From the IMG/VR virus record IMGVR_UViG_3300035670_013228, positions 62,001-126,000 of that record: a stretch of DNA of 64,000 nucleotides; one strand, given 5' to 3'. The notes beneath the pieces are model-generated. The model made no database searches. It was not told where the DNA came from and saw only the letters and a program-made list of their open reading frames with translations. The stretch is from a virus. The translations under genes were made by a program, and so were the position numbers. Below, piece by piece: positions 1 through 64,000 of the stretch (its first letter is position 1; each line of letters begins with the position of its first letter).

Positions 1-1
1 T

Positions 2-3000
2 GGTAGAACTAAACGACAAGGTATCGGCAATATTCCTGCTAAAACAGTACAAGAAATTAGAAAGGCTTTCAAAGCAGAGGTGGATAGAACAGCCGAACCA
101 CCTGCACCAGGATATATTAGTAGAGATGAGCAAATTTATAGATTCGCTGATATCGCTAAAAGCATATTAACTAGAGAAAAATTATGGAAATCAAGACCGC
201 TGGAAATAATGTCTAGATCTTCCACTAGTACTGGAGGTACTCAATCCAGAGATTTTGTTCCAAAAATGATTGCACAACAATTTAAACCATTTAAGAATGG
301 TGGAATTGCTAGTCGTCAAATTGGATATATAGATTATGATGTTATAGCTAATCCAGCTAATGAAGCGGTAGTATCTAAAGGAATGGAAGCTACCGGAGTA
401 ACCGGCCCAAGATTATATGCTGATTACTTAACAAATCTTGCTGTTAAGCGTCGCAAAGAAGCCGGATTAGAAAAACTGCGAGCAATCTATGGAGTTGCCG
501 GAGCAGGAAAAACTACACTTGCTCGAGGACAAGGCACAGACAAAGCATCATTAAGAGAAACAACAAGATTTCCAATATTAAGTCCAGAAGATATAAATAA
601 AGCCAGTGAGGTTATAGTATTAAGTAGTAGTGTATCTCAGAAAAAACTTGACGAAATATTTAGTAATGTTGATAGAGCATATACTCTTAGCACAACAACA
701 GCATCAGAAAAAGAAAGAATTAAATCTCAACGGGAGTCAAGAGATACTACAGGAATAGGATTAGAAGGAAGAAAACCCGGTGGTACAATTGGTATAGAAA
801 ACGATACTGCAATTAGCGAAGCTTTATTATCAGATAGATTGGGTAAAAAATCTGTAGTATTAGGACGCTCATCTAGTGGCAAACTAAGACGAAAAACCGG
901 AAATGAATTAGTAGAAGTTGTTAAGAAAAAAATAGGAGTAGCTTGGGGAGGTTTTGCTCCTATGACATTAGGTCACGAAAGTATTGTTGATAGTGCAAAA
1001 GCTATGGGTATAAGTCCAGAGGACTTCTTGTATATCGTTGGTAGTAATGAGGCAATCAAACTTGGAGACGCATCTTCGTATAGAACAGCAATTTTTAATC
1101 AAGACTCACGAGTACTATTAGCAAAAGCTGGTGCAGGAGCAAAAGGAGCAACAGTTTTACCAAAAGAAAAAGGATTCGAAATACCTTTAGGATTTGATAT
1201 AGGAGAATCTGGTGCTGATAGAAGAAAAGTATTATTACCAGGATCCGGTAGCGTTGCTTTTGTTGGCGACGAAAAATCAGAAGAAATATTACAAAAATAT
1301 AGAGATGCTGGCTACAAAACAAAATCCATAGGACGTATGGGCGATATTAGTGGAACAATGGTTCGAGATCTTATATCTCAGGGTAATTTAGGAGAACTAC
1401 AAAAAGTATTAAGTCCTAATGTTTATGAACTTATTAGTAATAATATTGGACGTATTCAAAATCGTGCTAATATTTTACCCAGTTTGATAGAACAAGTACA
1501 ACAAAGTCAAGCAGTTAAGTTAGCTGACGTTGAAAAACAAATAAAAAGTGTTGGTATTAGCAGAATTGATCAAAAGAAAATGAGCGATCCAGAATATGCC
1601 GCTAAGGCGGAGGCTTTATTAGAATTAAGAGCTCTTAGAGATAAAATTAAAAGCTCAGGATCATTTGAGCCATACAAACTATTAGATAGGTTAGCAGCCG
1701 ATCAACCAGAAAAGTACGGCTTAGACTTTACATTATCTAAACAAACCGAACCAAAACCAATAAGAACTGTTGGTCAACGACAAACTGCTAGTTTAGGAGG
1801 ATTAATTCAAAAATTAGCCGAAGGTGGAACAGTAGAAAGTATCGCTGCTAGAGATCAAAAATCTATTGAAGCTGTAGTGCTGGAACAATTGTCCAGCTTT
1901 GGAAATGCTAGTGGAGTTAAAAAAATATTAGGATTAGGAGCAGGAGACAGAGAGGCTAGCGCCATATTAAATGCTGGTAATATTAAAGCTGGTAAAAATA
2001 TAGAAAAAGCTATTAGATATATAAATAGAGCGTTAGCTAAGACAGGAAAAGCAGATGCTGCTAAAGAAGCAAAAGAAGCAGCTATGAGGAAAGTTGCAAT
2101 CGCCGGATTATTTCCATTAGATTATAATAAAGATTTTTCAGACTGGAAGTTGGAAGATGGTAGAGAAATTTATGGTTATGTTAGAGGATTTCAATCTAGC
2201 TTTTTACCACAAATAGAAGCTATGCAAGAGGCTAATAGAGCTACTCGCCAAAAATTTGCTGAAGATATTCAGGATACGGCAGCATTAGGCGGATTAGGTA
2301 ATAGAAATATTCAAGGACCAATTCAACCATTAGCAATAGATTTTGATGAAACATTAGCTCTTGGAACAAAAATGCTAGATGAAAATGGTAAAGAAGATTT
2401 ACCAGCCTATTCGGATAGAAAAAAGGTTATGGACAGCCTGGCCAAAGCTAGACCAACCTCTCTAGCTAAAAGATTGGCCAGTATAGAACAAAAAAATCCT
2501 GGATATGTTAGGATGTTTAGTCGTATCTTAACGGCCCGTCCTCAAAGCACAGCAGATATTATAACATCTACTCTTAATAGATTCGGATTACCATATATAG
2601 AACAAGATGTCACTGGAGTTAGTAAAGGATTAGGAACAGATATAGCAAAAGCAAAAGCTGCGAATGTTGCAAGAGCTGAAAAATTAATCGATGATAGTGA
2701 AGAAAATATTAGAGCAACAATGGCTGCTGGTAAAAGCACTTTTCGTTATGGCGAAGTACCAGAACTCAAAGGACCAGCAGAAGAAAAATTTGGACAATCT
2801 AATATTGAAGGAGGCTTGTTAGAAGCGGCACTATCTCAATTATTGGGTTATCCAATAAATGTTGATGCTTTACAAAGAAATAGGGCGATTGATTTTCCAC
2901 AAGGACTAGGTAGAGGTGCTCAACTTTTTGGATTACCTCCGAATATTGAAACAGAAGTAAAAAGGACTTTGGATGGAGACAGTTTTTCAAAAGCCAGAGA

Positions 3001-6000
3001 AGAATTTAGTAGATACTTTACAGAAAATCCACAAGCCTATGCTAAAGGAGGAGCAGCAACATTTGGCTCTGGATCATTTAAATTTCCCAAAAGAATAAGT
3101 AATGCTTATGTTCGGGAAATGGAAAAATTATTAGAACAAGAACAAATGGAGAAGGTTTTTGAGACGTATCCTCGTAATGAAAGAATGATTGTAGACGAAG
3201 AGGCTGTACAAAAAGGTTACGAATCTCCTTTTAGTAGAGAACTATTCATAAATTCATTTAAGGATAAAATAAGCAGAAATACAGTTTTTGAAAGAATGGG
3301 ACAATTTGCGAGAGTTATAGGATTGCCACCCACAGACTTTTTGTCTGCTATACCAACTCAGTTAGATTTTGGTGTTAATTATCCTGCTACAGCATTATTT
3401 AACAAGGATCCTTCTGGTCCAGGAACCAGAGGATTACAAGGAGTAGATTTAACACCATATGGTTATACTGAACAAGATAAACAAGATTTATTTGGATATA
3501 CTAAACTAATAGAAGAGAAAAAGAAACAAATATTAAAAACAATCAAAACTTCTGTTACAACATATGAAGATGGTAGTTTTGGTTATGATGTAGCTCTAGC
3601 AGAAAAACTAAGAGTAGAATTAAACGATCTACAAAAACAACAAAGATCTCTTATTGATAAAAATAATGCAGCCATTAAAGCTGCAAAAGAATCTAGATTA
3701 CAATCCGCAAACCAGAGTGGTCGTGGTAGCGTTGGTATAGCAACTAATCCGTTCAATACAAGTCAACGTCAAGACTATAGTATTTTATATCATGAATTAA
3801 CTCATCAACTTTTTAATAGTCTTAGAACTAAAAATGCTCAATCATTTGAAGCATACAAGGCAAAAGTTGCTAGTTTATTTAGTGGAAATAATGATGATGT
3901 AGCAGATGCTTTTGATGCTCTGGTGGGAAATACAGGATATAATAGTGCTGATGTTGCTTATGGAAGAAGTTATAAACTTAGTGGACTAAGCAGCTTGATG
4001 ATGGGATCGGCCAAAGAGTCATTTGCAAAATATGTTAATAGTGACCCAGAATATGTTCCAGAATTAAGAAAAACCTGGGCTGAAACAACCTCCACTACAA
4101 CCGCCAAAGCCTTTAAGCCACTTAATCCTAAAGTTAATGATATTTTATTAAGGGGTCAAATAAGTCAAGATGTTATAGATAAATATGAAGATAATGGCAA
4201 AGAAGAATTTTTAACAACACTAATACAAAAATTACCATTATTAGATGAAAATCTAAGCGGAGTTTTGGATAGTACTCTAAATGAGTTGTTAGGAGGCGCT
4301 GGAATAAGTAGACAAAAATTTGCTCTCGGTGGATTAGCAGATTCTAAAGATGCTATGTCTGGATTAATGCAAGGATTATATGGAAATAGAAGACAGCAAA
4401 CAGACAAAAAAGAAAAAGATTTTGGGAAAATAAGTATCACAGAAGACGGTGATATGCTTAGTGTTGGATATCTTAAAAATGAGAGTAGATCAGGATATGT
4501 ACAAGCAATGAAATACAAAGATAATCTATGGTATGTTGGATTATCAAAAGCTACTAAAGGATATGGACCAAGATTGTATGATGTGGCTATGGAGGCTGTG
4601 ACTGAAAAAGGAGGTATGCTAACTTCCGATAGAAGTATGGTCAGCTCTGATGCTCAAAAGGTTTGGGCTTATTACTTTAAAAATAGAGGAGATGTTAAAA
4701 AAACACCATTAGAACCAGAAAATTGGACTAAAAATCAAGCACTAATAGATCCTAAGCTTTATGGAAGAAAAGAAACATGGCCTCCAGCAAATGATCCGGC
4801 TTGGATACTACAGAGCGGCTATAGCAAAAGCCCCACCTTGCTTAATGATCCAGAACAAGTAAAAAGAAATAATAATAGAACACAAAAACCTGTTGATTCT
4901 AGAAGTATGGCTCTGTCATATTTTCAAAGAGCTGATGGCGGACCAATAAACCGTTTTGCTGATGGTGGTTCTGTTCCGGCTTTGGTAAGCAATGGTGAAG
5001 CTTATGTTCCTCCCAAACTTGCTAAACGTATTGGTTATGGAACATTAAATCGTATGAATCAAGCTGATAAAAATGGTATGGGACGATTTAGTGATGGTGG
5101 AATTAGTATATTTAAGGGGCCAGGAAGCGGAACTAGTGATAGTATACCAACAAGTTTACCTGTTGGAAGTTTTATAATAAGAGAAAAAGCTACAAAAGCC
5201 TTGGGATTAAATAGGGGCGGAAGTGTTGGAATACCACGTTTTAAAGACGGTGGTAGTCCAGGAAATCTAGAAGCAGAAATACAAAGAATATTAATAGAAC
5301 TAGAAAACTTTAAAAAAGCTATTTACGAAGGAGCTAGACAAGCGGGTAAAACAGCCACAGAAGCCAAACAGCAAGCAGACAGAGCGGTACTATCCAAAGG
5401 TTCAGAGATTCTATCTAGAACCGCAAAGCCTATAGATCCGAAAAACTTACCCCGAGGCAAAACACTTGAACAGGCCGAATCGGAAAGATCACAAACTCGA
5501 TCAGCCTCTTTTGAAGCACTAAGAAGGATGCAGGATCAATCTCCTATACTAAAGTCTAATACTGCAATACAAGTCTCTACTAGTCAAAAGATAACTGGAT
5601 TTTTTCAACAAATACTAGGTTTTTCTAAACAAACAGCACAAGCTCAACAAGACGGAGCTAAAGCTCAACAACAAGCGAGTAGCGCTATACAGCAATCTTC
5701 TGATCAACTACAGAATACCAGTAAAAAACAAAGTAACATTAATTTTGGGGGATTCGGTACGGCATTAGCTTTTACAGGACCGGCTCTTGCTAGTCAATTG
5801 GGAGAGGTCATAGGAGGAGCAACGGGTGCCGGCGTAGCAGGGGTCGCGTCTAATGTTTCAACATTTACTAGTATAGGTTCACAATTCGGTGGTATTGGAG
5901 CAATCGGAGGTTTACTAGTCGGATTAGCCACGTCCATAGATAGTTGGGGTGCTAGTATTGCAAATTTTGAAGCAACGGCTAGTGCTGCTAGAATCGATCA

Positions 6001-9000
6001 GATATTTGATACTACAACCAAAGCATTTGAAAGATTATCTACTAATATTAATGATAAAGGAGCTTTTAATGATGTTATAGGAAATTTTCAGAGAATACAA
6101 AATGAAGAAGTAAAATTAGCGGCTTTTAGAGAAAAAGCTAATGCTCCGTCAACACTAACCGGTTTGGGCAGAAGAATCGGCTTATTGTCAACACCAACCG
6201 CTGAAACAGTAGGAGGAGAAAAAGCGGTTAGTCAACAAAAAGCAGCAGCTGTGGCTCAACAATTTTTAGAATCTCAGATACAAGCAGAACAGGATTATAA
6301 AACAGTATCACAAAAACTACAACAAGCCGGATCCTCTTTTGATAGTTTATATGCTTCTATTTTAGAAGCTGATACAGCCTATGCTGTGGAGGTTGAAAAA
6401 ATTAAACAATCAACAGATACAGAAGATAGAAAAAATCAAAAAATTAACGAACTAACAGCTCAAAAAACACAAGAAATTAGAACAAGCATAGAAACTAGAT
6501 TTGCTGATATAGAAAGAGCCAAAGCAAACAAAAGACTAACTAAACAACTAGATTTTGTATCCGTTAGTTTGACCAGAACTTTTACCACGCTAAACCAATC
6601 AATTAACGCGGCTGCATTTAGTTTAGATCAAGCTTCTGAAAGTATTCAAAATATTGTTAATGATTCTGCAAATTTTAGTAATAGATTAAGAACATCTAAT
6701 ATTTTAGAAAATCCTAGAGCTTACTCTAGAGCCGAACAAAATGCCGCTATATCTCAATCCGCCCAATTTGCTGGAGGAGATAGACAGTTTATAGAACAAT
6801 TTGCACGATTTAGTTTAGATATAGAGGATTCCATGACATCCGCTCTGAATCAAGCCAGAGCAGGAGGAGTTACAGATCCTAATGTTATAGGAGACAGATT
6901 TGGTTCTTTGTTAACCAATCAACTAGATAGTATTTTTGGACCGCAACTTGGAGAAAGTATCAGATCGCAATTTAAAACAGCTATCAACGAATTAACAAAA
7001 GGAGGAACAAAATTAGAAGATATTAGTACACAAGATATATTAGATAATATACCCGGACTAAATCAACAAGTACAAGCTAGTAAACAAGTATTCGAAGCAT
7101 TAAATGCTAGTGCAAAATTTTTAGAAAATGCTTTGAATTTTGTTGGAGCATCAGCTAAAGAATATGGATCTTTACAAGATAAATTAGCTGAAAATATAGC
7201 ATCTTCACAAAATATTATTGCTCAAAGTAATCTTAGTTTACAAGAAGCGCTAGGCAAAAGAATCTCATTAAGCGAAAGAAGACAGGCTAGAACATCAACC
7301 GCTGCTATTCGTGCTGGAGTAAGACCACAAGATTTAAATGCTAATTTCTTATCTGATAGAAGAGATACATTAATACAACAAAAACAAAATATCGAAAAAT
7401 CATTAGACAATCTATCACAGTCTTTTAATAAGAGAGATTTAGCAGCATCTAGACAATTCGTTGAGCTCAATAAACAACTAGGCTTAACAGAATCTTCTAT
7501 TAGACAAGTTAATCAGGCACTAGAAAGTTTACCGCAAAATATAGAGCAAAATATTAATGATATTATTTCAGAAATATCTAGATTACAACAAAAATCTGTT
7601 AATATCACAGGAGCATCAACATCATTTGGCGAAAAACTATTAGGAAGTACTCCTCAAGAACTACAGGAACTAGGAACAACATTCAATATTCTTAATAGTG
7701 CATTATCTGGTAATTTAAATACTATTCAACAATCTCAAGCTGCTCAACTAGCTTATAGACAAGCTTTGGATGATGGAAAAACTCAACAAGAAGCTATGGT
7801 AGTTGCTCAACAGGCTTTTGCCGGACAAACAAGAAATGTTTTAGGATTGTTTAATGAACTTAGTTCTATGAGTGGTCTAGAAGAAGATGAACTTAGACCA
7901 ATAAGAGCACAATTATTCAAAAATTTAGCATCATCTCAAGGAGCAGGACTAGAAAATAATCCTATATTTCAAACTATTATTAATAGGTTGGAACAGCCAC
8001 CAGAAGAAAGTAGAGAAATAAGAGAATTAAGAAATTTATTACAGGTTGAACAACAATCTTTAATACAGAGCACAGAAACAATTAATCAAAATACCCTAGA
8101 TAAACAAACAGCAGTATTAGATGCTGCTAATCAAAGATTTATAGATGCATTAAATGATATTGAGGTTAGATTTAATACAGAACAATTAAGAAGCATGGGA
8201 TTAGGATTAAGTAGACCAGGAGATATTAAGCCGCCGGCGGCCCCTCAAGCCAGAGCCAAAGGAGGCTTAATTTATGCTAGTGATGGAACATATGTAAATT
8301 ATCAACCTAAAGGTACTGATACTATACCAGCAATGCTAAGTCCGGGAGAATTTGTGGTTAACGCACAAGCTACTAAAAATAATCTTGGTTTATTAAGATC
8401 TATTAATAGTAGTGTTGGTAGTGGAAAAACTTTTAGTAGTGGAGGAGTAGTTTATGCAGCTGACGGTGGGTCGTCAGCAGCCAAGGGATTATTTAGTAAC
8501 AGATATTTTCCAACACTTGGTCCAATATGGGATAGTATTAAAAAGTTATTTAGCTCCGCTGGTAAATTTAGTATTCCCAATTTGGGTAATTTGGGTAAAT
8601 TAGATTTAACTCAATTATTGAGCAGTGGGGTTCGTGGATTAGGTAGGCTTGGAGGTAATATTGGTAATACTCTCATAGACGATTTTGCTAAGGGTGGTTT
8701 GAAAACCGCAATCACAAACATTGTTGATGCATTTAGTAGTTTGGGTAATACTTTTTCTCTAACATCTGACGGAAACCTGCTTCCAGGACAGTCAGATAGC
8801 GTACTAGATGATGTTAGTAAAAATTTAAGAAGTATATTCAGCAAGACCAAAGGCGCTGGTGTGCTGTTTAGATATTTGGGGCCATTGATCGGTGGTGTGC
8901 AAGGATTTATGGCCGATACGGAAAAAACCAAAAGAAACTCGTATGCTAATGCAGCATTAGGAGCACTTACCGGAAGTGGTACCACCATGGGGGATGTTGG

Positions 9001-12000
9001 CGCAACATCTATTACCGGATCTCAAACTGGTGGTAATTTATTACAAGCTGGTTTGGCAACAGCGCAGTATATGAGTATGGGGGTTCCACCACCACTAGCC
9101 GCTGCTTTAGCTGCTGGCGCCATGACTACCCAAGAAGTTATGGGATATATGGGAGATATTGATGAAACAAGAGCGTCTGAGGCCAGAACACAATCTATTA
9201 GTCAATCTCAACGAAATGCTGGTAGAGTAGTTTCTAATGACATAAAGCGAAAACCAGGAGAAACTAACGAAGAATATAGAAGTCGCAGAATAGAAGAAAG
9301 AGCAGTCGAAAGAGTTGGCGCAAATAAACTTGTAGGATTTAATGCTAATGAAAGATTATGGATAGCTACTAAAGCTAGATTAACAAATGAAAAAGAATCA
9401 TTATTATCACGACTTGGTCCGGATAGTCCTCAAGTGGTAGAGATTGATAGAAAAATTAAAGAACATGATAATAGTCGTTCTAGTATTTTTCAAGATACAA
9501 GATTTAATAGCACTGGAGCTGTTTTAAGTTATATCGGATTAGGTAGTGCTACTACTGTTAACGAAACTAAGAGCGCGACAGAAATAGAAGCTGCTGTACA
9601 AAGTGAACAAAAATACCAAAAAGCCATGGCAGTTGCAAGAAGAGAAGAACAAGAATATTTTGCAGATATGGATGATAGAAGAGCATTAGCTAGACAAAAT
9701 AAGCTGGAAAAAGAATTAAAAGACAAAGGTATATCTTTGGATAAGGACGGTGATGACGAGTTAGATTCCGAGTTCGTAAAGGAAGAGGGGGATCCGGACT
9801 ATCAACGTTATCTGGATATGCAGGCTATATTCGATACGCAACAATTTATACAAAGGAGTGAGAAAGCAGCGGAAACCGAAGCAAACGACAAAGCCGAATT
9901 ATTAGAACTTGGCTTACCATCCTATGCTTCTGAGGCTCAAGTCGATGCGGCCCGGCAGATACGCGATGCTAAACAACAAGCCACACAGATAGAACAAAGG
10001 ATAAAAGAAGAATTAGATACGGATAATATTCCGGGAGTAGGCAGATTCAAAACATCGTCTCAATTACGAGCAGATGCGTCTGATAGAAATTTTGGTTTAC
10101 CACCAGAGGTTTTGGCTAGTGGTAACTTTAATGAGTGGCAACAATTATTAGCAAAGAAAGAAAAAATATTTGCAAAAATTGAAGAATTGAATCGTGGCAG
10201 ATTGGTATCTAGTGGTGATCCGTTTAGTGGTGATACTATTACCACCTCTTTGAGAGAAGCTAATGCAGATGAATTAGGGCGATATTTAACAGAATATCAA
10301 CAGCTAGCACAAATAGATAGTGATCTAGCACGGGCATATCAAACCGGATTAGAAAACTATGCAAGCACAAATTATCCAAGCGCAGATATAGATGAGGTAC
10401 GAAGTATGGCTTGGGATGATTATGATAAAGGTATACGATCCAAAGAAGCAGAAGCTCAAAAAAGAGACAAACTTGCAGCAAATAAAGAAGCTGATAAACA
10501 AGCTAAGATGTGGAAAACCGTAGCTAGTATAAGTAATGTTAAATTACCTTCTAAATTCGAGAATCCTGGTAAATTCTTAACTTTCAGATCAAATATATTA
10601 GATAAACTAAAGAGTAAATTTCCATTATCGGGAGATCCGTCAACAGATATTCAAACTATGCAACAATATGGTTTAGATGCTAATATAGCCGAGGCTATAT
10701 TCAAACCATTTGATAATAATCAAATAGCTGCTGTAGCATCTTTAATTCCTATTAGTGCAAATACTGATCCTGTTTTGCGCAGTCAAGTATCATTATTATC
10801 TCAAGCATCCAGCGCATCAATCGACACTGCTAAAAATAATGCATATTTATTAAATATTATACAAAAGAATCCTAAAGTTAATCAAAAATTTAAAACAGCT
10901 TTTATTAAAAGTGTTAATGATATAAATAACTTTAATAAAATGGTTACTGGATATAATCAATTAGATCCAACAAAACAAAATAATGCTAGAGCTAATTTAC
11001 TTAAAAGATTAACTAGACAAGGATATATTGATCCTAGAGATCCTAATGGTAGCATTGATAGACTAAATGCTTTGGGTGGCACTAATGTTTCTCAGTTCCT
11101 ATTTCCTAATCAACAAGCTCAAAATAAAGTTATCAGAATAGCCGGTGCTAAAAATTCAGGAGGTATAGTATATGCTAGTGGCGGAATGCTTGTGCCGTAC
11201 GAGCCCAAAGGAACTGATACTGTGCCGGCTATGCTTACCCCAGGAGAGTTTGTTGTTAATAAACAAGCAACAGCAAGAAATAAAGGATTATTAGAATCTA
11301 TTAATAGAAGCAAAGGAGGAAGTGTTAAATATTTAGCTGATGGAGGTTTGGCTTCAGATACTAGTGATAAAATTACAGTAGGCACTAAAGATGGAACTAG
11401 TATAGTAAGACAGAATCCATTGTATACAACAGTTCAAGATAATCTACGATATACTAAGCGATTAGATAGTATGGCTGTGAGTACAGAGAAAACATTGAAG
11501 GGTCATACACGATCTCTTGAGTATATAGGATCAGGAGTTACAAAACTTAATAATCGTATTGATTCGGCAAGTACTACATTAGGCGTACCATTTTCTAGAG
11601 GTGGAATAGTTTATGCTAGTAATGGAATGTTAGTTCCTTATCAACCAAAAGGCACAGATACTGTTCCGGCCATGTTGACTCCCGGCGAATTTGTGGTTAA
11701 TCGTCAAGCAACATCTAAACATAGAGGTTTGCTAGAATCTATTAATAGAAACAAAGGAGGAAGTGTTAAATATTTAGCAAATGGTGGGCCCTCTTCTGAT
11801 AGCGAAGTAACAAAAGTTGTTGACGGAGTGCAGATAACAAAACCTAGCGAGGTATTAAAATTAAGCAAAGAAAATTTATCTACTAGTAAAACTCTTTTAA
11901 CGAATAGTATCAAAACCAAAGAAATATTACAGAACAGTAACAATTATTTCGTTTCTAGTGATAAAACAGTTAATGAAAAACTAGATAAGATTTTACAAGA

Positions 12001-15000
12001 TAATAAAGGACTAAGAGAAGATACAGCGCAAGAACATAAGAAGACTAGAAGACATATTGAGCGTGAACATTTTCATACTAAAGAATATATTGATTATGCA
12101 CACTATGGGACTAGGGACAAGCTAGTGGCTGAACATGCTACTACGAGAACTCATATTACTGCCGAAGATAACGATACTAGACAATACGTTGCTGATCAGC
12201 ATGACAATACCAGAAAGTCTGTTGCTGATGAGCATAAGAAGACTAGATCTGAGATCCCTTCCCATCTGAAGATCTCGATGAAGGCAAGAGGAGCTGAAAC
12301 AGACGCACATACCACGATTGAGGCGATGGGTATTAAATCACATGTTACAGACGAACATAAGCTTACCAGAAACTTTTTGTTGCGTCAACAGCCTAAAAAT
12401 CTTGCTTCTGGCGGCATAGTTTATGCTAGTAATGGACAACTAATTAATTTTCAACCAAAAGGTACCGACACTGTTCCGGCAATGTTAACGCCGGGAGAAT
12501 TTGTTGTTAATGCAAAAGCTACTAAAAATAATTTAGATTTATTACATAGTATAAATAATGGTGGCAAACCATATAGTAGAGGAGGTGTTATTCATTTACA
12601 AGATGGTGGACTAGCAGTAGACAAAGGAGATAGAGTAGCAGAAGCATATAATGCTACATTAAAAGCATATGAACAACCCGAAGACGCTCAGCTAACGAAC
12701 AAAAAAATACCCATAAAAGGTGGTGAAGCTCAATATTTTCCAAAATTAGATTATTTTGCTCTATATGATAGACCTAGTGGGATTCCTGATGAAAACAGGA
12801 TCAGTGGCGATTCATTCTCAAGAGGATTTAGAATTCAGGTAAGAGAAGGAATAATAAGTAGAAGCAATGTACCACGAGAGCCTTCGGCCGCTGTTAGCGA
12901 ATTAGGAGACGAAGAACTTTCCACTATTTGGACAATTAATAAACAAGACTGGCTTAGCGATGAGGCCGCGAAACGAGGAGTTGATATTAATAGAGGTGAT
13001 AATCGTCCGTGGAAAGATAGAGTTCAGAACCGTCTTCCAACGGAATACCCAGAAAAATGGTGGGAAAAGTTCGATCAAGATCCGGAATTAAGAGAAAATC
13101 TGGCGACGCTTAACGCTGCCGCCAACACAATGGGTGGTAGCAGTAAAATTAGCCCTATCTGGGATTATGGACGGAACTCTAGAGATCAAGTTGAAACCAT
13201 TAGAAAGAAGATAAAAGATTATTTAGTAGCTAAAAAAATTAAAGAATCTGTTGCAGAAGACACAGCAATGGGAATATCAGAATCGGAAATATTAACATAT
13301 TTAGAAAGATATTCATCTTTAACAGACTTTAATAGTAACAAGAGCGACAAAGATGAAAAACTATATTTTTGGGAACAATGGTTGAGTAGAATTAGATTAT
13401 ATAATAGAGTCACAGGGAGAGAGGACCAGGAGGGACCGACTATTTATATACCAAATGATCAAACTCCGCAACAGAGAGAAGATGCTAGACTAGCAGCAGA
13501 AGCGAGAAAAGCTGAAGAGATCAGAAAAGAAGAACAAAGAAAAGCTGAAGCAACTAGAAAAAGAGTAGAAGACTATAAAACAGAGAGAACACGAGCACAG
13601 CGCGCACAAGATCCTGATGCTATTTGGAAATTACCTGGCGATAAAGAACAAACAACAAACGAATGGTCAGGAAAACCACCACAGCCTGAAAGAAGATGGG
13701 TTTCTCTAGATGAGAAATACGCCACCATTGGAACATTAGTTGCTTATAAAGATGGTAAAGCATCTATTCGTAAACCAACTGGTCAAACTATAGTTGTTGA
13801 TCAAAATAAATTAAGTGAAATGGATCAAAAGTATTTGACTGATCTTCTTATTGAACAAAAAACACAGCCTCTACCAACTCCGAAATCTCGAACTGGTCCG
13901 CAAACTTTGCCAACACCACAATCTCAAACGCGTCAGCAACCCTTACCAATCCCAAAACCTCAAACCGGTCCTCAAACAAAACCAGCCGATAGGCAATTAC
14001 CGACTCCCAGACCTCAAACCGGTCCTCAAACAAAGCCAATCCCCGAACCCAAGACTATTCCTCAAGATAATTCATATGTATGGTTAGGTGGACATAAAAT
14101 AAATGATAAACCACTAAAAGGAACTTACATTAATAAAGATAGTAATGGCGTACTTATACAAACTCCGGAAGGAAAAAATATCAGAGTAGATCCGTATACT
14201 TGGAATAAATATTCGACTCCAGAAGACAAAGCAAAAACCATGTCTCCTTCTGCTATGAGTCGTGGAGGAATAGTTTATGCTCAATTTGGAGGATTATTAA
14301 ATGATGATCAGTCTACAGTAGATATTTATAATCCACAAGCAATGAAGTCTACTTTAGACAGTTTAACAATGTCATTATTACCATATACCAGCAATGAAGT
14401 TGGACAACAAAGATTAATAATGGCTACAAATCAAAACTATGGCATAAGTGGTATAAGGCAATCAAATTTGCCGGGTAGAGCATCCGCAATGTTTGATGTT
14501 CAGTCTAGAAATTTAGTGTTTCGAGACAGAGTAATAAGATCAGCAACAGCAAAACACGAAATGGCTCATGCTTTAGCAAATAGTGTTCATGCTCCTCCAA
14601 CAACTAGAGATCAACAATTTGCAAATCAGATGGGACAATTTTCTTCCGAAGAAGCTCTTAGAATATGGGAAGCAAGAGCACAAATTAAAAAACAACAATA
14701 TATAGAGTCTGGGATAGACCGAGAACGTGTTGAACAACAATATCAGGCAGAAAAAAGGTTGCTGATACAACAACTTGGAAATAGAGGAAACGCTAGAAAT
14801 AGTATTGTTGCACAAATGGGAGAAGAACTTTACGAAAATAATTATCAACAACTGGCTGATACTAGTTATACCCTAGATCAACTAAATGCTATGCCTAATG
14901 AACTATTTGCTGTTATTGCTAGTATAGCAGACGCACCCGAATTTAGTAATATGCCGGCGAGTCAAGCTTTTTTGAAACAAAGCATGAGAACTTTAGGCTA

Positions 15001-16549
15001 TAGTAAAGGCGGAGTTGTTTATGCTAATAAGGGTATGCTAATTCCATACCAACCAAAAGGCACCGACACTGTTCCGGCCATGTTAACTCCTGGGGAGTTT
15101 GTTATAAACAGAGCAGCCACACAGGCTAATTTACCTTTATTACAAAGTATCAATAGCGGGAGGTATAATAAAGGAGGCATAGTTTATGCCGAGGATGGTA
15201 AATGTATTGGCAAGCAAACAGAAGATAAGTCAAATACAGAATCCAAACAACCAAAAAAGAAAGAACAATCTGCGAATCAGACACAAAATAATGTACAAGG
15301 AATAGATATTACCGATCCAAGACAAAGAGAACAAGCACTTGGTGGAATGTATAGAAGCTTAATTCCTTATACTACGGGAGAAGCTGGACAACAAAAATTA
15401 GCTATGGGTTTTACAGCATTGAAATCTGTAAGAATCAATATTAATCAGAGTAGACTTAAACAAAAGGGAGCTGGCGCGGAATTTGAGACATCTGGTCTAG
15501 GAACAGATCCTGGAACAATATATGTTCCTGGAAAAATGGTTGATACACCATTATTAAGGCACGAATATGGCCATGCTCTCATAGCAGCAACAACTCCTAG
15601 ACAATTTATGCAGAATATCTCTGGGGTTGCTCCTATAAGTCAATTTATCAACAGTTTAGAAAAAGCTAATGCTCGCATCAGGGTTACTCCACATAACTAT
15701 GAGGATGGTGGAGAAGTTGAGGATAAAAAAACACAACAACCATCAGAAAAAACCAATACTATAGGAATTTATAACAAAGAGCAGTTATTAAAAAATCCTC
15801 AGGAGGTATTCGCTACGCTCGTTCAATTGATAGGTAGTAACTTATTTCATAATTTGGGCGGGTCTGATGCTCTTCGTGCTGCTATGAAAATTTATGGATT
15901 TAATAAAGGAGGAATGGTTTATGCTAATAATGGTATGTTAATCGATTATAAACCAAAGGGTACGGATACTGTTCCTGCTATGCTTACTCCCGGCGAGTTT
16001 GTTATTAATCGCCAAGCAACACAACAAAATCTGCCCTTGTTGAGAGCTATAAATAATGGAGATAGCGCAATACCATATAGCAATGGTGGAATTGCTTATC
16101 TAAGACGAGGCGGCCAAACTAGTAACCTGTCGCAATCTTATGGATATGCTCAGCAATTTGACAATATTTCTAGGCAACTACAAGTATTTAATGGTATATT
16201 AATGGGCGCTAATCAGACACTAAATCAATTTGGAAATACATTACAACAAATTGGAGTCAATTTACAAAGAAATAATCAGAATATTGGCGGCGGTGTAAAT
16301 AATATTGATGGATTATCAAGATTTACATCAGCTTTTAATACTTTTATTACCCAATTGTCTTCTATTAGGATTCCAGAAATTATAACTATGCAACTAGCAC
16401 CATTACCACCAATTCAGGTAGTTATTACAGGAGCCGAAGCTCTTGCTGCTATAGAACCAGGACTACAAAGAACAATTAGTAGTCGTATAAATGAAGCATT
16501 GTCTTCTTTTGCTAATAATTTTGATGGAATAGATATTCAACAATCATAA
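2..16549 (+). CDS. Giant tape-measure-like polyvalent virion protein (5' end outside window)
   Basis: The frame is open from the left edge of the window, so the gene is partial; at least 5,515 residues are visible, and the GTG at 80 is probably an internal valine. Numbering residues from base 2: a P-loop GVAGAGKTT (~164-172); a nucleotidylyltransferase-like region with TLGH (~322) and ISGTMVR (~449); a HAD-like region with DFDET (~780), LTAR (~843) and IDDSEEN (~896); HELTH (~1264); an acetyltransferase-like segment (~1475-1580); a coiled-coil and hydrophobic tape-measure core (~1750-3700); PGEFVV-type motifs; an 11-residue repeat array; HEMAH (~4852) and HEYGH (~5187). Phage tape measures set tail length and can be ejected with the DNA. 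Embedded enzymes resemble the published 'polyvalent protein' concept. The tape-measure role is well supported by the Gly-rich/PGEFVV segments and position upstream of fibre genes; the activity of each domain is inferred from motifs only. Confidence 0.72.
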   Translation, partial: GRTKRQGIGNIPAKTVQEIRKAFKAEVDRTAEPPAPGYISRDEQIYRFADIAKSILTREKLWKSRPLEIMSRSSTSTGGTQSRDFVPKMIAQQFKPFKNGGIASRQIGYIDYDVIANPANEAVVSKGMEATGVTGPRLYADYLTNLAVKRRKEAGLEKLRAIYGVAGAGKTTLARGQGTDKASLRETTRFPILSPEDINKASEVIVLSSSVSQKKLDEIFSNVDRAYTLSTTTASEKERIKSQRESRDTTGIGLEGRKPGGTIGIENDTAISEALLSDRLGKKSVVLGRSSSGKLRRKTGNELVEVVKKKIGVAWGGFAPMTLGHESIVDSAKAMGISPEDFLYIVGSNEAIKLGDASSYRTAIFNQDSRVLLAKAGAGAKGATVLPKEKGFEIPLGFDIGESGADRRKVLLPGSGSVAFVGDEKSEEILQKYRDAGYKTKSIGRMGDISGTMVRDLISQGNLGELQKVLSPNVYELISNNIGRIQNRANILPSLIEQVQQSQAVKLADVEKQIKSVGISRIDQKKMSDPEYAAKAEALLELRALRDKIKSSGSFEPYKLLDRLAADQPEKYGLDFTLSKQTEPKPIRTVGQRQTASLGGLIQKLAEGGTVESIAARDQKSIEAVVLEQLSSFGNASGVKKILGLGAGDREASAILNAGNIKAGKNIEKAIRYINRALAKTGKADAAKEAKEAAMRKVAIAGLFPLDYNKDFSDWKLEDGREIYGYVRGFQSSFLPQIEAMQEANRATRQKFAEDIQDTAALGGLGNRNIQGPIQPLAIDFDETLALGTKMLDENGKEDLPAYSDRKKVMDSLAKARPTSLAKRLASIEQKNPGYVRMFSRILTARPQSTADIITSTLNRFGLPYIEQDVTGVSKGLGTDIAKAKAANVARAEKLIDDSEENIRATMAAGKSTFRYGEVPELKGPAEEKFGQSNIEGGLLEAALSQLLGYPINVDALQRNRAIDFPQGLGRGAQLFGLPPNIETEVKRTLDGDSFSKAREEFSRYFTENPQAYAKGGAATFGSGSFKFPKRISNAYVREMEKLLEQEQMEKVFETYPRNERMIVDEEAVQKGYESPFSRELFINSFKDKISRNTVFERMGQFARVIGLPPTDFLSAIPTQLDFGVNYPATALFNKDPSGPGTRGLQGVDLTPYGYTEQDKQDLFGYTKLIEEKKKQILKTIKTSVTTYEDGSFGYDVALAEKLRVELNDLQKQQRSLIDKNNAAIKAAKESRLQSANQSGRGSVGIATNPFNTSQRQDYSILYHELTHQLFNSLRTKNAQSFEAYKAKVASLFSGNNDDVADAFDALVGNTGYNSADVAYGRSYKLSGLSSLMMGSAKESFAKYVNSDPEYVPELRKTWAETTSTTTAKAFKPLNPKVNDILLRGQISQDVIDKYEDNGKEEFLTTLIQKLPLLDENLSGVLDSTLNELLGGAGISRQKFALGGLADSKDAMSGLMQGLYGNRRQQTDKKEKDFGKISITEDGDMLSVGYLKNESRSGYVQAMKYKDNLWYVGLSKATKGYGPRLYDVAMEAVTEKGGMLTSDRSMVSSDAQKVWAYYFKNRGDVKKTPLEPENWTKNQALIDPKLYGRKETWPPANDPAWILQSGYSKSPTLLNDPEQVKRNNNRTQKPVDSRSMALSYFQRADGGPINRFADGGSVPALVSNGEAYVPPKLAKRIGYGTLNRMNQADKNGMGRFSDGGISIFKGPGSGTSDSIPTSLPVGSFIIREKATKALGLNRGGSVGIPRFKDGGSPGNLEAEIQRILIELENFKKAIYEGARQAGKTATEAKQQADRAVLSKGSEILSRTAKPIDPKNLPRGKTLEQAESERSQTRSASFEALRRMQDQSPILKSNTAIQVSTSQKITGFFQQILGFSKQTAQAQQDGAKAQQQASSAIQQSSDQLQNTSKKQSNINFGGFGTALAFTGPALASQLGEVIGGATGAGVAGVASNVSTFTSIGSQFGGIGAIGGLLVGLATSIDSWGASIANFEATASAARIDQIFDTTTKAFERLSTNINDKGAFNDVIGNFQRIQNEEVKLAAFREKANAPSTLTGLGRRIGLLSTPTAETVGGEKAVSQQKAAAVAQQFLESQIQAEQDYKTVSQKLQQAGSSFDSLYASILEADTAYAVEVEKIKQSTDTEDRKNQKINELTAQKTQEIRTSIETRFADIERAKANKRLTKQLDFVSVSLTRTFTTLNQSINAAAFSLDQASESIQNIVNDSANFSNRLRTSNILENPRAYSRAEQNAAISQSAQFAGGDRQFIEQFARFSLDIEDSMTSALNQARAGGVTDPNVIGDRFGSLLTNQLDSIFGPQLGESIRSQFKTAINELTKGGTKLEDISTQDILDNIPGLNQQVQASKQVFEALNASAKFLENALNFVGASAKEYGSLQDKLAENIASSQNIIAQSNLSLQEALGKRISLSERRQARTSTAAIRAGVRPQDLNANFLSDRRDTLIQQKQNIEKSLDNLSQSFNKRDLAASRQFVELNKQLGLTESSIRQVNQALESLPQNIEQNINDIISEISRLQQKSVNITGASTSFGEKLLGSTPQELQELGTTFNILNSALSGNLNTIQQSQAAQLAYRQALDDGKTQQEAMVVAQQAFAGQTRNVLGLFNELSSMSGLEEDELRPIRAQLFKNLASSQGAGLENNPIFQTIINRLEQPPEESREIRELRNLLQVEQQSLIQSTETINQNTLDKQTAVLDAANQRFIDALNDIEVRFNTEQLRSMGLGLSRPGDIKPPAAPQARAKGGLIYASDGTYVNYQPKGTDTIPAMLSPGEFVVNAQATKNNLGLLRSINSSVGSGKTFSSGGVVYAADGGSSAAKGLFSNRYFPTLGPIWDSIKKLFSSAGKFSIPNLGNLGKLDLTQLLSSGVRGLGRLGGNIGNTLIDDFAKGGLKTAITNIVDAFSSLGNTFSLTSDGNLLPGQSDSVLDDVSKNLRSIFSKTKGAGVLFRYLGPLIGGVQGFMADTEKTKRNSYANAALGALTGSGTTMGDVGATSITGSQTGGNLLQAGLATAQYMSMGVPPPLAAALAAGAMTTQEVMGYMGDIDETRASEARTQSISQSQRNAGRVVSNDIKRKPGETNEEYRSRRIEERAVERVGANKLVGFNANERLWIATKARLTNEKESLLSRLGPDSPQVVEIDRKIKEHDNSRSSIFQDTRFNSTGAVLSYIGLGSATTVNETKSATEIEAAVQSEQKYQKAMAVARREEQEYFADMDDRRALARQNKLEKELKDKGISLDKDGDDELDSEFVKEEGDPDYQRYLDMQAIFDTQQFIQRSEKAAETEANDKAELLELGLPSYASEAQVDAARQIRDAKQQATQIEQRIKEELDTDNIPGVGRFKTSSQLRADASDRNFGLPPEVLASGNFNEWQQLLAKKEKIFAKIEELNRGRLVSSGDPFSGDTITTSLREANADELGRYLTEYQQLAQIDSDLARAYQTGLENYASTNYPSADIDEVRSMAWDDYDKGIRSKEAEAQKRDKLAANKEADKQAKMWKTVASISNVKLPSKFENPGKFLTFRSNILDKLKSKFPLSGDPSTDIQTMQQYGLDANIAEAIFKPFDNNQIAAVASLIPISANTDPVLRSQVSLLSQASSASIDTAKNNAYLLNIIQKNPKVNQKFKTAFIKSVNDINNFNKMVTGYNQLDPTKQNNARANLLKRLTRQGYIDPRDPNGSIDRLNALGGTNVSQFLFPNQQAQNKVIRIAGAKNSGGIVYASGGMLVPYEPKGTDTVPAMLTPGEFVVNKQATARNKGLLESINRSKGGSVKYLADGGLASDTSDKITVGTKDGTSIVRQNPLYTTVQDNLRYTKRLDSMAVSTEKTLKGHTRSLEYIGSGVTKLNNRIDSASTTLGVPFSRGGIVYASNGMLVPYQPKGTDTVPAMLTPGEFVVNRQATSKHRGLLESINRNKGGSVKYLANGGPSSDSEVTKVVDGVQITKPSEVLKLSKENLSTSKTLLTNSIKTKEILQNSNNYFVSSDKTVNEKLDKILQDNKGLREDTAQEHKKTRRHIEREHFHTKEYIDYAHYGTRDKLVAEHATTRTHITAEDNDTRQYVADQHDNTRKSVADEHKKTRSEIPSHLKISMKARGAETDAHTTIEAMGIKSHVTDEHKLTRNFLLRQQPKNLASGGIVYASNGQLINFQPKGTDTVPAMLTPGEFVVNAKATKNNLDLLHSINNGGKPYSRGGVIHLQDGGLAVDKGDRVAEAYNATLKAYEQPEDAQLTNKKIPIKGGEAQYFPKLDYFALYDRPSGIPDENRISGDSFSRGFRIQVREGIISRSNVPREPSAAVSELGDEELSTIWTINKQDWLSDEAAKRGVDINRGDNRPWKDRVQNRLPTEYPEKWWEKFDQDPELRENLATLNAAANTMGGSSKISPIWDYGRNSRDQVETIRKKIKDYLVAKKIKESVAEDTAMGISESEILTYLERYSSLTDFNSNKSDKDEKLYFWEQWLSRIRLYNRVTGREDQEGPTIYIPNDQTPQQREDARLAAEARKAEEIRKEEQRKAEATRKRVEDYKTERTRAQRAQDPDAIWKLPGDKEQTTNEWSGKPPQPERRWVSLDEKYATIGTLVAYKDGKASIRKPTGQTIVVDQNKLSEMDQKYLTDLLIEQKTQPLPTPKSRTGPQTLPTPQSQTRQQPLPIPKPQTGPQTKPADRQLPTPRPQTGPQTKPIPEPKTIPQDNSYVWLGGHKINDKPLKGTYINKDSNGVLIQTPEGKNIRVDPYTWNKYSTPEDKAKTMSPSAMSRGGIVYAQFGGLLNDDQSTVDIYNPQAMKSTLDSLTMSLLPYTSNEVGQQRLIMATNQNYGISGIRQSNLPGRASAMFDVQSRNLVFRDRVIRSATAKHEMAHALANSVHAPPTTRDQQFANQMGQFSSEEALRIWEARAQIKKQQYIESGIDRERVEQQYQAEKRLLIQQLGNRGNARNSIVAQMGEELYENNYQQLADTSYTLDQLNAMPNELFAVIASIADAPEFSNMPASQAFLKQSMRTLGYSKGGVVYANKGMLIPYQPKGTDTVPAMLTPGEFVINRAATQANLPLLQSINSGRYNKGGIVYAEDGKCIGKQTEDKSNTESKQPKKKEQSANQTQNNVQGIDITDPRQREQALGGMYRSLIPYTTGEAGQQKLAMGFTALKSVRININQSRLKQKGAGAEFETSGLGTDPGTIYVPGKMVDTPLLRHEYGHALIAATTPRQFMQNISGVAPISQFINSLEKANARIRVTPHNYEDGGEVEDKKTQQPSEKTNTIGIYNKEQLLKNPQEVFATLVQLIGSNLFHNLGGSDALRAAMKIYGFNKGGMVYANNGMLIDYKPKGTDTVPAMLTPGEFVINRQATQQNLPLLRAINNGDSAIPYSNGGIAYLRRGGQTSNLSQSYGYAQQFDNISRQLQVFNGILMGANQTLNQFGNTLQQIGVNLQRNNQNIGGGVNNIDGLSRFTSAFNTFITQLSSIRIPEIITMQLAPLPPIQVVITGAEALAAIEPGLQRTISSRINEALSSFANNFDGIDIQQS
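400..2760 (+). other. Embedded P-loop, nucleotidylyltransferase-like and HAD-like domains
   Basis: Three enzyme-like domains lie in a row inside the giant gene. Bases 491-517 encode a Walker A motif (GVAGAGKTT). Bases about 930-1450 encode GGFAPMTLGH, matching the (H/T)xGH motif of cytidylyl/adenylyltransferases, followed about 125 residues later by ISGTMVR, matching the ISxTxxR motif of the same superfamily. Bases about 2325-2760 encode AIDFDETLA, then ILTARP, then LIDDSEENI, the order and spacing expected for HAD motifs I, II and IV. A kinase-like P-loop plus an NMNAT-like domain recalls NadR, though the order differs and the substrate is unknown. Motif recognition is direct; function is inference. 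Confidence 0.55.
3560..4130 (+). other. Embedded HELTH metallopeptidase-like domain
   Basis: Bases 3791-3805 encode HELTH within the stretch DYSILYHELTHQLFNS. HExxH supplies two zinc ligands and the catalytic glutamate in zincin peptidases. It is preceded by a short Gly/Ser-rich strand-like stretch and followed by helical sequence, as in many small phage zincins. The third zinc ligand cannot be identified by eye. It is the first of three HExxH motifs in the same protein. Confidence 0.45.
4420..4740 (+). other. Embedded GNAT-like acetyltransferase segment
   Basis: The segment contains KGYGPRLYDVAMEAV followed by LTSDRSMVSSDAQKVWAYY. This resembles a family of phage proteins in which 'GYGPxLYD..ME' and 'DRxxVSxxAxxVWxYY' occur together and which are usually annotated as GNAT-like N-acetyltransferases. 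It sits between the HELTH region and the first Gly-rich 'DGG' repeats. The acceptor is unknown, and the assignment rests on remembered family resemblance. Confidence 0.45.
5730..11110 (+). other. Tape-measure core: hydrophobic segments and long helical stretches
   Basis: This part of the giant gene starts with a Gly/Ala-rich hydrophobic stretch (about 5740-5990, beginning FGGFGTALAFTGPALASQL), continues with long Gln/Glu/Lys/Ala-rich probable coiled coils (6000-8200), and contains a second Ala/Gly-rich hydrophobic stretch at about 8930-9150 followed by charged helical sequence (9150-10500). Alternating helical rods and hydrophobic segments is the usual layout of tail tape measures. No enzymatic motif is visible here. 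Confidence 0.6.
12026..12370 (+). repeat. 11-residue (hendecad) repeat array
   Basis: Seven consecutive 11-residue units run from about 12029 to 12262 with the pattern xEHxxTRxxIx, for example QEHKKTRRHIE, AEHATTRTHIT, DQHDNTRKSVA and DEHKKTRSEIP. A further DEHKLTRNFLL unit follows at about 12350. Eleven-residue periodicity is characteristic of right-handed or straight coiled coils. The invariant His and Thr-Arg positions suggest a regular surface and possibly metal or anion binding along the rod. It lies between two copies of the PGEFVV motif. Confidence 0.8.
13855..14070 (+). repeat. Proline-rich PTPxPQTGPQTKP linker repeat
   Basis: About five imperfect copies of a 10-14 residue unit (such as LPTPKSRTGPQT and LPTPRPQTGPQTKP) run in tandem. 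The unit is also visible as DNA-level repetition of 'cctcaaaccggtcctcaaac' type sequence at about 13967 and 14014, indicating recent unit duplication. Pro/Thr/Gln-rich tracts like this are extended linkers. Here it separates the charged region ending near 13.85 kb from the peptidase-like region that follows. Confidence 0.75.
14300..15000 (+). other. Embedded HEMAH peptidase-like domain (first of a duplicated pair)
   Basis: Bases 14555-14569 encode HEMAH. Upstream is LLPYTSNEVGQQRLIM, which matches LIPYTTGEAGQQKLAM in the next peptidase-like domain at 15360-15410. The two domains therefore look like paralogues. This one lies between a truncated and a full copy of the PGEFVV motif. A zinc peptidase role is inferred from HExxH; substrate and third ligand are unknown. 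Confidence 0.5.
15290..15900 (+). other. Embedded HEYGH peptidase-like domain (second of a duplicated pair)
   Basis: Bases 15560-15574 encode HEYGH in LLRHEYGHALIAATTP. The sequence upstream aligns by eye with the preceding HEMAH domain: the PYTxxExGQQxLxM motif, then a QSxL stretch, then HExxH about 55-65 residues on. A PGEFVV motif copy lies directly before and directly after it. This gives a repeat-peptidase-repeat-peptidase-repeat order in the last 2 kb of the gene. Confidence 0.5.
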
Positions 16550-16563
16550 TATGGAGAAATTTA

Positions 16564-19500
16564 ATGTCAAATCTTAATGTTATTTCTGGAACACTAAATA
16601 TAGGCTCTGGACAAGTTTATGACATTATTTTATCTGATACATCTGGTAGTCCTACAGTATTTAATCAAAATAGACTAAATATAGACTTTGCGGTTTCTGG
16701 TACAACAGCGGGAGATGCTCTATACTTTGATGCGTCAAAAGGTCGTTTAGGTATTAATAACACCAACCCGGACGCGGCACTACATATTGTTACGGATTGC
16801 GCATACGACGGATTAAAAATAGAGAACGAAACAAATTGTGCTACTGGTGTTAGAATACTATTTATACATAATAGTCAAACTCCGCCAGAAACAGGAAGTT
16901 ATCCCGTTACCATAGATTTAGCTGGCAGAGATAACAACTATAATACAATTAATTATGCTCAAATTAAATCTAGAATTTTAGATCCAGCTAGTTTGCAAAC
17001 TAGTGGAGAAATAATATTTTCTGTAGATCATACGGGAATTAGTAAAGAGGTTTTTAGATCCAGTCTTGTTAATACTGTTTTAGGTGGAATGAACAATGTT
17101 ACTGGACATTTTTATGATGTTATAGGATACAATAATATTACCAGTGGATTATCTTATATTTTATTAGGCAATAGTAATAATATTGTCAATAATACTGGTA
17201 TAGTTATAGGTAATAATAATTATGGTCGTGGAGATAAAGTCCTTATAGTATCAAATAATAGTTCTGTTTCAGGATTAAGTAATATAGCATTTTCTGTTGA
17301 TAGTTTTATTTCAGGCTTATCAAACATAGGTATAGGATCATCGTGTAAAGCAACTGGTAACTATAATATTTTTCTAGGTAGTAATAATAATATTAGCGGA
17401 AATAATTTAGTAGTTCTAGTATCAGAATCTATGTTGGTCGGAAATTCTGGTATAGGTTTTGGTACAAATATAGATAATATTGGAAATAATAATATTTATA
17501 TAGGTAATAATATTAATTTAAGTGGAAATAATGATATTATATTGGGTTCAAATACTAATATTTCTGGTTCTAACAACATTGTATATGGAAATAGTTCATC
17601 CGTTAGTGGTAATGATATTATTAATATAGGTAGAGCTAATAATACAAGAAGTATTAATAGTGGTATTTATATTGGTAGTAATATTAATTTAGAAAATAGT
17701 TTCAAATCTGTAATAGTAGGATTAGGAACATCAACCACTAGCGGTCTACAAGATAGCATACTACTCGGCATAAACAATAGCACACTTGATGCTTCTCCAA
17801 CTGGTCTGGTTGTTATAGGACAAAATAATATTGTATCTAATATTAGACAATCTTTAATTGTTGGAAATAATAATAATTTATCTGGTAATCTAGCTAATAA
17901 TATTATTATAGGTCCAAGAAATCATGTGCCTATTGATAGTAATAATAACTTAGTTTTTGGAGTTTTAAATAATACCAGCGGAATAGTTATTAGTACAGAC
18001 GGATCGGTTACTGGTACGGATACTAGAACCGCCGGAAACGCCATGTCTAATACTAATGTTTTCGGTATTAATAACTGGATTTCTAATGCTAGTGGAGCTT
18101 TAGTTGTTGGTAACAAATCAAGAGTAATAGGACTTAATGCTAATACTCTGGGTTCGTATACTAATTTAGATGGCAATAATATACAGAACTTGGGAAATAG
18201 TAATTTTATTATTGGAAATAATATTTCTACTTTAGGATCATATAATGATATTATAGGTAGTCATTCATTATCAGTTAATACATCAAGCGAAAGAAATCAA
18301 ATATTCGGTAGTGGTAATATTGTTATAGGTCCGAACGAAGTTATAATTAGTGGTATTACTATAGGTTCTAATAATGAAGTTTATGGACCACTGAATATTG
18401 TTTATGGTAATCATAATACTGTTGGACTAGTTAGATATCCATGCAGAGTATCCGGAACTAATATTGTAATAATCGGAAATATAAACGATTTCGGCCCCGG
18501 AGACAGAGTACTAACATGCCTATACTCTCCTGCATCAAAAAATACAGCCTGTCATATTCGTACAATTTTAGATGGTGTTAATCCAACAACAGAAGAACCA
18601 TTAGGTATTATTAAACAAAATACCGGTTCTAGTTATGTTACTACCTTAGTAGTAAATAGCACTATAACACAATCTGATACTGTAGATTATTATGTTAAAA
18701 CAACTTTTGATGATGTTGTACATGGTGGCGGAGATCCGTGCGAAGAGTGTTTTGCTGATTTATACGCAGGTTATGATACAGGATATGTTTTAGCGTTTCA
18801 AGATGGTAATGATGAAACAGATCTAATAAATAATCCTTTGTATGGTAATTATAATACTGTTATAGGGAATAATAATAGATGTACTCATGGTAGTGGTTTA
18901 GTTTTGGGATACAGTAATAATATTTCGGGTATTAATCACATCGCTATAGGACATGGAATCAAAGGCAATTACAATAATTCTGTACAAATTGGTAGTAGTA
19001 ATCTTAATAAATTATTTTTTGATAATGAAAAAATAGTATTTAATACCGGAACATATCAACAGGGCGTATATTTTAATAGTAGTAATGCTGGTGGAGTTAA
19101 TAATGATAGAGTCTTAATGATAAATCTATCAACTAATAGAGTAGGCGTTAATACCACAACTCCAAGATCCACACTAGATGTTAGCGGTGTTCTAACAACA
19201 GATAGATTACGAGTAAAATTATCAACAGTTCCGGGATATGCTTTGATAGCAGATGCTTCCGGAGAAGCAACTTGGCAATTTCCTGTTAATTTGTCTGGAC
19301 AAAATAGTGGATTATTATTTAAAGTAACAGATCAAATCGGTAGTGGTATCAGAGATATTATATTCAATACTGGTACTAGAGAAATTACATATTTAAGAGC
19401 AGACAAAGATTCTCAAGAAACATTTTTACTAGATTCAGAATCCATAGAAGAACGCATTCTAATTATTAGTCCTAGTGGAATGTTTTTAAATAATCCTGGT

Positions 19501-21117
19501 AGTGATTATGGTTATGATTTTGTGGTTAAAGGTAGCGGTGTACAAGCTCCAGTAGATGGAGACGAATCTGTATATTTGATTAAAACAATTATAGATCAGA
19601 ATGCTATTAGAGTTTATAATATTACCGGTATTTCCGGGTTTTTAAATAGATTAACTGTGTCTAGTGGATTAATTTTACCAGTAAGTTTAACCGGAACAGT
19701 TCTAAAAGTTAATAATAATGGTATTGCACAAAGTCAGAGTTTTGATAGACATAGTTTGTTATTTACTCATTCGACCTATGCTTCCACAGGTAATAATAGT
19801 TTGAGATATTATCCTAGTGTTCAAGCGATGACAATCGGCACAACAGGAGAACCTCCGTCTCAAGCGGAAACAACGTTACAACAAGGTACTAATAATACAT
19901 TTAATAATATTATTTTAGGTTCAACACAGAGTATAAATACTGTATTTAATAATGCTGGTGCTGCTGGTCATTATTTTATCGTTGCAGAAAGTGGTCAAGG
20001 ATCAAGTAAAAAGGGTATGCAATATTTTGTTGATAATGGAGCATTAGGAGTTGGTGTGGATACAACAATAAGTGACTGGCAAGTTTCTTCTGTATCAGAT
20101 GCAAAGTATTGGCACGAAGCTGGTAAATTGGTTATCGACGGGAAAATTAGAGCCAAAGAGCTACAATTAACACCCAATGGTAAAACCTTACCTGGTTCTA
20201 ATAGCATAAATAAATATCTAAAAATTATAGATAATGCTGGTAATGTTGGATTGGACACTATTGATCTAGATTATCAATTTAGTGGTATACATCCACTTAA
20301 TATAGTAACGAATCCTGCTGACGAAATAGTAACTATTAGGTTAGCAACCACAAATAGTAATAATGTAAACCTAGGATCATCAGACAATGGTTTGATGATA
20401 GTGTGGGATGGAGCCAAATGGATTCATAATAAAGGATTTCGTTTTCCTCAATCAGTAGACAATACCGATAATACTGTTGGCATAGAATTAGGTAATGATG
20501 TATCTCTTAACTCATGTAGAAATAATCATGTGAGCGCCGGAGGGGCATTAGTAAGAAATACCAGTAACTGGAAAGGATCTTCCCAAAATAGTCGATTTTA
20601 TCTTAGAGGAAGAACTCTTGGAGATGTGAGTAGCGAATTACTGGCCGATTGGCATAAAAACACAAGTAGCACCGCTAATATTAATAACACTATTAGTTTG
20701 CAATACTTATCAGATACTAATCCTAACGTGCCGATAGATCATAATAGAACTTTTGTTTGGAACTATACTGTTAATTATAGTGCAGTATTTAGTAATAATA
20801 CCGCGAATGGATACGGCGCTGTTGCTGGCGAATTAAAAGGAGCTATTTTAAGTTATAGAAACACTAACGGTACTCGCACAACTGTTAAACTAGGTAGCGA
20901 TACTGTGACAGAAAAAAGATACAATACTGTGGATTATAGCGCGAAAGCCCCAATTGGAGTATCAGTTTTAAATGATGGAGATAATATTAATGTTCAGAGA
21001 CTAGGAATTTTCGCAAGTGGCGTTTCCGATTATAATGGTTTGTGGTCTGTTATGGTAGATATTAATCAAGTGTTCGTTCCTTCTGGCATTAATTTTGGTA
21101 ATAGTGATATAGTATAA
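16564..21117 (+). CDS. Asn-rich tail fibre / adhesin-like protein
   Basis: This 1,517-residue protein probably forms a receptor-binding fibre. Two modules resemble phage fibre motifs: GRLGINNTNPDAALHI near residue 60 and NRVGVNTTTPRSTLDVSG near residue 858, followed by a GYALIADASGEATW stretch common in fibre proteins. Between them, residues ~165-640 are a long series of degenerate NNNIxxGNNNxISG units, as expected for a beta-roll or beta-solenoid similar to trimeric adhesin heads. The last ~250 residues are non-repetitive and could be the receptor-binding tip. The start follows GGAG with good spacing, 14 bases after the giant gene. No intramolecular chaperone or peptidase motif is visible. 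Fibre assignment is likely; the receptor is unknown. Confidence 0.7.
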   Translation: MSNLNVISGTLNIGSGQVYDIILSDTSGSPTVFNQNRLNIDFAVSGTTAGDALYFDASKGRLGINNTNPDAALHIVTDCAYDGLKIENETNCATGVRILFIHNSQTPPETGSYPVTIDLAGRDNNYNTINYAQIKSRILDPASLQTSGEIIFSVDHTGISKEVFRSSLVNTVLGGMNNVTGHFYDVIGYNNITSGLSYILLGNSNNIVNNTGIVIGNNNYGRGDKVLIVSNNSSVSGLSNIAFSVDSFISGLSNIGIGSSCKATGNYNIFLGSNNNISGNNLVVLVSESMLVGNSGIGFGTNIDNIGNNNIYIGNNINLSGNNDIILGSNTNISGSNNIVYGNSSSVSGNDIINIGRANNTRSINSGIYIGSNINLENSFKSVIVGLGTSTTSGLQDSILLGINNSTLDASPTGLVVIGQNNIVSNIRQSLIVGNNNNLSGNLANNIIIGPRNHVPIDSNNNLVFGVLNNTSGIVISTDGSVTGTDTRTAGNAMSNTNVFGINNWISNASGALVVGNKSRVIGLNANTLGSYTNLDGNNIQNLGNSNFIIGNNISTLGSYNDIIGSHSLSVNTSSERNQIFGSGNIVIGPNEVIISGITIGSNNEVYGPLNIVYGNHNTVGLVRYPCRVSGTNIVIIGNINDFGPGDRVLTCLYSPASKNTACHIRTILDGVNPTTEEPLGIIKQNTGSSYVTTLVVNSTITQSDTVDYYVKTTFDDVVHGGGDPCEECFADLYAGYDTGYVLAFQDGNDETDLINNPLYGNYNTVIGNNNRCTHGSGLVLGYSNNISGINHIAIGHGIKGNYNNSVQIGSSNLNKLFFDNEKIVFNTGTYQQGVYFNSSNAGGVNNDRVLMINLSTNRVGVNTTTPRSTLDVSGVLTTDRLRVKLSTVPGYALIADASGEATWQFPVNLSGQNSGLLFKVTDQIGSGIRDIIFNTGTREITYLRADKDSQETFLLDSESIEERILIISPSGMFLNNPGSDYGYDFVVKGSGVQAPVDGDESVYLIKTIIDQNAIRVYNITGISGFLNRLTVSSGLILPVSLTGTVLKVNNNGIAQSQSFDRHSLLFTHSTYASTGNNSLRYYPSVQAMTIGTTGEPPSQAETTLQQGTNNTFNNIILGSTQSINTVFNNAGAAGHYFIVAESGQGSSKKGMQYFVDNGALGVGVDTTISDWQVSSVSDAKYWHEAGKLVIDGKIRAKELQLTPNGKTLPGSNSINKYLKIIDNAGNVGLDTIDLDYQFSGIHPLNIVTNPADEIVTIRLATTNSNNVNLGSSDNGLMIVWDGAKWIHNKGFRFPQSVDNTDNTVGIELGNDVSLNSCRNNHVSAGGALVRNTSNWKGSSQNSRFYLRGRTLGDVSSELLADWHKNTSSTANINNTISLQYLSDTNPNVPIDHNRTFVWNYTVNYSAVFSNNTANGYGAVAGELKGAILSYRNTNGTRTTVKLGSDTVTEKRYNTVDYSAKAPIGVSVLNDGDNINVQRLGIFASGVSDYNGLWSVMVDINQVFVPSGINFGNSDIV
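17040..18990 (+). repeat. Asn/Gly/Ile-rich solenoid repeats within the fibre gene
   Basis: The coding sequence repeats variants of ggtaataataat and attagtggt, giving degenerate units of roughly 12-16 residues such as IGNNNxISGxNNIxxG. Regularly spaced Asn and Ile positions suggest an asparagine ladder and a hydrophobic core of a beta-roll. A break around 18430-18830 contains non-repeat sequence with a CEECF motif, and the repeats resume at about 18840-18990. Confidence 0.75.
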
Positions 21118-21142
21118 TTATATATAGTAGGAATATGTGGAC

Positions 21143-22768
21143 ATGGGAACTAATATCATATATAATAATTTTGATTTTCAGGGTAGTGGACTATCTATTC
21201 CTACACTATCCATTAATAGTACATTTAATTTAACAGAAGGCGGATCACTAATTGGGGAAACTATTAATATATCTCTTAGAGGACAAATTAGAGATCCTTT
21301 TAATAGACCAATGAATGATAGTGGTAATTGGAGTAGTGGGCCCACTAATTGGGTCGGCATCTCGAATCTAGTTAGTGGTATGGAAAAAGCTTTTAGTGAA
21401 GATTATAAGAAGCTAGAAATTCTTTGCAATAGTAATCAATTATTTACTAATATACTTGATAAGGATATTGAAAAACAAACTAAAGTAAATAAAATAGAAT
21501 TCAGTAATAGAACAGACGAATACTTACTTCAAATATTAGATTATAGTATTGATTTACAAATTGAAAAATCCATAATAGGCGATGAGAGATATATAGACCT
21601 ATCAGGTATTTATGTTTCTAATATAGAAAATTCGTATACGATAAGATCATCGGACACTAGCGAATATATTCAAGATCCAACAACTACAGGATTTTTTCCC
21701 ACAGGTGTATCAAGAACACCATATACTATTACGCGCAAAATAAGTGCGGTTGGTAAAGCAACAGAAGCGGGAGCATTAAATAATGCTAAAAGTTGTGTTA
21801 CGGGATTAGTAGGTAAAGATATTGGCTTTTTTAATATATTATCTAATTTATCTATAACAGATAGATCTACTACAATAGAAGCAGATGATATTAATGGTTC
21901 TTACTCTATAACCGATACATTCAAGTCGTACAGCGGAACAACTGCTCCTACTTTTACAGAAATATTCACTGTTTCTAGCTCATTAGACGATAAATTTAAT
22001 AGAAATATTACTATAAATGGTACAATACAAGGCTTAAAGAATTTACCTACTAATAATAGCAATTTGTATTGGAATATCGACACTACATCAACAGCAGTTT
22101 TTTTTGATACAAATAATCATACTGGAAATATAGCATACTCCAATGCTTCTGGACAATTCAACACCTTTTTAGTAGATAATACTTTTTATCAAAGAGCTTT
22201 AACTTCAGTATTTTCTAGTGGTAATTTTTTACCACCACAAGGACCAATTTTTGAAAATTTTAATAATAGTCCTTCAAATAATCTTAACGGAAGAATATCC
22301 TGGATTAACCCAGATCCGATAAGTGTTAGTGTGGAACATAATAAAACAGAAGGTAGTATCACTTATACATTTGGATATGATTCTAGACCACTAAACCTAT
22401 TTACTAATTCTATTGAAGAACAAATTACCATTAGCGATAGCTATGGTATTAGAGAAAAAGTGGCTCAAACAGTTTTCAGACGGTTTCCGATAATACAGGA
22501 TATATCCACATATACCTTACCAACCAGAACAGTAAATTATACAGCAATATTACCTGTGAGTGGTTCTGCGGTTTCTCATATACCTACTACTATTCGAGAT
22601 AGTCTAAATAATATCATTGAAAAATTTAATCCAAATAAATTATTATCTCCGTCTCTTACTACAGTGAGCGTGGCTAGTTGGCGAACTTCGGATAAAGAAA
22701 CTCATGATCCGTTTTCTGGAACGTTTAAAAAAAGTGTAATATGGTCTTATGAAATACAATCTAGATAA
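21143..22768 (+). CDS. Beta-rich virion protein, paralogue of the next gene
   Basis: I do not recognise a named family. The product (about 541 residues) is rich in Ser, Thr, Asn and Ile and lacks obvious helices, as in tail or baseplate proteins. It is paralogous to the following gene: both begin with an NxxFxF-type motif, and both contain an AVGK stretch followed by NGSYxITDTF and a TxNGTIQGL/IDGSVQGL-type segment in the same order. The ATG at 21143 lies 10 bases after AGGA; an in-frame GTG at 21137 is only 4 bases from it, so the ATG is preferred. Position after the tape measure and fibre suggests a tail-tip or baseplate role, which is inference. Confidence 0.6.
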   Translation: MGTNIIYNNFDFQGSGLSIPTLSINSTFNLTEGGSLIGETINISLRGQIRDPFNRPMNDSGNWSSGPTNWVGISNLVSGMEKAFSEDYKKLEILCNSNQLFTNILDKDIEKQTKVNKIEFSNRTDEYLLQILDYSIDLQIEKSIIGDERYIDLSGIYVSNIENSYTIRSSDTSEYIQDPTTTGFFPTGVSRTPYTITRKISAVGKATEAGALNNAKSCVTGLVGKDIGFFNILSNLSITDRSTTIEADDINGSYSITDTFKSYSGTTAPTFTEIFTVSSSLDDKFNRNITINGTIQGLKNLPTNNSNLYWNIDTTSTAVFFDTNNHTGNIAYSNASGQFNTFLVDNTFYQRALTSVFSSGNFLPPQGPIFENFNNSPSNNLNGRISWINPDPISVSVEHNKTEGSITYTFGYDSRPLNLFTNSIEEQITISDSYGIREKVAQTVFRRFPIIQDISTYTLPTRTVNYTAILPVSGSAVSHIPTTIRDSLNNIIEKFNPNKLLSPSLTTVSVASWRTSDKETHDPFSGTFKKSVIWSYEIQSR

Positions 22769-22777
22769 TTATTTTAT

Positions 22778-24412
22778 ATGTCAGAAATAATAATTAAATA
22801 CGGCGATTTTGAATTCGATTCTAATAAGGGATATCCGTGCCCAAAAGTTTCATTCGATATATCAAAATCTCGGACATCTGCTGGCGATTTTTTAATGTCG
22901 GATAAAACCGTTACTTTGGAAGGAATATGTTATGTTAAAAGAAAAACAGACCATTATGATCCTTTAGAGTATAGTGAGACAAGCCCCAAGGTAGACTATT
23001 CGGTTGGTGGTCTTTTTGAGGCTGCTGATAGTCTAAAAACACAAATACTAGAAAATAATTATAAATCATTAACTGTGAGAGCTATCGGATCACAGCCATT
23101 AATATCTGGTAATTATGCTATTGTGGATAGTATTGTTTTTTCTGAAAATGAAAATAACTGGGCAGATTCTATTAATTATACAATAGTATTTACAGTACCA
23201 ACTTCTGGTAGCGGAAGTCATCTTATAACTAGAACAGAAGGATCTTTTGTTACATCTGTTACAGATAACTATACTTTAGAATCTTTGTATGATAATCAGT
23301 TTTGGGATAGAACATTTAATATTCCAATTCCTACATATAAAGTATCTCATACGATAGGAGCAGTTGGTAAAAATGTTGGATCGCCATCGGGGTCGTTGCA
23401 TTGGGCTAAAAAGTGGGTTCGTGATAGAGATAATTATTCTGGATTAATCGATATGTTTCCAGAAAGTCATTTTACGTTGTATAATCAGGAAAGATCCGTC
23501 GATGTTAGTGAGAGTAACGGATCTTATCAAATAACTGATACTTTTATAGCAAAGAGTGGAGAGGATCCTTGGATTGATACTTTTAAAGCTACTGTATCTT
23601 TAGATAGGCAATATAAAATATCTATAGAAATAGATGGTTCAGTACAGGGTTTAGAACCTGCTACTGGTGTATATGCTGGATTTGTAGATCATAGAACCAA
23701 TCCTCTTCATCCAAGCGGACAATATAGTATTAAAAATCCTGTTTCAGGATATAACCCAGAGGGATACAGTTCCAATAATGGGCTTAAAATTAATAATACT
23801 GCTATTGCTACAACTAAATATAGAAATGCTGTTAGTGGATGGAAAATAATAGAACCATTATTAATGGGTAGAGCTAGTGGATATTTGACACAAGCTATTA
23901 GTATGATTCCATTACGATTTAGAAATGGTATTAGCTCAATACCATTAAATAATATACCGATATCTACATCAGAACAACTATTTCCTTTTGATGGTAAAAT
24001 CACATATAATAGAAGATTCGACAATAGACCATCGCCACTAATTACTGGAACATTATCAGAAACATTATCGATAGAGGATACATTACCTGTGATCAGATAT
24101 CAAGAAACTAAGGTTATAGGCCGTAGACTAGGACCAGTAGTATATGGCTTTATTAATAGTTATAGTGTTGGTAGTAGAACATTAAATTACCAAGGCACAT
24201 TTCCTACGCCCACCGGTCTTGCTAAATATTCTTTTCCTAATACTATATTAAAAGATATTAATAGTAAAATTAGCGGCTACAAACCGGATCCTACAAAATT
24301 AGGCCTTCCTAATGTCGAGTATAATACATATATTAAATCAGAAAATCAAGATATAGATATTAATACAAATACTTTTACATATAATATAACTTGGGAGTAT
24401 TCGACATGTTAA
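22778..24412 (+). CDS. Beta-rich virion protein, paralogue of the preceding gene
   Basis: This 544-residue product shares with its upstream neighbour the order FxF near the N-terminus, AVGKNVG near residue 190, NGSYQITDTF near residue 247 and IDGSVQGL near residue 287. The pair therefore arose by tandem duplication. Sequence identity by eye is low, so the duplication is old. The gene follows after 9 bases and has no clear Shine-Dalgarno sequence, suggesting coupled translation. The function is unknown; a structural role in the tail is inferred from neighbours. Confidence 0.6.
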   Translation: MSEIIIKYGDFEFDSNKGYPCPKVSFDISKSRTSAGDFLMSDKTVTLEGICYVKRKTDHYDPLEYSETSPKVDYSVGGLFEAADSLKTQILENNYKSLTVRAIGSQPLISGNYAIVDSIVFSENENNWADSINYTIVFTVPTSGSGSHLITRTEGSFVTSVTDNYTLESLYDNQFWDRTFNIPIPTYKVSHTIGAVGKNVGSPSGSLHWAKKWVRDRDNYSGLIDMFPESHFTLYNQERSVDVSESNGSYQITDTFIAKSGEDPWIDTFKATVSLDRQYKISIEIDGSVQGLEPATGVYAGFVDHRTNPLHPSGQYSIKNPVSGYNPEGYSSNNGLKINNTAIATTKYRNAVSGWKIIEPLLMGRASGYLTQAISMIPLRFRNGISSIPLNNIPISTSEQLFPFDGKITYNRRFDNRPSPLITGTLSETLSIEDTLPVIRYQETKVIGRRLGPVVYGFINSYSVGSRTLNYQGTFPTPTGLAKYSFPNTILKDINSKISGYKPDPTKLGLPNVEYNTYIKSENQDIDINTNTFTYNITWEYSTC

Positions 24413-24428
24413 TATATAAGGAAAAATT

Positions 24429-27400
24429 ATGAGTTGTCGAAGTAATGCTTATCAACTAGCCGGGCCGTTTAATCAAACATTATTTTTAGGATGTAGTGTT
24501 ACTAATATAGATATGAATATGGGTTGGGGAGCAGAAGTTTCGTCTTGTAGAGTAAATTTAATTAAAGATTTATATAGACATAATAATCATCCGGCTATAC
24601 AAAGCTATAAAGCTACTATTTATACTAGATCTAGTTCTACTAATCTTAATAGAGAAAATCCTAATGTTAATGAGACTAGGGATTTACCATTTCACCAAAC
24701 CATACTTCAGAAAGAAAAAGACAAATGGCAACAACTGAATAACGAGAATAATAATTTACCATCACCACTACAAGATACGGGCAAACACTACTGGAAAACA
24801 TACAGATCAAACATACCTAACCAGTATAATATCGCTAATCCTAGTTTAGGATTTTGGACCACAAGAGATCCTGGTTTTTTGGGAGATTATAGTAATAATG
24901 AAGCTGGAATTGATATAGATCTTATAGGATGTCCAGTATTTTTTAGGTTTATGGATATTTGGTTTGGAGGTATGATAAAAAAATGGGGATTTAATAGTGG
25001 AAAATATGATGTAGAAATCAATAGTTTTGCATCTTTGCTTGGTGGATGTCAACTGATTTTACAAAAATATTATGGTAGTATTAGCACCATGATAGGCAAC
25101 ACAAGTTCCGCATTAGGATTAACCGGACAAAACTTGGCCGTACCATATAATGACCTATATTATCCTTGCGGAAATAATCCGGGATGTACAGCTACTTGGC
25201 CACAATATAATGGATTATATAATGGATCAGTTTATCAAGGTAATATACCTAATATTTTTAATGTTTTTGGTTACTTAGAAAATAATATTAACGGTAGCAG
25301 TGGTTTTGTGGAGGGGCGAGGAGTTTCAGCGCGTAGCGTCTACTTTGCTCTAAAAGATATGTTAGAACCGAAAATTAATAGGGTACAGTTTGGAGAAAAT
25401 GTATTTAATCCGTATGGAGCTATAGTAGCTAGAACTCCATTTGATCGCGGAACACAAACTTTTATTAATCCTCATAATACGACATTTAATATGGACGGAG
25501 CATCGGCACTTCTTAGCGAAATGGGTTTATTATATGCTCCTACAGCTGTTGATGGCTTATCCAGATCGTTGCTTGCACTAGACATAAGCGAAGTACCCGC
25601 TCCGCCTCAAGGCGTATATATATCAGAAGATACAATGTCTATAATCTCTTTTATAGAATATTGTTGTACAAATGCTGGAAAAGATTTTATAATAGATTTT
25701 ATTCCTATGGAACTTCCGGACCGATTTAATCCCAGAACAGAATATTACACTGGAACTATAAAAATTCGTACCGTAACCAGAGATGTACAAGCAAAACCCA
25801 ACACCATCAGAAGTTTTATACTCGATAGCACCTTTCAGCAAAATGTTGTTAGTTATAATTTTGGAGAAGAGTATCAAGACGTAAAAACTAGATCAGTACT
25901 CATCGGCGGACCTCAAGAAAGATTACATCAGTTTACCACCAATACTGGCGGACCAATGGGATGGTACAGAATATATGAGCCATTGATAGATAGTTTTGTT
26001 CCCATAACCAGTTTTGCAAACAATTCGACACAACAAAATAGTTTATATAACACATACAAAATGCCTGATCATGCTAATCAAAGAGTAATACCGAATGGGG
26101 CTGAACCATGGAGACAACTTGGAGGAGCCGCTACTGCTCAAGAAAATAATAGTTTTTATACTTTAGAAACTAATGCTTATGGTAATAACATTGTTCAAGG
26201 ATCTTATCTGCCTCTTAAAAAACCCGCATTAAATAGTACATTTATTGGTCCTAGTAACAGTTATCCTATATATTTAGATATTATTTCTCCGTATTTTGGA
26301 AAAAGTAATAATGGTGAATATAGACGAGTTTATCTTGATAGAAAAACCGGTAACTTACAAATAATATTTGATTTTAGAGATATTCAACCATTTTTTCCCA
26401 CACAATACGACATAACTGACGGCAATTGGAGTGCTGCTGGACAAGTTGTTAGAAATCTTTTTCCGGGCATCGTTGTACAACCCGGTGGTCTGGCTGGAGA
26501 TGTAACAGGAGGGGCGGTAACTTCTGGTAAATTTGTTGTAGAAGAAGACGAGATTAGAGCAGCAATGAGCAATCCTGGTGATTGGTATTATCATTTGAAC
26601 GTTATGCTAAATGTTGGCAAACCTACTGCAACATCTAAAATATTATTTAATTACATAAGTAGAACAGTATCAGATTTGTTTGCAAAATCTTATTTTCAAA
26701 ATAGTTTAGATTTAAAAAATAAAGGAAACTACTTGCAATATGTTCAAACTGTGGAAAATTTTTATAGTGCTTTTAGGGAGCGATACATAGGTCTTAACGG
26801 GATAGTGCATGACATGGGATTAAATATGTTTGCCAGCGCTTTTGCTCTAACACATCCCGAACTCAACGATAGACAATTTCAACAAAGTATGGATAGTATT
26901 AATAACTTATTTGAAAATGTTAGACTATTTATTAGGAGCGTCGGCGAAGCACACTACGGAAAACATTTTGCTGTAAGATTACCACAATTAAGTAGATATA
27001 CTAATAATAGTAATGGAGATACTATTTATAACTATAGTATAGTAGCTGATGCCTGGGAAGAACCAGGAAATATGATTGATGATACTATGGATATTAGTAG
27101 TTTAGCGGCACAATCTTTGACATCTGATAACCGTAAAATGCCACCACTATTAGGTTTTGATAATGGTGCAGAATATGACTTTCCTCCAATAATGTTGGGT
27201 ACTCATAGACATTTAACAGACAATAATCTTATGCATAGTAGTTCATTAACTCCATTTGCTTTGTATAATAGAACAATAATAGGAATGAGTTTAAAAAATC
27301 CATTACAAACAATAGGTATTGGTCCGGCACTTGCTAATAGATATTATCATCCTTTAATTCATAATTTACCACAAGATAGTTATATTATGTTACCATATAC

Positions 27401-28427
27401 GGTTTTATACAGTGACATTGTGATACCAGGTGGTAGATTAACTTTTAGTCCGATTGTGCCAGGCACCACAGCGCATAATATGCCTAGAAATGCAAATAGT
27501 CATTTGTATAAAATATATGCTAAAGCTCAAATATTATCTGTTGAAGAAGGTACTGATAATCCACAAATTACTTTTTGTAGAGGTACTCCGCGGGCTGTTT
27601 TGGCATTACCCAGTCCTATGCTGGTACGATCTGGTCCGTACGATAACGGAATAACTACCGGAATAGCAGCTCTGGTTTTGGGTGATGAAGAACCGGATGA
27701 AGTTGATATTATAGCAGCACCAGATCTGAATCAATTTTTTCGGGCTGATTCGGTTTTGTTAAATCAGGGACCTTCGTTATTTCACGACGGAGAATATATC
27801 GGCATAACCGATACGCAGTTATCATCAAACACATTTCCTAGAGCAGCAAAACCTATTTTTGCGGCTATCCCTTTAAGAAATAATTTAGTAACATATGGTC
27901 CATGGGTATCTCACCCGGGACTAATAGCTAATACTATTTTTCCCGGTCAGGGTTCTACACAATTCGGTTTGGTAGCATTGGTTAATAATTTGGTCGGTGG
28001 AGTAGATGTAAAAATTGATCCTAGCTTGGTACCTTGGGAATATGGAGGAATGAATGCTTTAGATGCTGCTGCATTATCCTTGGTTGGTATTAATAATGGA
28101 TATCAACAAGTACTAGAAACAGGAGATATCACACTTGCTGGTATTATGTTAAAAAATTGGACTCTGGGTAGTTATCTAAATGATGTTTTAGGCCCTATTG
28201 TTAGTAGTATAAAAATAACTATAGGAGATAATGGTATAACAACACAGTATAGTTTAAGAACTTTTAGTAGAAAAATTGGTTTTTACAATAAAGAACAAGC
28301 AGATAATATTAAAAATATAAATCAAGCGATGCTATTGCAAAATCGTAGATTTTCTGAATCAATCAAAAATATGCAAACAAGACTTATTCAGTTTGCGTCG
28401 AAGCCTATGGGAACAAGACCGTACTAA
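24429..28427 (+). CDS. Large virion protein, possible tail-hub component
   Basis: The 1,332-residue product is not confidently recognised. Its N-terminus (LFLGCSVTNIDMNMGWGAEV) and a following segment with FGGMIKKWGFNSGKYDVEI resemble the first domains of tail-hub proteins of the gp27/late-control type, where a 'F-G-G-x-I' strand is followed by 'Y-x-V-x-I'. This is a weak resemblance. The C-terminal 50 residues are helical and basic. AAGGA precedes the ATG by about 7 bases. Location among tail genes supports a virion role. Confidence 0.55.
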   Translation: MSCRSNAYQLAGPFNQTLFLGCSVTNIDMNMGWGAEVSSCRVNLIKDLYRHNNHPAIQSYKATIYTRSSSTNLNRENPNVNETRDLPFHQTILQKEKDKWQQLNNENNNLPSPLQDTGKHYWKTYRSNIPNQYNIANPSLGFWTTRDPGFLGDYSNNEAGIDIDLIGCPVFFRFMDIWFGGMIKKWGFNSGKYDVEINSFASLLGGCQLILQKYYGSISTMIGNTSSALGLTGQNLAVPYNDLYYPCGNNPGCTATWPQYNGLYNGSVYQGNIPNIFNVFGYLENNINGSSGFVEGRGVSARSVYFALKDMLEPKINRVQFGENVFNPYGAIVARTPFDRGTQTFINPHNTTFNMDGASALLSEMGLLYAPTAVDGLSRSLLALDISEVPAPPQGVYISEDTMSIISFIEYCCTNAGKDFIIDFIPMELPDRFNPRTEYYTGTIKIRTVTRDVQAKPNTIRSFILDSTFQQNVVSYNFGEEYQDVKTRSVLIGGPQERLHQFTTNTGGPMGWYRIYEPLIDSFVPITSFANNSTQQNSLYNTYKMPDHANQRVIPNGAEPWRQLGGAATAQENNSFYTLETNAYGNNIVQGSYLPLKKPALNSTFIGPSNSYPIYLDIISPYFGKSNNGEYRRVYLDRKTGNLQIIFDFRDIQPFFPTQYDITDGNWSAAGQVVRNLFPGIVVQPGGLAGDVTGGAVTSGKFVVEEDEIRAAMSNPGDWYYHLNVMLNVGKPTATSKILFNYISRTVSDLFAKSYFQNSLDLKNKGNYLQYVQTVENFYSAFRERYIGLNGIVHDMGLNMFASAFALTHPELNDRQFQQSMDSINNLFENVRLFIRSVGEAHYGKHFAVRLPQLSRYTNNSNGDTIYNYSIVADAWEEPGNMIDDTMDISSLAAQSLTSDNRKMPPLLGFDNGAEYDFPPIMLGTHRHLTDNNLMHSSSLTPFALYNRTIIGMSLKNPLQTIGIGPALANRYYHPLIHNLPQDSYIMLPYTVLYSDIVIPGGRLTFSPIVPGTTAHNMPRNANSHLYKIYAKAQILSVEEGTDNPQITFCRGTPRAVLALPSPMLVRSGPYDNGITTGIAALVLGDEEPDEVDIIAAPDLNQFFRADSVLLNQGPSLFHDGEYIGITDTQLSSNTFPRAAKPIFAAIPLRNNLVTYGPWVSHPGLIANTIFPGQGSTQFGLVALVNNLVGGVDVKIDPSLVPWEYGGMNALDAAALSLVGINNGYQQVLETGDITLAGIMLKNWTLGSYLNDVLGPIVSSIKITIGDNGITTQYSLRTFSRKIGFYNKEQADNIKNINQAMLLQNRRFSESIKNMQTRLIQFASKPMGTRPY

Positions 28428-28447
28428 ATTCAAGGAAAACTTATATT

Positions 28448-30049
28448 ATGATAAATTTTGTATTAGTTGGTAATAATGCCAATATCACACCGGCCTCTAA
28501 TCCTATTGTGGATATTAGGAATATTCCGGAAAATATCAAACTTCCGGATAGTATGATCAGACCGAATACTAATGGACCACATTTACTAAACGGAGTTAGA
28601 ACAATTTCTCATGTATCTGTTTTACCAGATAGTAGCTTAACACCGCTATTTCATGGATCAACATATAATAAAGTTTCTATAATGAGTTTAGATGGCATTT
28701 TTTCTCCTGTATCTTTTTATCCAACACCATATAACACAACCTATAGTATGATTCCGTATTCTAGAAGTAAATGTCCTTATTGTAATGGTACCGAAAGATA
28801 TACTACTTTTATAACTGATTTTTCAGCTTTGCCACAAATGGATAATCCTAATAAAGATACTTTTATTAATTTTAAGAATGCTTGGTTAAATAGCATATTT
28901 CCCGGAAGAACCTTAAATAATAGAGAATGTAAGTTTTGTGTTCCAGATACAGACAAAGCTATAAAAAGAAATAAAAGTGCTACTCCTTCGGAAACTATGC
29001 CACCATACCTTATAGGAAGTGGAAATGATTTAGAAATTATAGATAATAGATCTAATTTATTTGCTGGTACTAATAATGTTATTAATAAATTCACTTTAAA
29101 TCCTTTGATTATGTCAAATGGAGAATTTGCCAACTCTGGATCCAAACAAATAGACGATAATTGTACACATAATGTTAATATTGTCGGATTTGGTATGGGC
29201 GTTCCTAACGAAAAAGGTTCCATATGTAGTACTCATTCATTAGAAATGAATAAGAATTTTTCTGAAAATGATATAGACTATGCAGATGGTTTAAGACAAA
29301 GTAATCAAAGATTTTTTGGCTTAAGGGGTCCAATAATAGTTCATGGTTGGGGATACGACAGAGAAGGTTATCCGGTACCAAATTCTTCAGGAGAATTTAA
29401 ATATAATAACGAAGGAGAGATTGTTAGAGATGCTGATAATAATCCAGTTTTTAAAAATCAGCAGCTACAAGAGAATGGAGAATATTCTGCTCCATATAAA
29501 GAAAAAACATTTTACAAAGGATGGGCTTCATTGCCGAATACATGGCCAGTTGGTCCGATAGATTTAAGATGGGACGAAGATGCTGAAGTTTGGACAATAG
29601 GAGCAATGTATAAGCCAGTATGGATTACTATCGAACATGATCTAGTAGATGAAAATCCTGTTAGAGGTGTTATAGAAGATGGCATGACAGACTCTACACC
29701 ATTACCTAATGGTCTGAGAAAAGTGGTCTTTGTTAAAGACTCCTCTTTGTTATTCAAGTCTCCAAGAGAAGCTGCTTTATATTGTAAATACAATCCGGAT
29801 AATGGATTTTATGAACCAATTTATAATCGTCCGTTTGTTACTACTGGAAGAATAACAAATAGTCAACAGGCATTAATAGACAAAGCATATACTGTTAAAG
29901 CAGCTAGAAATTCTTCTGCTGGAATTACAACGGTGGAAAGCTATGTGACCCTATACGATAATCCTTTAGGATTTTCTGTTCGTAGTAATATCGTAGGAAT
30001 CTTTAATTTTATGAATGGTAAGTGGACTCTAACAAGTATAAATGATTAA
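28448..30049 (+). CDS. Virion-region protein with two CxxC pairs
   Basis: This 533-residue product is of unknown function. Residues ~108-113 contain SKCPYCNGT and residues ~158-163 contain RECKFCVPD, two CxxC pairs about 50 residues apart that could bind one zinc ion. A third feature is the HGWGYDREGYP motif near residue 300, which resembles segments of phage tail-associated proteins. The start is preceded by AAGGAAAA with 8-base spacing. The gene ends 2 bases before the next start codon, suggesting translational coupling. Confidence 0.55.
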   Translation: MINFVLVGNNANITPASNPIVDIRNIPENIKLPDSMIRPNTNGPHLLNGVRTISHVSVLPDSSLTPLFHGSTYNKVSIMSLDGIFSPVSFYPTPYNTTYSMIPYSRSKCPYCNGTERYTTFITDFSALPQMDNPNKDTFINFKNAWLNSIFPGRTLNNRECKFCVPDTDKAIKRNKSATPSETMPPYLIGSGNDLEIIDNRSNLFAGTNNVINKFTLNPLIMSNGEFANSGSKQIDDNCTHNVNIVGFGMGVPNEKGSICSTHSLEMNKNFSENDIDYADGLRQSNQRFFGLRGPIIVHGWGYDREGYPVPNSSGEFKYNNEGEIVRDADNNPVFKNQQLQENGEYSAPYKEKTFYKGWASLPNTWPVGPIDLRWDEDAEVWTIGAMYKPVWITIEHDLVDENPVRGVIEDGMTDSTPLPNGLRKVVFVKDSSLLFKSPREAALYCKYNPDNGFYEPIYNRPFVTTGRITNSQQALIDKAYTVKAARNSSAGITTVESYVTLYDNPLGFSVRSNIVGIFNFMNGKWTLTSIND

Positions 30050-30051
30050 AA

Positions 30052-33000
30052 ATGGGATGCGGAATATATACAAAAAGTTTTATAGATGATATTAATATTA
30101 ATACAGCTTCTATTAATATAGATGCACTTAGATTAATTACATCTTTTCAATTATATAGTGATAATATTTCGGGTTTATGGCAACCTATTGTGATAGAGGA
30201 ATCACAATCATCTGCTATATATTGCGAACCCCTAATACAAGTTAAAAAAGATTTTAACAATGCTCTTAATCCATGTAATTGTAGTAACAATCAGATTAGA
30301 GATTTGACAAATAATTATTATGACATTTATAATGAAACAGATTTTAATTGTAATTATTGCTGCAATCCGTGTACAGGAATTTTGGATAATGATCCGGAAG
30401 ATCCAGAAAATGAGCCACTAACAACCTCTTGTGATGTTCAGTTTCATTCGGATGATTTTTTAGCAAAAGTTCCTGTTCTTAATCAGTCTTATATTTCTGG
30501 TTTTTATGATTGGAAACACCTTAAACAATTTCCAGCATGTAATAATCCTGGTTTAGGAATAGAACAATTTATTAGTTTTAGCGGCTTTGCTATAGATTGG
30601 AAGCTAAAAGAGACAATATCCGAAATTCCATATGATTCTACAACATCCTATCACATCAATGAGTATACACACAATAAGTCGTATGAAAAATCTGAATTAT
30701 TAAGTAGTACATGTGGTAACTTTATATTATTGTCTTTAGATCCTGAATATAATAATTATAGAGTACAATACTCTGGTATGTTTGGTGCTCTAGGAACATC
30801 CGCTATTATACCCACAGTCGAAAGTTTTACAAAACCATATGGTTTTTCTGAAAATAATTACAAAAATATTTTCTTAAATAGACAAAAAAGAGCTTCTCAT
30901 TGGAAATGGCAATATACTAGTGGTATTATGGGTTGGTACAGATATTTTGATATAGGCAGAGTAAATGATCAAAGGCCGATTCCCGGAGTAGATTTTTATA
31001 TTAGTCCCGGCGATGTTTTTTTTGCTAAGAATGAAGGGCCAGAACCAGCTAATACAAATTTTGATTTCGATGAACCGCCCGGCCCATCCCATCCTAGCGA
31101 GGGAGAATTACCAAAGTGTCCATCAGGACTTAAAGTAGTTGACGGTACAACATTTTTAGGAATTATTCCACCGAGTTCTAATTTTATTTATATATCTCAA
31201 AATTTATATGAAAGATTTTATAATCTATATTCTACATATACTGAGATAGGTTTAAATCATAATAAAGCCTTCAACTTATCCGCATTAATGTGTACATCTC
31301 CACTATACGATGGTATAACAACAAATTTATTAGATAAAGAAGCAAGAAATTTATATTCTGAATTTAATGATTTTGAACAAATAGATCTATTAAATAAAAA
31401 TATGTTAAGAGGCACAAAATATGATTCTGCTAATAATTTAAATTATATTTCTAATAGAGAAGAATTGGTAAAAACTTTATATGCTAAATATGGAGGATAC
31501 GAATGGATTCCTCCTAGATCAACCGTAATAAAAAATTTACCTATTGATAATAGAAGTAATTCTGTATATATAGATTTAGATTTTGATATGGTAATGGATA
31601 TAGATAAAGTTAAATTTAGAAATATTAACTCTAAACCGTATCGTGTATGCGAATCGTCTCCTATGGATGACGAGAGAATTAGTAAAAAGTTTTACTATGA
31701 TCAACATCTAGAATTTGGAAATTTAAACGTAAAAACAAGTGTTGATACCAATTTAAGATTTAGTAATCCATGTGACCCAGAAAATTCTAGTTATTCAATT
31801 TATGGGAACATAGTATATAATGATGTGGTTTTAAAAAGTAAGCCAATATTTAGTGGAGTAACTAGTTTTACTAACAAATATACTAATAATACATTTAACA
31901 GATCATATAAGGCGATAGCTTTTAATCCACATTTAGACTTATTGGCAACTCATCCTAATGGAGGAATATATTTTAATGCTGGCTCTTTTGGCGAAAATGA
32001 AACAGTAGTATTCAATACAAATATTACATCAGCTAGATCGAATGGAATTTCTATTACTTTTACTACCAAAGATGTGGGTATAAAATTATATAAAGTATAT
32101 GCTGCAAAATTACAGTCGGATACACCAGGAACAGAATCTTGTTTAAGATTTCCGGCAGACGAATCTAAATGTAAATGTTATGGATTAAATATTAGTCATT
32201 ATAATAATCATCCCATAAGTTGTGATACATCTCGTATTAGATTAAGTTCTTCTCCATTTTTTGTACCAGGATTATCTACTAAATATAGTCCAAGACTTAA
32301 AAGATATGGTGGATATTCTATTGAAGAAGTTATAAGATTATTTGGTATCGGTGCTTTGTATGCTGATGGTACTCCACAAGAAAATTCACAGTTTTTGCCA
32401 ATTATAGATAAAAAATTAGATCCAGAATATCCTTATGAGTGTGAACAATCGGCCACAATAAAACTTACTAATTACTCTACTACAAATTATTATACTACGC
32501 TGAAAAATTTTAGCACAAGATATAGTGACATCTATATTTCTATTTATGAACCATCAGACTTATTAGGACAACAATGGATATATGTACAAACCGATGGTGA
32601 TCAAGATGTGTTTGTGGAGAATACATCTTGGAAAAGATTTTTAAATAAGGTCACGGCCAATAATGTTACAGTTTATGATCAGCAAGAAAAAATCTTATTT
32701 CAAAAAGGCTCTAATATAACAGATCCTTTACTTATTAGTATTACCAATCCTTTTATTAATGCTCTATTAGGAAATTCTAATGAAAGATTGTCTATTCCCA
32801 CAGTGATAACTGATTCTATAACAAACCAAGTTTTAGCTTTTTCAGATCCTTGTGATCCTTTCAGAGGATATATTCCTCCAGAAACAACTATTAGAACAGG
32901 AAGAAACAGAGGAGATGAGATATCAGAAACATATATCACTATTAAACAAAAGCCCAGAAAACAATTTTTAGCATATAGAGTGTACAATATACCGGCCAGT

Positions 33001-36000
33001 CCTGATGGACCTAAACTTTACGAAAGAGATCAGAATATAGTTGGAATTGGTATGAAAGGCGCATATCATCCTAATTTTGGTATAACTTACGAAAGTAACC
33101 CATCGTTTGCTGGTCCAGTTATAGACGAAGACGGAAGAATACAATACGACACTAATCTTAATGGTGGTTTACAAGGAGATGGAGAAAAAACATATATATT
33201 TGATTTATATAACGATACAGCAACTATATTGGAACAAATTAGTAATTTCGATATTCATAGAAAACCTAGATTATTACTTATTCGAGGATTATCGGGCGTC
33301 GGACCGAACACCGGCAAGAGGTACTATAATATGGAACCCTTTTATAGTAATAGGGGTGGATATAGATTAAATAATATTGATTATATAGGATCTCCTAAGT
33401 TTTTTCTTTACGGGGATCCGTCGATCACACACCAACCTGATCCTTACATTATACAAGAACGAAGTGGTGATGCTTTAACAAGTTATTTGAACTTTATTAA
33501 TGATCTAAATAGACAAGCCAATGCTCCCATACTAGTGCCAGCAAGACCAAAAACAAATCTGTCTTTAGACTATATTTTACAGACTCAACCAGGTTTGGAA
33601 CAATGCGAAAATTCCGACTTACCGGTTGGTGGTGTTGATGGATTTCCTATAAATATTGCTAATTTATGGGGACAAAATATTAAAAATTGGCCAGACAAGA
33701 ATAGATTTTGGAATCCTATTTTTACTTCTGATCCTAGAGTAGTTAGATTTTATGGGTCTAGACCATACTTTAGGATTCCAGAAAAACGAACAGTAGAAGA
33801 CCTTTCTGATACTATCGATTCGTTAGATGACTTTATGTCGCAAACAGACATTTTGCCAGAATTAGTATCTAATACTATTTTATTATTCAAAAGTGGTTAT
33901 TATTTTTATGCTGGACCCACACGAACAGTTGCTACTAGCTATATTTTTGTTGGTAGAGATATCAGCATATTAACTAATTATAGTAATTTAAATATAGATT
34001 ATAAAAATTTTTCTTCTACAGGTTATGTTTATAACACAGAAACAGAATGCGATACTGCTGTAGAGTTATATAGAGTATCATCTTTATCTGGTCCGTTTTT
34101 AATGCCAACCGACGATAATGGTAATAGACTGCTCAGAGTTGTAGGTTCTAATGTTATAGTCGGTAAAAAAATTGTTGTACAAATCACCAACAAAGAAGGA
34201 CAACCAATTTTAGGAGGATCAGGATCAGAAGATAATACATATATTAAAATTTATACAGAATTTAGATTTAGAGACAAGATATTAGATACTGATTTTGATT
34301 TGGTGTGGCCAACCGAACCGAATAGATCATCCGTAGTAGTTTACGACGGTAGAATGATATCAACAGATAAAGATATTTTATTGTCTAATAAAAAATATAT
34401 GACAAAATGGGGAGATTTAATAAAATATGATAATGAGCTATTTAATAATCCTCATTTGTTTTCTTACGCACAAATACCTACGAGCATATATAATAATCTA
34501 TTTTTAAAACAAATTGTTAATGATAATTTATCTAGTGGTATTTTTAAATTAGATATTAATAGAGACAACACTAATGAATTAGATAGAATAGAGTGTTTAG
34601 GAAACATATCTTTACCGTTAGACTTACGATATTATACATCAGAAAACAAACCATACTATTGTATATATCAAAAATATGATTTGGATCATACCAAACCATG
34701 GAATATAGGACTAGACCAGTATCAAAATTATATTCCTATGATGGAAGTTAATTTTTCAGAAAAAATACCCGATGCTATGATTAGCGGTACGATACTATCT
34801 TCTGCGTTATATAGAAAAAACACAGTATTAGATTTTGCACCATTTTATCATATACCAGCTTTGGGCACAGAAGATGATTTTCTATTTAATGCTATTAATA
34901 ATGAAGAAGAAAGATTAAGAAGATCAAAAAGAATAAGTGAAATAGAAAAAATTAAAAGAGAACAAATATCTGATAATGCATATAGTCTTCGTAATGATTA
35001 TCGCCCCCCACAACATAATGTTTTTTTTATTAAGATACCGAATATTTTTAAAAGTACTATTGGTTTTTCTAATCCCAGAGGAGATTGGATAGAAACTTTG
35101 AAAGTTCAAACGCCAAGATATGTTTTAGCCAAAACTATATTAGAAGATAATCAAGTATCGCGAGATGATGTTAGACAAATATTTAGACCTATTAATCTTA
35201 ATATTATAGATAATCAAGCATTAATTAATAATAGCATGAATACTGATGCTTTTATTTTCGGTTCGGTAGAACGAGACACTCCTTTTATTTCTAGAACGAT
35301 ATATGCCGATATAGACAAACCAATGGATAATACTGTTGGCTGTGGATCAGAAAAATGCGAAATAACAACTGCTGGCGATATTAATTTAAGAGCTAACTAT
35401 ACTACATTTTTAAGTAGATATGCTACATATGAACAGTTACTACGCGGTACAAATTTTGAGCTCACATATGATGCTGGAACAGTTAATCTTGTTGGTTTGC
35501 GTCGTAATATGTCTAAAAAAATAGTTAGAACAATGTTGGATCCAGATAATCCTATTTTTTATGATAATACTTGTTTAACTACTACTCCAAAACCTAAAAT
35601 GCCATTTTATAGATTGCTTAATGATATAGACGCACAAGACTATTTGAATAACCAATATGCAGATAATGGAAATAGTATATCTCCAGAATTAGACATTTTA
35701 GATGATAATGCTAATGAAATGCTTTTTAGATTACTAAATGGTGAAAATCAAAAAATCAACAGAAAACAATTATTTAAGAAAAATTATATACTAACACAAA
35801 ATGAATTAATAAATTTTGTAGAACCAGAAATTACAGCTAAAGAAATTTATAATCAAATTTTATATAACTATGATAGTAGAATTAATCCAGGAGCTAATAT
35901 TAGTGGTTCATTAAATATTAATGGTACAAAAAATATTGGTGATTTTATTAGTATAGATATTTATAATGTAAATATACAGCTAAGTATTGTACAAGTTGAC

Positions 36001-38244
36001 GGAAACAATGTTGTATTAGTGGGTAATATTGGTAATAATAATGTTAATGAGCTTTTATATAGAAGAACAGAAACGCAAAATAGTTTGATAGTGGTTGAAT
36101 ATTCAACTTCGACATCTTCTGCGGCAGCAGCGGCGATATCGGCGGGATATCGTCCGGGAACAGGATCTGACGGAATTTTGGTACCACCCGACACAGAACC
36201 AAATATTATTCCTGCTGATCCGGAACCAACCGACGATAGCGAAAGTATAACACTAATAGCTACTCGTACTACTACTGATACTAGTATTGGTGTTTACGTT
36301 GATATAAGCATAAAAGAGGGATCTTGTGATCCGTGGAGAGAACCATTCGTAAGACCACCAGATTGTCCGGAACAAGGGGGATCCGAGATTGATCCAGTCA
36401 CTAATCTTCCTATTGGTGGACCCGTAGAAGAACCACCAGGATGTAAAGATCCTTGTCCATATGCTGGTGGAGCCGGGCTCGTAGATGGTCCAACAATGAT
36501 GACAGATATCCGAAGATGGAGAGGTTCAATAGAGTATGCTCCAACAACATGTGGGAAATCTAATTGGTACGATCCTTTTAAATATGGTTATTGTAGACAC
36601 ATAGATACTGAGGCTATTAAAAATAATCCAGAATTTAAACCAAAATGTGCAAATTGTAATTCATATTTTACTAATTATATTGATAATTACGATGGAATAG
36701 AAGGAGGTCCAGAATTTGATTATGAATTTCAAAAATGTTCTACCACATTTAGACTCAAAGGACACTTGTATAGACTTAAATTCACACCACAAAATGAAAG
36801 ACCATCATTTAGATGTAATCCGGAACTTTATAGTCCTTTCCTCCCAGCAAAAAATAATGCATGTACTGCAATTTTAGGAAATGTAGTAGGATGTTGGGCG
36901 GGTTGTACTCCTGGGCCAAAAAGTCCGAACTTTTGGCATCTGTCTAGAGTAGCAGATTGCTACAGCGATCCTTATGCACCATATTTTCTTTGTATTCCAA
37001 CTTTCGGAGATCCTTATCAATGTACTAAAGTATCAACAAGTAGCACAACCACAACAACTAGAAAAGTTTTCAAAAAAACCAAACAGATTGATTATGGTCC
37101 ATATACTCCACCAAGCTGTGCCGTTCCTTTTGTAAATATCTCATATACCAAAAATAAAGTAACTGTAAGCATACCATCTATCGGCAAAACTTACTGTTTA
37201 GCGATTAATTCTAATAGTAATTGTCCAATTATTAATATTGATATGCCCAAAAAATATACTGTAACAGAAAATATTACTAGTGAGTGTGTGAGCAATTGTG
37301 GAGATCCTGTTTCTATAGAAATTCAAGAAGAAAATAACGATTTTGATTTTGCTTATCAGGATTATACTGTGGTATGCGAACTAGGTCGTATATCTTATGG
37401 CGATTTACAGGGAGATGCTGTTGTAACAAATGGTTACAGGTGGCCCGATGGTTCATCAAGCGTACCACCGGGCGAATTTCCTCCGTGCGGAGATAGGGCC
37501 GGATGGATAATCTCGCTGTGCGGAGGAGGGCCGTTATGGTATAATTGTGGACCATTCTCCGAAAGAAATCTAACTTATGGAGGATGGACAGCTAGCGATA
37601 TGGCTGCTGGATGGAGACAAAAAATGGAAAATATATATAATAATGCTCAATTACCATGCAAGGTTAGTCCCGCAATACCAACAGAAGATATAATAGAAGG
37701 CATTATTCCTGGTTCATGCTCTTTAAATTTTCAAGATATTAGTCTTGAACAACCAAAATATAAAGATGTTAGTTATGATGAATTTGCTTCATCTTCATGG
37801 ACTGTAACTACATCTATTGCCTATATTACATATACCTATAGAAAAGCTAAAACTATACAAGATCATTTAATATCTGGAACTAATAATGGAAATATTAATA
37901 ATAGTATTGTAATAGAATATGAGAAAAATTCTTATATACCTTACGTGAGAACAGTAAACGGTATTGGCTCTTGTAAAGAGTTAGGTTTCCCACCGAGATT
38001 TCTAGCAGACACAGATTCGATTACAGGCGCATTATATAATACCTTTAAATTAACTTCACCGATTTATAGAAGAACATCTTGCGATACTGCTCCTACTTGT
38101 TATTATGATACTAAACTAGACGATAAACAAAGTCCTTGCAATTATGGAGATTGGATATGTTGGTCAACCGTCGGTTCTGCTAATAGAGCCTCGTTTTTAA
38201 ATAGAATATTCAAAGATCCTACAGGAAATAATAGGTGGGTATAA
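30052..38244 (+). CDS. Giant Cys-rich virion-region protein
   Basis: This 2,730-residue protein is not recognised. It contains several clusters of cysteines: NCNYCCNPC near residue 103, ESCLRFP...KCKCYG near residue 700, and many in the last 700 residues, including CKDPCPYAGG, KPKCANCNSYF and CYYDTKLDD...CNYGDWICW. Proline- and Glu/Asp-rich linkers occur near residues 330-345 and 2,035-2,065. No transmembrane segment, signal peptide or catalytic motif is obvious. The start has no Shine-Dalgarno sequence and lies 2 bases after the previous stop, so coupled translation is likely. Its position at the end of the tail block suggests a fibre or baseplate role. Confidence 0.55.
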   Translation: MGCGIYTKSFIDDININTASINIDALRLITSFQLYSDNISGLWQPIVIEESQSSAIYCEPLIQVKKDFNNALNPCNCSNNQIRDLTNNYYDIYNETDFNCNYCCNPCTGILDNDPEDPENEPLTTSCDVQFHSDDFLAKVPVLNQSYISGFYDWKHLKQFPACNNPGLGIEQFISFSGFAIDWKLKETISEIPYDSTTSYHINEYTHNKSYEKSELLSSTCGNFILLSLDPEYNNYRVQYSGMFGALGTSAIIPTVESFTKPYGFSENNYKNIFLNRQKRASHWKWQYTSGIMGWYRYFDIGRVNDQRPIPGVDFYISPGDVFFAKNEGPEPANTNFDFDEPPGPSHPSEGELPKCPSGLKVVDGTTFLGIIPPSSNFIYISQNLYERFYNLYSTYTEIGLNHNKAFNLSALMCTSPLYDGITTNLLDKEARNLYSEFNDFEQIDLLNKNMLRGTKYDSANNLNYISNREELVKTLYAKYGGYEWIPPRSTVIKNLPIDNRSNSVYIDLDFDMVMDIDKVKFRNINSKPYRVCESSPMDDERISKKFYYDQHLEFGNLNVKTSVDTNLRFSNPCDPENSSYSIYGNIVYNDVVLKSKPIFSGVTSFTNKYTNNTFNRSYKAIAFNPHLDLLATHPNGGIYFNAGSFGENETVVFNTNITSARSNGISITFTTKDVGIKLYKVYAAKLQSDTPGTESCLRFPADESKCKCYGLNISHYNNHPISCDTSRIRLSSSPFFVPGLSTKYSPRLKRYGGYSIEEVIRLFGIGALYADGTPQENSQFLPIIDKKLDPEYPYECEQSATIKLTNYSTTNYYTTLKNFSTRYSDIYISIYEPSDLLGQQWIYVQTDGDQDVFVENTSWKRFLNKVTANNVTVYDQQEKILFQKGSNITDPLLISITNPFINALLGNSNERLSIPTVITDSITNQVLAFSDPCDPFRGYIPPETTIRTGRNRGDEISETYITIKQKPRKQFLAYRVYNIPASPDGPKLYERDQNIVGIGMKGAYHPNFGITYESNPSFAGPVIDEDGRIQYDTNLNGGLQGDGEKTYIFDLYNDTATILEQISNFDIHRKPRLLLIRGLSGVGPNTGKRYYNMEPFYSNRGGYRLNNIDYIGSPKFFLYGDPSITHQPDPYIIQERSGDALTSYLNFINDLNRQANAPILVPARPKTNLSLDYILQTQPGLEQCENSDLPVGGVDGFPINIANLWGQNIKNWPDKNRFWNPIFTSDPRVVRFYGSRPYFRIPEKRTVEDLSDTIDSLDDFMSQTDILPELVSNTILLFKSGYYFYAGPTRTVATSYIFVGRDISILTNYSNLNIDYKNFSSTGYVYNTETECDTAVELYRVSSLSGPFLMPTDDNGNRLLRVVGSNVIVGKKIVVQITNKEGQPILGGSGSEDNTYIKIYTEFRFRDKILDTDFDLVWPTEPNRSSVVVYDGRMISTDKDILLSNKKYMTKWGDLIKYDNELFNNPHLFSYAQIPTSIYNNLFLKQIVNDNLSSGIFKLDINRDNTNELDRIECLGNISLPLDLRYYTSENKPYYCIYQKYDLDHTKPWNIGLDQYQNYIPMMEVNFSEKIPDAMISGTILSSALYRKNTVLDFAPFYHIPALGTEDDFLFNAINNEEERLRRSKRISEIEKIKREQISDNAYSLRNDYRPPQHNVFFIKIPNIFKSTIGFSNPRGDWIETLKVQTPRYVLAKTILEDNQVSRDDVRQIFRPINLNIIDNQALINNSMNTDAFIFGSVERDTPFISRTIYADIDKPMDNTVGCGSEKCEITTAGDINLRANYTTFLSRYATYEQLLRGTNFELTYDAGTVNLVGLRRNMSKKIVRTMLDPDNPIFYDNTCLTTTPKPKMPFYRLLNDIDAQDYLNNQYADNGNSISPELDILDDNANEMLFRLLNGENQKINRKQLFKKNYILTQNELINFVEPEITAKEIYNQILYNYDSRINPGANISGSLNINGTKNIGDFISIDIYNVNIQLSIVQVDGNNVVLVGNIGNNNVNELLYRRTETQNSLIVVEYSTSTSSAAAAAISAGYRPGTGSDGILVPPDTEPNIIPADPEPTDDSESITLIATRTTTDTSIGVYVDISIKEGSCDPWREPFVRPPDCPEQGGSEIDPVTNLPIGGPVEEPPGCKDPCPYAGGAGLVDGPTMMTDIRRWRGSIEYAPTTCGKSNWYDPFKYGYCRHIDTEAIKNNPEFKPKCANCNSYFTNYIDNYDGIEGGPEFDYEFQKCSTTFRLKGHLYRLKFTPQNERPSFRCNPELYSPFLPAKNNACTAILGNVVGCWAGCTPGPKSPNFWHLSRVADCYSDPYAPYFLCIPTFGDPYQCTKVSTSSTTTTTRKVFKKTKQIDYGPYTPPSCAVPFVNISYTKNKVTVSIPSIGKTYCLAINSNSNCPIINIDMPKKYTVTENITSECVSNCGDPVSIEIQEENNDFDFAYQDYTVVCELGRISYGDLQGDAVVTNGYRWPDGSSSVPPGEFPPCGDRAGWIISLCGGGPLWYNCGPFSERNLTYGGWTASDMAAGWRQKMENIYNNAQLPCKVSPAIPTEDIIEGIIPGSCSLNFQDISLEQPKYKDVSYDEFASSSWTVTTSIAYITYTYRKAKTIQDHLISGTNNGNINNSIVIEYEKNSYIPYVRTVNGIGSCKELGFPPRFLADTDSITGALYNTFKLTSPIYRRTSCDTAPTCYYDTKLDDKQSPCNYGDWICWSTVGSANRASFLNRIFKDPTGNNRWV

Positions 38245-38246
38245 TT

Positions 38247-38711
38247 ATGTTTTGTGAATTTGAAGATACAAAAAAAATCTATAATAATAAAAAAATCTAT
38301 AAATGTAAAAATTGCAAATTGGAAGTTGCTTTAGAAAATCCACAAACCAAAATTATTTGTTTTCATTTTACCAGGCAAGATATAGATGCTTCTTTATTAG
38401 CGGCTGATTTTCAACCATCAGTAAATTATGGTCATATAGATGATCCAACATCTTTTATAAGACAGCAGGCAGAAAATCATCTAGTAAAAATGGGCAAAGA
38501 TCCTGCTACTCCAACGTATGATCCAAAAGATTTATTATGTTCAGAGGACCAGATCAAAGACAGAATGAATATTTGTAAAACATGCGAATATTTTCAAAAT
38601 AATTCGTGTAATTTATGTGGTTGTTCTATTACTAGAGATAAAAACTATCATAATAAACTAGCTAATAAACAAGCTAGTTGTCCAGCTAAAAAATGGGGAC
38701 CTATTAGTTAG
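38247..38711 (+). CDS. Small Cys-motif (zinc-ribbon-like) protein
   Basis: The product (154 residues from this start) has an N-terminal YKCKNCKLEV and a C-terminal ICKTCEYFQNNSCNLCGC followed by CPAKKW. The C-terminal pattern C-x2-C...C-x2-CGC...CPxxKW is shared by many short phage and bacterial proteins and by domains such as DUF6171. I chose the ATG at 38247, two bases after the preceding stop, because GGTGGG lies 7 bases upstream; an in-frame GTG at 38235 overlaps the upstream gene. The gene ends in TAG immediately followed by TAA. Its 3' end overlaps the converging gene by 8 bases. Nucleic-acid binding is possible but unproven. Confidence 0.65.
   Translation: MFCEFEDTKKIYNNKKIYKCKNCKLEVALENPQTKIICFHFTRQDIDASLLAADFQPSVNYGHIDDPTSFIRQQAENHLVKMGKDPATPTYDPKDLLCSEDQIKDRMNICKTCEYFQNNSCNLCGCSITRDKNYHNKLANKQASCPAKKWGPIS
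38656..38679. terminator. Candidate terminator hairpin at the strand-convergence point
   Basis: An 8-bp perfect inverted repeat (AACTAGCT / AGCTAGTT) with an 8-base loop lies in the last codons of the + strand gene, about 25 bases past the end of the converging - strand gene. Read on the - strand it is followed by TATTATGATAGTTTTT, which contains a T run. It could end leftward transcripts. The stem is AT-rich and the T run is delayed, so the call is tentative. Confidence 0.35.
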
Positions 38712-39696
38712 TAAAAGTTTCTATAACTTGAATATCTTGTCCCAAAACAACAACTGAATTTCTAGTATATACACCCTTTAGAGTTTTGATACGCACAGTC
38801 ACAGGAACTCTAGTATTGCTCGTCCAACTTCTAAAGAAATGCACACCCACAACAAATCTTCCGTGCGGAGAGCTGTTGTAGGGCCAAAAAACATTTTCTA
38901 TAGGATTATTATTTCTAGGTCCTCCAGCATTCATATCAATATCCAAAATCGCTCCGGATACACCGGCTCTTTTTCTCCAAAAAATAATCTCATTAATTCC
39001 GGATCCAATATATTGAACATGTAAGTCTATATCATCGGGAGTAGACCATGATAAAGATATTTGAACATCTCCTGTTCCGGCCCCATACATTTGTATTTTT
39101 TCTTCTATAGAATTTGTAGCATTAGGAGCACCTGTAGAGACGCTAGGAGTAATGGTTCGTTTAGGAATACCTTTGCCAATGGAAGTTCCTTTAGACACAA
39201 GTTGTTTTAAGGTATTGTCGGCACTCGTTTGACTTGTTGAATTCTCGCTTTTAACTTTTACAGGAGATTCTACATCATCAAACATTCTGTCGATATTAGG
39301 CTTGTGATTTACCATCGATTCCAATAGGGTAGATTCCTCCATCGAAACAATATCCGAGGTGTCAGATGATTCCGGTATTGATTCTTCCTCGAATACCGGA
39401 TTGATACTGGACTCTGGTTCCGTAATCAGTTCGGTATTATTGGTGTCTGTAACAAAATGCGATGTTGTTACTTCTAGTTCCAAGTTTACTGTATTGGTAT
39501 TGTCGTACTCAACCACCTCAGACAATGAAGATAGTTCAATAACTATAGGAGGCTTTTGTTTTTCTGCAACTATAAACACAAATGACAGTGTTAATAATAC
39601 AACGCAATGTATTATTAAGCTTTGCCAAAAACCATGTTCATAACCATAAAATACAATATTATCAATTATTCTTGTTCTTTTTTCCATTTGTGCCAA
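38704..39696 (-). CDS. TonB-like N-terminus plus YfaP/DUF2135-like domain protein
   Basis: This 330-residue product starts with a short cytoplasmic stretch and a single membrane segment (SLIIHCVVLLTLSFVFIVA, residues ~25-44), as in TonB-type proteins. An acidic, low-complexity linker follows to residue ~200. The C-terminal domain (~205-325) contains GDVQISLSWSTPDDIDLHVQ, then ILDIDMNAGGPRNN, ENVFW and GRFVVGVHFF, a pattern I associate with the YfaP/DUF2135 family of secreted beta-sandwich domains. The 5' end overlaps the upstream gene by 31 bases; an alternative ATG at 39687 shortens this to 22. Its position at the end of the leftward gene block is unusual for a replication cluster. A cell-envelope role in the host is inferred. 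Confidence 0.6.
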   Translation of the reverse strand: MAQMEKRTRIIDNIVFYGYEHGFWQSLIIHCVVLLTLSFVFIVAEKQKPPIVIELSSLSEVVEYDNTNTVNLELEVTTSHFVTDTNNTELITEPESSINPVFEEESIPESSDTSDIVSMEESTLLESMVNHKPNIDRMFDDVESPVKVKSENSTSQTSADNTLKQLVSKGTSIGKGIPKRTITPSVSTGAPNATNSIEEKIQMYGAGTGDVQISLSWSTPDDIDLHVQYIGSGINEIIFWRKRAGVSGAILDIDMNAGGPRNNNPIENVFWPYNSSPHGRFVVGVHFFRSWTSNTRVPVTVRIKTLKGVYTRNSVVVLGQDIQVIETFTN

Positions 39697-39989
39697 CCGT
39701 TATTTGGTAACCAATTGCCTTCATCATCTTTTCTTTTAGGAAATAATGTGCCGCCTTTTTTATGTTGACCGAAAGCTAAAATAGCTCCGCAATCCATACA
39801 TCTCAATTCATAATAATCATTACCCTCTACATTTCGTACAATAAATCTGAGATTAGTACTTCCGCACAACCCACATTTTGTTTCTCCAAAAATTTCCTGT
39901 ATAAGAGCTATCTCCTTAAAAACTTCCTTTTGACCACTACCCTCTAATTCAAACTGCAATTTATCATTAGCCTTATATAGTACTTTCAT
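39666..39989 (-). CDS. Zinc-ribbon protein associated with the annealing protein
   Basis: The 107-residue product has a four-cysteine ribbon: CGLCGS near residue 39 and CMDCGA near residue 64, followed by LAFGQHKKGGTLFPKR. This combination is common next to Erf/Rad52-type recombination genes in phages. It starts 3 bases downstream of the Rad52-like gene's stop and is clearly in the same operon. It probably binds DNA or the annealing protein, but no activity is known to me. Confidence 0.65.
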   Translation of the reverse strand: MKVLYKANDKLQFELEGSGQKEVFKEIALIQEIFGETKCGLCGSTNLRFIVRNVEGNDYYELRCMDCGAILAFGQHKKGGTLFPKRKDDEGNWLPNNGWHKWKKEQE

Positions 39990-39992
39990 ATA

Positions 39993-40709
39993 TCACTTCC
40001 ATTCTGTTTCGTAGCCTTTAATGTTTTCTGAAATCGAAGCAGCATTCTGTTGTAGACTATTCAGATTTTGTATTATAGAAACCGCCTCGTGGTGTTTTAT
40101 ATTATATACAGAATCGCAGGATATGTCAAGATGCTTCAATAGTTTTACGACATTAACGTTTAGTCTTTGTGCTAGTACATCTATAAAATTGATTTGATTA
40201 ACGCTAATTTTAGACACACTATCTCCATTCGGATCATCTTCGATATTTGATGATATTTCTTCTGCCGCTACTACTTTGCGTAATTTTAATGCTCTTCTTA
40301 AGGCTCTTCCTTCTGCTCTTGTTTCGGCCACGGCCACGGGATGATTACGATATACTTTGTCGCAATTGCCCCAATAAACGTCCGCAGAGCCATCCACAGT
40401 CTGAATATTAATTCCGTCTGGGTCTGGAGTACCCGGATTTAAACGATACGTCAACGAATGAATAACCGTTGCTCTTTTTTCATTGTCCGGGCTGGGAGAC
40501 TGAGCCACAGACGATGTTGACGACATTAATCTACAATTTAGAGCAATCTCAAAAATACGACGCAATCCATCTGTAGTGGGATTACCTGAAATTTTTTCGT
40601 CATCAGATAACAATCCTAATACATAATCTGTCCATCCCAAATCTGTTGGTTTTAGTGTGATTTCTTTACTATCTTTCGTGTCTTTAGTTTCTTTGGTTTC
40701 CTTTACCAT
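39993..40709 (-). CDS. Rad52-like single-strand annealing protein
   Basis: This 238-residue product probably anneals complementary single strands during phage recombination. The diagnostic segment AETRAEGRALRRALKLR near residue 130 is the conserved motif of the phage Rad52/Rad22-type annealing family. The N-terminus is Lys/Thr-rich and probably disordered (ETKETKDTKDSKE). Downstream helices (residues ~170-235) may mediate oligomerisation or SSB contact. It is followed by its zinc-ribbon partner and preceded, one base away, by a homing endonuclease candidate. Confidence 0.75.
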   Translation of the reverse strand: MVKETKETKDTKDSKEITLKPTDLGWTDYVLGLLSDDEKISGNPTTDGLRRIFEIALNCRLMSSTSSVAQSPSPDNEKRATVIHSLTYRLNPGTPDPDGINIQTVDGSADVYWGNCDKVYRNHPVAVAETRAEGRALRRALKLRKVVAAEEISSNIEDDPNGDSVSKISVNQINFIDVLAQRLNVNVVKLLKHLDISCDSVYNIKHHEAVSIIQNLNSLQQNAASISENIKGYETEWK

Positions 40710-40710
40710 T

Positions 40711-41502
40711 TTAGTCCTCTATTTCTATAATTTTGGTATTGTCAAATGCCTTTTGGTCATTAAGTACTGATATTAAAAGATCATATAATTTATCTGCTCG
40801 ACTTTTGGAAAAGTCTTTCAGTTGTTTGATTCGTATCAATTTCAAGCCTTTGCCCAAGATGAGTCCTGATTTTTTATTATCATATTTTTGATTTCTTTTT
40901 AGGGTGTCGTCCCCCCATACTGGTAAAAAATGAGAAGGTCCATCTATTTCTATAGCAATGTTCATTGTTGGTAAGAACAGATCTATTTGCAATTTTGTTG
41001 TTAATAACATTTGTTCTTTGTGAAAATCTACTTTGAATCCATCAGCTAATAATCTATCTAGTAAATATAGTTCTAATTTAGATCCTGTTTTACTACTATC
41101 TCTAACAGCTTTATTCGCCAAATTCAGACGATATTGTTTTTCGTCATCTGTTAAATTGTCCCAAAGTTCTTTGGCGGTTTGTTTTCTTTTTTGTATTTCT
41201 TGAGCACTTAATCCTTCCCAAGATTTCATCACAGATAATCCTATTTTACTTTTTGTGTCGTCTGATCTAGATGTTCCTTTTGTGGGATGTTTATGAGCAC
41301 CTGTTTTTATAGCATTGGATTGTGCTTCGCTCTTGTTCCTGATCGGAATTTTATATTTTATAGCATCTCTTCTAATTTTATTCGAATATGTGTGGAGTAA
41401 TTCAGCAATATCAGAGAAGCTTTTTTTCTCTTTTACATATAAAGTATTTAAGATTTGTTTTTTATCTATATCAGAATAGTTCTCATAATTTTTGTATAAC
41501 AT
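40711..41502 (-). CDS. Vsr-like (EDxHD-type) homing endonuclease candidate
   Basis: This 263-residue product combines an N-terminal helix-turn-helix-like region (FSDIAELLHTYSNKIRRDAI), a NUMOD3-like stretch (TKGTSRSDDTKSKIG) and a C-terminal PD-(D/E)xK-type nuclease with LQIDLFLPTMNIAIEIDGPSHF near residue 180 and LKLIRIK. That domain order is typical of free-standing homing endonucleases of the Vsr-like family. It is inserted between the annealing gene (1-base gap) and the glycosylation cluster (20-base overlap), so it has not disrupted either. Activity is inferred. Confidence 0.65.
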   Translation of the reverse strand: MLYKNYENYSDIDKKQILNTLYVKEKKSFSDIAELLHTYSNKIRRDAIKYKIPIRNKSEAQSNAIKTGAHKHPTKGTSRSDDTKSKIGLSVMKSWEGLSAQEIQKRKQTAKELWDNLTDDEKQYRLNLANKAVRDSSKTGSKLELYLLDRLLADGFKVDFHKEQMLLTTKLQIDLFLPTMNIAIEIDGPSHFLPVWGDDTLKRNQKYDNKKSGLILGKGLKLIRIKQLKDFSKSRADKLYDLLISVLNDQKAFDNTKIIEIED

Positions 41503-41950
41503 TATGCATATCCGTTGGGTTGTATTCGTCTATAATAGCTATTGGTGTTTTCCAACATATGTTATATTCCGCATATAATTTTGGATTAGAAACTATTAAC
41601 TCAAAGTCTTTATTCATAAATATGTCTTTCCAAAATACATAAGGAGCTTTTGTATTAGTAGACCAATCATTTGAGGTTAGATATAATACTTGTTTTTTAG
41701 GACACGGAAAAGTTCTTGTTAATAAAGCACTTTTAATATCGAATACAAATAGTATACCATCAAAATATTTGGCCTGATTGATATGTAATATGTAGTATTT
41801 ATGATCTAAGTCAACATTATTATATTTACTATTGAACAATACTATATTATCATAGGGTCTTAGTTTGCACAGACTATTAATGGATTCTAAAATTTTTGCA
41901 TGTTGTTGATTTTTAGAATTGATATCCAGTAGGTAGAATCCTATATTCAT
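41483..41950 (-). CDS. Unknown protein of the glycosylation cluster
   Basis: This 155-residue product is not recognised. It begins with MNIGFYLLDINSKNQQH and has alternating strands and helices like the first Rossmann-like half of a GT-B glycosyltransferase. The last third contains aromatic residues around DWSTNTKAPYVFWKDIF. It overlaps the next gene by 20 bases and the previous one by 4 (ATGA). Membership in the operon suggests a role with the glycosyltransferases, possibly as half of a two-subunit enzyme. Confidence 0.5.
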   Translation of the reverse strand: MNIGFYLLDINSKNQQHAKILESINSLCKLRPYDNIVLFNSKYNNVDLDHKYYILHINQAKYFDGILFVFDIKSALLTRTFPCPKKQVLYLTSNDWSTNTKAPYVFWKDIFMNKDFELIVSNPKLYAEYNICWKTPIAIIDEYNPTDMHNVIQKL

Positions 41951-42732
41951 CTATCACCCATAATATGTGGTATTAAATACTTATCAATAAAGTATTTGTA
42001 TGTTTTTGTTTCTATGTTTGAAATTTTTTCTGTTAATCTGATATTATCTATAGCATCAATAATAGAATAGTTTACTATATCATAATGATTGATTCCAGAA
42101 GCTTGACTTTCTAGTAGATAGTTTTGGTCAAGATCAATAACTCCACTATAAAGAGAAAGAATATTTGCCAAATCAGGATAATTAAAAACGCCGACATTAA
42201 CTTCTGATTCGTATTCTGGATTATTCATAACTACTATTTGTCTATTTGTTTTTGGATAAATAATATCTGACAATAACTCTATATTTTTTTCATTATTTTT
42301 TGAGAGCAAAACAACGATCTTATTATTTCTTTCCGGGCCGGTATCAAAGAAAATAGTATGGTCATATAAATTATCAAATAAACATACTGTATTTTTATAT
42401 TTACTATCTATATTCTTTTTCAGCACAACATTTATATTGGTATTATTGATATGTTCAACAAATTTATCATCCACAAGACCATCTACAACAAGATAAATTT
42501 TTACAGAGTCGTCGTGGTCTCTGACAAAGTCATGAAATTCTTGGGTGTATTCCGATATATGCCAGACCAGATTAGAAAATCTGTGTTTTTGATATGTGCT
42601 GAATAACTTGCCGTGAAATTTGCCAAATAAAACATCGGTATTAGACATACTATTTATGCCGTCGATCAAGAACTTATTCATTCCTTTGCTGCAATTATTC
42701 TGAGCGTCGTGCAATAGTGTTGTTTGTTTCAT
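41947..42732 (-). CDS. Unknown glycosyltransferase-like protein
   Basis: This 261-residue product begins MKQTTLLHDAQNNCSKGMNK and shows alternating beta-strand and helix segments (VKIYLVVDGLVDDKFV, NKIVVLLSKN, RQIVVMNNPEY) consistent with Rossmann-like folds. No nucleotide-sugar motif is certain. It starts within a single-base overlap of the preceding gene (ATGA-type junction on the downstream side), so it is part of the same transcript. I cannot assign a substrate. Confidence 0.45.
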   Translation of the reverse strand: MKQTTLLHDAQNNCSKGMNKFLIDGINSMSNTDVLFGKFHGKLFSTYQKHRFSNLVWHISEYTQEFHDFVRDHDDSVKIYLVVDGLVDDKFVEHINNTNINVVLKKNIDSKYKNTVCLFDNLYDHTIFFDTGPERNNKIVVLLSKNNEKNIELLSDIIYPKTNRQIVVMNNPEYESEVNVGVFNYPDLANILSLYSGVIDLDQNYLLESQASGINHYDIVNYSIIDAIDNIRLTEKISNIETKTYKYFIDKYLIPHIMGDR

Positions 42733-43427
42733 TATGATATCTTATATTTGTCTCTGAGTCCTTTGATCTCTATGCTATCGGTAGTATTAATTTCATTAAT
42801 ATAAAATTTGTATCCGAATTTTTCTATTAGAAAATTAATAATCTCGAAATCAAACATATTATCGTAACAGTTGTCTATATCACATATGATACTCTGAGCA
42901 TCCCTCTTTGTCAAATAAAAACTTTTATTCCACAGATAATCTCCCATATTATAAAATATAGAACTAATCAATTCCGAATCGATTGTATTTATTCCGAGAT
43001 AATCAGTTTTTATACGATTTCTTTTGTGATGTTTTTTTGTTAATATCCATGATATATTTTTCTTTTTTGTAGAGATATTTTTAATTAGAGTATTAGAATC
43101 TAGAAAAAAAATACCATAATAATTATTTATTGTTGGCTTAATATGATTTAGAAATAGCTTGATAGCATAAGAATCATTTGTATTTTCATATTGAGAATTA
43201 TTAATTATATGCACATGTTTTTTTTTATCAAGAGATTTTATGATTTTGTCTTGTCCAAATCCAAGTACTAGAAATATGTCCACAGGGCCGAATATTTTAC
43301 GTAAATACTCTATTTGATAACTAATAAGTTCTTTCGATGCTTTATTCTTTTTCAGAGTGCCTATTGGACCATATGATTTCATGCCCTTAGTAATGTTATA
43401 TGATAATATACAACAGGCGGTTTTCAT
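42732..43427 (-). CDS. Nucleotidyltransferase-like (LicC/GT-A fold) protein
   Basis: This 231-residue product resembles sugar- or choline-phosphate nucleotidyltransferases. QIEYLRKIFGPVDIFLVLGFG near residue 38 matches the 'YQIExLxxxG..DIxVVxGYxxxxI' region of that family, YENTNDSYAIKLFL near residue 80 matches 'YxxTNNxxSL', and GIFFLDSNTLI matches the metal-binding 'DGDVI' strand. The usual N-terminal GxGxRxxP nucleotide-binding loop is absent or degenerate (ILSYNITKGMKSYGPIGTL), so catalytic competence is doubtful. It may activate or mimic a sugar substrate for the adjacent glycosyltransferases. Confidence 0.5.
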   Translation of the reverse strand: MKTACCILSYNITKGMKSYGPIGTLKKNKASKELISYQIEYLRKIFGPVDIFLVLGFGQDKIIKSLDKKKHVHIINNSQYENTNDSYAIKLFLNHIKPTINNYYGIFFLDSNTLIKNISTKKKNISWILTKKHHKRNRIKTDYLGINTIDSELISSIFYNMGDYLWNKSFYLTKRDAQSIICDIDNCYDNMFDFEIINFLIEKFGYKFYINEINTTDSIEIKGLRDKYKIS

Positions 43428-43837
43428 ATTGTTTTTTCTAGAGTAGAAATAGTATAAATTTGATCAAAATATATATTATTGGTTTTTAGTTTCATCTGAT
43501 TAATAATATCTAAAAATTCTGGTTCAGACCATGCCGAAAGAATGTGTTGAAATATACCAGAAAATTTTTCTCCTGTTATTTCTAGTTTTTCTATTTTAGA
43601 TGCTAATAAGCTCAAATTAATAAACTTAATAGATACAGTACCACCTAAACATAACTTATTTATTATAGTCACAAATAAATTATTTCTTTCGTCAAAAGTA
43701 AAATTATCTAAACATAAACAGTCGATGTGGTTCACATAATTATTTGTAATATTATTGAGATTTTCAACATCAATATTATTTAATCCTTTTGGACATGTAT
43801 CATCAATATGTTTAACAATGTTGAGATTCGCTATCAT
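43424..43837 (-). CDS. Methyltransferase-like fragment or small accessory protein
   Basis: This 137-residue product contains an INKLCLGGTVSIKF segment resembling the strand-4/5 region of class I SAM-dependent methyltransferases (…LxpGGxlxi…) but lacks the glycine-rich motif I. It may be a degenerate or split methyltransferase, or an unrelated alpha/beta protein. It is linked by ATGA overlaps to both neighbours, so it is translated with the cluster. Confidence is in the reading frame more than in the family. Confidence 0.4.
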   Translation of the reverse strand: MIANLNIVKHIDDTCPKGLNNIDVENLNNITNNYVNHIDCLCLDNFTFDERNNLFVTIINKLCLGGTVSIKFINLSLLASKIEKLEITGEKFSGIFQHILSAWSEPEFLDIINQMKLKTNNIYFDQIYTISTLEKTI

Positions 43838-44742
43838 AATATGAAAGCCTTTCTTTTTGAATCGTGTTCTATTATATCGGATAATTTAATCTTGAACAGA
43901 TCGAAATTATGGAAACGTGTGAGGTATTCTACGACAGATTGCTTTACGGGGGGATTTTTAAGATCGCTATTGATATTTCTAGCTATATTATCTATTGATG
44001 ATCTATATATCAGTGATGGTATAGATGTGGTGTCCGATGATGGTACGATAGATAAGCACCCGCAAGCTATAGAAATTAACGAGAGTAATTTATCTGATTG
44101 TAAATTAATTATGCTCTTAAACCCATTTAGATACTCACACAGTTCCGACAATGACATAGATGGTATCTGATCTATAATATCACACTTAATATGTTCGTTT
44201 TCGAGATGGTGTTTTAATTGATGTCCAACCATGTTATTGGGTATATTTAGTATTAGTATATCTTTTTCTCTTTTGTCGTACTCTATAGTAGTATTAAAAA
44301 TTTCCAACGGAATTCCGTAATTTAGTATAATACTATTATGCTGATTCCAGCTTAATGCATAGTTCTCGTCAAAAAAGATTTTTTTGGTATATTTTAATTT
44401 TTGATTGATAATAGACAGATCTTCTTTTTTGATTTGATTTTGTTTAGGACCATGTTCAAAAACAAGAGAATTTAGATGTAACTGTTTTGGTAAAACATCT
44501 TGAGCCGATTGTAACAGAGAGTTGCAAATAAATAGATCATACGAATATAGATCAATATGAGATTCTGGCAAACCCAATGCATTTTCTGAGTTCGATATAT
44601 AGTTATTATCGAAAATGTAAAAGTTATAACCTACATAAAATAGAATTTTATCAAATACAGTATTCGCTGGTCTATATATAATATTTCTTTCGGATTCTAT
44701 AATTTGATGTATAATATTACTATTAATAATATTTAGTCGCAT
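43834..44742 (-). CDS. Glycosyltransferase-like protein (GT-B type)
   Basis: This 302-residue product has the look of a GT-B glycosyltransferase: an N-terminal Rossmann-like half ending with EHGPKQNQI and a second half with ILILNIPNNMVGHQLKHHL followed by LSELCEYLNGFKSIINLQ and LLSLISIACGCLSIV, which resembles the acceptor/donor-domain pattern 'E.....A.GC.pI'. The catalytic E-x7-E motif is not clear. It overlaps the neighbouring genes by 4 and 10 bases. Confidence 0.5.
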   Translation of the reverse strand: MRLNIINSNIIHQIIESERNIIYRPANTVFDKILFYVGYNFYIFDNNYISNSENALGLPESHIDLYSYDLFICNSLLQSAQDVLPKQLHLNSLVFEHGPKQNQIKKEDLSIINQKLKYTKKIFFDENYALSWNQHNSIILNYGIPLEIFNTTIEYDKREKDILILNIPNNMVGHQLKHHLENEHIKCDIIDQIPSMSLSELCEYLNGFKSIINLQSDKLLSLISIACGCLSIVPSSDTTSIPSLIYRSSIDNIARNINSDLKNPPVKQSVVEYLTRFHNFDLFKIKLSDIIEHDSKRKAFIL

Positions 44743-45854
44743 ATTTTTTTACCTATTGTTTCATAACTAAATTGATTTATAGAAGAAATACCTATCTCTC
44801 TTTTTGCTTCATATGCTTTTCTATCGTTTTTGTACATAGTATAAATTTTTTGCATATTTTCTATTAGACTATAAACATTTGGCTTATACCAATATTCATA
44901 AGCATTATAAATATCAAAATCATTAGAAAGAGTTCTTTGCTTTAGCATAACTGGTTGTTTATGACTATTAATTAGAAATCCATTATTATTATCTATAAAA
45001 TCAGCCATACCTGTGTGATCGGTTACTATAGGGGTTTTGCCGAGAATTAAACCTTCTGCTGCTGGACGACAAAATGCTTCTCCGTATGAAGGCATTACTA
45101 GACAATCGCAAGTATTATGTAGACCTATTATATCTATATCGGAGAGTCTATCAGAGATTATAAACTCTTTTTTGTAATACTGTTTAATATTCATTTTCTT
45201 TTTGATCTCTGCTATGTCATCTTTGATAATAGACACAGATTGAGACTGAGAAGCTCCAGGTACGCTAGACTTAATTACTAGTACCACATTGTCTGTATCT
45301 TTAAAAGCTAGATGAAAAGCTATAATCAAATCTGCAAAATTTTTTCTCTCCACATACTCACCTATACAATAAAACTTAAAAGCTTTTTCTGGTAATCCTG
45401 AAATAGACAATTTATAGTTTGCATTATTTTTATACATGTCAATATCTATAGGTTCTGATACGACTTTGATTTTTGTTTTTACTCCAGACTTTTTTAAACA
45501 TAGTTCTTCTTGTTTGGAGGGTACGCAGATTTCGTCTATATTATTAAGATTGTGAATACAAATAGATTTGGATATATTATTAGTTTCTAATACAAACAAT
45601 CCTACATTTTTTGGTCCATTTTTGATAGGAGCTATGCAATGCGGAAGAGTTTTCTGAAAAATAATATCGTATGACGAATATATAGAGTTTTCATACTGTA
45701 TAATTTGTTGATCCGGTTCAGAAGAATTATTGATAAAGAATATCGGTCTGGCGGTTATATTGGGTATCTTGGTGGCTATGGCTTTAATATAGTCTTTGGA
45801 CGCCATACCCCACCCATCTGTTTGCCTATACGGACCTATAAATAAAGCATTCAT
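44733..45854 (-). CDS. GT4-family glycosyltransferase
   Basis: This 373-residue product is a GT-B enzyme that would move a sugar from a nucleotide donor. The donor-site motif is PSYGEAFCRPAAEGLILG near residue 258, the E-x7-E pattern of GT4 enzymes, followed by PIVTDHTGMADFI. KFYCIGEYVERKNFADLI near residue 160 matches the 'xxxVGRxxxxKGxxxLI' strand at the start of the C-terminal domain. The N-terminus (FIGPYRQTDGWGMASKDYI) matches the acceptor domain opening of many phage and bacterial GT4 proteins. It is joined to the next glycosyltransferase by an ATGA overlap. The target (capsid, host envelope or DNA) is unknown. Confidence 0.8.
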   Translation of the reverse strand: MNALFIGPYRQTDGWGMASKDYIKAIATKIPNITARPIFFINNSSEPDQQIIQYENSIYSSYDIIFQKTLPHCIAPIKNGPKNVGLFVLETNNISKSICIHNLNNIDEICVPSKQEELCLKKSGVKTKIKVVSEPIDIDMYKNNANYKLSISGLPEKAFKFYCIGEYVERKNFADLIIAFHLAFKDTDNVVLVIKSSVPGASQSQSVSIIKDDIAEIKKKMNIKQYYKKEFIISDRLSDIDIIGLHNTCDCLVMPSYGEAFCRPAAEGLILGKTPIVTDHTGMADFIDNNNGFLINSHKQPVMLKQRTLSNDFDIYNAYEYWYKPNVYSLIENMQKIYTMYKNDRKAYEAKREIGISSINQFSYETIGKKICD

Positions 45855-47512
45855 TTGGTTTGATCCTTCATATTGGCATAGATAATAAAATCTTCTTGAG
45901 ATAATAGTTCTGGATTATCTTTCGCCTGCATGGTAATATTATGATTGTTGATTAGTGACTCGAATGTTTGTTTTACATTATCAACATTGTAAGGTTGGGT
46001 ATTCATACCATTTATAGCAAAACCATAATCAAGATCTCTTATCATATTCAATAGAATCATAGATGTTGTTATTTGATTATCGGGAACATTTTTAGATGCC
46101 CAGTCTACTATCATGTCGTATGGATTTTTATTTTTTTCTAGTTCAGTGAGTGATGTTATTTGTGGTAATTGAGTGTCCCATTTACCTTGATAATTAGTTA
46201 AGATAATATTATCTAAATAATTTTCCCATTTTTTAGCTATAATATTCCAATCATAGTGTTTTTCTACCAATGTTCTGGTTTCGTGTCTTTTTTGATTTTT
46301 AAGAATATCGGGAGAAGAAATATAGTTTTTAATGATTTCTACTAGATGATCGTTATCTGGATACACTCGGATAGCTTTGGTTTCTAGTTCTTTAAAAAAG
46401 TGCTTTACTTTTACCGGAAACCCATTAAGTTTTTGTACAACGTCAGACATGGCACTATAATCTACTGATGCCACAGGGACGCCGCAAGCAGCGGCTTCGA
46501 CTTGGGGCATACCGAATCCTTCGCATATAGCATATTGAACATATAGGTCAAAAGTATTGATAATTGTATTCAAATCCTCTTGAGATAATCCATTGCTAAC
46601 ATTCGGCATAGAAAATGAGTAATTTCCACACTTAGGACAAAATGTTACAGGATGTTGGTATAAACACGGTCTTAGAAAATTACATGCTTTACAACTGTAA
46701 GTAAATAAAACTCTATTGCCTATTTCATATTCTTTTAATAGTTGAGGAATATCCCAACCAGCATCAGGATAGCTAGTATGTAGATATAGATATATATTTT
46801 CTCCTGCTGGATTATTTGACTCTTGATAATGGCCGAGTAATTTTTTGAAAACAACGAATAGTTCTGGAATTAGTTTTCTTTTTTGGTTTCTCATTATGCT
46901 TCCAACAACAAAAGCATTTTCTAAACCCATTACTTTTCTGATCTCATCCCTATTGACTAATGGACGAAAGATTTCTAGATTTATACCCGGCGATGTTGTG
47001 TCAATGTAGTTTATTTTATTGTTGCTTTGTATACGAAGAGTATCTCTACCAAAATCTGAGTATGTAAAAATAGCATCAGCATGTAAAAAAGTATCTATCC
47101 ATTCTTCTTGCTGTGGGGCGGAGTCTACTGTTGGCATCAAAATCCAGTGGAAAAATGGTCTTAATGGAGATACTTGCTGATATGAATTCATCCAATAGTC
47201 ACGTATGTCAATAACGACATCTGGTTTAAAATCTAGTAAGACTCTTTCAAATCTCCATCTTCCGAACTGGTTCTCCATAGAACTATTGTATTGTGAATGT
47301 CTGGGATCAGAATGATCCACGGCATTAGCGTAGTATCTCCATGTTATGGAACTATCTTTTGGATCATTCACTTTTCCATAGCAAGCAAATTCTGCTATAT
47401 CGTATTTTCCAGTCGAGTGAAGTCTTGATAACAACTCTTTGGTGTATGTTCCAAAACCAGAATTAAGAAAACTGGCCTCAGAAACCATTAGTATTTTTAG
47501 TTTAGAACTCAT
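45851..47512 (-). CDS. GT4-family glycosyltransferase with a Cys-rich insertion
   Basis: This 553-residue product begins with a GT-B acceptor domain (MVSEASFLNSGFGTYTKELL near residue 9) and carries EGFGMPQVEAAACGVPV near residue 333, the E-x7-E donor motif of GT4. Between the two halves, residues ~274-302 contain CKACNFLRPC...FCPKCG, a probable zinc-binding insertion that is not typical of GT4. The ATG at 47512 has no Shine-Dalgarno sequence, and a perfect hairpin lies 26 bases upstream. It is the first gene of the seven-gene cluster after SSB. The last ~120 residues are an extra helical region of unknown role. Confidence 0.75.
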   Translation of the reverse strand: MSSKLKILMVSEASFLNSGFGTYTKELLSRLHSTGKYDIAEFACYGKVNDPKDSSITWRYYANAVDHSDPRHSQYNSSMENQFGRWRFERVLLDFKPDVVIDIRDYWMNSYQQVSPLRPFFHWILMPTVDSAPQQEEWIDTFLHADAIFTYSDFGRDTLRIQSNNKINYIDTTSPGINLEIFRPLVNRDEIRKVMGLENAFVVGSIMRNQKRKLIPELFVVFKKLLGHYQESNNPAGENIYLYLHTSYPDAGWDIPQLLKEYEIGNRVLFTYSCKACNFLRPCLYQHPVTFCPKCGNYSFSMPNVSNGLSQEDLNTIINTFDLYVQYAICEGFGMPQVEAAACGVPVASVDYSAMSDVVQKLNGFPVKVKHFFKELETKAIRVYPDNDHLVEIIKNYISSPDILKNQKRHETRTLVEKHYDWNIIAKKWENYLDNIILTNYQGKWDTQLPQITSLTELEKNKNPYDMIVDWASKNVPDNQITTSMILLNMIRDLDYGFAINGMNTQPYNVDNVKQTFESLINNHNITMQAKDNPELLSQEDFIIYANMKDQTK

Positions 47513-47538
47513 AATGATATTTATTGTAATTAACGATC

Positions 47539-47562
47539 TGGCGTAAAATAAGTCTTACGCCA
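47539..47562. terminator. Hairpin between ssb and the glycosyltransferase cluster
   Basis: A perfect 8-bp inverted repeat (TGGCGTAA / TTACGCCA) with an 8-base loop, extended by three more pairs after one mismatch, lies in the 79-base gap between ssb and the glycosyltransferase gene. The downstream sequence on the - strand (GATCGTTAATTAC) is not a T tract, so it is a weak intrinsic terminator at best. It could instead be a transcript-processing or attenuation structure. Confidence 0.4.
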
Positions 47563-47591
47563 AATCGAAAATTACTTATTATACGAAATAA

Positions 47592-47960
47592 TTAAAAAGC
47601 TACCTTTTCCTTATCTTCTTTGTGATTCCTAGATAGCTTAGTAATCTTAGAAAAATTATTAACTCTTACCTTCAAAGAATTATGCTTAACGCCATCTTTT
47701 TCCCAGCTATCATTTCTCAATGAGCCTTCAACCAAAACCAAATCACCCTTTTTAAAGGATTCTCCTATGATTTCAGCCCCAGTATCCCAAGCTTCGCAAG
47801 GAACAAACGTTGTGATCTTATCCTTTTCTCCGTTTGCCTTTGTGTAGTCTCGTGAAACAGCAATGGTGAAGTTTACAACAGATGTTTGTTTATCTCCTGT
47901 TGTGACAGTTCTAACTTCTGGATCACGAGCCAAATTACCACGTAATATATTAATGTTCAT
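47592..47960 (-). CDS. ssb: Single-stranded DNA-binding protein
   Basis: This 122-residue product is a bacterial-type SSB that coats single-stranded DNA at replication forks. The OB-fold signature is clear: MNINILRGNLARDPEVR, then VNFTIAVSRDYT, TTFVPCEAWDTGAE, KGDLVLVEGSLRNDSW and LKVRVNNF. The C-terminus (EDKEKVAF) has an acidic then hydrophobic end but lacks the classical DDDIPF tip, so host SSB-partner recruitment may be altered. AGGAG lies 9 bases before the ATG and a consensus promoter lies just upstream. It stands alone between two intergenic gaps and so probably has its own expression. Confidence 0.92.
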   Translation of the reverse strand: MNINILRGNLARDPEVRTVTTGDKQTSVVNFTIAVSRDYTKANGEKDKITTFVPCEAWDTGAEIIGESFKKGDLVLVEGSLRNDSWEKDGVKHNSLKVRVNNFSKITKLSRNHKEDKEKVAF

Positions 47961-48002
47961 TATTAATTATCTCCTAAGTTAAATAACCAAGCCTACGACA
48001 GT

Positions 48003-48031
48003 ATTATACCAAAAAGACACACAGATGTCAA
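48003..48031 (-). promoter_or_regulatory. Perfect sigma70-type promoter for ssb
   Basis: On the - strand, TTGACA (48026-48031) and TATAAT (48003-48008) are separated by exactly 17 bases, a full match to the bacterial vegetative consensus. The -35 box overlaps the TGA stop of the upstream polymerase gene (48028-48030). Predicted transcription starts about 35 bases before the ssb ATG, leaving room for AGGAG. It is the only perfect consensus promoter I found in the window. Confidence 0.85.
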
Positions 48032-49644
48032 GTTTTCGGTATAAAACACTTTTCTACTATAAATGAATCATCACCCTGTCCTTTTTTACCCTTAATAATA
48101 ATTATGTTATTGTCAAATAGAATATGTTTATATGTTCTATATGCTTCGGGGAAAAAGATAACACTATCTATAGATCCATAGCCGTCCGTTAAGCATACAA
48201 AAGCCATCTCTGCACCAGGAGATTTTCCAGACTTTGTTTTTGTTATATTTAAGCTAGAAATTTCTCCGCACACAATAAGATTATCTTTTAGTAAAATAGT
48301 TTTAAAATCTTTGCAGTTACAATTAGTCATGCTAACATCATACATATCCACTTTTGAACAAGTAATAGGACATCCTAAAACCTCATCTTCGGAATCAGCA
48401 ATCCATTCAGGATTATCATCCAGAGAATATGGTGGTTTTTTAATTGTGTCTAACATACTATTAATAGTAGTTTTTCTTTTTTGTGTTAATTTATGTTCAT
48501 GACATAGTTTATATATATACTCATATATAGTACTACATGAAGATATTTGATTTATTAGATATAATATTTCTTTGTTGGTAAGCTCGCTAACTAAACTAAA
48601 TTCAAATAACATACTTGTTCTAGTTTTTTTTGTAAAGTCAAGAGATCCCGATTTTATTAGAGCTTTAGCTGCTGTAGAATTAATATTAAGTAATATACGA
48701 AATAGAATATCGTACCAACTAGATTGGTATAGATCAATCTTATTATCTTCTACTATAGTAGATAATTTTTTATATACAGAAGATCCAAAACCTTTAATAT
48801 CTGTTAAACCAAAATATATATTTTTATCTTTTAGTATAAATAGTTCATTCATAAGACGTAAGTCTGGAACACTAACCAATATATCCATTTCTGTAGCATT
48901 TTGAACTAAAGATTTGATTTCTGCTTTAGGATCTATTTTATCTTTAGCGAATCTAAGATACGAAGCAAAGAAAACTTTAGGAAAATGAGCCTTACAATAT
49001 GCGGATAAATAGGCATTAATCGCATACGATACTGCATGACTTTTATTAAAAGAATATCTTTGGCTTTTTTCTATCCATCCAAAAATTTCCTCAGCTTCTG
49101 ATACCGAAACTATTTTTTTGTGTTTGGCCCCATCTATAAATTTATTTTTTAGTTTGGACATTTCTTCTGGTTTTTTCTTACCAATAGCTTTTCTAAGATT
49201 ATCTGCTTCTTGTAGGTCAAATCCGGCTATTTCTTTAGCTATTTCCATAGCCTGTTCCTGATAAATCATTTCACCATAGGTCTTTTTAAGTATGGATTCT
49301 AGTGCTGGATGATAATAATCTACAGATTCTTTGCCATTCTTTTTATCTATATAATGACTACTAACAGTTTTACCGTCTCTTACCGCTTCTAAGCATCCTG
49401 GTCTTAGAATGCTGATTAATGCGGATAGCTGTTCTATGTTCTGTGGTTTTAACTTTTTCGCCATTGATCGCCCTAAACGAGACTCTAATTGAAAACAACC
49501 TTTTGTGTTACCATCAGAAATAAGATTCCATGTTTTAGGACAATCTAGATTTATTTGATTGTTTATCGGATTAAAAGCAATATTTGTTTTATTTTGATCC
49601 AATAAATCAAATGAACAACCACATGAGTATGCAAATTTCTTCAT
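48028..49644 (-). CDS. dnaE: DNA polymerase III alpha subunit, C-terminal half (split DnaE)
   Basis: This 538-residue product is the fingers and C-terminal half of a DnaE-type polymerase. It carries KTWNLISDGNTKGCFQLES (residues ~37-55), ALISILRPGCLEAV, YQEQAMEIAKEIAGF, ADNLRKAIGKKKPEEM and RYSFNKSHAVSYAI (~197), each a conserved DnaE motif. An OB-like region near residues 425-520 follows (NLIVCGEISSL...FVCLTDGYGSIDSVIFFPE). The catalytic aspartates are missing because they lie in the separate gene at 50512-52359. The N-terminus (MKKFAYSCGCSFDLL) has no intein signature, so this is a two-polypeptide enzyme by design or by gene fission. AAGGA lies 9 bases before the ATG. The stop codon overlaps the ssb promoter. 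Confidence 0.85.
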   Translation of the reverse strand: MKKFAYSCGCSFDLLDQNKTNIAFNPINNQINLDCPKTWNLISDGNTKGCFQLESRLGRSMAKKLKPQNIEQLSALISILRPGCLEAVRDGKTVSSHYIDKKNGKESVDYYHPALESILKKTYGEMIYQEQAMEIAKEIAGFDLQEADNLRKAIGKKKPEEMSKLKNKFIDGAKHKKIVSVSEAEEIFGWIEKSQRYSFNKSHAVSYAINAYLSAYCKAHFPKVFFASYLRFAKDKIDPKAEIKSLVQNATEMDILVSVPDLRLMNELFILKDKNIYFGLTDIKGFGSSVYKKLSTIVEDNKIDLYQSSWYDILFRILLNINSTAAKALIKSGSLDFTKKTRTSMLFEFSLVSELTNKEILYLINQISSCSTIYEYIYKLCHEHKLTQKRKTTINSMLDTIKKPPYSLDDNPEWIADSEDEVLGCPITCSKVDMYDVSMTNCNCKDFKTILLKDNLIVCGEISSLNITKTKSGKSPGAEMAFVCLTDGYGSIDSVIFFPEAYRTYKHILFDNNIIIIKGKKGQGDDSFIVEKCFIPKT

Positions 49645-50327
49645 CTAAAAGAATCCTTAAATTTAATGTTCTTAGAGAGTCTTCTGTGTAGTTTCATAAA
49701 TCTAATCATTATATTCGCTGTGTCTATGACATCTTTGGAAGCATCGTGAGCACCTTCCTTTGATATTCCGAAATATTCTCTTAGTGAATCTAAAGTATAA
49801 CTCTTAATATCACTATTCTGTTCAAACCAATAAAATATAAGATTAATTACATCTATAACATCTCTAGGATAAAAAAGATCTGTTTTTCCTTCTTTATTTA
49901 TGTTTTTATATTTGCTACTAAGTCTATTGATTATGGGTAAATCAAATCTATATATATTATATCCAGCAGCTATTGGTGCTGTAAACTGACTTTTTTTAGA
50001 CGATCTTGTATGGTATTTATCGAGATAGTCTGTAAACATTTTCCAAGAATGTTCTTGAGCAGGATTTGCTTTCCATTTACTTATAATATCTTCTTTTGAG
50101 CAACCATAAACCTTGGCATGAAAATCTACAACATCTGTGGTATATACGTAGTCGGAATCTTTTTCAAGAGTTTCTGGCTTAAAATAAATATTAAATTCTG
50201 AATTGGGTATAATTTCTAGATTAATGGGATCGATTATCACAGCAGCCAATTGGACAGGACTGCAAGACTCTGCATCTACGCCGTCCGTTTCAAAATCAAA
50301 AACACAAATTTTGTTATAATTGATCAT
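49641..50327 (-). CDS. DnaQ-like DEDDh 3'-5' exonuclease
   Basis: This 228-residue product is a probable proofreading exonuclease. Motif I is VFDFETDG (D11, E13), motif II lies at YNIYRFDLPIINR (~D128) and motif III is AHDASKDV (H194, D199), giving the DEDDh set. It lies between the two halves of the split DnaE with 4-base overlaps on both sides (ATGA junctions), so it is produced with them. That position supports a role as the epsilon-like proofreading partner. It lacks the C-terminal alpha-binding extension of bacterial DnaQ as far as I can see. Confidence 0.85.
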   Translation of the reverse strand: MINYNKICVFDFETDGVDAESCSPVQLAAVIIDPINLEIIPNSEFNIYFKPETLEKDSDYVYTTDVVDFHAKVYGCSKEDIISKWKANPAQEHSWKMFTDYLDKYHTRSSKKSQFTAPIAAGYNIYRFDLPIINRLSSKYKNINKEGKTDLFYPRDVIDVINLIFYWFEQNSDIKSYTLDSLREYFGISKEGAHDASKDVIDTANIMIRFMKLHRRLSKNIKFKDSFR

Positions 50328-50509
50328 TCTGTTACAACTTCTACCTCTGTAATAGGAATTATGAAATGTTTTTTTGTTGAATCTGTGGCAAGAACAGCAT
50401 TGAAGAGTTTACAGCAAGATATTCTTTCGTCTTGAATTTTAATAAATTCTTTATTATCTGTTTTAAACTTGGTGCCAACCGAAATATCTGCAAATTTTTG
50501 TAGTGACAT
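50324..50509 (-). CDS. Small conserved phage protein of unknown function
   Basis: The 61-residue product MSLQKFADISVGTKF... resembles a family of about 60-residue phage proteins with an opening 'F.dl..G..F', a central ERISCCKxxNA motif and a beta-rich fold. No function is known to me. AAGGAG lies 7 bases before the ATG and is made by the last codons of the upstream polymerase half. It ends in a 4-base overlap with the exonuclease. Its place between polymerase halves and exonuclease suggests a role in the replisome, which is inference. Confidence 0.6.
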   Translation of the reverse strand: MSLQKFADISVGTKFKTDNKEFIKIQDERISCCKLFNAVLATDSTKKHFIIPITEVEVVTE

Positions 50510-50511
50510 AA

Positions 50512-52359
50512 TTATTCTCCTTCTTTTAATAGATCTTGAATCGTCATAATTTTATCTAGCATTGCTACACCGAGAATATCAAATTTTATTATTCCTAATG
50601 ATTCTAGATCTTGCATCTCCATTCCAGCTATCATTTGTTCATTTTTAGAATCATAAATCATAGGACAAATATCTTTGAGTGGACTAGCGCTTATGGCTAT
50701 TCCGGCCGCATGTTTAGATTGATTCGATTTTGTTCCTTCTAGTCTAATAGCCTGCTCGAATCTTTTTGCAAGTGGACCATTTAAAGTATTATTAGAATCT
50801 ATATAACAATAATCTTTTAAGCCGTCTGCATTATTTTCTAAAGCCCATCTTATAATAGATGCTTCTCCTGTTTCTTCTTTCATTTCTTGAAGCTCATCGG
50901 CAATTTTTGCTTCATCCGGGATATTCTTAGTAATTTTATTCATTTCGTCAAAAGATATATTGCCATATACTCTAAGAACATCTTTAAGAGCACCCCTACC
51001 TTTGATAGTGTTAAAAGTTATCATTTGAGAAACCTTATCTTCTCCATACTTATTTTTAATATATTGTATGATATTTTCTCTTTTATTAATTGGTACATCC
51101 ACATCTATATCTGGCATTGATATTCTATCTTTAGTATTTCTTCCAGAATTATAAAATCTATCAAACATTAGATTATATTTAATAGGATCAATATTTGTAA
51201 TGCCGATCAAATAAGACACCAGACAACCAGCAGCACTGCCTCTACCCGGTCCTGGTAACCAATTATTAGTTTTTACATAATTCACAATATCTTGTACAAG
51301 TAGAAAATAACTAGAAAGATTGGCACCTTGCAAAACATCTAGTTCGTATTTGATACGATCAACATAAATACCCTGATCATTTTCTGGTACTGTTTTTGCT
51401 ATTTTTTGTTTCCAGCCCTTTCTACATAATTCCCTAAGATATTCAGCATCTGTATACCCTGCCGGACAACTAAAAGGAGGTAAATTAGGCTTATCTAATA
51501 TATTATATTCTTCACACATACTATCTATTAAGTTTGTATTTTCTATTTCCTCCTCAGTATGTATACTATGCATTTCTTCTTGAGATAATATATGAAAATT
51601 GTCTGATGTAAAAAAAGCAGAGAGAGGAATATCTTCGTGATTATGAATTTTTTTACTAATTTCTCCGAAAGTTGTTTTTAGATTATTACATAGTAAAATT
51701 CTTTGATCTACCGCGTCTGTTTTTCTACAGTAATGGGCATCTGGTGTGCAGACAACCTTGGTATCGGTTATTACGCCTAGTTCTCTAATGCAGTCTGTTA
51801 GGGTCTTTTGTATGGGTAAGTTTTCTTGATCCATTAGTTGGGATTCTAGAAAAAAATTATCTTTTCCAAAGATGTCCTTAAAAGAGTTAATATGTTCGAT
51901 TCCAATATTTTTCCAATCTGATACAATCTTGTCGGCAATAACAAGCTTGTCGGCAATAAAAGATCCTAAATGTCCACAGATACAGACTAGATCACCTCTA
52001 ACGTATTCTTTTAATAAGGACAAATCTAATCTTGGTTTATGATAGTAAAAATTGGGTCTGTTAGATAAAGAAACAATTTCTATTAAATTCTTCCATCCTC
52101 TGTAATTTTTGGCCAAAACCAGTAAATGGCTTAGTTTTTTATTTTCCTTAGTTTGAACAGAAGCATCGTCGGAAGCGATATATAGCTCACAGCCAATAAT
52201 AGGCTTGATGCTATTCTTCTTCATTTCTGTATAAAACTTAATAGCTCCAGAAATATTTCCATGATCTGTTAGTGCGCATGATTTTGCATTAATTTCCAAA
52301 CATCTATCGGCGATTTGATGAGGTTGAGAAAGTCCATCCAATAGTGAGTAATGAGTCAC
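50512..52359 (-). CDS. dnaE: DNA polymerase III alpha subunit, N-terminal half (split DnaE; PHP start displaced)
   Basis: This 615-residue product holds the PHP and palm regions of a DnaE-type polymerase. Visible motifs are HYSLLDG, CALTDHGN (~29-35), IKPIIGCELYI, PGRGSAAGCLVSY (~373), PDIDVDVP (~417, two catalytic aspartates) and IKFDILG (~592, the third). It ends shortly after and the rest of the enzyme is a separate gene at 48028-49644. The open frame starts at GTG 52359 with no clear Shine-Dalgarno sequence. The expected first PHP motif, LHVHS, lies just upstream in another frame and ends at a TAG that overlaps the GTG (see 52359-52403). Either the polymerase is made by frameshifting or re-initiation, or the N-terminus is broken. 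Confidence 0.85.
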   Translation of the reverse strand: MTHYSLLDGLSQPHQIADRCLEINAKSCALTDHGNISGAIKFYTEMKKNSIKPIIGCELYIASDDASVQTKENKKLSHLLVLAKNYRGWKNLIEIVSLSNRPNFYYHKPRLDLSLLKEYVRGDLVCICGHLGSFIADKLVIADKIVSDWKNIGIEHINSFKDIFGKDNFFLESQLMDQENLPIQKTLTDCIRELGVITDTKVVCTPDAHYCRKTDAVDQRILLCNNLKTTFGEISKKIHNHEDIPLSAFFTSDNFHILSQEEMHSIHTEEEIENTNLIDSMCEEYNILDKPNLPPFSCPAGYTDAEYLRELCRKGWKQKIAKTVPENDQGIYVDRIKYELDVLQGANLSSYFLLVQDIVNYVKTNNWLPGPGRGSAAGCLVSYLIGITNIDPIKYNLMFDRFYNSGRNTKDRISMPDIDVDVPINKRENIIQYIKNKYGEDKVSQMITFNTIKGRGALKDVLRVYGNISFDEMNKITKNIPDEAKIADELQEMKEETGEASIIRWALENNADGLKDYCYIDSNNTLNGPLAKRFEQAIRLEGTKSNQSKHAAGIAISASPLKDICPMIYDSKNEQMIAGMEMQDLESLGIIKFDILGVAMLDKIMTIQDLLKEGE

Positions 52360-52403
52360 TAGGAATGGACATGAAGAGGAACATACGTTCTTCTCATATC
52401 CAT
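52359..52403 (-). other. Displaced N-terminus of the DnaE PHP domain in another frame
   Basis: On the - strand an ATG at 52403, preceded by AAAGGA with 10-base spacing, opens a 14-codon frame MDMRRTYVPLHVHS followed by TAG at 52359-52361. LHVHS is the first metal-binding motif of bacterial and phage DnaE PHP domains and is normally followed directly by [TSHE]YSLLDG, which here begins in a different frame 8 bases later. The TAG shares a base with the GTG that opens the main frame. A read-through stop would not repair the frame because TGA follows directly and the frame is wrong. Confidence 0.75.
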
Positions 52404-52455
52404 TATATTTTTATCCTTTCCTTTTCTAAAGATCTGTCAACTATTTATAACAAAA

Positions 52456-53502
52456 CTATTCGGCACTACCCGGAGCTTTGTACTGTCCTACATTATACCC
52501 CGGAGCTTGGTATTCGTCAACCACCACATCTATGCCCTTAACCGATATGTCGTGATGAACTTGTTCGCACATTGTCATATGTTCACCAAGTGGTGTAATC
52601 TGATTTTCTCTATATTCTATTATGGGAAGATGATTGGTATTATTAAATGTATTTTTGCCAAAATGACATAATTTTGTACATTTCCAGCTTTTGTTTAGTT
52701 CTGGATTAGTAGTATTTTTTATGGTTTCAAATTTATTCTTTAACATATTTTCAATTTTAGATATATGAGACTTGTCAAAACAGATCGAAAACATACCACC
52801 ATCATTAATAAAATATATAGACACTATAACATATTTAGCATCTGGGTATAATTTATGTACAGCATAGTAGTAGAGCATTAGTTGTGGATCTTCATGTAGT
52901 TTTGCCAAGGTTTTTTCCTGACCGGTTGCCCAATCTAATCTCTTGCCGGTTTTATAGTCTATAATTTCTAGTGTATCGTCATTGACGCGCGCTATTAGAT
53001 CCATAGTTCCTTTAATAGCTAAGTACCCATTAATTTGTCCCGTTTTAGTTTGATAATTATATTTAGCCCATTCTTTTTTTATTTCTATATCAAAATGCTG
53101 TTCTGGTTGTACAATATTTTTATTCCTAGGATCAAATATGCCATCAGAATAATTAAGGGCTTTAAAAATCCATTTTTTGCATTCATTATAGTCGGCTGCC
53201 GACCACTCATGATGATTAAATTTTGATATGTAATAATCGTATACTTTTTCTATAATTAGATTAATATCATAATTATTAATATCTATTATACCCAATATTT
53301 CTGTATCATTATAGTACTGTTGATTATTTTGATCACACAATTTTATATGTGCAAGAATTTCGAAAACTTTGTGACATATAGTACCTTTATCTGCTTTTTT
53401 GTTGGATTTAGATTTTATCCCAAGAACATATTCGAACATATATTGCATAGGACACATGGAGTGTGTTCCGTAACTGGAACTTCTTAGATATGTGATAATC
53501 AT
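52456..53502 (-). CDS. RecB-like PD-(D/E)xK nuclease
   Basis: This 348-residue product resembles the Cas4/RecB nuclease family. It has MIITYLRSSSYGTHSMCPMQYMFEYVLG at its start (an 'S.S....CP..F.Y' motif), then KGTICHKVFEILA, GTMDLIARVNDDTLEIIDYKTGK (~170-190; the D and E-x-K-type residues) and QLMLYYYAVHKLYP. The iron-sulfur-type cysteines may be C20, C297 and neighbours (CTKLCHFGK), though this is uncertain. Such nucleases resect DNA ends. Its start overlaps the upstream dNMP kinase stop (ATGA) and a 52-base gap separates it from the polymerase half. Confidence 0.75.
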   Translation of the reverse strand: MIITYLRSSSYGTHSMCPMQYMFEYVLGIKSKSNKKADKGTICHKVFEILAHIKLCDQNNQQYYNDTEILGIIDINNYDINLIIEKVYDYYISKFNHHEWSAADYNECKKWIFKALNYSDGIFDPRNKNIVQPEQHFDIEIKKEWAKYNYQTKTGQINGYLAIKGTMDLIARVNDDTLEIIDYKTGKRLDWATGQEKTLAKLHEDPQLMLYYYAVHKLYPDAKYVIVSIYFINDGGMFSICFDKSHISKIENMLKNKFETIKNTTNPELNKSWKCTKLCHFGKNTFNNTNHLPIIEYRENQITPLGEHMTMCEQVHHDISVKGIDVVVDEYQAPGYNVGQYKAPGSAE

Positions 53503-54092
53503 ATAGTTTCTTTTGGTAGAATATTTTTCTGAATAATAATTTTTTTTATGGTCTCAAATTGTTCTCTTACGGTCATATGAGCATTATTAATGATAAAATC
53601 AAATTTATTCCAATTATAATTTATTGCATCTAATATTGTTTCACTACTGTGATCAGAGTTGTGTGGATTTCTATTCAGACGTATAATAATACCGTTTTGA
53701 TTTTTAATAGCTTCTATTTCATTTGGAAATCTACAATCAGATACTATGACAACCTCATGTTTATTTTTCTTTATTTTATTCATCAAAGCATTAACCCAAA
53801 CATTATTATTTAATTTTCTAAATAAATCAGTGCCTATTAATTGCATCAGATCTCTAGCGGTCAATTGTTTATTATCCCAATAGGCATCAACTAGTTCATT
53901 TTTATTATGATCTTCACCATAACATTGAACATAGGATAATCCAAACATATTCATACAGATGTCTTCTTTCAATGGGTCTGCAAAATTATATATTGCAACA
54001 TCTGAGTATCCATTGGCCAATAATAATCCTTTTAAAAAATCTGAACAAATAGTTTTGCCGGATTGTTTACGTCCAGATAGTCCTATGATCAT
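53499..54092 (-). CDS. Deoxynucleoside monophosphate kinase
   Basis: This 197-residue product probably phosphorylates dNMPs to dNDPs to supply phage DNA synthesis, as phage T4 gp1 does. MIIGLSGRKQSGKT carries the Walker A loop at residues 6-14. Downstream AIYNFADPLKEDI, WDNKQLTARDLMQLIGTDLFR and VVIVSDCRFPNEIEAI match the family, the last being the strand-loop after the lid region. Length is close to the family norm. The gene overlaps its neighbours by 4 bases on both sides. Which dNMPs are used cannot be told from sequence. Confidence 0.85.
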   Translation of the reverse strand: MIIGLSGRKQSGKTICSDFLKGLLLANGYSDVAIYNFADPLKEDICMNMFGLSYVQCYGEDHNKNELVDAYWDNKQLTARDLMQLIGTDLFRKLNNNVWVNALMNKIKKNKHEVVIVSDCRFPNEIEAIKNQNGIIIRLNRNPHNSDHSSETILDAINYNWNKFDFIINNAHMTVREQFETIKKIIIQKNILPKETI

Positions 54093-55249
54093 AGTACAAT
54101 ATTCCTAATAAAAGTTTTGATTTGCTGTTCTATCTCAACAGAAGTCATCTCTGCAACGTCACCTTTTGAAATTTCTGGACAATATACCTTATAAGTATTT
54201 TCGCATTTTTCTTTGATCTGTGACGATGCTTTTTTACCGGCTTCATCGTTGTCCATTAGAAGTATTATAGTCATAGCTCCGGTTGAATCCAGAATCATTT
54301 TTTGCTTATCACTGAGCGAACAACCAAAAATGCCAACGCTGTTATGGATATTATTTTCTTCTAATTTCCATACATTACCAGGACTCTCTACGAGAATCAC
54401 AATACCGGTTTCCTGAATATGTTTTTTAGCAAACCATATATTGTATAGAGAGTTTTGACTTTTAAAGTTTAGGCTGTGTTTCCATTTTGGATATAAATAT
54501 AGCTTGTCCTCAGATGGACAATTATCTAGCTGGTTATGAAAACACGAACATTTTTGACATTTTTCGAAAATACTTCTTCCGGAACAACCTATAACGTACT
54601 CATGATCTAAATCATAAATAGGAACTACCGTTCTATTATACATTTCTCTGTTTGGGTTAGAGCATAAACCAACATCATATTTATCTAGTATAGCTCTGCT
54701 GAATCCTCTGTTAAGATAATATTCAGATGGAATATTAAGTAAAGATCGAGCTTTATCTCTATTGATTGTTTTTTCTGTATTGGATATGTGATTTTGTATA
54801 GCTATTTGACTAACAGCATTTGTAAAAGTATTTTTATTTTTAGATACTTTACATATTTTGATATTACTTAAGTCTTTATTTAGAAATTTTGATACAAATT
54901 GTATAGTATCTTCAAAAGATACCATTTTATCACCATCTTTTGACCAATTATATTTTTGATAGGATAATAATCCTCTGGTAAATCCTAGAATAGATCCTTT
55001 AAACGTTTTTTCACACTGATGTGTTCGACACTTCCAATTTCCTCTATAAGAATCGCCTTCTATATATAGATTTAATGCACTACTATTGTCTCCTTGATGT
55101 ATTGGACACGCCATTGATACCATTTTACCGGCATGTTTATACTTTATATCAAAATAAGATAATAGGTCATCTATATTATCACATAATAAGTCACATAATA
55201 TTTTATATTTATCTTGATCATTGGAACGGGATTTCTTCATCATTTGCAT
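54089..55249 (-). CDS. dnaG: DnaG-type DNA primase
   Basis: This 386-residue product would make RNA primers at the fork. The N-terminal zinc-binding site appears at ACPIHQG (~48) and CRTHQCE (~74). The Toprim region has VESPGNVWKLEEN (~277; the catalytic Glu) and LLMDNDEAGKK (~330; the DxD pair). The order zinc domain, linker, Toprim is that of bacterial primases, though shorter than the ~600 residues of DnaG, lacking the C-terminal helicase-interaction domain. The product starts MQMMKKS, with several close in-frame ATGs. It overlaps the upstream helicase gene by 32 bases. Confidence 0.82.
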   Translation of the reverse strand: MQMMKKSRSNDQDKYKILCDLLCDNIDDLLSYFDIKYKHAGKMVSMACPIHQGDNSSALNLYIEGDSYRGNWKCRTHQCEKTFKGSILGFTRGLLSYQKYNWSKDGDKMVSFEDTIQFVSKFLNKDLSNIKICKVSKNKNTFTNAVSQIAIQNHISNTEKTINRDKARSLLNIPSEYYLNRGFSRAILDKYDVGLCSNPNREMYNRTVVPIYDLDHEYVIGCSGRSIFEKCQKCSCFHNQLDNCPSEDKLYLYPKWKHSLNFKSQNSLYNIWFAKKHIQETGIVILVESPGNVWKLEENNIHNSVGIFGCSLSDKQKMILDSTGAMTIILLMDNDEAGKKASSQIKEKCENTYKVYCPEISKGDVAEMTSVEIEQQIKTFIRNIVL

Positions 55250-56681
55250 GAATATCCTCCATTATAAATCCATCACTATTATTTTTTGTATTTGTTACTA
55301 GCTCTAATCTGGTTTTACCTTCTGTAATTTTAGCGCACCAGCCTTTCATATGACAATTGATATAGTCATTATCGTCTAGTCCTCCACCATGACGACTAAT
55401 AAGCGGCACAAGTTTTCTATTACCATTTTCTGGACCGTCCTCAGATATCTCTTCTGGAGTTTTTCTTTTAAAGATGCTGAAATTACTACACAGCCATATA
55501 ATTCTATCTGAACCACTGGCTGTGTCGGTGCTCTCTTTTGTTATGCCGTCCCTATTTAATTGTATAAATGCCACTATTGGAATTTTATATTTGGTAGCAA
55601 AATTATGTAGCGATGTCATCATAAAACCCAATACTTGGTATTCTTTCATATCCTGAGATATCCCAGCAGAGTCCATTAGTTTCAGATAATCATAAAAAAT
55701 TACACAATCTTTAGCTGTTCCGTCATCATTTAAGCCAACATCTTTAATAAGCCATCGTCTCATAATCGAAAGTTGATCTTCGAATGGCTTACCGGCTATC
55801 GATTTATAAAATAATTTTGTTTCTTTTAGATCTTCTACAGCTGCTTTTATTTTTGATAGTTTGTTTGGTGTATCAGAAAACTTGCCGGTTTCGATATGAT
55901 TAATTTCTATTTCTGTCATCATAGCCAAAACTCTGTTCAAATGATCTTCTTTGGACATTTCGGTGTCCATATTTAGTACAGGAATTTTAAGCTTATTTGC
56001 TATGTAAAATCCCATATTATCGGACAAAAGAGTTTTACCAACTTTTGGTCTGGCTGCTATAACATTGATAGTGCCTTTCCTAAGACCTCCGCCTATAGCC
56101 TGATCATAAACAGGAAATCCTGTTGGTATACCGACTTGATCTATTTTGTTCTCTAGTAAGTTATTTATATAATCATCAAGATTTGAGCCAATACGTTCCG
56201 CATTATTATCAACATCATTTAGAAGATTAGAGAAATCAAAAATACTATCCTCAGCTATACCTAATATAGAACCTATGCTTTCGTTGCCAGTAACGTCTAA
56301 TATTTTGTCTTGTGCTTGTTCTAACTGTTGTCTTAATAGTCTAGCTATTTCTAGCTTACGAATTTTTGAAGCAAATTTTCTAATATTAGAAATATTAACA
56401 GGAAAATCTAGTATGGCTTTAAGATGTTGTATTTCCTCTTTTTTCGATAGAATATGAGATAATCCAAGTTCCTCTGCTACAGAAAATATCGACGCTACAT
56501 CGATAGATATTTTTATATCTCTATCCAATAATGTTTTAAGACATTTAAATATAAACTTATTACTATCTACTGTAAAAGAAGATTCCTGAATAATATCAGA
56601 AATATCTAGATACGCATCTTCAGTATATTTACATATTCCTGCCAAAACAGCTCTTTCGGCAGAAGTATCGCATAGGATCAT
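55218..56681 (-). CDS. dnaB: DnaB-family replicative helicase
   Basis: This 487-residue product is a DnaB-type ring helicase. SAERAVLAGICKY opens the N-terminal domain. RecA-fold motifs are GGLRKGTINVIAARPKVGKT (Walker A, ~195-215), VLNMDTEMSKED (motif H1a), and KDCVIFYDYLKLM with KIPIVAFIQLNRD (Walker B and H3 region). I chose the ATG at 56681 because GGGAG lies 9 bases upstream and the gap to the upstream gene is then 1 base; an ATG at 56735 would create a 53-base overlap and add 18 residues before the conserved N-terminus. It sits beside the primase, as in many phage replisomes. Confidence 0.87.
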   Translation of the reverse strand: MILCDTSAERAVLAGICKYTEDAYLDISDIIQESSFTVDSNKFIFKCLKTLLDRDIKISIDVASIFSVAEELGLSHILSKKEEIQHLKAILDFPVNISNIRKFASKIRKLEIARLLRQQLEQAQDKILDVTGNESIGSILGIAEDSIFDFSNLLNDVDNNAERIGSNLDDYINNLLENKIDQVGIPTGFPVYDQAIGGGLRKGTINVIAARPKVGKTLLSDNMGFYIANKLKIPVLNMDTEMSKEDHLNRVLAMMTEIEINHIETGKFSDTPNKLSKIKAAVEDLKETKLFYKSIAGKPFEDQLSIMRRWLIKDVGLNDDGTAKDCVIFYDYLKLMDSAGISQDMKEYQVLGFMMTSLHNFATKYKIPIVAFIQLNRDGITKESTDTASGSDRIIWLCSNFSIFKRKTPEEISEDGPENGNRKLVPLISRHGGGLDDNDYINCHMKGWCAKITEGKTRLELVTNTKNNSDGFIMEDIHANDEEIPFQ

Positions 56682-56682
56682 A

Positions 56683-57063
56683 TCAGCCTGCTCCCTGTGA
56701 ACATTTATTGCACTTATATCTCTCAACATTATCATGTATCAATGTTGGACTTATGCTTTCTTTTTTACCACAAATTCTACACACAACAGATATTGGCTGA
56801 AATTTTCTAACCCTTGGTGTGGGAGCATATTTAGCTAATTTTTTATCAATTTCTACATCGTCTTTATGTAAATTAGCTTCTGTCATACTATCAAACTTAT
56901 TAATAGACGATACTCTTGGTTTTTTATCACGAGTTTTTATAGAATAATTTGACTCTGCGATTTTGGGTTCATCATCAGTTATACCGCTTGGCACGTCCTT
57001 TGTCAACATGCTTTGCAACAAAGAGATCATTTCTTTAATTTGTTCTTGTGATAGATTATCCAT
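56683..57063 (-). CDS. Small zinc-ribbon protein
   Basis: This 126-residue product has an Asn/Asp/Lys-rich N-terminal part and a C-terminal four-cysteine ribbon, CRICGK (~96) and CNKCSQ (~118). It starts within an 8-base overlap of the upstream gene and ends 1 base before the helicase start. Zinc ribbons of this type usually bind nucleic acid or replisome partners. I do not recognise the family. A helicase-loading or primase-contact role is possible from position only. Confidence 0.55.
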   Translation of the reverse strand: MDNLSQEQIKEMISLLQSMLTKDVPSGITDDEPKIAESNYSIKTRDKKPRVSSINKFDSMTEANLHKDDVEIDKKLAKYAPTPRVRKFQPISVVCRICGKKESISPTLIHDNVERYKCNKCSQGAG

Positions 57064-57550
57064 GTTTTGACGCCTTAGTTTTTTGAATAGAAATAAGTAT
57101 ATCCGATAGATTTTTAATAGATGTTGCTATATATGTTAGTCTGTCTGATCTTTGTTTAGCATATTTTTTAATTTTATTTAATGCCGATGCCCTATCATTA
57201 TGCTTGATAGCTTGTGCGGATTTTTCTATATATCCGTAGCCCTTATATGAATTAATATCATCTGCTATAATATCTTTAATTGTTTCTTCGGACCAATTAT
57301 ATCTAGCTATTTCTCTATTTAATGTTCTTTGTATATGAAAAGAAAACTGTCCTAATCTATAACTGATTTCACCGCATTGTTCCGGAGTAAGTTTTTCTAG
57401 GACATCTCTATTCATTGTTAAGTATGATTGTAACTCTTGTTCAGGTAAAGCATTCGATAAATACGCTGGTAATCCAATATTATTTTCATATTCATCTAAA
57501 ATAGAATCCCAATGTTCTATTTCTTCTTTTGCTGTTCTACTAGTATTCAT
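57056..57550 (-). CDS. Helical protein of unknown function (recombination block)
   Basis: This 164-residue product appears almost wholly helical, with an acidic N-terminus and a central YRLGQFSFHIQRTLNREIA motif followed by ASALNKIKKYAKQRSDRLT. It lies between the RecA, nuclease and helicase genes. A recombination-mediator role like UvsY is conceivable because of size, helicity and neighbours, but I see no sequence match to UvsY. It overlaps both adjacent genes by 8-11 bases. Confidence 0.5.
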   Translation of the reverse strand: MNTSRTAKEEIEHWDSILDEYENNIGLPAYLSNALPEQELQSYLTMNRDVLEKLTPEQCGEISYRLGQFSFHIQRTLNREIARYNWSEETIKDIIADDINSYKGYGYIEKSAQAIKHNDRASALNKIKKYAKQRSDRLTYIATSIKNLSDILISIQKTKASKHG

Positions 57551-57950
57551 TTAGTATTCTCTTTTTCCATTCTGGTAATGATTCATTATATGGTAACTCT
57601 ATATATTCTATTTTATTAATACCGCACCATTCTTGCTTATCTTTATCTCTTTTTTTATGTCTTAAAAATCCCATCTTGTCTTTATGATAAAATCTAGAGA
57701 ATGCATAATGTTGTTCTCCGTGAACCTCTATACATTTTTTATTTAATGGCAGATAAAAATCTAAGAATAAAATTTCTGTTTTTCTGATATGAACAGGTAT
57801 TTCTTCTAATACTTGTAGTGTTGGAAAACAATCTCTAATTAACTGTCTTGCTAGTAAATGATAAGAAGATTTTTGTTCATCGTAGCTATTAGAAATACCT
57901 CCAATTAATTTCCAGTGATATATATTTCCGTCTAGGTCTTTGACTTGCAT
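57540..57950 (-). CDS. Vsr-like PD-(D/E)xK endonuclease
   Basis: This 136-residue product has a nuclease core typical of the Vsr/DUF559 group: LFLDFYLPLNKKCIEVHGEQHY (D64, E75), followed by RHKKRDKDKQEWC and IEYIELPY. It lacks the helix-turn-helix and NUMOD segments of the other Vsr-like protein in this window (40711-41502), so it may be a DNA-processing enzyme of the phage more than a homing endonuclease. It overlaps recA by 19 bases. Substrate is unknown. Confidence 0.65.
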   Translation of the reverse strand: MQVKDLDGNIYHWKLIGGISNSYDEQKSSYHLLARQLIRDCFPTLQVLEEIPVHIRKTEILFLDFYLPLNKKCIEVHGEQHYAFSRFYHKDKMGFLRHKKRDKDKQEWCGINKIEYIELPYNESLPEWKKRILNEY

Positions 57951-58957
57951 GGTGTACCAATAGTCTCATTTAGTTTTTCGTATAGTTCGTTATAAACCGT
58001 TTCATTCTCTGCTATATATTGTCTAAGTTTTTCTGTTCCTTGATATTTTTGCTTATCTCCTAAGCAACTAATTGTATACCATGCTCCGCTTTTATTAATT
58101 AGTCCAAAATCTATACACAAAGTTGCCAGCTCCATTGGTTTATCTATACCCTCTCCATACCTTATGAAACTTTTAATAGAGCCGCCAGGAGGGCCTAAAG
58201 CAGAGCATATGGTTTGCCAATCTACTTCCTGACCTATTTGAGGACCATCGGCACCGCTCAACCATGGCTTGAACATCTTAGCTTTAATTTTGATATCTGT
58301 TTGATATGCTATAGCTTGACCACTTTTTTCTTTCCACTCAACATTACCGTATCCAGGATTACCCATTAAATGAGTAATGCCTATAACTATGTTTTTATTC
58401 ACAGGTATTACATTCGCTACTTTACGACAAAATTTTGCTAGTAATTTTGCACCGTCTGCTCTTTGCATTTTATCCATTTCGCTAGTTATCTCAGCTTCTG
58501 TGCATAAAGCAGAATAGGAGTCGATTATCATAACAGATCCTGGTTCTTCATTAATAATTCTTTCTGCTATTTGAAGATACTCTTCTGCATGTAATATTTT
58601 ACCCTGTTGACTACCTATAATATTTAGTCTATTACAATCTAAATTTTTTATTCCTTCCAAGTCTCTTTTCTTGATTCTACCTTCTATGTTTAGATAGAAC
58701 ACTTCCCTAGGATTTTTTAAGGTTCCTTGATATTCTTCTTTCTGAGCAGTAGCCGCAAAGTCTAATGATGTTACTGTTTTTCCACACTTAGGATGTCCAG
58801 TCAATATAACAAAACTACCTTCTGGTATTCCACCATTTAGTATAATATCTAGAGCAGGACTAACCGGTATGGTGACCAATTCTCTGTCTATGATTGAATT
58901 AGCAGATAATAGTATATCTGAGCCGAAATCCTTTTTAACATCTTCTTTAATGCTCAT
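57932..58957 (-). CDS. recA: RecA/UvsX-type recombinase
   Basis: This 341-residue product is a RecA-fold strand-exchange protein. Walker A is GHPKCGKT (54-61); GSVMIIDSYSAL is Walker B; KNIVIGITHL matches the L2-adjacent strand of the family. It is about the length of bacterial RecA. It would drive recombination-dependent replication and repair together with the Rad52-like protein elsewhere in the window, which suggests two recombination routes. ATGA overlap with the upstream gene indicates operon expression. Confidence 0.85.
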   Translation of the reverse strand: MSIKEDVKKDFGSDILLSANSIIDRELVTIPVSPALDIILNGGIPEGSFVILTGHPKCGKTVTSLDFAATAQKEEYQGTLKNPREVFYLNIEGRIKKRDLEGIKNLDCNRLNIIGSQQGKILHAEEYLQIAERIINEEPGSVMIIDSYSALCTEAEITSEMDKMQRADGAKLLAKFCRKVANVIPVNKNIVIGITHLMGNPGYGNVEWKEKSGQAIAYQTDIKIKAKMFKPWLSGADGPQIGQEVDWQTICSALGPPGGSIKSFIRYGEGIDKPMELATLCIDFGLINKSGAWYTISCLGDKQKYQGTEKLRQYIAENETVYNELYEKLNETIGTPCKSKT

Positions 58958-59379
58958 TCGTCTAGGTCCTTAATTCTGGAAATAATATTTTTATTTGATT
59001 GTATATTTTTGATACCAAAAATTATATCTTCTTTTCTATCAACATGCTTAGTCATGGTCTGATTTTGTTGATCTAGTTTTGCTTGTTCCTTTACTATCAT
59101 ATCTGGTAGATGCGGCGCTCGCAAAGAATAAATTTTTTGTCCGTCTCTACTCAAAAGAGCAGCTATGATAGCTTTATCTGAATATTGTTTAAGTAGTTTA
59201 TTAGCAGAACCTATTTGGTTTCTAAAAAACTTGCTCCATTCTTTACTAATCCAAAACCTATAATGTAGGTCTTGCTTATCTTTTACTGCTTTTCTTTCAC
59301 ATATTATTTCTGTAATGTATTGTGCAGCAGAGACTAGCTTATCGTTGGAGTATTTAGATATGTACTTCTTTGATACCAT
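58954..59379 (-). CDS. Conserved phage protein of unknown function
   Basis: This 141-residue product is basic and helical, with a YRFWISKEWSKFFRNQIGSANKLL stretch and KIYSLRAPHLPDMIVKEQ. I recall similar proteins next to recA in large phages but no named family. It has a 26-base overlap with the upstream gene and an ATGA overlap with recA. No catalytic motif is visible. Confidence 0.5.
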   Translation of the reverse strand: MVSKKYISKYSNDKLVSAAQYITEIICERKAVKDKQDLHYRFWISKEWSKFFRNQIGSANKLLKQYSDKAIIAALLSRDGQKIYSLRAPHLPDMIVKEQAKLDQQNQTMTKHVDRKEDIIFGIKNIQSNKNIISRIKDLDE

Positions 59380-59782
59380 CTTTTTTATGTATTTTCTTTG
59401 CGCAATCTAATAGGCTACTATCAAATTTATCGATGAATCCAGATATTTGACATAGATAATCGACACCGGAGGGTACTGGTATATGATAAAAGCTTTCGAG
59501 TATTTGAGATATCTCTGTAAATTGTCCCATATCATTTACTGCCGACATTTCCATCCTTAGCTCCACATAGATTTCTCTTGGATAAGTACTAATATGTCTT
59601 GGATGTATAGGATCGTCAACAAGAATATTGGGATCATGGAGAAGTCCAGATAGATCTATATTAGGATCTAGTGGTTTGTTTTTAAGATTATCTTTTAGCT
59701 TATCTTTGATTTGTTCTCTAACTTTCTCAAAAACCTTTTGTTCTTCCGGAGACAAATCTAGTTTTATATTTTTATGATCCAT
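59354..59782 (-). CDS. Unknown acidic protein of the replication operon
   Basis: This 142-residue product starts MDHKNIKLDLSPEEQKVF, has a Lys/Asp-rich region, and contains HPRHISTYPREIYVELRMEM followed by a helical C-terminus. No family is recognised and no catalytic residues stand out. It overlaps the genes on both sides (11 and 26 bases), which is strong evidence that it is a real co-translated gene. Confidence 0.5.
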   Translation of the reverse strand: MDHKNIKLDLSPEEQKVFEKVREQIKDKLKDNLKNKPLDPNIDLSGLLHDPNILVDDPIHPRHISTYPREIYVELRMEMSAVNDMGQFTEISQILESFYHIPVPSGVDYLCQISGFIDKFDSSLLDCAKKIHKKDGIKEVHI

Positions 59783-60107
59783 GTGGCCTATATATATGGG
59801 TAGAGGGTTTGATACTATTATTCGAATAGTTTAGTTTTTTATTTTCATCATTCATCTCTGAAGCAGCTTTTGTCATAATAGCTACATTTCTAGTACCAGA
59901 CTGACTATTTCTGATCATAAGATCCTTTGATGTAATTTTGTTTTCTTTAACAGGGGCTTCTGTAGTTGACTTTGTGGTTGTATTCTTAATTACGCTAATT
60001 ATTTGCTTAGAGTCTAATTTAAGTTCTTTTTGTATATCTTCTATGGTTAGATTCTGCGACTGTAACCATAATATAGCATATTTTTGCGTTTTAGTAATCC
60101 TTGCCAT
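59772..60107 (-). CDS. Helix-turn-helix protein
   Basis: This 111-residue product has an N-terminal helix-turn-helix-like region (ITKTQKYAILWLQSQNLTIE then DIQKELKLDSKQIISVI) and a polar, probably disordered C-terminal half. It may bind DNA and regulate transcription or assembly. The gene ends 11 bases into the downstream gene and begins directly after the upstream stop. No family is assigned. Confidence 0.5.
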   Translation of the reverse strand: MARITKTQKYAILWLQSQNLTIEDIQKELKLDSKQIISVIKNTTTKSTTEAPVKENKITSKDLMIRNSQSGTRNVAIMTKAASEMNDENKKLNYSNNSIKPSTHIYRPHGS

Positions 60108-60509
60108 TCAATCAACCTCTCTTTCTGCATTATGATAATAAGCTATATTTTTTGAAGTTAAAAATTGTATATAAAAATTAAAAGCTTTTTCATTGACTGT
60201 CTTAAATTTAGTAGATGATTTGCATACACTATCTAAAAAAGTATTAGTTTTTTCTTCTCCGTATATAGAGATAGGATTATATAGTTTACCATTATTGGCA
60301 AGTTTGATCATATACTTATATGATCCATCAATTTTTCTATATTTTTTGGCATATACCAGATTATCATCCTGGTTCCTTAATGGAATATTATCGAGATATG
60401 CTTCTTGAGACCCATCAAGGGTATAAAAAAGGGTTTGATGAGCCCCGGCAGTGTTTTGTTTATCAAAAATACTATTGTTTGATCGAAAAAAATCCATAAT
60501 TATGTCCAT
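60108..60509 (-). CDS. Hypothetical protein
   Basis: This 133-residue product (MDIIMDFFRSNNSIF...) is not recognised. It is polar, with a run of Tyr/Lys/Asp and a probable alpha/beta fold. An in-frame ATG at 60497 would remove the 10-base overlap with the upstream gene. The frame is supported by tight packing with neighbours on both sides. No function can be stated. Confidence 0.45.
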   Translation of the reverse strand: MDIIMDFFRSNNSIFDKQNTAGAHQTLFYTLDGSQEAYLDNIPLRNQDDNLVYAKKYRKIDGSYKYMIKLANNGKLYNPISIYGEEKTNTFLDSVCKSSTKFKTVNEKAFNFYIQFLTSKNIAYYHNAEREVD

Positions 60510-60844
60510 TTCGGTTTTGGAGGTTTTTTTACTCTAGACATACCTTTAGGTAATGGTTTATCACTTACCGTTTGTTTATATTCATTATGTTTATGAGCTA
60601 GATATTGTTTATGATCATCGGTCAGTCTATCTCTATTACGATTTGCTAAGTCTCCAACAGTGCGTAATTCCGAGTCATGTTTTTTAATTGACGAGGATAC
60701 AGAACATATGTCGTCGTGATAGCTTCGTTCTGTTTTTGACGAATCACAAAATACGCATAATGGGCAATCGGTATAATCGGATATATGAAAAAATAATTCA
60801 AATTTTTTACTACATTTATTACAATAATATGTATATGTGGGCAT
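60500..60844 (-). CDS. FmdB-type zinc-ribbon protein
   Basis: This 114-residue product begins MPTYTYYCNKCSKKFELF, the FmdB-family zinc-ribbon start (C8, C11), with the second pair at C27, C30 or C33. A Lys/Pro-rich tail ends in KPPKPKWT. FmdB-type proteins are small regulators in bacteria and common in phages, but their role is poorly known. It starts at a single-base overlap with the HNH gene. Confidence 0.65.
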   Translation of the reverse strand: MPTYTYYCNKCSKKFELFFHISDYTDCPLCVFCDSSKTERSYHDDICSVSSSIKKHDSELRTVGDLANRNRDRLTDDHKQYLAHKHNEYKQTVSDKPLPKGMSRVKKPPKPKWT

Positions 60845-61443
60845 TATGGTTTCAGTAAATCAAGATAAGAATCAATATATTTCTTCCATTCCTCATAGTC
60901 TGTACTACTGTATATAGTAGTTAACTCCTTTGCTAGAGGCAAGTATCTTAATTCATAAAAAGGTTTTGTAGGCGCGGTAAGTATCTGCATATTAGCTTGT
61001 TCGGGTGTTTTATTAGATTTTTTACGATTGCAATTAATGCAAGCAGTAGTTATATTAGACCAATTTGTAGCAGAACTTTTATTAGAATAGAACTTACTTT
61101 TTGGCACAACATGATCATATGTTAATTCATTATATGAAAATTTTTTTCCACAATACTGACAAGTATAATTATCTCTAATAAATAGATTTTTTCTAGAAAA
61201 TTTTAGAGATCGACTATATATATCAAAGTATTTTGATGTTTTTGCCACCATTGGTACAGAGAATGTTCTTCCATTTGTTCCTTGTATATATTTATCTTTA
61301 TAGTACTCTATGATTTCGATTTTAAAAGTAGGATTATTTTCGTACTTAATAGACCATACTATAGCTTTTTGCCATCCAATAATTCTCAATGGCGAATAGT
61401 CTGCATTAAGTAGTAAACATTTACTATTTTCTGCTTTCTTCAT
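60844..61443 (-). CDS. HNH endonuclease
   Basis: This 199-residue product has an HNH nuclease with its zinc ligands: CQYCGKKF (C95, C98), TYDHVVPKSK (D110, H111), NI (N130) and CINCNRKKSN (C135, C138). The N-terminal ~80 residues (LLLNADYSPLRIIGWQKAI) match a bacterial HNH family widespread in phages. No helix-turn-helix of homing type is evident, so it may be an accessory nuclease in DNA processing or host-DNA breakdown. It overlaps phoH by 20 bases. Confidence 0.82.
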   Translation of the reverse strand: MKKAENSKCLLLNADYSPLRIIGWQKAIVWSIKYENNPTFKIEIIEYYKDKYIQGTNGRTFSVPMVAKTSKYFDIYSRSLKFSRKNLFIRDNYTCQYCGKKFSYNELTYDHVVPKSKFYSNKSSATNWSNITTACINCNRKKSNKTPEQANMQILTAPTKPFYELRYLPLAKELTTIYSSTDYEEWKKYIDSYLDLLKP

Positions 61444-62161
61444 AAATATCTAACTTAGCTAAGATTTTTGCTATTATAGGATTGCGAATAATATCATTGT
61501 CTGTTAAAGTAGAAATACCAATACCCTCAACATTAGCAAGATTGGTTATCATCTCATAAAAACCACCCTGTAAATGTCTGGCTAGATCGGATTGTGAAAC
61601 ATCTCCGGTCAATACCATTTTACTGTTTTGTCCAATCCTTGTCAACAACATTTTTAATTGTTCGTACGATGCATTTTGACACTCGTCAGCAACTATAAAA
61701 CTATCATGAAAATTACGGCCTCTCATAAAACCAAGAGGAACAATCTCAATTTTATTGTTGAGTTTTAGCGTTGTATTTAGAGCTTGTCCAATAAAATAAT
61801 TGATTTCGTCTTCTATTGGCAATAGATAGGGAAATAATTTTTCTTCGTATTTACCTGGTAGATATCCTATTTTTTCTCCTGCTTCAACAACGGGTCTTGT
61901 TATGATAATTTTTTTGATTTTGTCTTCTAGCAAATATTCTAACGCTAAACCAACAGCACAATGTGTTTTACCGCTACCAGCACTACCTTGACAAAAAGTA
62001 ATAGTATTTTCTACTATAGATCGTATATATTCTTTTTGATTTTCTGTTCTTGGTTTTAATCTATTCCTGGATGATAATCTTGTATTGTCTTGATTAAGGG
62101 GCGAATTTGTGAGATCAATAATTTTTTCTTTTCTAGTGCTACCATTTTTTTTCTTTCTCAA
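61424..62161 (-). CDS. phoH: PhoH-family ATPase
   Basis: This 245-residue product is a PhoH-like P-loop ATPase. FCQGSAGSGKTHCAVGLA carries Walker A (G59-T66), IITRPVVEAGEKIGYLPGKYEEK is the family signature following it, DSFIVADECQNASYEQLKM is Walker B, and VLTGDVSQSDL is the sensor-type motif. PhoH is common in marine and other large phages, with unclear function. The start is TTG at 62161 with AAAGGG 6 bases upstream; no ATG alternative fits. Confidence 0.88.
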   Translation of the reverse strand: MRKKKNGSTRKEKIIDLTNSPLNQDNTRLSSRNRLKPRTENQKEYIRSIVENTITFCQGSAGSGKTHCAVGLALEYLLEDKIKKIIITRPVVEAGEKIGYLPGKYEEKLFPYLLPIEDEINYFIGQALNTTLKLNNKIEIVPLGFMRGRNFHDSFIVADECQNASYEQLKMLLTRIGQNSKMVLTGDVSQSDLARHLQGGFYEMITNLANVEGIGISTLTDNDIIRNPIIAKILAKLDIYEESRK

Positions 62162-62180
62162 GTTATGCCCTTTATAATAA

Positions 62181-62213
62181 GTGATATATTAATAATAACA
62201 TATTAATATACAC
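62181..62213. repeat. AT-rich inverted repeat upstream of phoH
   Basis: Left arm GTGATATATTAATA (62181-62194) and right arm TATTAATATACAC (62201-62213) are inverted repeats with one bulged base and a 6-base loop, giving about 13 base pairs. It lies in the 58-base gap between the MazG-like gene and phoH. On the - strand it precedes TTATTATAAAGGG, so no T-tract follows. It could be an operator, processing site or weak terminator. Confidence 0.5.
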
Positions 62214-62219
62214 CATATA

Positions 62220-62585
62220 TCATATTACAAATGAGTTAAGGTCAGGAGCTTTCCATCCGTCTGGTTTTAGTACTTTACCATCTTCTCTCTTTTTTACTTT
62301 TCCTGTAACAGGATCTACTTTAGCGAAATTGGTTTTCATCACTTCATCCCATGCCCCTTGAGCATTGCTGCCTGTGCTGTTTATAGCTCCTGCTGTAACC
62401 ACAATGATATCTATTAAAGCATCTAGTATTTCTACTTTATCTTTATTATGTAGAGCCTCTTGTAATTCCGATACTTCTTCTTTGATAAGAGTATAATACA
62501 TATCTAGTTGAGATTGATTCCATTCGCAAACTGTTTGGTCACAAGCAACCATAAATTTTGTTTGATCTTCAAATACATTTCCCAT
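62220..62585 (-). CDS. MazG-like nucleotide pyrophosphohydrolase
   Basis: This 121-residue product matches the MazG/all-alpha NTP pyrophosphohydrolase superfamily: LIKEEVSELQEAL (E36, E37, E40) and VEILDALIDIIVV (E52, D55) form the EExxE...ExxD metal site. The C-terminus contains KREDGKVLKPDGW, as in phage and bacterial relatives. It would hydrolyse NTPs or dNTPs, perhaps shifting nucleotide pools. AAAGGAG lies 8 bases before the ATG. It ends at TGA and begins 13 bases after the reductase gene's stop. Confidence 0.82.
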   Translation of the reverse strand: MGNVFEDQTKFMVACDQTVCEWNQSQLDMYYTLIKEEVSELQEALHNKDKVEILDALIDIIVVTAGAINSTGSNAQGAWDEVMKTNFAKVDPVTGKVKKREDGKVLKPDGWKAPDLNSFVI

Positions 62586-62598
62586 TATATATTCTCCT

Positions 62599-64000
62599 TT
62601 AAGATTCGCAATTACTACATGACAAAATATTTCTTGCTAATTCTTGAGCGGGGTTGGCGCTTCGTTGATAATAAAAGGTTTTAATGCCTAATTTCCACCC
62701 TTCTATAAGAAGATCACTAACTTGTTTTGGTGGTATATCTGGACCTATCATTAGATTTAAAGACTGAGACTGATCTATATATTTTTGTCTCTGAGACGCT
62801 TGAATAATAATTTCTTTCTGACTAATTTCTCCAAATGTTTTAAATACTTCTTTTTCATTATCGGATAAGAACTTTAGATGTTGAACAGAACCTCCCTTAA
62901 CGAGAATACTCTTCCAGACAGTTTCGTCATTTTTATTGTATTTTTTAAGAATTTCTTTTAGATGAGGGTTCTTATATGTGAATTTTCCTTTTGCTAAATT
63001 CTTAACAAAATAATTACTATTCAATGGTTCTATGCTAGGACTTACTTGTCCCAATATAAAACTACTGCTAGTTGTTGGAGCAATTGCTAGCGTTGTTACA
63101 TTTCTACGGCCATATCCTTCTAGAATAGGAGCCTCTCCGAATTTTTCTGCTAATTCTCTTGATGCTTTATCTGATCGTTCTCTAATAGTTTGCCACATAT
63201 TAGTATTAATTAGTTTAGCTTGCATACTTTCAAAGCTTATCATTTTGCTTTGAAGATATGAATGCCATCCCAATACTCCCATACCTAATGCCCTATGATT
63301 TAAGGCAAAGTTTCTTGCGCTCTTCATAAAACGAATATTCTCTGTTTTATTTACAAACTCTTGGTTAACGCTATCTAAGAAGTAGATAAGAGTTTCTATC
63401 GCGTCGGTTTGTATAATTTCATCCCAATGAAGTAGATTAAGAGAACTTAGAACACAAACAAAACTATTATTTTCATCTGATGCTAGATTAATTTCTGAAC
63501 ATAGATTGCTACTATTTATTTTTATATTTTTGTCTTTATAAGCTTGCGGAGCATTATTGTTTACAGTATCATAAAAGAATATATATGGATATCCACTCTC
63601 AAATCGTTTTTGAATAATTTTAGCCCAAATTTTTCTTTTGTGCTTATCTCCTTCTACCATACTATGCATCCACTCATCGGTTATTGTAACACCAATACTC
63701 ATATTTTGAATAGGATGACCTTCATTACGAATTTGTAAAAATTCCTCTATATCAGGATGCTCCACCGGCAAGTAGGCCGCAAAGCTTCCTCTTCGTGCCG
63801 ATCCTTGACTAATAACATCTGCTACTTTATCGAACAATTCCATAAAGTGAACAGGGCCGCTACTTTCTCCTCCAACACTAATACTCGCTCCTCGTGATCT
63901 TAATTCTCCGAAATAACCACTAGTACCACCGCCTAATTTGCTCATCATACCAACTTCGGCCACTTTATACAGAATGCTGTCCATTCTGTCGCTGATATGG
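62599..64000 (-). CDS. nrdA: Class I ribonucleotide reductase alpha subunit (5' end outside window)
   Basis: The frame is still open at the right edge (codons before MDSILYK encode HISDR), so the gene is partial. It makes deoxynucleotides from ribonucleoside diphosphates. The visible part has MMSKLGGGTSGYFGELRSRG, the active-site NLCSEINL (N160, C162, E164, numbered from base 63984), IAPTTSSSF, TFYYQRSA (the radical-transfer tyrosine pair) and a C-terminal CSNCES redox pair. These match NrdA. The beta subunit is not in the window. It precedes the MazG-like gene by 13 bases in the same direction. Confidence 0.9.
   Translation of the reverse strand, partial: HISDRMDSILYKVAEVGMMSKLGGGTSGYFGELRSRGASISVGGESSGPVHFMELFDKVADVISQGSARRGSFAAYLPVEHPDIEEFLQIRNEGHPIQNMSIGVTITDEWMHSMVEGDKHKRKIWAKIIQKRFESGYPYIFFYDTVNNNAPQAYKDKNIKINSSNLCSEINLASDENNSFVCVLSSLNLLHWDEIIQTDAIETLIYFLDSVNQEFVNKTENIRFMKSARNFALNHRALGMGVLGWHSYLQSKMISFESMQAKLINTNMWQTIRERSDKASRELAEKFGEAPILEGYGRRNVTTLAIAPTTSSSFILGQVSPSIEPLNSNYFVKNLAKGKFTYKNPHLKEILKKYNKNDETVWKSILVKGGSVQHLKFLSDNEKEVFKTFGEISQKEIIIQASQRQKYIDQSQSLNLMIGPDIPPKQVSDLLIEGWKLGIKTFYYQRSANPAQELARNILSCSNCES

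Follow-up and report, generated by a model that had tools for sequence, protein, structure and literature searches.

The tape-measure gene, its rods and its linkers

The window analysed here is a stretch of 64,000 nucleotides (bases 62,001-126,000) of the virus record IMGVR_UViG_3300035670_013228, which comprises 177,880 bases. Its left part is occupied by a single tape-measure gene on the + strand, the frame of which is open from window position 2 to a stop at 16549 (codons 682-6196 and the stop codon). In the complete record, this gene starts at base 59,959, 2,043 nt upstream of window base 2, with an ATG preceded by AAGGAC; the full gene is 18,591 nt long and encodes 6,196 amino acids (aa), the sole stop codon being the terminal one. 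The long, left-open frame noted in the original prediction is thus real, and the gene is even larger than was apparent from the window.

No sign of unrelated genes joined by misassembly or a frameshift was found. The tape-measure gene is a single ORF in all 21 other records, with lengths of 2,346-5,768 aa. Two more contigs from the same sample, which are not independent, are identical to the record over 20,551 and 13,429 nt; they overlap one another by just 127 nt (window 8683-8809), and collinear homologues span this region in relatives G001 (q2330-4470) and G003 (q2639-3912). Given these single ORFs and collinear homologues, an assembly fusion as the source of the long frame was considered and dropped.

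The recognized tape-measure core is a match to PHROG 28 at residues 32-502 (PHROG profile search, E = 6.5e-22), and residues 1-680 match 16 PHROG families, of which 12 are tail-length tape-measure families. This family homology, combined with a tail-gene neighbourhood (the genes upstream encode baseplate-wedge-, tail-fibre- and virion-protein-like products), assigns the gene product to the phage tail tape-measure proteins. The core had been placed inside the window; it lies upstream, and the window holds the cargo, the rods and the C-terminus. The tail sheath family PF04984 was found in 0 of 8 records, which are possibly fragments (the control was positive in 3 of 14), and a search for the major capsid protein Gp23 gave no match anywhere, including the controls.

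A linker motif, designated M1 to M8 in this gene, is present in every one of 88 distinct tape-measure genes (322 copies in total); with this recurrence, we dropped the possibility of a chance repeat. In window coordinates on the + strand, as for all features below, the tandem motif M2 (4919..5215, aa 2321-2419) closes the N-side cargo region. It is followed by rod 1 (5216..8260, aa 2420-3434), a Gln/Ala-rich segment that appears coiled-coil-like by eye and is of near-constant length in relatives: the M2-M3 spacing is 891-1555 aa, with a coefficient of variation of 0.12 (n = 56 genes). M3 (8261..8425) separates rod 1 from rod 2 (8426..11158, aa 3490-4400), and M4 (11159..11320), M5 (11600..11761), M6 (12410..12586), M7 (15008..15178) and M8 (15908..16090) follow. 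The C-terminal tail with the stop codon (16091..16549, aa 6045-6196) is matched in relatives, for example, L011, G003 and G005, and a viral scan with the C-terminal part returned only the same genome. A match to PHROG 971, annotated as endolysin (E = 2.8e-11), is confined to a linker-rich part of the protein (aa ~4399-4547).

Enzyme-like domains of the cargo

The original prediction listed seven enzyme-like segments in this frame, and their motifs were found again at full-protein residues 845 (Walker A), 1461 (HAD motif DFDET) and 1945, 5533 and 5868 (HExxH). A Pfam search of the in-window part (codons 682-6196) gave no domain above the curated cut-off, and the assignments below come from motifs, profiles and predicted structures. 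By fold, the nucleotidylyltransferase (NTase) and the GNAT acetyltransferase-like segments are upheld; by motif, the HAD segment and the C-terminal HExxH pair; the P-loop segment, weakly nearest to zeta toxin, and the first HExxH segment are putative. Of the two stretches that were modelled, one has a clear NTase fold, and the other agrees with a GNAT fold at low confidence and shows no clear fold for the first HExxH domain.

The N-side cargo begins with a P-loop+NTase module. Its putative kinase-like half (446..913, aa ~830-985, with approximate borders) carries the Walker A motif GVAGAGKT at aa 845; a second G-x4-GK[ST] match, at aa 2458, is at the rod. Zeta toxin structures 6epi and 6epg rank 11 and 14 among the Foldseek matches (E = 3.1e-3 and 4.5e-3, probability 1.00), a weak similarity with a TMt of 0.29. 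The zeta toxin family gave no match at E 1 in the Pfam search of the in-window protein, and its absence from the VIA list of the first model, the rows of which are filled by the NTase so that the P-loop half is barely tested, excludes nothing. The NTase domain (923..1459, aa ~989-1167) contains GGFAPMTLGH and ISGTMVR. Its model matches NadD (5vir; VIA Z 13.8, rmsd 2.6, 157 aligned residues) and PPAT (5ts2; Foldseek E = 2e-6), and the two enzymes tie in VIA; a NadR profile match is weak (E = 0.0068). The predicted fold and the HxGH-type motif together confirm its assignment to the HxGH nucleotidylyltransferase superfamily. Among 20 copies of the P-loop+NTase module, 2 lack Walker A, 6 the GxFxPxxGH pattern and 7 the SGTxxR pattern, so that some copies may be inactive.

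The HAD-like phosphatase domain (2324..2758, aa ~1456-1600) contains DFDET, TARP and IDD. Counting the window's own copy, DxDxT is retained in 25 of 25 copies, [ST]ARP in 24 of 25 and DD in 25 of 25, and it is on these conserved motifs that we classify it as a putative HAD phosphatase; a PDB profile search gave weak matches to HAD-like hydrolases (best E = 0.15). We considered whether P-loop, NTase and HAD might together form a kinase-NMNAT-phosphatase pathway for NAD or RNA repair, and did not adopt this idea because the three modules are found separately, and in different orders, as well. The next domain, “FPxGL” (2780..3058, aa ~1608-1700), is of unknown function and was identified in 68 copies in 64 of the 88 genes, every copy being located between M1 and the next linker present.

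The metallopeptidase-like module Zn1 (3236..4288, aa ~1760-2110) contains HELTH at aa 1945 (window 3791-3805), and HExxH is retained in 14 of 14 copies. The Zn1 profile matched nothing in the PDB, metallopeptidases included, and the Zn1 region of the second predicted model is of low confidence, too low for its fold to be read. The GNAT acetyltransferase-like domain (4415..4837, aa ~2153-2293) is part of the same model, the mean pLDDT of which is 53. By title, all 50 listed Foldseek matches of this model are GNAT-type acyltransferases (E = 0.057-0.33), among them 5xxr, which we take to be RibT. The VIA Z scores reach 7.8, a level at which the tool cautions that the arrangement may be a common one, and rows 1 and 3 of the VIA list for the second model match another, helical stretch. 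GYGP is retained in 8 of 9 copies, and TKGYGPRL, a candidate acetyl-CoA-binding motif, resembles the pyrophosphate-binding loop. A GNAT fold is thus supported by a low-confidence model. PHROG searches with the HAD and GNAT segments gave no match, and tblastn with GNAT alone against phage records returned one 25-residue match (E = 0.3).

Two further metallopeptidase-like domains, copies 1 and 2 of ZnC, are located near the C-terminus (14342..15007, with HEMAH at aa 5533 and a Glu in PNELF; 15326..15907, with HEYGH at aa 5868 and a Glu in PQEVF). H, E, H, one Tyr and one downstream Glu are invariant in all six aligned ZnC sequences, and HExxH is retained in 7 of 7 copies. By these motifs, the pair represents one family with the HExxH and conserved downstream Glu characteristic of zincin metallopeptidases; against the PDB, the ZnC profile matched ribosomal and importin chains and no metallopeptidase. 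The hypothesis that all three HExxH domains form one family was dropped given that the ZnC model misses Zn1 and vice versa. HExxH is commoner than chance would give: the window protein contains 3 HExxH motifs vs 0.015 expected (at least 3 in 0 of 200 shuffles), and the first 29 genes, including that of the window, contain 17 vs 0.195 expected, with up to three per gene.

Placement in the family and exchange of cassettes within one reading frame

The 88 distinct genes include the first 29 and 59 survey genes, the latter remaining from 83 loci after 24 were dropped as repeats of genes already in the set (first 900 residues identical). The survey drew on 80 of 268 relatives, and 45 of the 88 genes are cut off at the 3' end (43 of the 59 survey genes and 2 of the first 29). 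The module models were built by iteration at E 1e-4 within this gene set only, so some remote members are possibly wrong. Of the 88 genes, 44 carry one or more of the six enzyme-like modules. Of 156 module copies, 148 are located between M1 and the next linker present, 2 between M3 and M4, and 6 after M4; none precedes M1 or lies within rod 1. The modules form 24 arrangements, 19 of these with two or more modules, and include true inversions of order (PN-HAD and HAD-PN, PN-Zn1 and Zn1-PN, ART-HAD and HAD-ART). Overall, the enzyme-cargo architecture of the tape-measure protein is common to a large, widespread group of uncultured phages.

An ADP-ribosyltransferase (ART) that occurs in relatives matches Pfam PF03496 in G010 and G001 with 37.3 and 24.9 bits (cut-off 23.4). 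Among the 13 ART copies found by HMM, all have the STS-type motif and 11 the ExE pattern; from these motifs and the family scores of G010 and G001, we assign it to the R-S-E ADP-ribosyltransferases. A match to ART-PolyVal in G001 is weak (16.7 bits vs a cut-off of 31.2). In a Pfam search of ten slots and C-side stretches, only an EF-hand in G017 exceeded the cut-off, and PADLOC yielded weak matches only (E = 0.0034, 0.0039 and 0.021). Against 50,697 phage records, tblastn with cargo residues 715-2314 gave no match; the core matched 32 records, with 22-27% identity among the 30 matches listed, and no close relative.

One block of the cargo is 92.1-94.0% identical to those of five relatives (G012, G013, G014, G015 and G021), against 54-58% for the core, and synonymous divergence is 0.07-0.36 in the block vs 1.20-1.47 in the core. 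High identity and low dS of the block against the diverged core show, at the level of aligned sequences, that cargo has been swapped between phages as cassettes inside one reading frame. The slot after the shared Zn1 block holds GNAT in the window gene, G013 and G021, is empty in G012, and holds another HExxH domain in G014 and other sequence in G015. The edges of the exchanged block coincide with GG linkers, which points to the linkers as likely recombination sites. Judging from substitution rates, the exchanged block is under purifying selection (dN/dS 0.07-0.22 for HAD, FPxGL, Zn1 and GNAT against the five relatives, or two in the case of GNAT). The multi-enzyme tape-measure protein of the original prediction is borne out, apart from the location of its core; the family-wide architecture and the cassette swaps had not been foreseen. 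Among the titles and abstracts listed by literature searches of open-licence papers in PMC, a scope outside which most subscription papers and preprints fall, none concerned multi-enzyme tape-measure cargo exchanged as cassettes.

The cargo region varies from 157 to 2,256 residues and does not exceed 300 aa in 16 of 74 genes; the cargo is therefore dispensable. Cargo and rod lengths correlate (Spearman 0.46, p = 4e-4, n = 56; slope 0.11, R2 0.19; uncorrected for kinship), and in an earlier, smaller set the correlation was not significant (rho 0.22, p = 0.31, n = 23). Cargo length is absent from the length table for 14 of the 88 genes and rod length for 32, and the earlier table omits 6 of the 29 genes, those without three clear linker places.

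A proposed role for the cargo and comparison with known systems

We consider it fairly probable that, as a whole, these features reflect a cargo-bearing tape-measure protein whose swappable enzymes enter the host ahead of the DNA. The N-terminal core and the two rods would measure and fill the tail, and enzyme beads with glycine-rich linkers between them would be allowed in two places, from the core to rod 1 and past rod 1 towards the C-terminus. Because the linker sequences bordering the beads are alike, recombination could replace beads across phages and leave the frame intact. At infection, the tape-measure protein would exit the tail before the DNA; the enzymes, taken along into the envelope or cytoplasm, might then alter host targets prior to phage gene expression; the metallopeptidase beads may cleave the chain, freeing other beads. 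Action of the enzymes in the host at infection is plausible by analogy with the virion RNA polymerase fused to the tape-measure protein of P23-45. We give about even chances to the protein being a reloadable delivery rail, in which linker recombination trades payloads (kinase/nucleotidylyltransferase, HAD phosphatase, acetyltransferase, ADP-ribosyltransferase and metallopeptidases) that are ejected before the genome, a phage counterpart of contractile-injection effectors. The correlation of cargo and rod lengths does not follow from the cargo-bearing explanation and counts against it, as do the fit of folded domains inside the tail tube, of which it gives no account, the dispensable cargo, the P-loop+NTase copies that lack motifs, the failure of the Zn1 and ZnC profiles to match PDB metallopeptidases, and the lack of a close relative among the 50,697 phage records.

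Alternatively, the beads might work in the producing cell, where metallopeptidases would cut the chain before or during assembly, only the rods would stay in the tail, and the other enzymes would act late and not on entry. The multiple HExxH motifs, up to three per gene in the first 29 genes, are compatible with such processing, and P1 DdrB is processed before packaging, likely by its own metallopeptidase domain (PMC5512222). In the same paper, however, N4 vRNAP is packaged unprocessed, and late action gives no reason for fusing enzymes to the tail ruler instead of encoding them in separate genes. In 22 records, P-loop+NTase (5/5), HAD/FPxGL (17/17) and ART matches are all within the tape-measure ORF. 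We regard this explanation as unlikely. Still more doubtful is the idea that the cargo works solely at the cell envelope, like the peptidoglycan-cutting domains of known tape-measure proteins, and that the beads count as part of the ruler, making tails very long and variable. Deletion of a 114-aa enzyme motif shortened the TM4 tail by ~20 nm, so enzymes embedded in a tape measure can contribute to its length (PMC1796659), cell-wall precursor sugars are targets of zeta-toxin-like kinases (PMC5512222), and the positive correlation between cargo and rod lengths points the same way. Nevertheless, none of NTase, HAD, GNAT and ART is a peptidoglycan hydrolase; Pfam families of lysozymes, transglycosylases or M23 peptidases are absent from the matches of the in-window protein at E 1 and from the 10 families matched at E 0.01 by N-side cargo, both of the window gene and of 26 relatives. 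In addition, counting every residue at 0.15 nm would imply a tail of ~930 nm here.

That the gene is an artefact of misassembly, or that the enzymes are functionless relics, we consider scarcely credible. One assembly breaks at window 8683-8809, and expected motifs are missing from some P-loop+NTase copies, but an artefact is contradicted by all 21 other records, in each of which the gene is a single ORF, and decay by the low dN/dS across the exchanged block (0.07-0.22) and by the motifs retained in HAD (25/25), Zn1 (14/14) and ART (STS, 13/13).

Delivery ahead of the DNA, if true, would make the tail ruler a second site, besides head-borne ejection proteins, for action on the host before phage genes are expressed, and our findings suggest that the ruler also serves as a rail on which enzymes are delivered to the bacterium. 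The cassette exchange described here moreover represents recent, genuine mosaicism in tape-measure proteins, which, by its own account, a published survey of mosaic proteins had been unable to confirm (PMC10684548). The near-constant rod and the cargo of 157-2,256 residues also make it testable whether a folded insert adds to tail length, as the embedded 114-aa domain did in TM4 (PMC1796659). If the cargo counts, tail lengths in a single family would span ~350-930 nm, as calculated for whole proteins of 2,346 and 6,196 aa with 0.15 nm per residue.

Several known systems share parts of this organization. The likeness to polyvalent proteins noted in the original prediction holds insofar as several effector-like enzyme domains, remotely assigned, are found in one polypeptide. 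Iyer et al. (2017, PMC5512222) describe combined MPTase, ART, GNAT and zeta-like kinase domains and predict their injection; their text, as available, never mentions “tape”, whereas the protein described here is built on the tail ruler and has a linker motif separating its domains, and the NTases in that paper are of the Pol-beta type, unlike the HxGH-type NTase of the window. The TM4 tape-measure protein likewise contains an embedded enzyme that is dispensable for growth; it differs in that this is a cell-wall enzyme, with a peptidoglycan-hydrolase motif, and a single motif was studied (PMC1796659). Effectors of the Sle1 type, from contractile injection systems, share a tape-measure-like platform with diverse exchangeable domains, but belong to bacterial injection systems and apparently carry one functional domain each (PMC13277306). 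The nearest precedent for delivery is gp96 of P23-45, a 5,002-aa tape-measure protein with an N-terminal virion RNA polymerase that performs pre-early transcription on entry (PMC10770324). Like the protein described here, gp96 is a tape-measure protein of giant size whose N-terminal part includes an enzyme, and it also contains a metallopeptidase domain; in place of its one polymerase, the phages analysed here carry several small domains in a row, which resemble transferases, phosphatases and peptidases, vary in number and order and are swapped as cassettes.

A single giant tape-measure frame and its surroundings

The open frame that reaches the left edge of the window (2-16549, plus strand) is real. 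In the source virus record (177,880 bases, of which the window is bases 62001-126000), it reaches further upstream, where an ATG at base 59,959 opens a gene of 18,591 nt that encodes 6,196 residues, with the sole stop at its end (full-protein residue n begins at window base 3n-2044). The possibility that a misassembly joined unrelated genes was not borne out. Two contigs from the same sample, which are not independent, are identical to this gene across the compared 20,551 and 13,429 nt and have just 127 nt in common with each other (window 8683-8809), as at an assembly break; collinear homologues span this stretch (q2330-4470 in record G001 and q2639-3912 in G003), and the corresponding gene is one frame in 21 of 21 other records (2,346-5,768 aa). 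In locus L002, a terminator-like inverted repeat, read by eye, lies immediately 5' of the tape-measure gene start (15905-15940).

The tape-measure core of the original prediction was recognised, albeit outside the window: residues 32-502 match PHROG 28 (E 6.5e-22, PHROG profile search), and tail-length tape-measure families account for 12 of the 16 PHROG families matched by residues 1-680. Residues 1-520 match 32 phage-collection records (22-27% identity among the best 30 of 32), at features whose annotation reads tape measure, lytic transglycosylase or hypothetical. Matches to baseplate-wedge, tail-fibre and virion-protein families come from the genes upstream. No tail sheath gene was found in the 8 records searched, which may be fragments. 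Downstream, long ORFs of 1,517, 1,332 and 2,730 aa (window 16564-21117, 24429-28427 and 30052-38244) are without a PHROG match at E 0.001. A T4-type DNA polymerase is encoded at 48028-52359 (minus strand) in two ORFs that match complementary parts of PHROG 405 (positions 51-616 and 614-1073), with a 228-aa ORF between them (49641-50327) that resembles a DEDD exonuclease by motif. Core relatives also occur in bins (L104, L105 and L106) that bear the labels Chitinophagia, Verrucomicrobiales and Woesebacteria; given that these labels disagree, they do not fix the host.

Linker-bounded cargo across the family

The modules are bounded by a recurring linker motif (M) of about 55 residues, with a consensus like GG-VYA-PKGTDTVPAMLTPGEFVVN, present in nine copies, variants included, in the window protein, where other segments are separated by shorter glycine-rich GG linkers. 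The order is core, M1, cargo (P-loop+NTase, HAD, FPxGL, Zn1, GNAT), M2 tandem, rod 1, M3, rod 2, M4, M5, M6, ZnC, M7, ZnC, M8 and tail; on the C side, linkers flank a proline-rich repeat (5 units of 42 nt, window 13871-14074).

An initial search of viral contigs returned 21 loci, one from the same genome as the window; from a second, with a core alignment as query, 80 of 268 reported loci were retrieved, and a scan of bacterial genomes yielded 3 metagenome-assembled contigs. After repeat removal, 88 distinct genes were compared (29 first-set and 59 survey genes, of which 2 and 43, respectively, are incomplete at the 3' side). All 88 contain the linker motif, and 44 carry one or more of six enzyme-like modules, in 24 arrangements (5 single-module, 19 with two or more), including the inverted orders PN-HAD/HAD-PN (PN, P-loop+NTase), PN-Zn1/Zn1-PN and ART-HAD/HAD-ART. 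FPxGL, a module of unknown function, was detected in 64 genes, HAD in 25, P-loop+NTase in 20, Zn1 in 14, ART (ADP-ribosyltransferase) in 12, GNAT in 9 and ZnC in 6; some remote members may be wrong because the HMMs were iterated on the same 88 genes at E 1e-4. The cargo-bearing architecture is thus that of a family, not a single-genome curiosity.

Almost all module copies (148 of 156) lie between M1 and the next linker present (some 3'-incomplete genes are without M2), 2 between M3 and M4, and 6 after M4; none of the 156 precedes M1 or falls inside rod 1. The M1-M2 cargo ranges from 157 to 2,256 aa (CV 0.70, n=74), and rod 1 from 891 to 1,555 aa (CV 0.12, n=56); M3-M4 spacing is more variable than rod 1 (CV 0.42, n=36). 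Speaking against their strict separation, longer cargo tends to go with a longer rod (Spearman 0.46, p 4e-4, n=56; slope 0.11, R2 0.19; uncorrected for kinship); the correlation was not significant in the first 23 genes.

Exchange of cargo modules and selection

Cargo modules have been exchanged between relatives. From residue ~1280 to 2125-2459, the window gene is 92.1-94.0% identical to those of G012, G013, G014, G015 and G021; in the N-terminal core, identity to the same five is 54-58% (residues 1-516 or 5-559; G021, 58%), or 64-69% in its more conserved residues 130-500. Likewise, synonymous divergence (dS) is 0.07-0.36 in HAD, FPxGL, Zn1 and GNAT (GNAT, two pairs only), against a nearly saturated 1.20-1.47 in the core of those five pairs. 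The dN/dS of these four modules (0.07-0.22; GNAT in two pairs) shows purifying selection. Block edges coincide with GG linkers, and G012 and G015 display the same high-block, low-core pattern without involvement of the window gene. Depending on the gene, the slot after the shared Zn1 block is occupied by GNAT, by an HExxH domain of another kind or by other sequence, or is empty. In the more distant G001 and G016, HAD dS (1.34-1.38) is at the level of the core, and therefore, exchange there was not recent. For HAD, the module surpasses the core in identity by more than 15 points in 14 of 300 pairs, with corresponding counts of 13/91 for Zn1, 4/36 for GNAT, 39/2,274 for FPxGL, 3/190 for P-loop+NTase and 3/77 for ART; these are clear cases, yet a minority of the pairs.

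Putative enzymes and known systems

Because no domain in the in-window protein passed the Pfam curated cut-off, the enzyme assignments are remote, and the at least six predicted enzyme-like domains fared unevenly. P-loop+NTase (four homologues, 31-39% identity; AlphaFold mean pLDDT 75, pTM 0.64) best matched an uncultured-phage 'cytidyltransferase-like' protein in the viral structure library. The model of its NTase part matches the NadD/phosphopantetheine adenylyltransferase fold, with the two enzymes tied (VIA Z 13.8, rmsd 2.6, 157 aligned; Foldseek E 2e-6); for the P-loop part, the nearest named match, zeta toxin, is weak (Foldseek ranks 11 and 14, E 3-5e-3). GNAT-type acyltransferases fill the best 50 Foldseek rows for GNAT, with modest E values (0.057-0.33; VIA Z up to 7.8). 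A 213-aa stand-alone relative of this module occurs in a 10,848-base contig (L103), which, alone among 14 loci tested, has no linker motif. The HAD-like assignment relies on three motifs kept across copies (DxDxT 25/25, [ST]ARP 24/25, DD 25/25). HExxH is present in 14 of 14 Zn1 copies; a second model, which also covers GNAT (mean pLDDT 53), gives Zn1 of the window protein no clear fold. The two ZnC copies of the window protein are 24% identical, and the second is 20-34% identical to four relatives; the HExxH motif, one Tyr residue and a downstream Glu are invariant in all 6 sequences. HExxH is more frequent than expected by chance (17 vs 0.195 in 29 genes; 3 vs 0.015 in the window gene).

In two relatives, the cargo region contains ART domains above the Pfam cut-off, the only PF03496 matches across 22 records, both within the tape-measure frame. 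These recall T4 Alt, an injected ADP-ribosyltransferase. A weak ART-PolyVal match, below cut-off, at residues ~846-902 in G001 (L010) suggests that this protein may hold two different ADP-ribosyltransferases. In G015 (L041), the sequence in the slot of the window GNAT (residues ~1900-2270) is without a Pfam match and begins with LYHGS, a motif reminiscent of ADP-ribosyltransferases. EF-hand calcium-binding motifs above the Pfam cut-off lie on the C side inside the G017 tape-measure protein (L080:1662-4949).

By analogy, we infer that the cargo enzymes would be packed in the virion and ejected along with the tape measure; the metallopeptidases might then release other cargo, a step that has been suggested for polyvalent proteins (PMC5512222). 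An embedded domain of the TM4 tape measure, described as counting towards ruler length (PMC1796659), argues against a simple cargo picture here. Delivery of this kind has its direct precedent in P23-45, where a tape-measure protein of 5,002 aa carries a virion RNA polymerase (PMC10770324). Enzyme-bearing tape-measure proteins and, separately, multi-enzyme polyvalent proteins are already known; the joining of both kinds in a modular, exchangeable series of putative enzymes on a tail ruler was not found in the literature searched, and would be what is new here.
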